NCBI GenBank assembly: GCA_937870585.1
Contig: CALMZE010000145.1
Location: forward strand, 1-33,330
Length of the DNA stretch: 33,330 nt
Origin: an uncultured Sphingomonadales bacterium
GTDB lineage: Bacteria > Pseudomonadota > Alphaproteobacteria > Sphingomonadales > Sphingomonadaceae
Reading direction: 5' to 3'
The notes beneath the pieces are model-generated. The model searched no databases, was not told the DNA's origin, and saw nothing but the letters and a program-made list of their open reading frames with translations. Below, piece after piece: positions 1 through 33,330 of the stretch (positions are counted from its first letter, which is position 1; every line of letters begins with the position of its first letter). A program made the translations under genes and the position numbers.

Positions 1-30
1 TGACCCAATGGGGCAGCGACGACCACATCA

Positions 31-111
31 CGTCGCCCCCGCGCAGGCGGGGGCCGGGGGGAGAGTTCGCACCAAGTTTTCCAACCGGCCCCCGCCTGCG
101 CGGGGGCGACG
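31..111. repeat. Inverted pair of GC-rich REP-like repeats
   Basis: Two 27-nt arms (31-57 and 85-111) are perfect reverse complements, separated by a 27-nt loop. Each arm also contains an internal short palindrome of the form CCCCCGC-GCAG-GCGGGGG, so either arm can fold alone and the pair can form one long hairpin. This layout resembles the REP/BIME elements scattered between genes of many bacteria. It could also stop transcription coming from the gene to the left of the window. No U-tract follows the right arm. It lies outside any gene. Confidence 0.75.
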
Positions 112-199
112 TAATTAAATTCGGGCGACAGGTCCGATCCGCTTCCCTCATTAATTCCCCCTTTCCCCCCGGCGCACTCCGCCCTAGGAGCATAGCGTC

Positions 200-2023
200 A
201 TGGCTGAACAATCCCCCCTTGAATCCTTCAAGCAGGTGCTGACCGGAACCGCGCGCGCCATTGCGCGTGAGCCGGAAATCGAACTGGCGTTCACCGCCGA
301 CGCCCCCACGCAGGTGGGCAAGAATTTCCGCGTGCCGATGCCGGGCCGCTCGCTGCCGCCCGAACAGGTCGCCGAAGCGCGCGGCTTTGCCGACAGTATG
401 GCGCTGCGCCTGCGCCACCATAATGACACGCTCCACATGGCCAACCGCCCGCGCGAAGCGATGGCGGGCGCGGTGTTCGATGCGGTGGAAACAGCCCGCG
501 TGGAAGCCATCGGCTCCCGCGCGATGGCGGGTGTCCGCGCCAATCTGGGCCATGCGCTCGACATGCGGATGCGCTCTGACCCCATTGCCCGCGCGCAAGC
601 CGCAGACGAAGTGCCGCTGCCGACCGCGATCAGCCTGCTGGTGCGGGAGCGCCTGACCGGCGAGCCTGCGCCGCGCGCTGCCGAGCCCGGCCTCGCCATG
701 GTCCGCGAATGGATCGAGGAGAAAGGCGGCGCCGATCTCGACGCGCTGGTGAATGCGCTCGACGATCAGAAGGCCTTTGCCGATCTGGCGCAAAAACTGC
801 TCCGTGATCTTGATCTCACGCGCCCCGCTGATGAGCCTGAACCCACCGATCAAGGCGACGACGAATCGAGCGACGAAGAAGAGGGCGCGGACCAGTCCCA
901 ACAGGATGGAGACGAGGGCGATTCGCAGCAGCAGATGGATGCGCGCGCCGAACAGTCCGATGGTGAGGGTGAGGACGGCGAAGAACAGCAGATCGATTCC
1001 GAATCGGATATGGATGGCGATGCCGAACCCGGCGATGAGGGTGAAGAAGGGATGCTCCCCGTTCGCCCCAACCGTCCGATGGGCGATCTTCCACCCAGCT
1101 TTGATTACAAGATGTGGACGACGGCGTTTGACGAAGAAATCGCCGCCACCGAATTGTGCGATGAGGATGAACTGACGCGCCTGCGCGCCTATCTCGATCA
1201 GCAGCTCACCCATTTGCAAGGCGCGGTCACCAAGCTCGCCAACCGCCTCCAGCGCCGCCTGATGGCGCAACAGAACCGCAGCTGGGATTTCGATCAGGAA
1301 GAAGGGCTGCTCGATGCCGCGCGGCTAGCGCGCATCGTCGTCTCGCCCGGCAGCTCGCTCTCCTACAAGGTGGAGCGCGACACCGAGTTCAAGGATACGG
1401 TCGTCACGCTGCTGATCGACAATTCGGGCTCGATGCGCGGACGACCAATCTCGATTGCCGCGATCAGCGCGGACATTCTCGCCCGAACGCTCGAACGCTG
1501 CGGCGTGAAGACTGAAATTCTGGGCTTCACCACGCGCGCCTGGAAGGGCGGGCAGAGCCGCGAAAACTGGCTCGCTGCCGGACGGCCTGCTGGCCCCGGC
1601 CGTCTCAATGACCTGCGCCATATCCTCTACAAGGCGGCGGACGAGCCATGGCGGCGCGCCAAGAAATCGCTCGGCCTGATGATGCGCGAAGGGCTTCTGA
1701 AGGAAAATATCGACGGCGAGGCCTTGCTCTGGGCGCAGAACCGGCTGATCGGGCGGCCCGAAGATCGCAAGATCCTGATGGTGATTTCAGACGGCGCGCC
1801 GGTGGATGATTCCACGCTCAGCGTGAACAATGGCGCCTATCTCGAACGCCATTTGCGGCAGATGATCAACTGGATCGAAACCCGATCCCCGGTCGAGCTT
1901 TGCGCCATCGGCATCGGCCATGATGTGACGCGCTATTACAGCCGCGCCGTGACGATCATGGACGCCGAGCAATTGGGCGGCACGATGATCGAGCAACTCG
2001 CCGGGCTGTTTGATACGGAATAA
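200..2023 (+). CDS. cobT: Cobaltochelatase subunit CobT
   Basis: This is the VWA-domain subunit of the ATP-dependent aerobic cobaltochelatase (CobN-CobS-CobT), which inserts cobalt into hydrogenobyrinic acid a,c-diamide in cytoplasmic cobalamin synthesis. The 607-residue length fits the family. Three parts are visible: an N-terminal CobT domain (about 1-210), a very acidic Asp/Glu/Gln/Ser-rich linker (about 210-285), and a C-terminal VWA domain whose metal-ion-dependent adhesion site reads DNSGSM near residue 407. The start at 200 is supported by AGGAG at 186-190. CobS is usually encoded just upstream and may lie left of the window. The gene has a housekeeping character and marks the left flank of the accessory region. 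Confidence 0.95.
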
Positions 2024-2182
2024 TGATTCAGCTCAACTGTGGCCACAGCGCCCGGTTGCTCCCATAGTCACTGCATTCAATCTCTGGAAAGCGGAATTCA
2101 AGCTGCTTGCGGCACGTACCCCGCTGCTTGCGCGCGCCGCACAGGCGGCGGCACCGTCTTTACCCGCAGTCAAATTTATATT

Positions 2183-2201
2183 ACATTACGTATCGCAATG
2201 T
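2183..2201. promoter_or_regulatory. Candidate operator upstream of the LLM monooxygenase
   Basis: ACATTACGTATCGCAATGT is a 19-nt imperfect palindrome. Its arms ACATTxCG and CGxAATGT pair in seven of eight positions. It sits 15 nt before the first ATG of the flavin monooxygenase, in the AT-rich end of the 193-nt gap after cobT. The TetR regulator encoded in the same operon is the natural candidate to bind it; that assignment is inference. The rest of the gap (2024-2182) shows nothing I can name. Confidence 0.45.
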
Positions 2202-2216
2202 TAATTTGATACAAAA

Positions 2217-3461
2217 ATGGGGATGCTTATGAGGACGATTCCGCTGCGGCTTGGCATGTTTCTGGCCCCGTTTCACCCGCTGGATGAAAGCCCCACGCTG
2301 GCCTTTGAACGCGATCTGGAACTGGCAGCCTTTGCCGATGAGATTGGCTTTGCCGAATTCTGGTATGGAGAACATCATAGCGGGGCCTATGAACTCAGCC
2401 CTTCACCGGAGTTGATGATTGCAGCAGCGGCGCAACGCACCAAGCGCATTCGTTTGGGAACCGGTGTGATCTCTCTACCCTATCATAATCCGCTGATGAC
2501 AGCGAACCGGATTGCGCAGCTCGATCATCTCACCTTCGGGCGCCTGATCTTTGGGGCTGGCCCCGGTTTGCTGGTGAGTGATGCGCATATGCTGGGTCTT
2601 GATGCTCGCCAGTCGCGTGACAAGCTGGACGTGGGGCTATCGGTCATCTCGCGCCTGCTCGCGGGAGAATGGGTGACGGAACATTATGAAGGCTGGTATA
2701 ACCTGCGCGACGCTCATGCACAGGTGCTGCCGTACAATCCCGATCTGGAATTGTGCGTGGCCAGCACATTTTCACCCAATGGCGGCGTTCTGGCTGCCAA
2801 ATATCAGGCGGGATTGCTCTGCCTCGCCTCTACAATCCATGGCGGCTATGATGCGCTGACGACCAACTGGAAGATTGCCTGCGAACAGGCCGCCATGGCC
2901 GGGCGGGCGATGAACCCTGCAGGCATCCGTTGCGCCACAGATGTGCACATCGCTGAAACCCGCGACAAGGCGATTGAACAGGTGCGTGAGGGCTATGAGA
3001 AGTGGCTGCTCTATATCAAGAACCAGTCAGAACAGATTCCGAACTCGCCGGCGCACAAGACGCTCGAAGAGCTCATCGAAACCCATCAAGTCGTTGTCGG
3101 AACGCCCGATGACGCGCTTGCGCAGATCAGCCGACTGGAAGAGAAGGTTCCTGAGTTCGGATGCCTGCTGATGCTTGACAAGAATTGGGCATCGACGCCG
3201 GACAAGAAGAGGTCGATGGAAATGATGGCGCGCTATGTTCTGCCTGCTGTAAATGGAGCCAACCGCAACCGCCAGAAATCGTATGACTGGGCGCGCGCGC
3301 ATCGCGACGGCTTCATTGACACGATTCAGGACGCCACCAAGCGGGCGTTTGACAAGCACGCGGCAGAATTTGGTTCAGGTGCAGCGAGCCAGCCCGAAGG
3401 GAGTTTTCCCGTGGGCGGTCTGGCGCTCGCCTCACGTTCCGGCGGTCAGACAGATGGCTGA
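2217..3461 (+). CDS. LLM-class flavin-dependent monooxygenase
   Basis: This is a bacterial luciferase-like (LLM) TIM-barrel protein that would use reduced FMN and oxygen on a small organic substrate. Family features are FWYGEHH near residue 48, the RIRLGTGVISLPYHNPLMTA strand-loop, and DHLTFGRLIFGAGPG. At 414 residues it matches the longer LLM branch that includes limonene monooxygenase LimB; that similarity is from memory of the family. Three in-frame ATGs lie at 2217, 2223 and 2229; the third has GGGGA five nt upstream and may be the true start. The stop overlaps the TetR start by 8 nt, so the two genes are coupled. The substrate is unknown. Confidence 0.85.
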   Translation: MGMLMRTIPLRLGMFLAPFHPLDESPTLAFERDLELAAFADEIGFAEFWYGEHHSGAYELSPSPELMIAAAAQRTKRIRLGTGVISLPYHNPLMTANRIAQLDHLTFGRLIFGAGPGLLVSDAHMLGLDARQSRDKLDVGLSVISRLLAGEWVTEHYEGWYNLRDAHAQVLPYNPDLELCVASTFSPNGGVLAAKYQAGLLCLASTIHGGYDALTTNWKIACEQAAMAGRAMNPAGIRCATDVHIAETRDKAIEQVREGYEKWLLYIKNQSEQIPNSPAHKTLEELIETHQVVVGTPDDALAQISRLEEKVPEFGCLLMLDKNWASTPDKKRSMEMMARYVLPAVNGANRNRQKSYDWARAHRDGFIDTIQDATKRAFDKHAAEFGSGAASQPEGSFPVGGLALASRSGGQTDG

Positions 3462-4047
3462 CGGGCCTGCCCGTGGTCGCCCCCGGCAACAGGCGGTTGA
3501 TGACCGCATTTTGGCGGTGGCACGCGCACTACTGGCAGAGGGTGGCTATGAAGCGCTCACCTATGAAGCCATTGCCGCGCGCGCGCAGGTCTCTCGGCCA
3601 ACGATCTATCGGCGCTGGCCAACAAAGGTCCAACTTGCGAATGAAATTGCAAATGGCGGCGGGGCACCTGTTCCCAACCTGATCGAAACGGAAGGGCTCG
3701 ATGCCCAAATCCGCGCTTTTGTTGGCTTGCTGTTCGATCAGTATGAGAGACCAGGCATGGCGGCAGCCAATGCCGGGTTGATTGTCGCTTATCAGAACGC
3801 GCCAGACCTGCGTGCGGAATTGCATGATCCGCTGGAGGCAGAGGCGCGTCGGCACCTCACTACAATCATTGAACAGGCCAAACATGGCGGTTTGGTCGAC
3901 AGCAGCGTGGATGCCGACGCCCTGTTCGATCTGGCGGTGGGTGCGGTCATCTTCCGCACCCTGTTCAGTTCGCTGCCATGCGACGCGGCGGTGCGTGAGG
4001 CCGTGTGCGCCATTCTGACCGGCGGCATCCGCGTCAGATCGGGATGA
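3454..4047 (+). CDS. TetR-family transcriptional regulator
   Basis: This 197-residue protein has a TetR N-terminal helix-turn-helix at about residues 37-56 (the segment LTYEAIAARAQVSRPTIYRR followed by WPTK), preceded by a basic GRPRQQ stretch. The C-terminal half is the variable ligand-binding, dimerising helical domain. The start at 3454 is chosen because it places the HTH at the usual distance from the N-terminus and overlaps the upstream stop; a longer reading from 3253 would be antisense-like sequence inside the monooxygenase gene. It probably represses its own operon through the palindrome at 2183-2201. Its 3' end overlaps the convergent DUF1214 gene by 14 nt. Confidence 0.92.
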   Translation: MADGPARGRPRQQAVDDRILAVARALLAEGGYEALTYEAIAARAQVSRPTIYRRWPTKVQLANEIANGGGAPVPNLIETEGLDAQIRAFVGLLFDQYERPGMAAANAGLIVAYQNAPDLRAELHDPLEAEARRHLTTIIEQAKHGGLVDSSVDADALFDLAVGAVIFRTLFSSLPCDAAVREAVCAILTGGIRVRSG

Positions 4048-5128
4048 CACGCGATGTGGGAACTGGAGTTGCCCCGGCCTTGACCCAGCGGAGCAGCACA
4101 AAGCCCTGATCATGACCAACGGTGGGCAGCCAATTGCCAAATCCGGGGTCGCGGTGCGCGATGACGAACGTCAGGCCGCCATCTGCGTTCCGCTTGGCGC
4201 TGTGCTTGTTGATGCAGATCGGATGGTATCGATAATCAAGGCTTTCCATCCACCAATTGTTGATCTGGATGTTCCAGTGCTCGGCGTCAGGCTCTGCAAC
4301 TTCAAGCACAAGGGCTTCATCTGACGCCAGCGACCAATAGCCATGGACATAGAAGATCGCGGGATCGCCTCCTGCCTTGATGAACATCTCCTGCCCCCAA
4401 TCGCGAACTTCGTTGGGATGCGTCATGAACTGGCGTGCCCAATCGGCGAACAGCTTTGAGGTGTTCACAACGAAATCGGCTGCGGCCATCAGGCGTCGTC
4501 CGATCTTTTCCGGATCGTCAGGGGCCGGGGCGAGCGGCCCTGCGCTGATCCGTTCGATCTTGATCGTGGCGGGGGTTTCCGCCTTCCTGTCCAGAAAGGT
4601 TTGGCGCAAATGCAGCATCGTTGAATCCGGCGCGAGGGGCAGCCAGGTGCGCCCATCCGCAGGACGCTGCGTGCTGGCGATAATTTCAAAATTACCTTGC
4701 GCATCGGGCCGGAATTCAGCCCCGACGAGTTCGCCGGTTGAAGGCATTGTGCCGTCAATGGCATAGCGGTTCGCCTTGGACCCAAGGCTCAGATAGGTCA
4801 CGGTTCCGATATGGCCGGTCAGCCGGTAGGTCCGGTCGCCCGCGATGGTAGAGGACAGATACAGATTGTCTGGATTGTCCCCGCCCATCTTGGCGGTCTC
4901 GTGGCTGGGCACATAGAAGCTTGGAAAATCGGGATCGCCATTCTCCAGATAGATTTCCAGCCCGAGACGGATCAGGCGACTGAGATAGCGTGTGCCCTCG
5001 CCCCTGTCGAAAGCGGTATCGGGTGTGCCCGCCCCTGTCAGCGTCAAAACGCCATCGGCGAGACGCGCGCAGAAATTTTGCCACAGCGCGCCAGACTGGA
5101 TCAGGCTCGAAAATTCAGTGTCGCTCAT
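4034..5128 (-). CDS. DUF1214 domain-containing protein
   Basis: This 364-residue protein has no assigned reaction. The C-terminal third matches DUF1214: the segment around NIQINNWWMESLDYRYHP, then an asparagine-lysine-histidine stretch, and an AHRDPG...NWL...GH ending, which I recognise as this family's signature. No signal peptide or membrane helix is visible, so it is probably cytoplasmic. It is transcribed leftward from the control region at 5129-5256, shared with the divergent NTF2-like gene and carrying one of the 32-nt-spaced dyads. The 3' end overlaps the TetR gene by 14 nt with no terminator between them. It probably acts in the same catabolic programme. Confidence 0.8.
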   Translation of the reverse strand: MSDTEFSSLIQSGALWQNFCARLADGVLTLTGAGTPDTAFDRGEGTRYLSRLIRLGLEIYLENGDPDFPSFYVPSHETAKMGGDNPDNLYLSSTIAGDRTYRLTGHIGTVTYLSLGSKANRYAIDGTMPSTGELVGAEFRPDAQGNFEIIASTQRPADGRTWLPLAPDSTMLHLRQTFLDRKAETPATIKIERISAGPLAPAPDDPEKIGRRLMAAADFVVNTSKLFADWARQFMTHPNEVRDWGQEMFIKAGGDPAIFYVHGYWSLASDEALVLEVAEPDAEHWNIQINNWWMESLDYRYHPICINKHSAKRNADGGLTFVIAHRDPGFGNWLPTVGHDQGFVLLRWVKAGATPVPTSRVIPI

Positions 5129-5138
5129 TTGACTGTCC

Positions 5139-5182
5139 TACGCAAAATGATAATGTTATTGATCAAAATGCTACTTTGCGAT
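5139..5182. promoter_or_regulatory. Candidate Lrp-type operator, copy 1
   Basis: Half-site TACGCA (5139-5144, within CTACGCAAAATG) and inverted partner TGCGAT (5177-5182, within CTTTGCGATA) are separated by exactly 32 AT-rich nt. The second half-site deviates at its last two positions. The element lies between the divergent DUF1214 (leftward) and NTF2-like (rightward) genes, 10 nt upstream of the former start codon. The same geometry recurs at four other places in the window. Confidence 0.6.
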
Positions 5183-5256
5183 ATTTCAATCGTCAATATG
5201 CTGAGCAATGCAGCGCGGCATCCCGCATTTCTTTTGAAACGGGAGAAGAGGTCAGT

Positions 5257-5682
5257 ATGGCTCATGAGGCATCACGCGGACAGATTGCTGCCGCGAAAGG
5301 GAAATTCGAACGCGCCTTCATTGTTGAAAAGGTGAAGGCCTTTCAGGCGTCCTACGCTGCGAAGGACTGGCAAGCGCGCGCCGCCTTGCTCTCCGTCGAT
5401 GTGATTTTCGAAGATACGGTGGGCGTGCCGCCACCTGCAATCGGTCGTGAAGCCGCTGCGGCCTATTTCCGGTTAATCATAGACGCCGGCTGGTCGATCG
5501 AGATGGTGCCCGAGCGCATTGTGGTGATGGGTGACGAAGCTTTTGTCGTCACGCGCGGTGCGTGGAGCGCAGGGGATGAAGCCCCTTCGCGCCTGATTCT
5601 GATCCACAATTTCAAATTTAATCGCGCTGGCGAAATCAGCCATGTGCGCATTGCCTATGATGAAGAGTGCCTGATTGACTGA
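5257..5682 (+). CDS. NTF2/SnoaL-like protein
   Basis: This 141-residue protein has the cone-shaped alpha+beta NTF2 fold pattern: an N-terminal helix (KAFQASYAAKDWQARAALLSVDVIFED), a middle GREAAAAYFRLIIDAG segment, and C-terminal strands ending in ISHVRIAYDEECL. The fold serves ketosteroid isomerases, polyketide cyclases and limonene epoxide hydrolases, and also non-catalytic proteins; no active site can be assigned. The start at 5257 has GGGAGAAGAGG upstream; readings beginning at 4990 run back through the divergent promoter and are rejected. It heads a coupled three-gene unit with an unknown protein and an Lrp-like regulator. Confidence 0.85.
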   Translation: MAHEASRGQIAAAKGKFERAFIVEKVKAFQASYAAKDWQARAALLSVDVIFEDTVGVPPPAIGREAAAAYFRLIIDAGWSIEMVPERIVVMGDEAFVVTRGAWSAGDEAPSRLILIHNFKFNRAGEISHVRIAYDEECLID

Positions 5683-6145
5683 GCGTGTCGTCGCAGCCAG
5701 CCTCAGTGCAGGCGAGACGTGTCAGGCCGGTGAGGCAGGCCAAGGGCTGGGGCTCCGTGTCGATAGCTGGATTCCGGGCATAGGTGTCATCCGCCTCGTT
5801 CATTGGCTGCGATCACCCTATCCTGAAGTCCCACTGGACGGGATTGTAGAGGATGTCTCTTCAATGCGGTGCCCCTGGGTGCAGCCAAGCGACCGAATTG
5901 ACCAGTTTCTGCCCTGCGGCGCGCGCACAAGCTTGCCCCCTTCGCGTCTGGATTGCAGAAATTTGCTGAGCGCGGACGGTCGGTTTTTGCTGGGCCTGCG
6001 CGGGTGGGACATCCCGCATGATCGGCATCTTATTCTGACTGAACTTCAGACATGGCAAGCCGACATGACGGGCCAGGCCCTGCCGCTCAAATGGTATGCC
6101 CTTGAGCGTATCTCGACGATCCCCCAGCGTGGGAGGTTCGATTGA
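5675..6145 (+). CDS. Unrecognised protein in a coupled three-gene unit
   Basis: I do not recognise this 156-residue reading frame. It begins with a TTG at 5675 that overlaps the NTF2-like stop by 8 nt and ends with a TGA overlapping the TTG start of the Lrp-like gene. Its middle and C-terminal parts look protein-like, with patches such as FLLGLRGWDIPHDRHLILTELQTW and PLKWYALERISTI, six prolines within DGIVED...LPPSRL, and no membrane helix or signal peptide. The opposite strand shows no better candidate. Translational coupling on both sides argues it is real, but the non-ATG start and lack of a recognisable family leave doubt. Confidence 0.55.
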   Translation: MTERVVAASLSAGETCQAGEAGQGLGLRVDSWIPGIGVIRLVHWLRSPYPEVPLDGIVEDVSSMRCPWVQPSDRIDQFLPCGARTSLPPSRLDCRNLLSADGRFLLGLRGWDIPHDRHLILTELQTWQADMTGQALPLKWYALERISTIPQRGRFD

Positions 6146-6738
6146 GCGAAGATGTGGGGCGTATTGCGCCTCTTGACCAACGTCAGCTGTGCGATTTGGG
6201 TGGAGAGGTCCGTTCCGAAAACTCCGGATGTCTGCCCGAATGCCAGCCTGTTGGAGACAGGCGCGCGGCGAAACATGCTGCGTCTTCGCCGGAGCTTGAT
6301 CATGCGATCATCGCTTATCTGAAACAACGTCCGCGCGCGCCACACACGGCGATTGGCAAGGCGTTGGGCACTTCAGCCGATGTGGTGGGACGCTCCATCG
6401 AGTGCATGAAGCGAACCGATGCGCTGCGAATCGTCGCCGCCAGCCATCGCGGGCCTGATCAACTGCCGAGGATGATGATCGCGCAAATTTGCGCGAAAGG
6501 CCAAGTGGATGGGCTTGAAAACCATATCAGCGCGCATCCCCATGCCATGTCCGTCTACCAATGCACGGGGCCATTCCAGCTCATAGCCTTGTTCCGTTTT
6601 GACGATATGGATCAGCTTTCGGCACTCGGTGATTACATCGCCTTGTGGCCAGAGCCGATTGGGCAGATTCGCTACAGCTTTGCGCTTGAGGTGGTGAAGT
6701 TTGATATGGCGGATCAGGTGTCAGGCCCGCGCTCCTGA
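6142..6738 (+). CDS. Lrp/AsnC-like regulator with N-terminal extension
   Basis: From residue 50 on the protein follows the Lrp/AsnC plan: LDHAIIAYLKQRPRAPHTAI, a recognition segment GTSADVVGRSIECMKRTDALRIV (about 76-98), and a C-terminal RAM-like ligand domain (AMSVYQCTGPFQLIALFRFDDMDQLSALGDY...). The usual RAM glycine-aspartate motif is replaced by GPFQ, so the effector pocket is divergent. The first 50 residues are extra, with cysteines at 17, 30 and 34. The TTG start at 6142 overlaps the preceding stop (TTGA); a later start would remove part of the extension. With the two regulators at 19562 and 20014 this makes three family members in one cluster. Confidence 0.7.
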   Translation: MSEDVGRIAPLDQRQLCDLGGEVRSENSGCLPECQPVGDRRAAKHAASSPELDHAIIAYLKQRPRAPHTAIGKALGTSADVVGRSIECMKRTDALRIVAASHRGPDQLPRMMIAQICAKGQVDGLENHISAHPHAMSVYQCTGPFQLIALFRFDDMDQLSALGDYIALWPEPIGQIRYSFALEVVKFDMADQVSGPRS

Positions 6739-6755
6739 ATGGAGGCGCGGGCCTG
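6722..6755. terminator. Bidirectional hairpin between convergent genes
   Basis: CAGGCCCGCGC (6722-6732) pairs perfectly with GCGCGGGCCTG (6745-6755), with TCC/GGA extending the stem. It overlaps the end of the Lrp-like gene and precedes the end of the convergent monooxygenase gene, the expected place for a shared terminator. No clear U-tract follows in either direction. Confidence 0.65.
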
Positions 6756-6761
6756 TCTGCG

Positions 6762-8216
6762 TTATGCGTATTGGAACTGTGAAAGGTCTGGCTTGGCCAT
6801 GGCTTCGGCAAAGGCGTCATAGCCCCAGGGCCAGGTGAGCGGCACACCGTCACCATCCAGATACCAGCTGGAGCAGCCAGTGGCGAACACAGTCTTTTTA
6901 GCGGCAGCGATGCGGCGATCATCATAGTCGGCATGGGCTTTTGCGGTTGGGGCAACCGAGACAGCCTTGCCCTCCAGCACCGGTGCCATCAACTGCGTGA
7001 GATAGTCCCACTGCCGCTCGGCAATGTCGATCAGCGAGAAATTGCCGACCGGACCGGATGGGCCGTTGAGCATGAAGAAGTTGGGAAAGCCGGGGAGCGA
7101 TACAGCATAATGTGCGGTCGGCTTCTTCGCCCAGAAATGATCAAGGTCGAGCCCGTTCTCGCCCACCACTTTGGTTGGCCGGATGAAGCGATCCACCTTG
7201 AAGCCTGTTGCCAGCGCCACCACGTCGAGCGCGTGGAAGCTGCCGTCCACCATACGGATGCCATCCTCTTCAAAGGCTGCAATCTTCCCGGTTTCAACGC
7301 TGACATTCGGCTTTTGCACCGCGTCATAATAGCACCAGCTGTAAATCAGCCGCTTGCACGCGGCATGGTAGTTGGGGCGCAGCTTTTCCCTCAGCTCCGG
7401 ATCATGCACCTTCTCTTCGAGGTTCTTGCGGCACAGCTCGGAGATTTCGCGCATCTCCGGAGAGTCCGGGTCAATAATGCCCGCGTTGAAGCGCCGGATG
7501 CCACCCCAATAGTCATCGCCATAGCGGATGGCGTCGATCTTGGCGGTGTCGGCACGGAACGCGTCGCGATCTGCTTCCGAATAGTCGAATTGCTGCACCG
7601 GCATGATCCATTGTGGAGAGCGCTGGAGATGGACCAACTGGCTCGCCTGTTCCGCCAATGCCGTGACGATCTGAACGCCGGTTGATCCACTGCCGATCAC
7701 GCCGACGCGCTTGCCTTCAACCGGCACGCTGTCATCCCAGCGCGTTGAATGCATGATCGCGCCCTTGAATTTGTCCTGGCCTTCAAATTCGGGGATATTG
7801 GGGTGATGAAGCACACCGGAGGCCGCGACGATGATGTCGGCCTTGTCCCGCGCCCCATTTGCGAGCGTTACCTGCCAGTCATGGCCCGACCAGATGCATT
7901 CAGTCACTTCTGAATTGTGCTGGATCAGATCGCCAATGCCGTATTCTTCAACGATTTTGAGGAAGTAGCCCTGAATTTCGTCCCCTGTGGCAAAGAAGGA
8001 ACTCCATTCGGCATAGGGCGCAAAGCTGTAGGTATAGCAATGCGCGGGGACGTCGCAGGTGAGCCCGGGGTAGCGGTTTTCGCGCCAGGTTCCGCCAATG
8101 GCATGGCCCTTTTCATAGACGACCATATTGGTGTGCCCAGCCTGCTTCAGCTTGATGGCGGCGAGGATGCCGGACATGCCGGCGCCGACGATGATGATGC
8201 GTTTTGACGAACTCAT
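6762..8216 (-). CDS. Flavin monooxygenase, Baeyer-Villiger type
   Basis: This 484-residue protein would use FAD and NADPH to insert oxygen beside a ketone, giving an ester or lactone. It has an FAD Rossmann motif GAGMSG (11-16), a GTWRENRYPGLTCDVPAHCYTYSF segment typical of the family, the Baeyer-Villiger fingerprint FKGxxxHSxxWD (150-161), and an NADPH motif GSGSTG (175-180). Members lacking the fingerprint are N-oxygenating FMOs, so its presence favours a ketone monooxygenase. It is the last gene of the E1-alpha/E1-beta/E2 operon; its ATG overlaps the E2 stop by 4 nt. The pairing with a 2-oxo acid dehydrogenase is unusual. Substrate unknown; steroid or terpenoid ketones are plausible. Confidence 0.9.
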   Translation of the reverse strand: MSSSKRIIIVGAGMSGILAAIKLKQAGHTNMVVYEKGHAIGGTWRENRYPGLTCDVPAHCYTYSFAPYAEWSSFFATGDEIQGYFLKIVEEYGIGDLIQHNSEVTECIWSGHDWQVTLANGARDKADIIVAASGVLHHPNIPEFEGQDKFKGAIMHSTRWDDSVPVEGKRVGVIGSGSTGVQIVTALAEQASQLVHLQRSPQWIMPVQQFDYSEADRDAFRADTAKIDAIRYGDDYWGGIRRFNAGIIDPDSPEMREISELCRKNLEEKVHDPELREKLRPNYHAACKRLIYSWCYYDAVQKPNVSVETGKIAAFEEDGIRMVDGSFHALDVVALATGFKVDRFIRPTKVVGENGLDLDHFWAKKPTAHYAVSLPGFPNFFMLNGPSGPVGNFSLIDIAERQWDYLTQLMAPVLEGKAVSVAPTAKAHADYDDRRIAAAKKTVFATGCSSWYLDGDGVPLTWPWGYDAFAEAMAKPDLSQFQYA

Positions 8217-9460
8217 AAAGATTCAATCCTCGATTTGAGGGTGTTCAGGTATTCAATCACGGGACCGCCATCAAGGGCGCGATGATCGAAGGTGAGGGAG
8301 GCTCTCAGAACCGGCCTGACAGCGATGGACCAGCCATCGCCATCGGGAATGGCCAGTGGTGTTCTGACCATGCCCGGCAAGCCCAGAAGAGCGACCTGTG
8401 GTGGGTTGAGGAGCGCTTCCGCGCGAATGACTGGCCCAACTGAGCCGGGATTGGAAATCGTGAAGGTTCCGCCTTCCATCTCATCCAGCCTCAGCCTGCC
8501 GTTCCGCGCCTTGTCTGCCCGCTCTGCAATGGCATGGGTCAGGCCAAGCGGATTGAGGCGTTCGGCATGGTTGATGACAGGAACGACGAGACCATCCGGC
8601 GTATCAACTGCGATTCCAAGATGAACCGTGTCCCACTGGAGCATCCCGTCATCATGCCAATGGGCATTGAGCCGGGGATGATCGAGCAGCGATGCCACGG
8701 CTTCATGCGCCACCAGTGCTAGAACAGAGACGCCCGGCATGGTCCTGCGCCGTGCCAGCAGCGCGGACAGATCTATCTCCATATCGGCCGTCAGAGACGG
8801 AATGGCTGCGGCCTGCACCATGCGGTTGGCAATCGTCCGCCTCCGCATGGAATGGGGAAGGAAGGTTGACTGCCCTTCAACGACAACCGGGGGAGCGGCG
8901 GAAGACACGGGCGCGGCGGCCTGCACGACTAGCGCTGATTCGGCGGAGGAAGTTGAGGCAGACGCCTTCAAAATGTCTTTCCCGGTGATCCGTCCACGTG
9001 GCCCACTGCCTTGCAATGTGCCGGGATCTACTCTGTGTAACGCAGCGAGCCTGCGCGCCAATGGCGAAATGCGCTGACCAGCCGCTGCGCTGCGCGGTAG
9101 TGGGCGCAACCCCGTCTCAAGCGACGCAAGTAAATGCGCTGGAGCCGCGACAGGCTCGACCTCGACGGCAGTCAACGGTGCCGGTTCGCCGCCCAGCAGT
9201 GTCCGAAGAGTCGCGGCGTTCGTCCCGGCAGCGGCCCATTGTCCGATGCGATCGCCAACCTTGAACTCATCGCCTTCGCTGGCCAACTGGCTGGCGAGAA
9301 CACCCGCTTCATCGGCTTCAACTTCGGTGGTCGTCTTGTCGGTTTCGATCTCGTAGAGCGTGTCGCCCGCTGCATAGGCCTCGCCAATCTGCACTTTCCA
9401 GGCGACCAGACGCGCATTTTCGACCGAGCCCATGCGGGGAATGTTGAGATCCTTGAGCAT
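8213..9460 (-). CDS. 2-oxo acid dehydrogenase E2 acyltransferase
   Basis: This 415-residue protein is the lipoyl-bearing core that transfers the acyl group to coenzyme A. Domains in order are: lipoyl domain (1-78) with the lipoylated lysine in ETDKTTTEVEA at K42; peripheral subunit-binding domain (about 130-163, ISPLARRLAA...GRITGKDIL); Ala/Pro/Ser-rich linker; and catalytic acyltransferase domain (about 200-415) with DHRALDGG, giving His393 and Asp397. The start at 9460 is chosen because MLKDLNIPRMG is the lipoyl domain beginning; the same frame continues upstream as a shadow inside the E1-beta gene. It starts 2 nt after E1-beta. No E3 gene is nearby, so a housekeeping lipoamide dehydrogenase probably completes the complex. 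Confidence 0.93.
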   Translation of the reverse strand: MLKDLNIPRMGSVENARLVAWKVQIGEAYAAGDTLYEIETDKTTTEVEADEAGVLASQLASEGDEFKVGDRIGQWAAAGTNAATLRTLLGGEPAPLTAVEVEPVAAPAHLLASLETGLRPLPRSAAAGQRISPLARRLAALHRVDPGTLQGSGPRGRITGKDILKASASTSSAESALVVQAAAPVSSAAPPVVVEGQSTFLPHSMRRRTIANRMVQAAAIPSLTADMEIDLSALLARRRTMPGVSVLALVAHEAVASLLDHPRLNAHWHDDGMLQWDTVHLGIAVDTPDGLVVPVINHAERLNPLGLTHAIAERADKARNGRLRLDEMEGGTFTISNPGSVGPVIRAEALLNPPQVALLGLPGMVRTPLAIPDGDGWSIAVRPVLRASLTFDHRALDGGPVIEYLNTLKSRIESL

Positions 9461-9462
9461 GG

Positions 9463-10446
9463 TCAGATCGCCATCAGCTGGCGCGCGGTGTCTGCAATCG
9501 ATCCGGCGGACGGGATGGCCGCCTGCTCCAGATCGGCGCTCTGGCACAAGGGAAAGTCCTTCGCGCCGAGCCGCAGCACTGGCGCTTCGAGTTCGAAGAA
9601 GATGCGCTCCTGAATCTGCGCGGCAATCTCGGCCCCCGGTCCTGCCGTGCGGAAGGCTTCGTGCACCACCATGGCGCGATGCGTGCGCGTGACGGACGCC
9701 AGCACATGATCCCAATCAAGGGGAACGAGACTGCGCAGGTCGATGACTTCGCATTCAATGCCCTCGGTGGAGAGGGTCTCTGCCGCCTCCAACGAACGCG
9801 GCACCATGGAACCATAGGTGACTATCGTCAGGTCGGCCCCCGCCCGGCGCGTCACGGCCTTGCCAATGGGCACGACAAAATCGGGATCGAGCGGCACATC
9901 GCCGCGCGACCAGCCCAGACCCTGCACCGAATGGAACAGCACCGGATTGGGTTCGCGCAGCGCGGCCTTCATGAGACCTTTGGCATCTTCAGGTGTTGAG
10001 GGGACAACTACCTTCAAGCCCGGAAAATGCATCCCGAGCACCTCGGTGCAGCTTGAATGTTCCGGCCCCGCTCCGCCCATCGCACCGATGGGGAAGATGA
10101 TGACCGCTGTCATCGGCACATCGAGACCGTGCATGTAGCGCCATTTGGCGAGCTTGTGATAAATCTCGTCGCCCGCGATCAGCGCGAAATCGCCAAAGCC
10201 CATGTTAATGACGGGCTTCATGCCGACAATAGACGCCCCGGCGGCCAACCCCGCCTCGAACGCTTCGGAGATGCCGCAGTCAATCACGCGGTCAGCTCCG
10301 AATTCGGCTACCAGCCCCTTTTCCATGCCAAACCAGCCGCCCGTGACGACGCCCTGACCCATGATGAAGATCGACTCATCAGTGCGCATTTCCTCGACAA
10401 GGCCCAGCCCCATGGCCGCGTTATAACCCATCACTTCATGCGACAT
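9463..10446 (-). CDS. 2-oxo acid dehydrogenase E1 component beta subunit
   Basis: This 327-residue protein forms the alpha2-beta2 thiamine-diphosphate E1 enzyme with the adjacent alpha subunit. Recognisable parts are the N-terminal YNAAMGLGLVEEMRTDESIFIMGQGV, the glycine-rich GISEAFEAGLAAGASIVGMKPV, the GGAGPEHSS loop near residue 127 that matches the family GPxHSQ motif, and the C-terminal transketolase-like half (LTIVTYGSMV...IDLRSLVPLDWD, VVHEAFRTAGPGAEIAAQI). The sequence is closer in feel to acetoin and related dehydrogenases than to pyruvate dehydrogenase; this cannot be settled by eye. It overlaps the E1-alpha end by 11 nt. Confidence 0.92.
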   Translation of the reverse strand: MSHEVMGYNAAMGLGLVEEMRTDESIFIMGQGVVTGGWFGMEKGLVAEFGADRVIDCGISEAFEAGLAAGASIVGMKPVINMGFGDFALIAGDEIYHKLAKWRYMHGLDVPMTAVIIFPIGAMGGAGPEHSSCTEVLGMHFPGLKVVVPSTPEDAKGLMKAALREPNPVLFHSVQGLGWSRGDVPLDPDFVVPIGKAVTRRAGADLTIVTYGSMVPRSLEAAETLSTEGIECEVIDLRSLVPLDWDHVLASVTRTHRAMVVHEAFRTAGPGAEIAAQIQERIFFELEAPVLRLGAKDFPLCQSADLEQAAIPSAGSIADTARQLMAI

Positions 10447-11377
10447 GGTAGAGATCCCTCTCGATCACCGATACATCCGGTTCTGGCGCAGCCTTCGCCT
10501 CTTCATAGGCAGTCAGCACCTCCGCCTTGGCTTCTTCCAAGATGCGCGCTGCCGCATTGCCCTTGAGCAGCCCCGCCAGCAGATCGAGCGGATCGCGATA
10601 GTCCTTCAGATAGTCATCGGGCCGGTAATGCTGCGGATCGCCTGCATAATGGCCGTGCTTGCGCGTCACCTTGGCTTCGATCAGGCTGGGGCCGTCCCCT
10701 GCCCGTGCCCGTGCTGCGGCTTCTCTGGTCGCTTCATAGACGGCCATCACATTCTGCCCGTCCACCGTGATGCCGGGAATGCCATAGCCACCGGCCAAGT
10801 CAGCGATGTTGGCTGTGGGAGAAACCTGATCGATCCGCGTGCCGACCAGCAGGCCGTTATTCTCACAAAAATAGATGAGGGGCAGCTTCCACGCCGCAGC
10901 GTGCATCATGGTTTCATGGAATGTGCCGCGCGCCGATGTGCCATCCCCGAAATTGGCGATGCTGACGCGGCCATCCTTGCGGATTTTGGACGACAGGGCG
11001 GAGCCCGCCGCAAGCGGATAGACGCTGCCGAGCGTGGCACCTTCGCCCATGATGCCCAGAGAATAATCCGCCCAGTGCGGAACGCCACCGCCCTTGCCGC
11101 GCGTCGCGCCAGTCACTTTGCCCAGCAGATCGCCCAAAATGGGGCCGGGCGCCATGCCCTTGCCGATGGCCCAGGCGCTGCCACGCCCCTGATACCAGAC
11201 ATAATCATCCGCTTCGAGCGCAGCCGTCGCACCGATAGGTGCAGCTTCCTGCCCTTCGCCGGGATGCCACCAGCCTGAGAATTTCTCTTCGCGCGTATGA
11301 CGCAACATCAGCGTTTCGATTTCGCGTGCCATGGCCATGCGATGCAGCATGGTTTCCAGCAACTCGGTGTTGGGCAT
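10436..11377 (-). CDS. 2-oxo acid (acetoin-type) dehydrogenase E1 alpha subunit
   Basis: This 313-residue protein carries the thiamine diphosphate motif: GDG at 144-146 and NN at 173-174, with the usual spacing. Other signatures are GQEAAPIGATAAL, YQGRGSAWAIGKG, GKGGGVPHWAD, and a C-terminal KHGHYAGDPQHYR, similar to the acetoin dehydrogenase branch (AcoA). Such enzymes cleave acetoin, other alpha-hydroxyketones, or 2-oxo acids, passing the acyl unit to E2. The start at 11377 has AGGAGAGG upstream; an upstream reading to 11440 would enter the promoter. It is the first gene of the leftward four-gene operon with E1-beta, E2 and the Baeyer-Villiger-type enzyme. Confidence 0.92.
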   Translation of the reverse strand: MPNTELLETMLHRMAMAREIETLMLRHTREEKFSGWWHPGEGQEAAPIGATAALEADDYVWYQGRGSAWAIGKGMAPGPILGDLLGKVTGATRGKGGGVPHWADYSLGIMGEGATLGSVYPLAAGSALSSKIRKDGRVSIANFGDGTSARGTFHETMMHAAAWKLPLIYFCENNGLLVGTRIDQVSPTANIADLAGGYGIPGITVDGQNVMAVYEATREAAARARAGDGPSLIEAKVTRKHGHYAGDPQHYRPDDYLKDYRDPLDLLAGLLKGNAAARILEEAKAEVLTAYEEAKAAPEPDVSVIERDLYHVA

Positions 11378-11432
11378 GAAGGCCTCTCCTGACGTGTGAC
11401 GCATCGCATCATGCGGTCTCGTTGAGCAAAAA

Positions 11433-11478
11433 ATACGCAAAAAACGCGAATCGTCAAATGAATTAGCGTTATGCGTAT
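11433..11478. promoter_or_regulatory. Candidate Lrp-type operator, copy 2
   Basis: ATACGCA (11433-11439) and its exact inverted partner TGCGTAT (11472-11478) are separated by 32 nt. The element sits in the 219-nt gap between the divergent E1-alpha operon and the OYE-like operon. An A-run follows the left half and a T-run follows the right half, as in copy 3. It could control eight genes at once. The remaining gap (11479-11596) has no other motif I can name. Confidence 0.65.
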
Positions 11479-11596
11479 ATTTTTAGATCGAAAAATGATG
11501 TGTTTCGATTGATCCACGTCAACATGTGCGATATGCGGTCTGCACGAAGGAGAGACAGGATATGAGAGTGCCGCTTTGCATCGCAGGAGGAGCTGC

Positions 11597-13744
11597 ATGA
11601 CGTCCGGTATCGGTCGGGGCCACTATGCGCATCTGCTGAAGCCGGGGCGCATCAACCGGCTCGAACTGCGCAACCGAATCTTGTTTTCACCCATGGGGTC
11701 CAACCTTGCCGAGGAAGACGGGACGGTGGGGGAGCGGCTGCGGCGTTACTATGTCGAACGCGCAATAGGTGGCGCGGCACTCGTCACCATGGGGTCGGTC
11801 TCGGTCGGCTTTCCGGTTGGGGCCAGCAACTGGCGGCAGGAAGCGATTTCGGATGACCGGTTCATTCCGGGTTTGAAAGCGTTGGCGGATGAAATTCACA
11901 GCCATGGCGCAAAGCTTGCTGCGCAGTTGCAACATGGCGGCCTGCTGGCAATGACCGACATGATGGATGGTCGTGCGGTGGCCTGTCCGTCCGTACCCAA
12001 AGCCTCCAAGGATTCGGGCGACTTTCTCGATGTCATGCTGGACGAGGAGCAGGCCAAATTCTTCGAGCCTTATGCCAAGATGGGCGAGGTGCGCTACGAC
12101 ACGCTTGATGAGCAAGGGATCGAGGCCATTGTCACGATGTTTGCAGCGGCGGCTGATCGGGCGAAGCGGGCCGGGATTGATGCGGTCGAAATCCATGCTG
12201 GGCATGGCTATGTCTTCTCCGCCTTTCTCTCGCCTGCTTACAATCAGCGGACGGATGATTATGGCGGCTCGCTGGAAAATCGCGCGCGCTTCCTGACCCG
12301 CACCATTCGCGCCGTGCGCGATGCTGTGGGGCCGGACTATCCGGTGTGGATGCGCTTCGATGCCCGTGAATATCTGATGGACTATGGTATCACGCTGGAA
12401 GATGCTGTGCGGGTTGCGCAGCTTGCCGAGGCCGCTGGGCTCGATGCAATCCATGTCAGCGCGCATGGCGATGGCAATTACGGCCGCACCTATTCAACCG
12501 GCCATGCAACCGACATCCAGAATGGCTTTGTAGAGAGCGCCACCGCCATCAAGGCCGCAGTCTCGATCCCCATCATCTGTCCGGGCCGGATCGAGCCGGA
12601 GGATGCGGATCGCTTCATTGCAGAGGGCAAGCTCGATTTTGTAACGATGGGGCGCAAGCTGCTGGCCGATCCACATCTGCCCAACAAGCTGGCCGCGGGC
12701 AGGCCGCAGGATGTGCGGCCCTGCGTCTATTGCTACACCTGCATCAGCTCGATCTTCAATTCGAGCCACATCATGTGCGCGGTCAACCCGATGACCGGGT
12801 TCGAAACAGAACGCGCGCCCGCTGCGGCAGCCGCGCACAAGACGATCCTTGTCGCAGGCGGCGGCCCCGGCGGCATGGAATCGGCGCGGCTGCTCGCGGA
12901 GAAAGGCCATCGCGTGATCCTGTGCGAAGCGACATCTCGTTTGGGTGGCACTGCGCAATTCGCGTCGGTCGCTTATGCGCCAAACCAGCGGATCGTCGAT
13001 TGGCTCAAGCGGCAGATTGCGACTTCCAAGGTGGAGGTGCGGCTGAACACGGTGGTGACGTCTGAACTGGCGCGATCCTTGGGAGCGGATGAGATCATCG
13101 TTGCCACCGGAGCCAAACGCGCCATGCCGCCCATCCCCGGCAGCGATCAGGATTTCGTCTTCTCGGGCGATGACATGCGCAGCCTGGTTCTGGGGCGTGA
13201 TCTGGAGACGCTGACTTCAAAGACCAGCGCCACGACGCGACTGGCCATGAAGCTTGGCAGTCTGACCGGCGTGACGGGCAAGCTCAACCTGTTGCGGCAA
13301 GGCTCAAAGGTCTGGATGCCGCTCGGCAAGCGGGTCGTCATCATTGGCGGCGAGTTGGTGGGCCTCGAACTCGCCGAGTTTCTCGCACATCGCGGGCGCG
13401 AGGTGACTGTCCTCGAAGAAACCTCCCGCATGGGCAAAGGCATTCCGCTGGTGCGCCGCTTCCGGGCAGTTGATGACTGTCGGGAACTGGGTGTGGCGCT
13501 TCTCACGAGCGTCAAGCAGGTGGCTATAGGCGATCATCGCGTCTCCTACATCAATGAGAATGATCAGGAACGCACGATCAGCGCCGATACGGTGATTGTC
13601 GCGCGCGGCGCAACCGGCGATGAAACGCTGGCCGAAGCGCTCGAAGCAGCGGGCTTCCCCGTCCGCAAAGTGGGGGATTGCACCGGCGTGGGCTATATCG
13701 AAGGCGCGATGCGCGATGCCGCGCTCGCCTGCCAGACACTCTGA
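11597..13744 (+). CDS. OYE/2,4-dienoyl-CoA reductase-like flavoprotein
   Basis: This 715-residue multidomain oxidoreductase is of the 2,4-dienoyl-CoA reductase/enoate reductase/BaiH type. Domains: N-terminal FMN TIM barrel (about 1-370) with LFSPMGSNLAEEDG, LQHGG, EIHAGHGYVFSAFLSP and YGGSLENRARF; an iron-sulfur segment with Cys376, Cys379, Cys382 and Cys394; a FAD-binding domain starting at VAGGGPGGMESARLL (419-433); and an NAD-binding VVIIGGELVGLELAEFL segment. It would reduce an activated C=C bond such as an enone or dienoyl thioester. The start at 11597 has AGGAGG seven nt upstream. It leads a four-gene rightward operon with an MFS transporter, SDR and esterase. Confidence 0.93.
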   Translation: MTSGIGRGHYAHLLKPGRINRLELRNRILFSPMGSNLAEEDGTVGERLRRYYVERAIGGAALVTMGSVSVGFPVGASNWRQEAISDDRFIPGLKALADEIHSHGAKLAAQLQHGGLLAMTDMMDGRAVACPSVPKASKDSGDFLDVMLDEEQAKFFEPYAKMGEVRYDTLDEQGIEAIVTMFAAAADRAKRAGIDAVEIHAGHGYVFSAFLSPAYNQRTDDYGGSLENRARFLTRTIRAVRDAVGPDYPVWMRFDAREYLMDYGITLEDAVRVAQLAEAAGLDAIHVSAHGDGNYGRTYSTGHATDIQNGFVESATAIKAAVSIPIICPGRIEPEDADRFIAEGKLDFVTMGRKLLADPHLPNKLAAGRPQDVRPCVYCYTCISSIFNSSHIMCAVNPMTGFETERAPAAAAAHKTILVAGGGPGGMESARLLAEKGHRVILCEATSRLGGTAQFASVAYAPNQRIVDWLKRQIATSKVEVRLNTVVTSELARSLGADEIIVATGAKRAMPPIPGSDQDFVFSGDDMRSLVLGRDLETLTSKTSATTRLAMKLGSLTGVTGKLNLLRQGSKVWMPLGKRVVIIGGELVGLELAEFLAHRGREVTVLEETSRMGKGIPLVRRFRAVDDCRELGVALLTSVKQVAIGDHRVSYINENDQERTISADTVIVARGATGDETLAEALEAAGFPVRKVGDCTGVGYIEGAMRDAALACQTL

Positions 13745-13778
13745 CGGGCAACAGCCTGCGGACGAGCGAGAGGATAGG

Positions 13779-14963
13779 ATGGAGGCTGTGCAAGACAAGA
13801 ATGCGGGATGGCTGGTGGCCGCCGTCTGCATTGCCGGGCCATCCTTGGTCTCGCTCATCCCCATGGCGGCGGCACCCGCGCTTGTCGCCATGGCGCGGCA
13901 CTTTGGAACCAGTGCAGACAGCCAGCTCTTTTCGCAGATGGTGATGACATTGCCTGCGGCCATGCTGGTGATCGCCTCTCCGATCGCAGGGTGGTTGGCC
14001 GGAAAAATCGGCCAGCGCGCCGTCATGCTCGCCTCATTGGTGCTCTACACGATTGGCGGTGCCGGGGTGCTGTTGACCGAGAAGTGGGAGGCTTTGGTGG
14101 CCTTGCGCTTGCTCTTGGGCATTGCCGGGGGTGGGCTGCTGACGTCCAGCCTGGGGCTGATCGGAGACCATTTCTCCGGACATCGGCGTGAGAAGATCCT
14201 TGGCTTTGCAACGTCTGTCTCATCTTTGCTTGCCGGGTTGGCGCTGGTCTTTGGGGGGCGGCTGGTTGATCTGGGCGGATGGCAGGCCCCCTTTGCCTTT
14301 TATCTGCTGGGCATTCCCACACTCGCCTTTGCCTGGGCTGTGATCCGCAACGCGGAAACTCCGGCTCAGTCTGCCCAATCCGAAGGCCCGGTGCGCGAAT
14401 TGCTGCATGTCTGGCCCTATTATGCCCTGCTGATGCTGCTCACTCTCGGCATGTTCACGCCTTCGATTCAGGCAGGCTTTGTGCTGGCCGCCAAGGGCAT
14501 TGGCAGCGCCGAACTGATTGGTGAGACAATTGCGGCGACCTCATTCGTCGCCATGGTCTCAGCCTGGGGGTTCGGCTTTCTGCGGCGCTGGATCGGCCTG
14601 CACGGATTTCTGGCGATTGATGCCCTGTCGATGGGGGCAGGGATCTTGCTGATTGGGCTGGCGGACAGTGTTGCCATGATCTTTCTCGGCTGCGCGCTGG
14701 TTGGCATCGGGGCGGGCATGTCGGAGCCTGCAACGGCCTCGATCCTGTTCGCCAGGACCCGGCCCGTCGCGCACGCTCTGGCAATGGGCGTGGTGGTCAG
14801 CGCGCTCAACGCCGGGCAGTTCTTCAACCCGCTGATCTTTGACCCGCTGCGGCGCGGACTGGGTGCGGCGGGGACATTTGTCGCGCTGGGGGCGGTGCTG
14901 ATTGCTGGGGTGTTCTGGAGCAGGGCGCGGGGCCGGGCCGACATTTTTGAGAGGGACAATTGA
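13779..14963 (+). CDS. MFS transporter
   Basis: This 394-residue integral membrane protein has about twelve hydrophobic helices and the MFS loop 2-3 signature as GWLAGKIGQRAVMLASL near residue 70. The start at 13779 has GAGAGGA upstream; earlier readings overlap the flavoprotein gene and give a charged non-hydrophobic leader. The gene lies 34 nt after the OYE-like gene and 3 nt before the SDR, so it belongs to that operon. The context points to uptake of the catabolic substrate, but export of an intermediate cannot be excluded. Confidence 0.9.
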   Translation: MEAVQDKNAGWLVAAVCIAGPSLVSLIPMAAAPALVAMARHFGTSADSQLFSQMVMTLPAAMLVIASPIAGWLAGKIGQRAVMLASLVLYTIGGAGVLLTEKWEALVALRLLLGIAGGGLLTSSLGLIGDHFSGHRREKILGFATSVSSLLAGLALVFGGRLVDLGGWQAPFAFYLLGIPTLAFAWAVIRNAETPAQSAQSEGPVRELLHVWPYYALLMLLTLGMFTPSIQAGFVLAAKGIGSAELIGETIAATSFVAMVSAWGFGFLRRWIGLHGFLAIDALSMGAGILLIGLADSVAMIFLGCALVGIGAGMSEPATASILFARTRPVAHALAMGVVVSALNAGQFFNPLIFDPLRRGLGAAGTFVALGAVLIAGVFWSRARGRADIFERDN

Positions 14964-14966
14964 CGG

Positions 14967-15728
14967 ATGCGAAACAGGTTTGAGGGCAAGCGCGTGTTGC
15001 TGAGTGGCGGCGCGAGTGGCATCGGCGAAGCAACCGCCGAGCGCTTGGCGCAAGAGGGCGCGCACATCTGCATCGGCGATATTGATCTGAAGGGTGCCGA
15101 GCGCACGGAGCAGCGACTGGGTGGCAACGCCTTTGCCTATGACGCGCGCGATCCCGAGTCAGCGTCGAACCTTGTCGCATCCGCCAGCGCGGCCATGGGC
15201 GGCATTGATGTGCTGCTCAACATTGCGGGCATCATGACCTGGGGTCGGTTTGAGGAAACCACTCCCGCCGCGTGGCAGCGGACGTTGGACATCAATCTGA
15301 GCGGCCCGTTCTACCTGTCACAAGCCGCCCTGCCAGAGCTCAAAGCAAGCAAGGGCTGTATCGTCAACGTGGCGTCGGTCGGTGGGGTGCATCCCGTCTA
15401 TGGAACAGCGGCCTATGGTATTTCCAAGGCAGGCGTGATTGCCATGACGCAGGCCGCCTCGTTAGAATGGGCGCGCCACGGCATCCGGGTCAACGCAGTC
15501 GCGCCCGGCGGAGTCGCAACACCCATGCACGAGAAGAGCACGGCAGGCGGCGGCGTAGACCCGGCAATCTTTGCCGAGGCCGCCGGCCGCAACATGCCCA
15601 AACTGACCGACCGTGACGCGTGCACGCCTGCTGAAATCGCCACGGCCATTGCCTATCTGGCCTCTGATGAGGCACGCTACGCCACAGGCACCGTCCTCAT
15701 TCTCGACGGTGGGCAATCGACGGGTTGA
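14967..15728 (+). CDS. SDR-family oxidoreductase
   Basis: This is a classical 253-residue short-chain dehydrogenase. The nucleotide motif is GGASGIG (14-20), the structural motif NIAG (85-88), and the catalytic set Ser137, Tyr150 and Lys154 (YGISKAG). The aspartate pair in GDIDLKG after the second strand suggests NAD(H) preference. The ending TGTVLILDGGQSTG is typical. It would interconvert an alcohol and a ketone in the pathway. It lies 3 nt after the MFS stop, in the operon from 11597. Confidence 0.93.
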   Translation: MRNRFEGKRVLLSGGASGIGEATAERLAQEGAHICIGDIDLKGAERTEQRLGGNAFAYDARDPESASNLVASASAAMGGIDVLLNIAGIMTWGRFEETTPAAWQRTLDINLSGPFYLSQAALPELKASKGCIVNVASVGGVHPVYGTAAYGISKAGVIAMTQAASLEWARHGIRVNAVAPGGVATPMHEKSTAGGGVDPAIFAEAAGRNMPKLTDRDACTPAEIATAIAYLASDEARYATGTVLILDGGQSTG

Positions 15729-15744
15729 CCTTGGAGTTTTGACC

Positions 15745-16695
15745 ATGAGCAGCGAGCATCTTGTTGATCCGCAAATCTTGCCTGCATTGGCAATGTTTCC
15801 AGATCTCGATCTAAATCTGGAGCGGCTTCTTGCCTTGCGCGAGGGCATGGCCGCGATGATCCCACCAATCGAGAGCCACGAGGGGCAGGGCGTATCGGTT
15901 GAAGCGATCCGCATCCCGGCCTCAGGCGATGCGCCGGAACTGGACGTGATCCTGCACCGGCCCGATGGTGCGGTGGGCAGACTGCCGCTCTTCCTGCACA
16001 TCCATGGTGGCGGATATGTGCTGGGCACGGCTCGACAGAATGTGCCCGGCAATATGCGGACAGCGCGCGAACTGGGGTGCCTTGTCGCGTCGGTTGAATA
16101 TCGTCTCGCCCCTGAAGCAAATGGCACCACGGCGGTCGAGGATTGTCACCGCGCCTTGCTGTGGCTGGTCGAACAGGCCGATGCGCTCGACATTGATGCC
16201 AGCCGGATCGCCATTGGCGGGGAGAGTGCGGGCGGTGGCCTGACGGCCGCGCTCGCGCTGTTCAACCGGGATCGAGGCGGGCCAAAGCTGTGCTTCCAGA
16301 TGCTGATCTATCCCATGATCGATGATCGCACAGGGGCCGGTGACGATCTGCATCCCTATTGCGGTCAATTTGTGTGGACGGCGCAGGCCAACCAATTTGG
16401 CTGGCGTTGCCTGCTGGGCGATGTGGATCCAGCATCTCACACCAGCGGTCATATCATTCCGGCACGGGCCGCCAGCCTGGAAGGGCTGCCGCCCGCCTTC
16501 ATCAGTACCGGCGCACTCGACCTGTTTCTGGAGGAAAATCTGGACTATGCCCGCCGCCTGATCCGTGCCGGTGTTCCGGTGGAACTGCACGTTTACCCTG
16601 GCGCATTTCACGGCTTTGAATTGGCTGCCGAGGCCGAAGTGAGCGTCCGGGCAGAGGCGGAGCGGCGCGCGGCGCTCAGGCGGTCATTCACATAA
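15745..16695 (+). CDS. Alpha/beta hydrolase, HSL/GDXG esterase family
   Basis: This 316-residue esterase belongs to the hormone-sensitive lipase family. The oxyanion motif HGGG is at 87-90, the nucleophile elbow GESAG gives Ser161, and Asp259 (ALDLFLEE) and His289 (FHGFE) complete the triad. Family members include monoterpene lactone hydrolase MlhB, so it could open the lactone made by the Baeyer-Villiger enzyme; that link is inference. The start at 15745 has GGAG nine nt upstream; the longer reading from 15613 runs back over the SDR gene. It ends the rightward operon, 6 nt from the convergent PhyH gene, with no clear hairpin between them. Confidence 0.92.
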   Translation: MSSEHLVDPQILPALAMFPDLDLNLERLLALREGMAAMIPPIESHEGQGVSVEAIRIPASGDAPELDVILHRPDGAVGRLPLFLHIHGGGYVLGTARQNVPGNMRTARELGCLVASVEYRLAPEANGTTAVEDCHRALLWLVEQADALDIDASRIAIGGESAGGGLTAALALFNRDRGGPKLCFQMLIYPMIDDRTGAGDDLHPYCGQFVWTAQANQFGWRCLLGDVDPASHTSGHIIPARAASLEGLPPAFISTGALDLFLEENLDYARRLIRAGVPVELHVYPGAFHGFELAAEAEVSVRAEAERRAALRRSFT

Positions 16696-16701
16696 TTTCT
16701 C

Positions 16702-17676
16702 TCAGACGAGTTGGGCTTGCGTCGCTGCGTGGCCGATGCGCATGTCTTTTTGCGGGGTCGCCCGCGCAGCGCTTCCCGCGCGCAGTTCCGGAACATGGGG
16801 ATAGGCGAAATTGGTATTCGCTCGCGTGTCCCCTGCATGTCGTGGCGCGACGCGACCTGCATATTCGTAATGCACTTCAAAGCCGAGCAGCCGCTTTTCC
16901 GTATCGGTCAGCTCTGCATAGACATTATCGTGGAGCGACGCCGCCAGATTATCCTGCGCGCGGACCATGTGCATGACAAAGGACATGATGATGGCAATGC
17001 GGTCCTCATCTGAAGTGGACGCGCCCTGGCCATGCCAAAGGCGGGCATCCCACATGGCCAGCGACCCGGCTTTCAAGGTTGGAGCCAGTGTGTCGAAAGC
17101 GTCGAGATTGCCGACGAGCCCTGTCGCAGGGTCAATCCCGATACGAGGCGGCGCGCCATCCTTGGTTCCGGTCACAAACCGTGTTGATCCCATGTCGGGC
17201 GTGAAATCACTCAGTGCGAGGACGAAGTTCAGCATGATCGGCACCGGCGTCAGAAAGGGCCAGGCCTGCTGATCAGTGTGGATCACCTGCCCCTTTGCCC
17301 CGTTGCGGACAATTGTTGCCGTCTGTGCCGCCAGATAGAAGGGCACCTGCGCAAAGGCCGCGGTGCAACAATCGAGGATGCGCTGATCCTGCATCAGATC
17401 GAGAAAGACGCGGCCCTTGTTTGGCAGGAAGCTGACGGCCTGAAAACGCGCCTGCTCAGCATTGGGATTGCCAAACATCAACTCACTGGCAGAGCCGGTT
17501 TCACTGGTTTCGGCCACACCCTGTGAAATCTCAAGCGCAGCTTGTTCAAGAACGCGGTTGCGGATGACCGCAGTGCGTTCAGCATCAAGAAAGTCCGCAA
17601 GAAAGGCCACGCCGTGCTGAACAAGATCGCGACTGGCCTGTTCAGGGCTTTTGGTCGGGTCCGGCAGGGTTTGCAT
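16702..17676 (-). CDS. Phytanoyl-CoA dioxygenase (PhyH) family protein
   Basis: This 324-residue Fe(II)/2-oxoglutarate oxygenase has the iron facial triad His133-x-Asp135 (VIHTDQQ) and His215 (WHGQGAS), with Arg226 as the likely 2-oxoglutarate anchor (DRIAIIMSF). Family members hydroxylate fatty acyl-CoAs or small natural products; the substrate here is unknown. The start at 17676 has AGGAGA six nt upstream; the longer reading from 17787 enters the preceding SDR gene. It is the third gene of a leftward operon with two SDRs, 76 nt after the second. The C-terminal 30 residues are Ala/Thr/Arg-rich and look disordered. Confidence 0.9.
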   Translation of the reverse strand: MQTLPDPTKSPEQASRDLVQHGVAFLADFLDAERTAVIRNRVLEQAALEISQGVAETSETGSASELMFGNPNAEQARFQAVSFLPNKGRVFLDLMQDQRILDCCTAAFAQVPFYLAAQTATIVRNGAKGQVIHTDQQAWPFLTPVPIMLNFVLALSDFTPDMGSTRFVTGTKDGAPPRIGIDPATGLVGNLDAFDTLAPTLKAGSLAMWDARLWHGQGASTSDEDRIAIIMSFVMHMVRAQDNLAASLHDNVYAELTDTEKRLLGFEVHYEYAGRVAPRHAGDTRANTNFAYPHVPELRAGSAARATPQKDMRIGHAATQAQLV

Positions 17677-17752
17677 AGAATGTCTCCTGAAAAGCGGGTC
17701 TTGCTCAAAGGTCAACTGTTGCGGGAGCGATGGTGGAGAGCGGGGTCCCCAC

Positions 17753-18535
17753 TCATAGCGGCAGATACTCCCCGCCATTGATGTCAATGGTCGCCCCGGT
17801 CATCGCGCTGAACAGGTCTGACAGGGGCATGAGGATGGCGCGTGCGCATTCCTCGTCGGTGGGGACGCGCCCCAGTGCCATATTGGCAGATATTTCGCCC
17901 ACGGACTGATCGACGCTGGGGCCACCATAGGCGGCCATATCCTCTAACCAGGCCCGTGCCGGGGCGCTCATGGTCCAGCCAATAGCAGGTGTGTTGACGC
18001 GGATATTCTTCGGGCCAAGCTCTATGGCCAGATAGCGGGTCAGCGATGCCATGGCGGCCTTGGTTGCTGCATAGCCGCCCTGATTCAGCACATATTTGCG
18101 GGCGACCTGACTGCCGACATTCACGATCGAGCCGCCGCCCTGCGCCTCCATCGCAGGCACCACCGCTCGGATCATGCGGAGTGTGCCCATCACGGTAACA
18201 TCAAAGGCAACAGCGAGATCATCCGGATCCAGCTCCAGCACAGGAGCAATCGCGGCAGGGCGATAGGCACTGTTGACGAGGCCGTCTATGCGGCCGAATT
18301 TTTCCAGCACCTTGGCCGCGACGCGCACGCAGTCCGCGTCACGGGTTATGTCTGCCTGCACGGTCAGGCAGCGCCCTCCACGCGCGACGATGGCCGCCTC
18401 AACCTCATGCATGATCCCGGATGAACGGGATACCATGGCAATATGGGCACCCATGATGGCGGCCTGTTCGGCAATGGCGCGGCCCAGTCCGGGGCCGATT
18501 CCTGTCACGATCACTGTCTTGCCTTGCAGCGGCAT
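17753..18535 (-). CDS. SDR-family oxidoreductase
   Basis: This 260-residue SDR has the nucleotide motif TGIGPGLG (11-18) and the catalytic residues Ser142, Tyr155 and Lys159 (YAATKAA). The usual NNAG motif is NSAY (88-91). The arginine in VSRSSG after the second strand favours NADP(H). The ending GATIDINGGEYLPL is normal for the family. It lies 35 nt downstream of the preceding SDR in the leftward operon and shows all catalytic residues, unlike that neighbour. Confidence 0.92.
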   Translation of the reverse strand: MPLQGKTVIVTGIGPGLGRAIAEQAAIMGAHIAMVSRSSGIMHEVEAAIVARGGRCLTVQADITRDADCVRVAAKVLEKFGRIDGLVNSAYRPAAIAPVLELDPDDLAVAFDVTVMGTLRMIRAVVPAMEAQGGGSIVNVGSQVARKYVLNQGGYAATKAAMASLTRYLAIELGPKNIRVNTPAIGWTMSAPARAWLEDMAAYGGPSVDQSVGEISANMALGRVPTDEECARAILMPLSDLFSAMTGATIDINGGEYLPL

Positions 18536-18570
18536 GGCTCAGCCTCTCAGTCGGTTGGTGTGCCGGTGCG

Positions 18571-19347
18571 TCACAGGTTCCACCCTCCGTCACACGAGAG
18601 CGTCTGGCCGGTGAGATAGGCTGCGCGGCGGGAAGCCAGAAACACTGCGGTATCGGCGACTTCTTCCGGCTGGCCGTAGCGGTGCAGCGCGATGGTGGCC
18701 TGCACAGTGCGGTGCCATTCGGCGTCAAAGGCAGTATCTTTCAACCGGTGGAAAATACCGGCATCAATCACACCGATGGCAATGGTGTTGGCCCGAACGC
18801 CGTTGCCCCCTTCCTCGCGCGCAATGCCCTTCATCAATTGCTGGATTGCGCCTTTGGGGGCGACGGACAGGACGTCGCGCTCCGGCCATTTCCCGACACC
18901 TGCCGAACCGATATGGACATAGGAGCCACCGTGCTTGCGCAGTTCCGGCAGCGTCGCGTGGACAATGTTGAAGAAGCCGTTCACGTCATTGTCGATCACG
19001 CGCCGCCACTCGTCGGGCGTGACTTCGTGGATCATGCGCATCTGTATGTCATAGCCGGTCGCCACTACCACGGTGTGCAGCCGCCCATGCCTGGCGACCA
19101 GCGCCTGCACGGCCTCAGAAATGCCCTGAGGATCGGTGACGTCGAACTGTACAAGGTCTGCGGTGACGCCATGCGCGCGGGCATTGCTCGCAGCGGCTTC
19201 GGCAGCCTCCCGATTGTTGCGGTAACCGATGGCGACATGGGTGCCTGCTGCGGCCAGCCGCTCGCAAATCACCTGCCCGGTGCCGCCGCTTCCCCCCACA
19301 ACCAGAGCAATGCCTTCGGGAAAATCTGCCTGAACTTGGCTCCTCAT
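18571..19347 (-). CDS. SDR-family protein lacking the catalytic tyrosine
   Basis: The fold is clearly SDR: a glycine motif GGSGGTG (18-24), an NDVNGFFNIVHATLPELRKHGG helix, and the ending YLTGQTLSCDGGWNL. The catalytic region is altered. Ser148 and Lys165 are in place (HIGSAG and APKGA), but the position four before the lysine, normally tyrosine, is Ser161 (DVLSVAPK). The NNAG motif is also absent (VVVATGYD). The reading frame is intact with normal composition, so this is a divergent active or binding protein and not an obvious pseudogene. GGAGATGAA precedes the start. It is first in the leftward operon whose control region holds operator copy 3. Confidence 0.88.
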   Translation of the reverse strand: MRSQVQADFPEGIALVVGGSGGTGQVICERLAAAGTHVAIGYRNNREAAEAAASNARAHGVTADLVQFDVTDPQGISEAVQALVARHGRLHTVVVATGYDIQMRMIHEVTPDEWRRVIDNDVNGFFNIVHATLPELRKHGGSYVHIGSAGVGKWPERDVLSVAPKGAIQQLMKGIAREEGGNGVRANTIAIGVIDAGIFHRLKDTAFDAEWHRTVQATIALHRYGQPEEVADTAVFLASRRAAYLTGQTLSCDGGWNL

Positions 19348-19418
19348 TTCATCTCCAGTCTCATTGTGTCTCGGCTTCTTGCGCTGCGAATCCAGATTGC
19401 AGGCGATCTGGATATTAG

Positions 19419-19470
19419 AAAATACGCAAAATGCAATTATATAAGTCCAATATATCTAAATGCGTATTTT
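19419..19470. promoter_or_regulatory. Candidate Lrp-type operator, copy 3
   Basis: This is the best copy: AAAATACGCA (19419-19428) and TGCGTATTTT (19461-19470) form a perfect 10-bp inverted repeat with a 32-nt AT-rich spacer. It lies between the leftward SDR-SDR-PhyH operon and the rightward pair of Lrp/AsnC regulators, so it could mediate both autoregulation and control of the operon. Confidence 0.7.
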
Positions 19471-19561
19471 TTGATACGTGTAAATCGGGCGATCAGTGGG
19501 GTGGCAGTTGATTGTTCCTGTGCTTTGGCATAGCGAATGCAGGAAAGGGGGACGTGTATGT

Positions 19562-20017
19562 ATGCGCCAGCTTGATGACCATGATCAGGCCATTATCGCC
19601 ATTCTTCAGGAAGATGGCCGGACGCCGATCCGCGAACTGGCGCAGCAGGTTGGCCTGAACGAAGCAACGGTGCGATCCCGGATCAGGCGGCTGGAAACGT
19701 CTGGCACGATGCGCGTTGTTGCCAAGCTCGATCTCCAGTCGATGGGGTATCAATATACGGCACTGGTCGGCATCAAGATCAGGGGCCGAACCATCGACGA
19801 TGTGGGCGCGGACCTGCTGAAGATTGACCAGATCATCTCCATCCTGTCCGTCATCGGGCGCAATGATCTGGAAATCCAGGTGATCGCCAAGGATATGGAG
19901 ATGCTCGACAAACTCCTGACAGAGACGATTCCGCAGATCGAAGGGATTGTCGGGATGGAATCTGCGCTGGCGCTTCATGTCACCAAATATGTCCAGCCAT
20001 GGGGGCGCTTCGAATGA
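19562..20017 (+). CDS. Lrp/AsnC-family transcriptional regulator
   Basis: This 151-residue protein has the complete Lrp plan: LDDHDQAIIAILQEDGRTPI, helix-turn-helix at about 22-50 (ELAQQVGLNEATVRSRIRRLETSGTM), then a RAM effector domain (about 66-142) with IGRNDLEIQVIAKD, matching the family G-x-x-D turn. The start at 19562 is the first in-frame ATG that places the HTH correctly and has GGGGGA upstream. Its stop overlaps the start of the second regulator (ATGA), so the two are made together and could form heteromers. The divergent promoter with operator copy 3 suggests autoregulation. Confidence 0.93.
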   Translation: MRQLDDHDQAIIAILQEDGRTPIRELAQQVGLNEATVRSRIRRLETSGTMRVVAKLDLQSMGYQYTALVGIKIRGRTIDDVGADLLKIDQIISILSVIGRNDLEIQVIAKDMEMLDKLLTETIPQIEGIVGMESALALHVTKYVQPWGRFE

Positions 20018-20481
20018 AGGAAATCGAACTCAGCGATCTCGATCGCCGCCTGATTGACCGGCTGGCCAGCGACGCGCGCGTCAGCAATCGCGAAATCGCC
20101 CGTGAATTCGGGCTGACCGAAGGGGCGATCCGGTTGCGCCTCAAGCGCCTGATGGACGAAAAGGCCATCCAGGTGGCAGCGGTCACCAACTATGATCAGA
20201 CGCCCTACTCGGTCGTGGCCTATCTCTGGATCGAGGTCGATGCGAGCCACCCGCACAAGCAAGTGATGGCGGCGCTGAGCGCCCGGCCAGAAATCACCTA
20301 TGTCGCTTCATTGATCGGGCGCGCGGATATTGTTGCGATCACCTGGGTCAATGATGCCTCGCATCTGGCGGACTATCTTCACAACACGATCGACCAGATT
20401 CCAGGCATCGCCCGCATCCGTTATGAGCTGACGCACCGCCTGATCAAACATGATTACCGGCTGACCACGATCGTGCGCTGA
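20014..20481 (+). CDS. Lrp/AsnC-family transcriptional regulator, second copy
   Basis: This 155-residue protein has LSDLDRRLIDRLASDARVSNREI, a helix-turn-helix at about 26-52 (REFGLTEGAIRLRLKRLMDEKAI), and a RAM domain (about 66-145) containing IGRADIVAITWVND. It differs strongly from its upstream neighbour, so the pair is not a recent duplication. The ATG at 20014 overlaps the preceding TGA; an ATG at 19999 is possible but gives only five more residues. Operator copy 4 starts immediately after its stop codon. Which of the three family members binds the dyads cannot be told from the sequence. Confidence 0.93.
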   Translation: MKEIELSDLDRRLIDRLASDARVSNREIAREFGLTEGAIRLRLKRLMDEKAIQVAAVTNYDQTPYSVVAYLWIEVDASHPHKQVMAALSARPEITYVASLIGRADIVAITWVNDASHLADYLHNTIDQIPGIARIRYELTHRLIKHDYRLTTIVR

Positions 20482-20525
20482 TACGCAAAACATCAAAAAT
20501 ATTTGATGTTTTGACGCTTTGCGTT
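20482..20525. promoter_or_regulatory. Candidate Lrp-type operator, copy 4, with nested palindrome
   Basis: TACGCA (20482-20487) and TGCGTT (20520-20525) are again separated by 32 nt. Nested inside is an 11-bp perfect inverted repeat, AAAACATCAAA (20487-20497) and TTTGATGTTTT (20502-20512). A TTGACA at 20524-20529 overlaps the right half-site and could be a -35 element for the operon starting at 20574; the -10 is not clear. The nested hairpin could instead end the regulator transcript. Confidence 0.62.
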
Positions 20526-20573
20526 GACAAATTCTCCTGAATGGCGGCAATTGTAGTTCAGCAGGAGGGGTTT

Positions 20574-21023
20574 ATGAGTCACGATACCGCACGCAGGGCA
20601 CAGGTTCGGGTGCTGTTTTCCGCGCTGATTGCGGCATATGGCGAGAAGGATTTTGAGACATTCGCGCGGTATGTGCATGTCGATGCCGTGTTTGACTGGC
20701 CCTATCTTCCGCTCAAGGTCTATCCAGACCGGGTGCGAGGGCGAGATCGCTTCATAGACATTTCGCGGGCCGGGATGGAGGATTGTGACGGCTATCATCA
20801 CACGGTCGACGCCTTTCATGACATGGCGGATCCGGACCAACTGATCGTCGAATATCATTCAAACACGGTGCTGCGCTCCACCGGGCGACCCTATGGCAAT
20901 AAATATCTGGGCATCCTCCGCTTTGAAGGCGATCAGGTCGTCTATTGGCGCGAATATGTGAATCCACTGCCGATCATCGAAGCCTTCGGGCTGGATTTCG
21001 AGAACGCTGCGGTGGCGGCATGA
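20574..21023 (+). CDS. NTF2/SnoaL-like protein
   Basis: This 149-residue NTF2-fold protein shows the N-terminal helix (VLFSALIAAYGEKDFETFARYVHVDAVFDWPY), a GRDRFIDISRAGMED segment, and C-terminal strands with NKYLGILRFEGDQVVYWREYVNPLPIIEAFG, the usual SnoaL ending. Catalytic residues cannot be assigned. AGGAGGGG precedes the start. The stop overlaps the FAD dehydrogenase start (ATGA), so it is the first gene of a tightly coupled three-gene operon. In steroid-like pathways such small proteins may act as isomerases beside a dehydrogenase; here this is speculation. Confidence 0.88.
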   Translation: MSHDTARRAQVRVLFSALIAAYGEKDFETFARYVHVDAVFDWPYLPLKVYPDRVRGRDRFIDISRAGMEDCDGYHHTVDAFHDMADPDQLIVEYHSNTVLRSTGRPYGNKYLGILRFEGDQVVYWREYVNPLPIIEAFGLDFENAAVAA

Positions 21024-22729
21024 GCGCGCTTTGGGACAAACAGGTTGACGTGCTGGTGATCGGCACGGGGGCGGGTGGCATGGCGGCTGCCGTTTTTGCA
21101 GCCGAGCGGGGTGCGTCAGTGCTGCTTATTGAAAAGAGCGGCCACTATGGCGGCACCTCTGCCACATCGGGTGGCGGCGTCTGGATTCCAGCCAGTGACT
21201 CCGCCAGGGAACAGGGGCAGGAAGACACGCCTGACGAAGCCTTCACCTATATCAAAGGGCTGACCGGCAACACCGTGGCCGACGCGCGTATCCGCGCCTT
21301 TGTCGAAAATGCCAATGTGATGAAGCGCAAGATCGAAGCCGTGTCAGACCTGCGTTTCACGGCCATTCCCTATACTGATTATCAGGCGGAAAAGCCCGGC
21401 GGCAAGATGGGCTATCGCAGCCATGCCTGCAACACGATGCACGCGAGCGACCTTTCCAAGCAGGATTTCGAGACGCTGCGCACCACGCATCCATCCGCCA
21501 TGCTGTTCGGCTATATTCCGTGGACCATCATGGAATCCGCCCCGATGATCACGCGTGGTCCGGGCTGGAAGATGACGATGGCGAAGGTCTTGTGGCGCTA
21601 TTACAGCGACATTCCCCAGCGTCTGCGTTCGTCGCGCAGCCGCTTCGTCGTGTTCGGCTCGGCCATTGCGGGCCACCTCAAAAATGCGTTCAACCGCTTT
21701 GGCGGAGAGATGTGGCTCAATGCGCCGCTGGTTGATCTGGTACGCGGTGAGAGCGGGCGTGTGGACGGGGCGGTCATCCGCCACAACGGCAAGGATGTTC
21801 GCGTTCAGGCGGGCAAAGGCATCATCATGGCGGCGGGCGGTTTCGAGCGGAACCAGCGGATGCGCGACACCTATTTGCCGGGCGAAAGCCGCCCGGAATG
21901 GTCAGGGGGTCAAGAGAACAACACTGGCGATGTGATCGAGGCCGGCATCCGCATCGGGGCCGCCACTGATCTGATGGGCGAAGCCTGGTGGGCACCCACG
22001 CTCAGCGTGCCCGGTGAAACGCGCGGGCGCCCACTCTTCTATGAGCGCGCGTTGCCCGGCAACATCATCGTCAACCAGCATGGCGAACGCTATATGAATG
22101 AGGCGCGCAGTTACGACATTGCCGGGCGGGCGATGATCGATGCCGACGCGCCAGACAAGCGGACCATCCCGTCCTGGATCGTATTCGACAGCCGTTTCCG
22201 CAACAAATATCCGATGGGTCCAGTGGTTCCGCTGATCCCGGACTGGCTGCTGCCCAAGCGGGTGCAGAAGATGTTCCACAAGGCGCGGACCATCAAGGAG
22301 CTTGCCGCCAGGATGGGCGTTGATCCTGCGCGATTGGAGAATACGATCACCCGCGTCAATCACTTTGCCAAAACTGGGCTGGACGAAGATTTTGGGCGCG
22401 GATCGCAACCCTATGATCGCTATTATGGCGACCAGTCGGTGACGCCCAATCCCAATCTCGCGCCGCTCGACGAGGCTCCTTTCTACGCGCTCAAAGTCTA
22501 TCCCGGAGACATTGGCACCAAGGGCGGAATGGCGACCGACGAATGCGCGCGCGTGCTCGATACGGCGGGGCAGGCCATTCCGGGGCTCTATGCGATTGGC
22601 AACAATGCTGCATCGGTGATGGGGCCATCCTATCCCGGCGCAGGCTCCACGCTGGCTCCGGCCATGACCTTCGGGATGCTCGCGGTGCAGGATTGCCTCG
22701 ACACCTCGGCAAACAATCAGGACGCATGA
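21020..22729 (+). CDS. FAD-dependent dehydrogenase, 3-ketosteroid dehydrogenase-like
   Basis: This 569-residue flavoprotein belongs to the fumarate reductase/3-ketosteroid delta-1-dehydrogenase superfamily. The FAD motif is VIGTGAGGMAAA (13-24) with IEKSGHYGGTSATSGGGVWIP following. The C-terminus has GLYAIGNNAASVMGPSYPGAGSTLAPAMTFG, in which Tyr538-Pro-Gly-x-Gly542 matches the YPGxG active-site segment of ketosteroid dehydrogenases as I recall it. It would introduce a C=C bond beside a ketone; other cyclic ketones are possible. The start at 21020 overlaps the preceding stop (ATGA); a longer reading from 20945 lies inside that gene. The next SDR overlaps its end in the same way. Confidence 0.9.
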   Translation: MSALWDKQVDVLVIGTGAGGMAAAVFAAERGASVLLIEKSGHYGGTSATSGGGVWIPASDSAREQGQEDTPDEAFTYIKGLTGNTVADARIRAFVENANVMKRKIEAVSDLRFTAIPYTDYQAEKPGGKMGYRSHACNTMHASDLSKQDFETLRTTHPSAMLFGYIPWTIMESAPMITRGPGWKMTMAKVLWRYYSDIPQRLRSSRSRFVVFGSAIAGHLKNAFNRFGGEMWLNAPLVDLVRGESGRVDGAVIRHNGKDVRVQAGKGIIMAAGGFERNQRMRDTYLPGESRPEWSGGQENNTGDVIEAGIRIGAATDLMGEAWWAPTLSVPGETRGRPLFYERALPGNIIVNQHGERYMNEARSYDIAGRAMIDADAPDKRTIPSWIVFDSRFRNKYPMGPVVPLIPDWLLPKRVQKMFHKARTIKELAARMGVDPARLENTITRVNHFAKTGLDEDFGRGSQPYDRYYGDQSVTPNPNLAPLDEAPFYALKVYPGDIGTKGGMATDECARVLDTAGQAIPGLYAIGNNAASVMGPSYPGAGSTLAPAMTFGMLAVQDCLDTSANNQDA

Positions 22730-23598
22730 GCATGAACAAAATCGCATTGGTGACGGGCGCAAGCCGGGGCGTGGGCGCTGGCATTGCGCGCGGCTTAGGG
22801 GAATTGGGCTATACAGTTTATGTCACCGGACGCAGCGCCACGGTGAGCGGAGCCAAGGGCTGGGATGGAACGCCGCTGCCCGGCACGCTCGCCGAAACGG
22901 CTGCGTCTGTCACGGCGGCAGGTGGCAAGGGCATTGCCGTGCCGTGCGACCACGCCGACGATGCACAGGTGGCTGCCGTGTTTGCGCAGATTGCAGCGGA
23001 GCAAGGCCGACTTGACATGCTGGTCAACAATGCCGCTTTCATGCACCACCAGTTGATCGAATCCCGGCCGTTCTGGGAGAAGGAATTGGAGGCGGTCGGC
23101 ATTCTCGATGTGGGCCTGCGCTCCTCCTATGTCGCCAGTTGGCACGCGGCGCGCATGATGGTGCCACAGGGATCGGGCCTCATCGCCTTCACATCATCCT
23201 TCGGGGCGAGCTGTTACATGCACGGCCCGGCCTATGGCGCGCAAAAGGCGGGCGTGGACAAACTGGCGCACGACATGGAGCATGATCTGCGCGGAACCGG
23301 TGTGGCTGCTGTCTCGATCTGGCTGGGGATGCAGGTGACCGAGCGCGCGCAAAATGCCGCCAAGACCAGCCCAGCGCAGTTCGAAGCAATGATGGCGATG
23401 GCCGAAAATCCTGAATTCACGGCGCATATCCTCGCGGCGATTGATGCATCGCCCGATCGAGATGCGCTGTCTGGTCAAACGCTGATCGGTGCGGAAATCG
23501 CAAAGATGTTGGGCGTGACCGACCGGGGGGAAGCGCGGATTTCGCACCGCGAATTCCTCGGCAGTCCCCGCCCGAAAAATCCGGCTGCCGTCTATTGA
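22726..23598 (+). CDS. SDR-family oxidoreductase, DHRS1-like
   Basis: This 290-residue SDR has TGASRGVG (10-17), NNAA (101-104) and the catalytic residues Ser157, Tyr170 and Lys174 (YGAQKAG). The insertion after VYVTGRSATVSGAKGWDGTPLPGTLAETA is the feature that makes it resemble the DHRS1 branch. Two ATGs are possible, 22726 (overlapping the previous stop) and 22732. It closes the operon with the NTF2-like and FAD-dependent proteins. The gene ends at a strong hairpin shared with the convergent neighbour. Confidence 0.9.
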   Translation: MSMNKIALVTGASRGVGAGIARGLGELGYTVYVTGRSATVSGAKGWDGTPLPGTLAETAASVTAAGGKGIAVPCDHADDAQVAAVFAQIAAEQGRLDMLVNNAAFMHHQLIESRPFWEKELEAVGILDVGLRSSYVASWHAARMMVPQGSGLIAFTSSFGASCYMHGPAYGAQKAGVDKLAHDMEHDLRGTGVAAVSIWLGMQVTERAQNAAKTSPAQFEAMMAMAENPEFTAHILAAIDASPDRDALSGQTLIGAEIAKMLGVTDRGEARISHREFLGSPRPKNPAAVY

Positions 23599-23608
23599 GG
23601 GCAGCCGG
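23581..23608. terminator. Bidirectional hairpin between convergent genes
   Basis: CCGGCTGCC (23581-23589) and GGCAGCCGG (23600-23608) form a perfect 9-bp stem with a 10-nt loop. It covers the SDR stop codon and lies just before the end of the leftward NTF2-like gene. No strong U-tract follows in either direction. Confidence 0.65.
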
Positions 23609-23616
23609 TTGCCGCG

Positions 23617-24153
23617 TCAGGCGGGCGGAATGCCCTGATTGAGGCTGTCAATGATCCGGCGCTTCATCGGAGCAACCCAATCGCGTTCAAGGGCTTCATT
23701 GAGCAGACCGGCTTCCTTGAGTTCGTCGCACAGCTTCATCTGGTGGCCAATGTCGAACAGGTCATATTGCGACGAGAATTTGCCGCTACCACCATAGGTG
23801 ATGAAACTGACGCCTTCGGTTTCGTAATAGCTGCCATCGGCGCGCTTACCGGGGCCGCGATTGACCCAGCGGCTGAAAATCTGGTCTCCATTTACCGCAA
23901 AGCTGATGATCGGGAAGCTCCAGCCTGTCCATCCCGAGCCGACATCCATGTCGCGCCCGTAATGCGTCGCGCGGATTTCATCACGGCTGCGTGCAAAGAC
24001 GGGCATCGCGCCGCCATAAGGGCAGAAATAGGTCGCGTCTTCATGGTAGAGCGCATCGGCGATCCACGCCCATGTGTTGCGTTTCTCAGCCTCTACAAAC
24101 GCATCGCGCAACGCGATGATGGCGGCTTCCACCTCTTCCTTGGGGTAAGACAT
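23617..24153 (-). CDS. NTF2/SnoaL-like protein, long form
   Basis: This 178-residue protein shows an NTF2-like pattern: VEAAIIALRDAFVEAEKRNTWAWIADALYHEDATYFCPYG, a SRDEIRATHYGRDMD segment, and strands with SFPIISFAVNGDQIFSRWVNRGPGKRADGSYYETEGVSFITYGGSGKFSSQYDLFD. It has a longer C-terminal helix than its relatives in the window. GGAGAATGCA precedes the start. It is a single-gene unit divergent from the sulfotransferase operon, and both share the control region with operator copy 5. Confidence 0.85.
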   Translation of the reverse strand: MSYPKEEVEAAIIALRDAFVEAEKRNTWAWIADALYHEDATYFCPYGGAMPVFARSRDEIRATHYGRDMDVGSGWTGWSFPIISFAVNGDQIFSRWVNRGPGKRADGSYYETEGVSFITYGGSGKFSSQYDLFDIGHQMKLCDELKEAGLLNEALERDWVAPMKRRIIDSLNQGIPPA

Positions 24154-24217
24154 TGCATTCTCCTTCCATCACCACCCTAACCTCTCGGCAGCGTCGGTCA
24201 AGCGGTGACTTGATGAA

Positions 24218-24286
24218 TGCGTATGAAAATACCATATATGACTACGCAAAACGTAGTTCAATGAGAGGACATATACGCTATGCGCG
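24218..24286. promoter_or_regulatory. Candidate Lrp-type operator, copy 5, with extra half-site
   Basis: TACGCA (24243-24248) is followed after exactly 32 nt by TGCGCG (24281-24286). The right half overlaps the sulfotransferase start codon and is the weakest of the ten half-sites. A better third half-site TGCGTA (24218-24223) lies 19 nt to the left in the everted orientation. The left TACGCA is also part of a small palindrome, CTACGCAAAACGTAG. The region serves the divergent NTF2-like gene and the sulfotransferase operon. Confidence 0.5.
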
Positions 24287-25446
24287 ATTCGCAGACATTA
24301 AATCCTGGCACTCTGATGCAACGCGCCAAAGATTCAACCGGACTCGGCGATTTCGGGCCGGATCATTTCCTAGAGCCGCTGACCGTGCTGACCAGGGCCA
24401 TGCGAGACGAGGCGCAACTCAGCGATGCCGGTATCGCCATGCAAAGTGGTCGCATCGTCAACGCGCTTGAAAACCGGCTTCGCCGCATTGCGCTGATGGC
24501 GCGGCATCCGGAGATTGCGGATCAACAGGTGAAGGTGGCGGCCGTGATCGTCGGAATGCCCCGCACGGGCAGCACCATGCTTCATCGCCTGCTGTCATCC
24601 TCGCCGCAGGCCACCGCGACGATCTGGTGGGAGACCATCTTTCCGCTTCCGCGAACGCCCGAAGGCGGGGCCGCAGACGTGGCGGCGCGCAAGGCCGATG
24701 CGGAGGCGCTGGTTGAGCAACTGGTGAATGCCTCTGCCGGGTTTGAAGCGATCCACCCGATGAACGCGCACGCTTATGATGAGGAACTGCCGTTGATCGA
24801 GCAATCCTTCATCTCGAACATCCCCGAAGCCATGATGTATCTTCCCAGCTATGGCGAATGGCTGCTCCATGCGGACCAGACCAGCGCTTACAAGGAACTG
24901 ATCGACTGGCTGAAAATCCTGCAATGGCAAAGCCCGGAACGCGCCGGCAGGCATTGGATCCTGAAAGCTCCGCATCATCTGACCGCCGTGCAGACGGTGC
25001 TCGACACGTTCCCCGAAGCCGTGATCGTGATGACGCACCGGCGCATCGATCATGTGATGGCGAGCTACGCCTCCATGGTCGGCTCGCTGACTGGTGGCAA
25101 TACTGATGCAGACTTCCGCAGCGCGCAGGCCGCGCACTGGAGCCAGAGGCTGCGGCGCAACCTGCAATCGCTGATGGCCGCGCGTGAGGGCGCAGAGAAC
25201 CGCTTTGTCGATGTGCAGTATCGCGAATTGCTCGCCACTCCGCTCGACCATGCCCGGCGCATCTTTGCGGCAGCGGGGCTCACCGCCGGGGCCAAAGACG
25301 AGAAGGTATGGCAAGGCTGGCTTGGCGGAAACAAGCGCGACAACCGCCCATCGCACACATATGATCTTGCCGATTTTGGCCTTGATGCCGCGTCGCTCCG
25401 GCAGGAGTTCGGGTTTTACATCAACGCGTATGGATTGGAGGGCTGA
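24280..25446 (+). CDS. Sulfotransferase family protein
   Basis: This 388-residue protein has the PAPS-binding loop VGMPRTGSTMLHRLL (91-105), in which the arginine-threonine-glycine-serine core contacts the 5'-phosphosulfate, and a second PAPS element in the LKAPHHLTAV...VIVMTHRRIDHVMASYASM region. It would transfer a sulfonate group to a hydroxyl, although some bacterial family members in catabolic clusters have no proven transfer activity. GAGAGGA lies nine nt before the ATG at 24280. The Coq4-like gene follows after 2 nt. Sulfonation inside a degradation cluster is unusual; it may solubilise or activate an intermediate. Confidence 0.9.
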   Translation: MRDSQTLNPGTLMQRAKDSTGLGDFGPDHFLEPLTVLTRAMRDEAQLSDAGIAMQSGRIVNALENRLRRIALMARHPEIADQQVKVAAVIVGMPRTGSTMLHRLLSSSPQATATIWWETIFPLPRTPEGGAADVAARKADAEALVEQLVNASAGFEAIHPMNAHAYDEELPLIEQSFISNIPEAMMYLPSYGEWLLHADQTSAYKELIDWLKILQWQSPERAGRHWILKAPHHLTAVQTVLDTFPEAVIVMTHRRIDHVMASYASMVGSLTGGNTDADFRSAQAAHWSQRLRRNLQSLMAAREGAENRFVDVQYRELLATPLDHARRIFAAAGLTAGAKDEKVWQGWLGGNKRDNRPSHTYDLADFGLDAASLRQEFGFYINAYGLEG

Positions 25447-25448
25447 TC

Positions 25449-26276
25449 ATGGGCATCAATGTGAATGAGCAGGATGCCGCCTATCTGATGGGGGGTGCCA
25501 AGCCCCGCATCAGTTCCGTGCTCATCAGCGATTCTGCCTGGCTCAACAATCCGCGCGTTCGCGATATTTATGCGCAGATGGGCCTCAAGCGGAATGGAAC
25601 CGACCTGCCCGACGCGTATCTGGTGCCAGAGGTGAACCGCGCGCTGGCCGAAGAAATCGACATGGCCCGGCTCACGACACTGATCGCAGAGGAGCGGGAG
25701 AAAAGGCCCGAGTTCGCGGAATGGCTTGATGCGCGCTTCGTGTCCGATTGGGGCAAGGCCGACTTGCCAGGCTGCGCACAGGGCACCGTGGGGGCCGCAA
25801 TCCGCACGTTCATCGAAGAAAGCGGCATGGAGATCGACTTCATGTTTCGTGGCGAGCCTGCGGATGATTTCATGTATCTGGTCAAACGCCGCGTCCAGAA
25901 CCACGATATCGAGCACATCCTCACCGGGCTTGATCCCAGCCCGGTCGGTGAAATCGCGCTGATCGTGGCAAACACGGTGGCGTGCTTCAACTACTTCACG
26001 CCCGAACTGGCGCAGATGCTGTCCTTCCAGCCCATGTTCCTTGCCTCCACCAGCCTGATGCGGATGGCCTGCCATTATCCCAGCGTGACCCCGGCGATGC
26101 TCGAAGGCTTTGCTTTGGGGCAGGCGCTCGGCGCGAAGCAGGAACGCCCCTTCTTCATGATCCAATGGGAAGACTGGATCGACACGCCCATTGCCGAGGC
26201 CCGCCGCCACTTCCACTTTGAGGATGGACCACCGTCCGGCCATTGGGGCTGGACCTTTGACGCAGCCAAGGGATGA
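25449..26276 (+). CDS. Coq4-like protein
   Basis: This 275-residue protein carries the Coq4 metal-binding signature HDxxHx11E exactly: His152, Asp153, His156 and Glu168 in NHDIEHILTGLDPSPVGE. The surrounding helices (FMYLVKRRVQ; IALIVANTVACFNYFTPEL) and the later FALGQALGAK segment also fit the family. Coq4 works at the membrane in ubiquinone synthesis, binding the prenylated ring; recent work ascribes to it C1 decarboxylation-hydroxylation of the precursor. Here the gene lies between a sulfotransferase and an NTF2-like gene, with 2-nt and overlapping junctions, so a catabolic or lipid-binding role on a different hydrophobic substrate is more likely than ubiquinone synthesis. That role is inference. 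Confidence 0.8.
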   Translation: MGINVNEQDAAYLMGGAKPRISSVLISDSAWLNNPRVRDIYAQMGLKRNGTDLPDAYLVPEVNRALAEEIDMARLTTLIAEEREKRPEFAEWLDARFVSDWGKADLPGCAQGTVGAAIRTFIEESGMEIDFMFRGEPADDFMYLVKRRVQNHDIEHILTGLDPSPVGEIALIVANTVACFNYFTPELAQMLSFQPMFLASTSLMRMACHYPSVTPAMLEGFALGQALGAKQERPFFMIQWEDWIDTPIAEARRHFHFEDGPPSGHWGWTFDAAKG

Positions 26277-26737
26277 TGGGGATGACGGATTTCGGCGTTT
26301 CAGACCTGCTGGCGATCCAGAAGCTTGTCCACCTCTATCCACTCTGCCTTGATGGTGGCAGGCTCGATGATCTGGGCCAACTCTTCGCGCGCGCCCGCGT
26401 CCATTTTGAGGGCCGCGCCGAGCCTGTCGAACAAGACCCGGCGGAGATTACCCGCATGTTTGCGGACTTTGTGCGGCTTTACGACGGCATCCCGCGCACG
26501 CGTCACCTGATCTGCAACCTGATCATCGAACCGGAAAGCGCCGTGACGGCAACCGCGACCAGCACCGTTCTGGTCGTGCAGGCCGCCCCCGGTTTTCAGC
26601 TTCAACCGATCATCACCGGCGACTATCAGGACCGCTTCGAAAAGCAGGACGGCGCGTGGGTGTTTGTGGAGCGATGGATCACCAACGATTTGTTCGGGGA
26701 CTTATCCGCGCACGGGAAATATGCGATTGGCGTGTAA
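26273..26737 (+). CDS. NTF2/SnoaL-like protein
   Basis: This 154-residue protein shows a typical SnoaL-like pattern: LLAIQKLVHLYPLCLDGGRLDDLGQLFARARVHFEG, the conserved PRTRHLICNLIIEPES, and C-terminal GDYQDRFEKQDGAWVFVERWITNDLFGDLS. The first ATG (26273) overlaps the Coq4-like stop (ATGA); a second at 26282 has GGGG upstream and would shorten it by three residues. It is the last gene of the sulfotransferase operon. The 159 nt that follow (26738-26896) show no clear terminator or gene. Confidence 0.87.
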   Translation: MMGMTDFGVSDLLAIQKLVHLYPLCLDGGRLDDLGQLFARARVHFEGRAEPVEQDPAEITRMFADFVRLYDGIPRTRHLICNLIIEPESAVTATATSTVLVVQAAPGFQLQPIITGDYQDRFEKQDGAWVFVERWITNDLFGDLSAHGKYAIGV

Positions 26738-26896
26738 AGTTTCCGTGCGAAGACTGCGACGCCGCCGGAACAAGCGGAGGGATGCCCCACCCAAAATCAT
26801 CCCGTTTTCGATACAAAACGCTCTATTTTTGGTTCGCACCTTTCATCAATGTCAGCTAACTGAGCGTACTTGCATAAAAGCGACCACGGGTGATTC

Positions 26897-27217
26897 ATGT
26901 TTGGTGACGATCTGCTGAAGGACAAAAACGGCGAATATGATCCGGACGCCTTGATTTCCCAGCTTCGTGCGTTGGCCTGTCATGAGCCTGCTCAATCTGA
27001 ATTGATCGCACGCGCCTGCACTGTGCTCACCGAGCAGCATCGGCTGCTTTCGCACATGGATCGCACTATCGGACTTGCCCGCGCGCGCATCGGTGCCTGC
27101 GAAGACCAGATTCGCGAAGCCGAAGACCGTCTGTCTGAAGCGCTGGAGTTTCTGCGCAAAATGGACGGCGCAGTGGACCCGATGAACGCGCCATCGCGCA
27201 GCCACGATTTCAAATAG
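26897..27217 (+). CDS. Small hypothetical coiled-coil protein
   Basis: I do not recognise this 106-residue protein. The segment from about 45 to 90 (LTEQHRLLSHMDRTIGLARARIGACEDQIREAEDRLSEALEFLRKM) is rich in Glu, Arg, Ala and Leu with spacing compatible with a coiled coil. No membrane helix or signal peptide is present. The ribosome binding site is weak. The gene stands alone between the sulfotransferase operon and the convergent VOC gene, and carries no copy of the shared operator, so it may not belong to the catabolic programme. Confidence 0.65.
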   Translation: MFGDDLLKDKNGEYDPDALISQLRALACHEPAQSELIARACTVLTEQHRLLSHMDRTIGLARARIGACEDQIREAEDRLSEALEFLRKMDGAVDPMNAPSRSHDFK

Positions 27218-27227
27218 ATTGGGTTGC

Positions 27228-27256
27228 TGATCGGGCCGCGAGGCAGTGGCCGATCA
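27228..27256. terminator. Possible terminator hairpin
   Basis: TGATCGGGCC (27228-27237) pairs with GGCCGATCA (27248-27256) with one bulged G and a 10-nt loop. It sits 11 nt after the small coiled-coil gene. The remaining stretch to the end of the convergent VOC gene shows nothing else. No U-tract is present, so termination is uncertain. Confidence 0.4.
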
Positions 27257-27333
27257 TTCAGCCAGCTCCATTCGCCCCACCGGGCATGACCACCGCGCTG
27301 GCAAAAGGCTTGCGCCTGCAAAGCGCGCAGGAA

Positions 27334-28017
27334 TCACGCTACGGCAAGGCTGCCAACGATTGAGGCGCGCTGAGACAGTTCGATCCAGTTCCCATCCGGA
27401 TCGCGCACCATGGAGATGCGGGCGGTCGTCCCCAGCGTGACCGGGGCCAGAGCCTCCCGCCCGCCATGCTGCAACACGGCTGCGTGTTCCTGATCCACCT
27501 TGAAGATCTGGAACGTGATATAGCGCCAGCCCGCGCCCTGCGCCTGCCCGTCTTCGGGCGCACTGGGGGATTGTTCGAGCAGGATCAGGCTCTCTCCCGC
27601 GCGAAAGGCACCGCGGCTTTCCTCCGGAAACCCCAAGGCTTCGCCGTAAAAGCGCCGGTGCGCATCCAGGTTGCGAACCGCCATCCGGACGGCGATCTGG
27701 TTGATACCGTCCTGCCCCATCGGGACGAGGCTGACGCGATTGCCATCCGGGTCTGCCATCGCCTGCGTCGCGGCAATTCCTGTGCGCGCGATGACGAGTT
27801 CGCTGTAACCACAGGGCGCCGTGTCGGGCAGTGGCGCTGCGTGATGATTGATCTTCAGCACGCTGCCCGCAACATCATGCCGGTGCTGATCTTGGCCCGG
27901 CCGGATCGGCAGGATGTGATCGAACTTCGCCCCCACTTCTTCCTGCCAGAAAGTCAGGATCGGCTGCAAATTGTTGGTCGACAGACCGATATCGAGAAAA
28001 TTCTTGGCCAGTTCCAT
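27334..28017 (-). CDS. VOC-family (glyoxalase/extradiol dioxygenase fold) protein
   Basis: This 227-residue protein consists of two vicinal-oxygen-chelate halves. The N-terminal half (1-110) contains FLDIGLSTNNLQPILTFWQEEVG and MADPDGNRVSLVPMG; the C-terminal half (about 115-220) contains MAVRNLDAHRRFYGEALGF, LILLEQSP and MVRDPDGNWIELSQR. Family members are metal-dependent isomerases, dioxygenases or binding proteins; the reaction cannot be assigned. GGAG precedes the start. It lies 27 nt downstream of the zinc alcohol dehydrogenase and is the last gene of the carotenoid oxygenase operon. Confidence 0.85.
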   Translation of the reverse strand: MELAKNFLDIGLSTNNLQPILTFWQEEVGAKFDHILPIRPGQDQHRHDVAGSVLKINHHAAPLPDTAPCGYSELVIARTGIAATQAMADPDGNRVSLVPMGQDGINQIAVRMAVRNLDAHRRFYGEALGFPEESRGAFRAGESLILLEQSPSAPEDGQAQGAGWRYITFQIFKVDQEHAAVLQHGGREALAPVTLGTTARISMVRDPDGNWIELSQRASIVGSLAVA

Positions 28018-28044
28018 GGAGGGCTCCGCATTTTGGGGGTGAAG

Positions 28045-29097
28045 TCAGGCGACGTCGATCATGACCTTGACGACATCGTCCTGTCTGGACTCAAACAGTC
28101 GATAGGCTTCGGCCCCGTCTGACAGGGGGAGCGAATGCGTGAACAAGTTGGCGGCTTTCAGCCGCCCGCTCTGCAACAGCGGAATGACCTCCGGCCACAT
28201 CCAGGGCACGGGGCAATTGCCCGAACGTACCGTGAGATTGCGATAGAAGATTGGCATCATGTTGAGCGCGATATCGGGTTGCGGCACGCCGATGACAGAT
28301 AAGGTGCCCCCACCGCCGACGAGCGCCAAGGCCAGATCCATCGCGGCCTTGGCGCCGGACGCCTCGATGACGGATTGGCAACCGGCCCCCTTTGTCCGCT
28401 CCATGATGTCCGCAAGTGCCCCGGCGGCTGAAACCACAGGTTCCGCACCCAAAGCCGCCGCTCTGGCCCGGCGACTGGCGACCGGATCAATGGCGAATAC
28501 GCGCGAGGCTCCTTTAAGAAAGGCCAGCTCCACCGCAATCAGGCCAATTGGCCCCAGACCAACCACAGCAACATTTGCACCGCCCTTGATGTCAGCGTTG
28601 GAGACACCGAAATAGGCTGTCGCCATGCCGTCAGTCAGCAGCATCGCCTGCTCGTCATTCACGCCTTCGGGCATGGACAGCAACGTCATGTCCGCATTGG
28701 GCACGCACACATATTCAGCCTGCCCGCCATTACGGTCCGCATCCAGTCCGAAGGCACGGGCGGTGGCGCATTGCAGCGGTCGTCCGGTTCGGCAGGCATG
28801 GCAATTGCCGCACCCGGTTCCGGCCGATGACAAGACCCTGTCACCAACCTTGAAGCCGTGGACATCGGGGCCGACCTCCATGACTTCCCCGATGAACTCA
28901 TGGCCAACGCAGAATTTCTCCACGCCTTCGCCATATTGGGTCGTCATCACCTGCTCGCCATGAAAGATGTGCAGGTCCGATCCGCAGATCGAACATTTAT
29001 GCACTTTCAGGATGGCCGAGTTGGGAGAGGCGAGCTTGGGGTCTGCAAAATCCTCATAGCGGATATCGCGCGGGCCATTGAATACCAGTGCCTTCAT
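28045..29097 (-). CDS. Zinc-dependent medium-chain alcohol dehydrogenase
   Basis: This 350-residue MDR enzyme has a catalytic zinc site with Cys38 (CSICGSD), His66 and Glu67 (GHE), a structural zinc site with Cys96, Cys99, Cys102 and Cys110 (GCGNCHACRTGRPLQC), and a Rossmann motif VVGLGPIG (178-185) with Asp after the second strand (FAIDPVAS), favouring NAD. It would oxidise an alcohol or reduce an aldehyde. GGAGG precedes the start. It lies 18 nt after the NTF2-like gene and upstream of the VOC gene. Aldehydes made by the neighbouring cleavage oxygenase would be logical substrates; this is inference. Confidence 0.92.
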   Translation of the reverse strand: MKALVFNGPRDIRYEDFADPKLASPNSAILKVHKCSICGSDLHIFHGEQVMTTQYGEGVEKFCVGHEFIGEVMEVGPDVHGFKVGDRVLSSAGTGCGNCHACRTGRPLQCATARAFGLDADRNGGQAEYVCVPNADMTLLSMPEGVNDEQAMLLTDGMATAYFGVSNADIKGGANVAVVGLGPIGLIAVELAFLKGASRVFAIDPVASRRARAAALGAEPVVSAAGALADIMERTKGAGCQSVIEASGAKAAMDLALALVGGGGTLSVIGVPQPDIALNMMPIFYRNLTVRSGNCPVPWMWPEVIPLLQSGRLKAANLFTHSLPLSDGAEAYRLFESRQDDVVKVMIDVA

Positions 29098-29115
29098 GAG
29101 CCTATCCTCCCCGGA

Positions 29116-29559
29116 TCAGAGCGTGCCGCGAGAGGGATGGCGCGCGGACCCCATCTGCTCAAAGGATGCCCCCAAGTCGCGCGCATTGATGAAATCGAGG
29201 AGAGCCGCCGTGTCGAGCCCTTCGAAGACGTGCGTAATCCCGTCCGGCCCGCTCCGGGCGAAAAGAGTATATTCATTCTGATAGGTTTGCCCGCTGGCAA
29301 TCAGCGTTGCGCTGTAAATGAAGCGCGCGGCGCTGGTGGCGGCGTCACCCGTTTCGTCGAGAATTTCGACCCAACAATCGGGATGATAGACTTCGCCCCA
29401 AACATGGGTGTTGAACGCAATGACCGCCTCTCTCCCCTGCATCGGCCTAGGATAGCTGATCAACGAGGCAGAGAGCGACCAGCAAATGTTTGGCGCATAA
29501 AGCTTCGCCATGCGCTCGACATCGCCGAATGCGCGCACAAGGTCGCCTGCTACTGTCAT
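29116..29559 (-). CDS. NTF2/SnoaL-like protein
   Basis: This 147-residue protein has the NTF2-like arrangement: LVRAFGDVERMAKLYAPNICWSLSASL, GREAVIAFNTHVWGEVYHPDCWVEI, and strands with ARFIYSATLIASGQTYQNEYTLFARSGPDGITHVFEGLDTAALLDF. No active site can be assigned. It lies 115 nt downstream of the carotenoid oxygenase and 18 nt upstream of the zinc dehydrogenase, so it is probably in the same leftward operon. The 115-nt gap shows no gene. It is the fifth NTF2-like protein in the window. Confidence 0.83.
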   Translation of the reverse strand: MTVAGDLVRAFGDVERMAKLYAPNICWSLSASLISYPRPMQGREAVIAFNTHVWGEVYHPDCWVEILDETGDAATSAARFIYSATLIASGQTYQNEYTLFARSGPDGITHVFEGLDTAALLDFINARDLGASFEQMGSARHPSRGTL

Positions 29560-29674
29560 TCTCTACTCTCTCACATCATGGTTTGCACATTTTTGCCTGA
29601 GCGGCAGCGTAGAGAAAAGCAGAGCAAAATCCAGCGGCAGACGAGCGCGGCATCATTAAGCGAAACTGGAAGCG

Positions 29675-31144
29675 CTATTGCGACCCCAGCTTCCCGGCGT
29701 CGCACCAATTGCCATGAAGGCCAGAGCGGAGCCGGATCGGCAGCTTGGCGCGGGCGACGGGGCCGTCTTCCAGCTTCAACGCGTCGAGCACGACCAGATC
29801 GGTGTAGTTGGTGGTGATATTGTCCACCAGCGCGATAATCCAGCCATCGCCTTCGGGGCTGTTGGCTGAACGCGGGACGAAGCAGGGCTCCTGAATCATG
29901 CTGTCCGGCCCGCACCACCAGCTGTCCTGCTGGCCCGTGGCATGGTCGATATGGCCGATACGGTTCATCTTGAAGCCAGAGGCGCGCGCGCCGGGGAAGT
30001 CGTATGGCATCTCCGTATCCATCACCAGCATCCAGCCATGGCGATAGGGCTGGCCGAGATAGCGCTCATCGAGACGCGGGAATTCGTCGATCCAGTTGGA
30101 GAGTTTCTCTACGGCGGTGAATTCTTCGGAATTGGACCCCATGTCCACCGTCCAGCGGTGCAGATAGGGTTGCGCGGCGACCGGATCAAACGGCGCGCCG
30201 TGAATGTCCGGGAAGAAGGGGAAGCTGTTATTCTCTGCTTGGGGAATGTCCATGTGGATCTTGGTGCCATCCTGAAAGGCGTTCATCACATGGCTGGCAA
30301 AGATCGTCTTGGGGGCCTTGAACCAGCGCATATCCTTGGCCGTCGCGCCCGGCGCGCGGGGCAGGATGCCGAGCCAGACGGGCAGCGTGGTATCAAAGCC
30401 GAAATGCGGCAGGCCTGCCTTCAGCCGATCCCAGTTTGACGTGCTCGGCACGATATGGAACACCGCATAATCCTGCGTCAGCCCATAATCGTGCATCATG
30501 CAGTAATAGGGCACTTCGAATTCGGTTTCGAACAGCAGCTCGCCGCTGGGGCTGATTTCATAGTAGCTGCAATCGCGCGTCAGCAGGCCCTTGGCCGCAT
30601 AGCCGAAGGTGCAGAGATTGCCGGAGACAGGATCAATCTTGGCGTGGGCATTGAACGTCTGGTTCTTCAGCTTGCCGCCAAAATCATGATAGCCATGCGT
30701 TTCGAGCGTCAGCGGGTCCATAAGCAAGACGGGGCTGTCTTCCTTCATCGCGTAAAGCTGGCCGGCATGAACCATCACATTGGTGTTGGCGGTGCCCCGG
30801 ATCATGCCTTTCACGCTGTCAGCATCAGTGAGCGGATTGCGGTAAGCCCCGAACAGCGATTTGCCGGCTTCGCGCTCGACCTTCCACTTATCCGTCTGCG
30901 CGTAACGCTGGCGGAAATCGACCTTGCCATCGTGAAAATGGAACAGGCTGATCATCCCGTCGCCGTTGAAGAACTGGTCGCTCTCAAATCTGGGCGGAAA
31001 TTGCGCATCAGGGTGAACGCGGTGGAAGGTGCCGTTCATGCCTGAGGGGATTTCGCCCTCCACTTCCATATCGAGAATATCACCCTCCAGCCGGATCGGG
31101 CGGAGCACGCCGGTGAAGCCGGGGGTTTCCGGATAATGGGACAT
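29675..31144 (-). CDS. Carotenoid oxygenase, lignostilbene dioxygenase type
   Basis: This 489-residue non-heme iron oxygenase cleaves a C=C bond to two carbonyls. The four iron-binding histidines are His167 (NAHAKID), His218 (MMHDYG), His285 (ASHVMNAF) and His477 (GLHGNW). By my count Phe59, Tyr101 and Lys134 fall at the positions that hold the 4-hydroxystilbene substrate in the Novosphingobium enzyme NOV1 as I remember it, which favours a hydroxystilbene over a carotenoid. The start at 31144 ([10 protein letters not shown]) has GGAGAGG upstream; an ATG at 31159 would lie before that site. It heads a leftward operon. The upstream region carries a 16-bp palindrome. Confidence 0.9.
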
Positions 31145-31162
31145 GGGGCACCTCTCCATAAT

Positions 31163-31178
31163 TCTAACAATTGTTAGA
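31163..31178. promoter_or_regulatory. Perfect 16-bp palindrome before the carotenoid oxygenase
   Basis: TCTAACAATTGTTAGA is perfectly symmetric and lies 18 nt upstream of the start codon of the cleavage oxygenase. The size and form suit a TetR- or MarR-type repressor, none of which is encoded next to it. It is unlike the TACGCA dyads, so this operon is probably controlled separately. Confidence 0.6.
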
Positions 31179-31214
31179 GCTTAGAAGAGTGCCCGGCCTG
31201 CGCGTTGATTCAGA

Positions 31215-31290
31215 TCAAGCGGGCAGCGCGCCCGTTTTCTGGCCAGCCTGCTTGAAGCGTTGGAGCTTGATCGCTTCCTTCACGCTCACT
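31215..31290 (-). pseudogene. Remnant of a serine palmitoyltransferase C-terminus
   Basis: On the minus strand the last codons read LQRFKQAGQKTGALPA then TGA (31215-31217). The intact spt gene ends LERFKQAGQMTGALSA then TGA, so 13 of 16 residues agree and the DNA is similar over about 47 bp. The similarity fades upstream, within a 39-codon open stretch closed by a stop near 31340, leaving only the tail of a second copy. It lies 1.2 kb from the real spt in the same orientation, between the carotenoid oxygenase and a small membrane protein. It may mark a past duplication or rearrangement at the edge of the accessory region. Confidence 0.65.
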
Positions 31291-31348
31291 GGGGCGGCGT
31301 TCCAGCACCGCCTTGCATTCAGCTGGTCATCCACTTAGTAAGGGCAAC

Positions 31349-32005
31349 ATGGATCAGACACCCACATCTTCATCGCCGCACCGAGTGCGAACAAGAAAGC
31401 GCAAAGTGAATGCACAGAAAGCGAACAGCGCTGTGCAGAATTTCTTTGGATCACCGCTCACTGCTCCAATTGTGGCGACCGTCTGCGGTTTGAGCTATCT
31501 GACCTACATTGGTATTGTTGCCTATCTGTCGATGACTTCGGTCGGAGCTCATTCGGTTGGGTTGGCCAAATCTGAATATGAATATGGTTTTGGTCGCCCT
31601 GATCAGGTCCGGTCAGTCAATTCAGCGTGGGAGCCACTGGGGTCCCGCCAGCCTGCGATGTTCGATCAATGGCGCTATTCCGCCAATGGTTCCAACGTTT
31701 ATGATGTGCGCTTTGACGGGGCAGGACATGCCCAGCGCATTTCCTGTTCGCATTCATCGGCTGTGAGAACGGCATGTCCGTCCAATTTCGGCATCGCATT
31801 GGGAGACACTGAAGATCAGGTCGGCGCGATCCTTGGTCCGGCATCAAGCCGCTCTGTGAAAGGGACCATCGCCATCATGCGCTATCCCGAAATTGGTGCC
31901 GAATTTGAACTGAGCGAGTTTCGGGTGCGCCGGATCACGGCAGAAGTTGTTCGACCATCGTCGCGCAGCCAGATCGGTCGATTGCTTCGCTATATTCTGC
32001 CCTGA
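31349..32005 (+). CDS. Hypothetical membrane-anchored protein with two similar repeats
   Basis: This 218-residue protein has a basic N-terminus (HRVRTRKRKVNAQK), one membrane helix (about 38-60, within PIVATVCGLSYLTYIGIVAYLSM) and a region outside it with two similar segments: EYEYGFGRPDQVRSV...WRYS...VYDVRFDGAGHAQRISC and GIALGDTEDQVGAILGPASS...MRYPEIGAEFELSEFRVRRITAEV. The glycine-x-proline turn followed by a beta meander is reminiscent of BamE/SmpA folds; this is a weak resemblance. AAGGG lies before the ATG at 31349. It does not look part of the catabolic programme. Confidence 0.7.
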   Translation: MDQTPTSSSPHRVRTRKRKVNAQKANSAVQNFFGSPLTAPIVATVCGLSYLTYIGIVAYLSMTSVGAHSVGLAKSEYEYGFGRPDQVRSVNSAWEPLGSRQPAMFDQWRYSANGSNVYDVRFDGAGHAQRISCSHSSAVRTACPSNFGIALGDTEDQVGAILGPASSRSVKGTIAIMRYPEIGAEFELSEFRVRRITAEVVRPSSRSQIGRLLRYILP

Positions 32006-32030
32006 GCCCGCTCTGAACGACTGCTCTGCG

Positions 32031-32297
32031 CTATTGCCGCACCCGCACTGCTGCCTGGTCTAACAGGAAGCAGATGAGTTGCGGCACGACGTAGATGAGC
32101 CCGGCAAACACGTCAAAAGGCACCCAATAGGCGCGAACCAAACCTGCAAGCCCCATCAAAATGGCAAGAGACACCCCATGGGCGATCGCAAGAGACGATG
32201 TGGTCGGCTGCTCCTGACTTGCAAATATTCGGATAGCGATGCGGCTGACCAAATAAGACAACGCCAGCGCGCCAAGCGACCTGAAGACAATATCCAT
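32031..32297 (-). CDS. Small hypothetical membrane protein
   Basis: This 88-residue protein has about three hydrophobic segments: IVFRSLGALALSYLVSRIAI, AIAHGVSLAILMGLAGLVRAYW and FDVFAGLIYVVPQLICFLL. GAGGAGGG lies close before the ATG. No family is recognised. It is convergent with the preceding membrane-anchored gene, 25 nt apart. The 122 nt to the right (32298-32419) hold its promoter and the end of spt; a weak CTTGG-AATAA-CCAAG hairpin at 32403-32417 is the only structure seen. Confidence 0.75.
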   Translation of the reverse strand: MDIVFRSLGALALSYLVSRIAIRIFASQEQPTTSSLAIAHGVSLAILMGLAGLVRAYWVPFDVFAGLIYVVPQLICFLLDQAAVRVRQ

Positions 32298-32419
32298 GCG
32301 CCCTCCTCATTAACTGACGGCCAAACCGTCTTAACTTATTACTGATTGCGATTTGATAGACAAAATTGAGACCAATACACAAGGAGAATACGGCCCGGAT
32401 AGCTTGGAATAACCAAGAT

Positions 32420-33330
32420 TCAAGCCGACAGTGCCCCAGTCATCTGCCCCGCCTGTTTGAAGCGTTCAAGGATGGTTGTCACCTGCTCTTCGGTGTGTTC
32501 GGCTGAAAGCGAGCACCGCAGCAAATACATGCCAACCGGCGTCGCGGGCGGACGGGCCACGTTCACATAAACGCCGAGCTCCAACAACGCCTGCCATGTC
32601 GCCACTGCCTGATCCTGATCGTCAAGCAGCACCGCAATGATGGCGGACTGGGCATGATCGGTGGCCAGATTATAGCCCATGTCGCGCAGTCCCTGATGGA
32701 CGCGGCAGGTGTTGGCCCAAAGCCGATCCCGCTTGTCCTGCGCGTGCATCAGCTTGCGGATCGAGGTTGCGGCCGTGGCCACCACACTTGGCGGCAACGA
32801 GGCCGTGAAGATATAGGGGCGGCAGGCGAAGCGGACGATCTCGAACTTGGGATGGTTGGAGACGACAAAGCCGCCGACCGTGCCCACGCTCTTGGAGAAG
32901 GTGCCGACCACGAAGTCGACCATGTCTTCAAGGCCCTGCTCTTCATAGACGCCGCGGCCATTCTCACCGAAAAAGCCCATCGAATGCGCTTCATCGACCA
33001 GAACCAGCGCGCCGTGATCCTTGGCGATGGTCACCATTTCCTTCAGCGGCGCAATGTCGCCCAGCATCGAATAGACGCCTTCCAGCACCACCAGCTTGCC
33101 CGCATCCTTGGGCAGCTTTTCAAGGCGGGTGCGGAGATGCTCCACATTGTTATGGCGGAAGCGGACGAGATTGGCCCCGCTCATCCCCATGCCCATGAAG
33201 CAGCCATCATAGATGGAGGCATGGCTATCCAGATCGATGACGACATATTCGTCTTTGCCGACGAGCGCGGAGACGATGCCGAGATTGGCCTGATAGCCGG
33301 TCGAAAACACCATGGCGTGATCGGTGCCGG
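32420..33330 (-). CDS. spt: Serine palmitoyltransferase, partial (5' end outside window)
   Basis: The visible 303 residues are the C-terminal three quarters of an alpha-oxoamine synthase, which condenses L-serine with palmitoyl-CoA to 3-ketodihydrosphingosine in the cytoplasm. Seen are VFSTGYQANLGIVSAL, LVDEAHSMGFFGENGRGV, and the PLP-lysine segment VVGTFSKSVGTVGGFVVS, in which the lysine of TFSKS forms the Schiff base, and RPYIFTASLPPS. The sequence agrees with the sphingomonad enzyme as I know it and not with 5-aminolevulinate synthase or KBL. The reading frame continues to the right edge of the window, so the start is not seen. Confidence 0.93.
   Translation of the reverse strand, partial: GTDHAMVFSTGYQANLGIVSALVGKDEYVVIDLDSHASIYDGCFMGMGMSGANLVRFRHNNVEHLRTRLEKLPKDAGKLVVLEGVYSMLGDIAPLKEMVTIAKDHGALVLVDEAHSMGFFGENGRGVYEEQGLEDMVDFVVGTFSKSVGTVGGFVVSNHPKFEIVRFACRPYIFTASLPPSVVATAATSIRKLMHAQDKRDRLWANTCRVHQGLRDMGYNLATDHAQSAIIAVLLDDQDQAVATWQALLELGVYVNVARPPATPVGMYLLRCSLSAEHTEEQVTTILERFKQAGQMTGALSA

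What the first reader, a model, noticed from the sequence alone, without database searches (positions are those of the whole stretch)
5139..24286. Five dyads TACGCA-N32-TGCG with identical 32-nt spacing define a dispersed regulon
Each of the five control regions of the core cluster (5139-5182, 11433-11478, 19419-19470, 20482-20525, 24243-24286) has a TACGCA half-site and an inverted TGCG partner separated by exactly 32 nt. Two copies are perfect over 7 or 10 bp. Together they could govern nearly all genes from 4034 to 26737. Half-sites 38 bp apart centre to centre fit a higher oligomer that wraps DNA, as known for Lrp/AsnC octamers. Three such regulators are encoded inside the same segment.
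Basis: partly seen in the sequence, partly recalled or inferred. Interest (0 to 1): 0.85.

Follow-up and report, generated by a model that had tools for sequence, protein, structure and literature searches.

The report
Conserved operators of paired Lrp/AsnC regulators
Five evenly built DNA control sites in a bacterial steroid-like degradation gene cluster are real, conserved in related species, and are most likely bound by two neighbouring Lrp/AsnC-type regulators that together switch the whole cluster.

Summary
TACGCA-N32-TGCG occurs at 5 places in the 33-kb window against 4 matches in the other 3.77 Mb of the genome. The dyad recurs at orthologous promoters of 9 related clusters.

The 38-bp distance between hexamers is better read as two quasi-palindromic arms (TACGCAWWnCG) with centres 31 bp apart, three helical turns, a spacing known for Lrp/AsnC dimers. 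The same arm also occurs facing outward, again 31-32 bp between centres. Such out-facing sites peak at that spacing in genomes with an LrpA homologue (84 of 99 matches), not clearly in genomes without (8 of 16); related genomes are counted separately.

Two AsnC genes, LrpA and LrpB, lie side by side in 30 of 30 loci examined. The third 'regulator' (6142) scores just below cut-offs and is not conserved.

Sites overlap putative core promoters or start codons, so steric repression is the likeliest mode; activation at OYE and SnoaL is not excluded. Binding, ligand and direction of control are untested. Most novel reading: an LrpA/LrpB hetero-oligomer whose subunits read different halves of each arm.

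The parts
5139..5182 (+). Site 1: in-facing dyad between DUF1214 gene (-) and SnoaL-like gene (+); left arm begins 11 bp from the DUF1214 start codon
   Evidence: no counterpart in the other clusters, where DUF1214, if found, lies elsewhere
11434..11477 (+). Site 2: full dyad TACGCA-N32-TGCGTA between E1-alpha (-) and OYE (+)
   Evidence: same place in 8 of 8 clusters (window included) that hold this OYE region
11430..11457 (-). putative E1-alpha core promoter TTGACG-N16-TATTTT laid over the left arm of site 2
   Evidence: GTCAA at the same site position in 6 of 6 clusters with E1-alpha next door, 0 of 2 without; boxes assigned by eye
11509..11537 (+). putative OYE core promoter TTGATC-N17-TATGCG at fixed distance from site 2
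   Evidence: TTG at site position 75/76 in 7 of 8 clusters, TTGA in 6 of 8 (0 of 2000 shuffles; motif chosen after seeing the sequences)
19419..19470 (+). Site 3: full dyad with 10-bp arms between SDR (-) and LrpA (+)
   Evidence: before LrpA in 7 of the 10 clusters (window included)
20482..20525 (+). Site 4: dyad between LrpB and SnoaL-like gene; right half abuts the -35 box TTGACA (20524-20529)
   Evidence: 9 of 10 clusters (window included); TTGACA at site position 43 in 8 of 9, 44 in one
24218..24286 (+). Site 5: third arm TGCGTA 24218-24223 plus dyad 24243-24286; right half includes the start codon (24280) of the sulfotransferase-like gene
   Evidence: third arm 25 bp upstream in 5 of 5; arm centres 32 and 31 bp apart (32 and 32 in L079); the same start is annotated on pNL2
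24210..24238 (+). putative sulfotransferase promoter TTGATG-N17-CATATA under the third arm
   Evidence: TT[GT]-N20-CAT in 5 of 5 (pattern chosen after seeing the sequences)
19562..20017 (+). LrpA: Lrp/AsnC regulator, HTH plus ligand domain
19999..20481 (+). LrpB: second Lrp/AsnC regulator, overlapping LrpA
6142..6738 (+). AsnC-like frame just below Pfam cut-offs, probably not part of the system
   Evidence: below cut-offs; no counterpart seen
4034..5128 (-). DUF1214 protein, predicted target
6762..11374 (-). FMO-like, E2, E1-beta, E1-alpha (2-oxoacid dehydrogenase type), predicted targets of site 2
11576..16695 (+). OYE (BaiCD-like, below cut-off), MFS, SDR, alpha/beta hydrolase, predicted targets of site 2
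16702..19347 (-). PhyH-like, SDR, SDR, predicted targets of site 3
20541..23598 (+). SnoaL-like, 3-ketosteroid-dehydrogenase-like flavoprotein (below cut-off), SDR, predicted targets of site 4
23617..26737 (.). SnoaL-like (-); sulfotransferase-like, Coq4-like, SnoaL-like (+), predicted targets of site 5

Best explanation
The five dyads are operators of a local regulon controlled by the adjacent Lrp/AsnC regulators LrpA (19562-20017) and LrpB (19999-20481). Each arm (consensus aTACGCAWWnCG, an imperfect ACG-N5-CGT palindrome) is the site of one regulator dimer. Two arms, three in site 5, with centres 31-32 bp apart put the dimers on one face of the helix, so that a tetramer or octamer bridges them and bends or wraps the A/T-phased DNA between. 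Bound, the complex covers putative core promoters or translation starts (E1-alpha -35/-10, SnoaL -35, sulfotransferase promoter and start codon, DUF1214 leader) and so most likely represses the cluster until a pathway metabolite binds the ligand domains. Shown: sites, conservation, spacing rule, regulator pairing, co-occurrence of motif and regulator subfamily. Inferred: binding, oligomer, ligand, repression. The confidence given is for regulators and geometry; given those, repression has about 0.6.
For: Local enrichment. The dyad at orthologous places in 9 other clusters; counts with the window included: 8 of 8 at E1-alpha|OYE, 9 of 10 after LrpB, 7 of 10 before LrpA, 5 of 6 at SnoaL|sulfotransferase, one of these with N33. 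Arm pairs peak at 31/32 bp in both facing arrangements: in 444 kb of other loci in-facing 6 and out-facing 6, other spacings of these two arrangements at most 1 (5 of the 6 in-facing pairs lie in loci fetched for such dyads, 2 of the 6 out-facing had been seen; same-direction pairs are too few to judge). Out-facing pattern at N20/21: 84 of 99 matches in 41 genomes with an LrpA homologue, 8 of 16 in 42 genomes without (Fisher p 0.004, not corrected for relatedness). AsnC gene in the fetched stretch (9-18 kb) for 10 of 38 N20/21 loci, 0 of 13 loci with other spacings. AsnC pair in 30 of 30 loci. The palindrome centre of the arm (position 7) is also the only centre that makes in- and out-facing spacings equal (my arithmetic). 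Phased A/T. Literature: Lrp dimers on 13-17 bp sites, two or three helical turns centre to centre (PMC2995911, passages).
Against: No binding or expression data. The OYE -35 lies 31 bp beyond the dyad and the SnoaL -35 abuts it, positions that also suit an activator. LrpA's own putative promoter lies at variable distance. The site is missing at some orthologous places (G061 SnoaL|sulfotransferase; L077 after LrpB; L076, L079 and G189 before LrpA). 28 of 38 out-facing loci have no AsnC gene in the fetched stretch. 7 of the 21 genomes have the LrpA homologue but no out-facing match at all. A second LrpA relative in G071 showed no LrpB beside it (G071b). The 30 aligned sites were chosen by the pattern itself.
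Confidence: 0.8

Rival explanations
1. Rival on direction only: same regulators and sites, but the bound complex activates, class-II-like at the SnoaL promoter (arm centre near -41) and from a distance at OYE (near -74 and -105).
For: TTGACA abuts the right half in 8 of 9; OYE -35 at fixed position 75/76 in 7 of 8; weak -10 boxes at SnoaL, judged by eye.
Against: The putative E1-alpha promoter and the sulfotransferase promoter and start codon lie under arms; out-facing sites of the related subfamily sit directly before Shine-Dalgarno plus start in 27 of 66 arms, against 6 of 285 single arms, many of which may lie inside genes.
Confidence: 0.35
2. A regulator encoded elsewhere reads TACGCA, and the AsnC pair is a bystander.
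For: 28 of 38 out-facing loci of the first genome set lack an AsnC gene in the fetched stretch.
Against: No clear spacing peak in genomes without the LrpA homologue; in the second set sites crowd on the contig of the AsnC pair (for example G050, G185, G228, G265, G295); the spacing is that of Lrp dimers.
Confidence: 0.08
3. The dyads are chance matches or decayed repeats with no function.
For: TACGCA alone is not enriched; the N30-34 pattern is not enriched genome-wide; no N32 peak over the family.
Against: Conservation at orthologous promoters with diverged spacer sequence.
Confidence: 0.01
4. LrpA/LrpB are a heterodimeric enzyme like siroheme decarboxylase AhbA/AhbB and not transcription factors.
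For: AhbA/AhbB are paired Lrp/AsnC-like proteins (PMC4145669, passages).
Against: AhbB and AhbA models give LrpA 29 and 23 bits against cut-offs of 125 and 140, and LrpB no hit; the closest solved relatives include DNA-binding FL11/PH1519.
Confidence: 0.03

Closest known systems
Lrp/AsnC (feast/famine) regulators, e.g. Pyrococcus FL11/PH1519, E. coli Lrp and AsnC
   Same: HTH plus ligand-binding domain; quasi-palindromic dimer sites; centre spacing of three helical turns; A/T-rich DNA between
   Different: Two different regulators encoded side by side; a strict CG-containing core TACGCA instead of a degenerate motif; arms occur in both orientations with one centre spacing
Two contiguous Lrp/AsnC genes in the bile-salt cluster of Sphingobium sp. 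Chol11 (PMC12882949, section 20)
   Same: Adjacent AsnC pair inside a sphingomonad steroid cluster
   Different: No operator or test reported for them in that section; homology to LrpA/LrpB not tested here
AhbA/AhbB siroheme decarboxylase
   Same: Paired Lrp/AsnC-fold proteins that form heterodimers
   Different: Enzyme of haem synthesis; models match LrpA only weakly and LrpB not at all

Membership tests
Lrp/AsnC transcription regulators | AsnC-type HTH plus Lrp/AsnC ligand domain above Pfam cut-off | tested here: met
   LrpA and LrpB; 6142 just below both cut-offs
Lrp/AsnC transcription regulators | multiple dimer sites spaced by whole helical turns | tested here: met
   31/32 bp (dimer binding itself inferred)
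Lrp/AsnC transcription regulators | (quasi-)palindromic dimer site of about 13-17 bp | tested here: inconclusive
   Arm TACGCAWWnCG: strong outer half, weak inner half (position 11 G in 43 of 60 arms, position 10 C in 34 of 60); weaker in the related subfamily
Lrp/AsnC transcription regulators | octamer or other higher oligomer that wraps DNA | not testable with these tools
   needs purified protein; phased A/T only suggestive
Lrp/AsnC transcription regulators | small-molecule effector | not testable with these tools
   none
known equivalogs (LrpA, AsnC, Lrp, LysM, ChrS) | NCBIfam equivalog cut-off reached | tested here: not met
   best 67.6 bits against 250 for LrpA (NF040820)
AhbA/AhbB siroheme decarboxylase | NCBIfam cut-off reached | tested here: not met
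steroid/bile-acid catabolic cluster | 3-ketosteroid dehydrogenase or BaiCD models above cut-off | tested here: not met
   best-scoring models are 3-ketosteroid-delta-1-dehydrogenase (510 of 789 bits) and BaiCD (465 of 825)

The most novel reading that the evidence does not exclude
LrpA and LrpB form an obligate hetero-oligomer: in each arm LrpB reads the invariant half TACGCA and LrpA the variable half, so that a two-gene regulator with a permutable arm grammar (in-facing or out-facing, always 31-32 bp between dimer centres) serves many catabolic clusters in Sphingomonadaceae. Support: pairing in 30 of 30 loci (but a second LrpA relative in G071 showed no LrpB neighbour). Between the window type and the out-facing subfamily LrpB keeps 53% identity in the HTH and 21% in the ligand domain, LrpA 42% and 30%. 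The outer half of the arm is shared by both subfamilies (though part of the search pattern) and the inner half differs.
Probability: 0.35. Interest if true: 0.75.

Novelty: new variant of a known kind. Interest (0 to 1): 0.6.

Why it matters
Lrp/AsnC sites are usually too degenerate to predict from sequence. Here a strict motif and spacing rule predict candidate sites and regulated genes in many Sphingomonadaceae, link an uncharacterised regulator pair to catabolic clusters that look steroid-related, and give a clean system to test whether bacterial Lrp proteins work as hetero-oligomers on phased DNA.

Tried and rejected
The 38-bp 'half-site' geometry was replaced by 31-bp dimer spacing, because only arm centre position 7 equalises in- and out-facing spacings and it is also the palindrome centre. 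The third AsnC frame (6142) was rejected. A family-wide N32 peak for the in-facing dyad was looked for and not found. Dyads upstream of the roughly 45%-identical LrpA relatives were sought by plain inverted-repeat search without a common result; out-facing arms in three of them (G107, G168, G200) were seen by eye there and then tested elsewhere. Same-direction arm pairs at 31/32 bp were looked for and are too few to judge: 2 in the first set and 1 in the second. The paper search for TACGCA with AsnC listed 7 papers; I opened only PMC8707732 (passages), where TACGCA is in a primer. Passages of PMC10653915 held nothing on AsnC. In the listings of ten paper searches I saw no report of this operator; only open-licence PMC papers are held, and regulon databases such as RegPrecise could not be searched. 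Structure prediction was not run: a monomer model would not settle pairing or binding. Rows dropped: L078 and L080 lie on contigs of the same length as those of G118 and G084 and match them, so they were left out as duplicates; of 32 listed sites, two with N33 (L079 site 5, pNL2 28122) were left out of the 30-site alignment, whose column statistics are circular for TACGCA and TGCG; two sites were printed twice because L127 and L128 overlap, and the window's own out-facing site was not among the loci; G331 was left out of the genome comparison because it had not been scanned for LrpA; L055 (G224) was left out of the groups.
Full report
Check of the observation. TACGCA alone is no more frequent than chance (10 found, 7.2 expected). 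In the whole genome (3.80 Mb, the window is contig C145) the N30-34 pattern has 18 forward and 13 reverse matches against 22 and 31 for the reversed control, so it is not a genome-wide motif. At exactly N32 there are 7 matches (5 places) in this 33-kb window and 4 in all the rest, where about 0.035 would be expected in the window.

Surroundings. The genes are of catabolic kind: 2-oxoacid dehydrogenase E1/E2, an OYE flavoenzyme, MFS transporter, four SDRs, four SnoaL-like proteins, a phytanoyl-CoA-dioxygenase-like protein, a KstD-like flavoprotein, a sulfotransferase-like and a Coq4-like protein. NCBIfam puts the flavoprotein nearest 3-ketosteroid-delta-1-dehydrogenase and the OYE nearest bile-acid BaiCD, both below cut-off. 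A steroid-like or terpenoid substrate is therefore an inference. Two AsnC genes overlap at 19562-20481.

Conservation. LrpA is found at E <= 1e-15 in 41 of 298 family genomes, the own one included. Relatives of 61-75% identity lie in syntenic clusters: pNL2 of N. aromaticivorans, G061, G189, G118, G084, and, from named genomes, N. jiangmenense, N. endophyticum and two MAG fragments. With the window there are ten clusters. The N32 dyad is at the E1-alpha|OYE region in 8 of 8 clusters that hold it, after LrpB in 9 of 10 (L076 ends there, so its SnoaL gene is not seen), before LrpA in 7 of 10, and at SnoaL|sulfotransferase in 5 of 6, one of them with N33. Misses: G061 has the SnoaL and sulfotransferase genes but no N32 dyad between them; L077 has none between LrpB and SnoaL, where the genes nearly touch; none was found before LrpA in G189, L076 and L079. 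Site 1 of the window has no counterpart. In 20-35 kb around an LrpA of only 46-48% identity (G107, G168, two places in G071) there is no TACGCA-N32-TGCG.

Geometry. Aligning 30 dyads (chosen by the pattern, so TACGCA and TGCG are conserved by construction) shows further conserved columns: W at 7-8, G at 11, and their mirror. Each arm reads TACGCAWWnCG, an imperfect ACG-N5-CGT palindrome centred on position 7. Two arm centres are then 31 bp apart. In site 5 a third, out-facing arm lies 25 bp upstream in 5 of 5 clusters, which gives centres 32 and 31 bp apart (32 and 32 in L079). Pairs of ACGCAWW arms in 444 kb of other loci peak at 31/32 bp in both facing arrangements (in-facing 6, out-facing 6; every other spacing of these two at most 1). 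Five of the six in-facing pairs lie in loci that I had fetched because they hold such dyads; of the six out-facing pairs two (G168, G200) had been seen before. Same-direction pairs are too few to judge. A/T content in the spacer is phased (column permutation p 0.0004 for periods of 9.5-11.5 bp, strongest period 11.5-12 bp; the sites are related, so this is suggestive).

Link to the regulators. In-facing ACGCAWWN{28,29}WWTGCGT (N32/N33) in 21 genomes gave 41 matches against 1 for the control; some of these genomes had been chosen for such dyads. Out-facing WWTGCGT-N18..23-ACGCAWW was searched in all 41 genomes with an LrpA homologue (20 of the 21, and the 21; G331 left out) and in 42 without one at E <= 1e-15. 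N20/21, that is 31/32 bp between centres, make up 84 of 99 and 8 of 16 matches (counted by me; Fisher p 0.004), or 2.0 and 0.2 per genome. The genomes are not independent: 22 of the 48 matches come from five species of the window's genus, several of them with near-identical sites, and the two g34 genomes share one site. 7 of the 21 genomes have no match. In the second set the sites crowd on the contig of the AsnC pair. In fetched stretches of 9-18 kb an AsnC gene was found for 10 of 38 N20/21 loci and 0 of 13 loci with other spacings, so 28 of 38 have no AsnC neighbour and would be regulated in trans or be something else. In 327 kb of ten genomes, stretches that I fetched around sites and AsnC pairs, there are 33 out-facing pairs at 31 bp and no other out-facing spacing more than once; because of that choice this is a description and not an independent test. 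The in-facing dyad over the whole family shows no N32 peak; it belongs to the narrow window-type group.

Pairing. In 30 of 30 loci (the best match in each of 30 genomes) two AsnC genes lie side by side, and so they do in the named relatives. One exception: a second, 46%-identical LrpA relative in G071 showed no LrpB hit beside it (G071b). Between the window type (5 loci) and the out-facing subfamily (12 loci) LrpB keeps 53% identity in the HTH but 21% in the ligand domain; LrpA keeps 42% and 30%. The outer half TACGCA is common to both groups of sites (it was part of the search pattern), while the inner half differs (CG in the window type; T or TCA, weakly, in the other). This is what an LrpB/LrpA heterodimer would give, but it is not a proof.

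How it works. The E1-alpha -35 box (TTGAC on the minus strand) lies at one position inside the dyad in 6 of 6 clusters with E1-alpha next door and in 0 of 2 without; its -10 box overlaps the left arm. The SnoaL TTGACA abuts the right half in 8 of 9 clusters and lies one base further in the ninth. The sulfotransferase promoter and start codon lie under the three arms of site 5. Out-facing sites of the other subfamily sit right before Shine-Dalgarno plus start in 27 of 66 arms (21 of 33 sites on at least one side), against 6 of 285 unpaired arms, many of which may lie inside genes. These places favour repression. The OYE -35 at a fixed 75/76 position in 7 of 8 clusters would suit either an activator or an array that reaches into the promoter. 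LrpA's own putative promoter lies at variable distance. Promoter boxes were assigned by eye and then counted.

Comparison with the known. Lrp/AsnC dimers bind 13-17 bp sites whose centres are two or three helical turns apart, and higher oligomers wrap DNA (PMC2995911, passages); 30-31 bp periodicity is noted in PMC8707732 (passages). LrpA and LrpB are nearest FL11/PH1519, PH0140 and 7fby among solved structures and reach no NCBIfam equivalog cut-off. Hetero-oligomers of such proteins have been suggested for an archaeal family (PMC4236453, passages). A 2026 paper notes two contiguous Lrp/AsnC genes in the bile-salt cluster of Sphingobium Chol11 and reports no operator for them in its section on regulation (PMC12882949, section 20 and passages). 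I saw no report of this operator in the listings of ten searches of open-licence papers.

Verdict. The finding is real and better than it looked: a conserved operator grammar for a paired AsnC system. It is a new variant of a known kind. Binding, ligand and sign of regulation remain to be tested.

Noticed in passing
L097 (G189:C1:2213238), L099 (G084:C4:5290 and 6990), L061:28122: Further in-facing N32 or N33 dyads outside the syntenic cluster or at its edge, the last (N33) beside a TonB-receptor gene on pNL2; possible further regulon members.
   Followed up: partly
L161-L180 (G050, G185, G269, G295 and others): A related AsnC-pair subfamily has up to six out-facing TGCGTA-N18-TACGCA sites around its own cluster, many directly before Shine-Dalgarno and start.
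   Followed up: partly
L068-L069 (G084): A second, more distant pair of AsnC genes (31% and 28% identical to LrpA and LrpB) lies a few kb from the first.
   Followed up: no
window 5675-6738: A frame without any Pfam family followed by an AsnC-like frame with TTG start, just below cut-offs; may be decaying genes.
   Followed up: no
window 29675-31159: RPE65/carotenoid-oxygenase family gene outside the regulon segment.
   Followed up: no
window 20482-20525: The spacer of site 4 holds an extra palindrome CATCAAAAATATTTGATG, seen by eye; a similar CATCA...TGATG is in the G118 copy.
   Followed up: no
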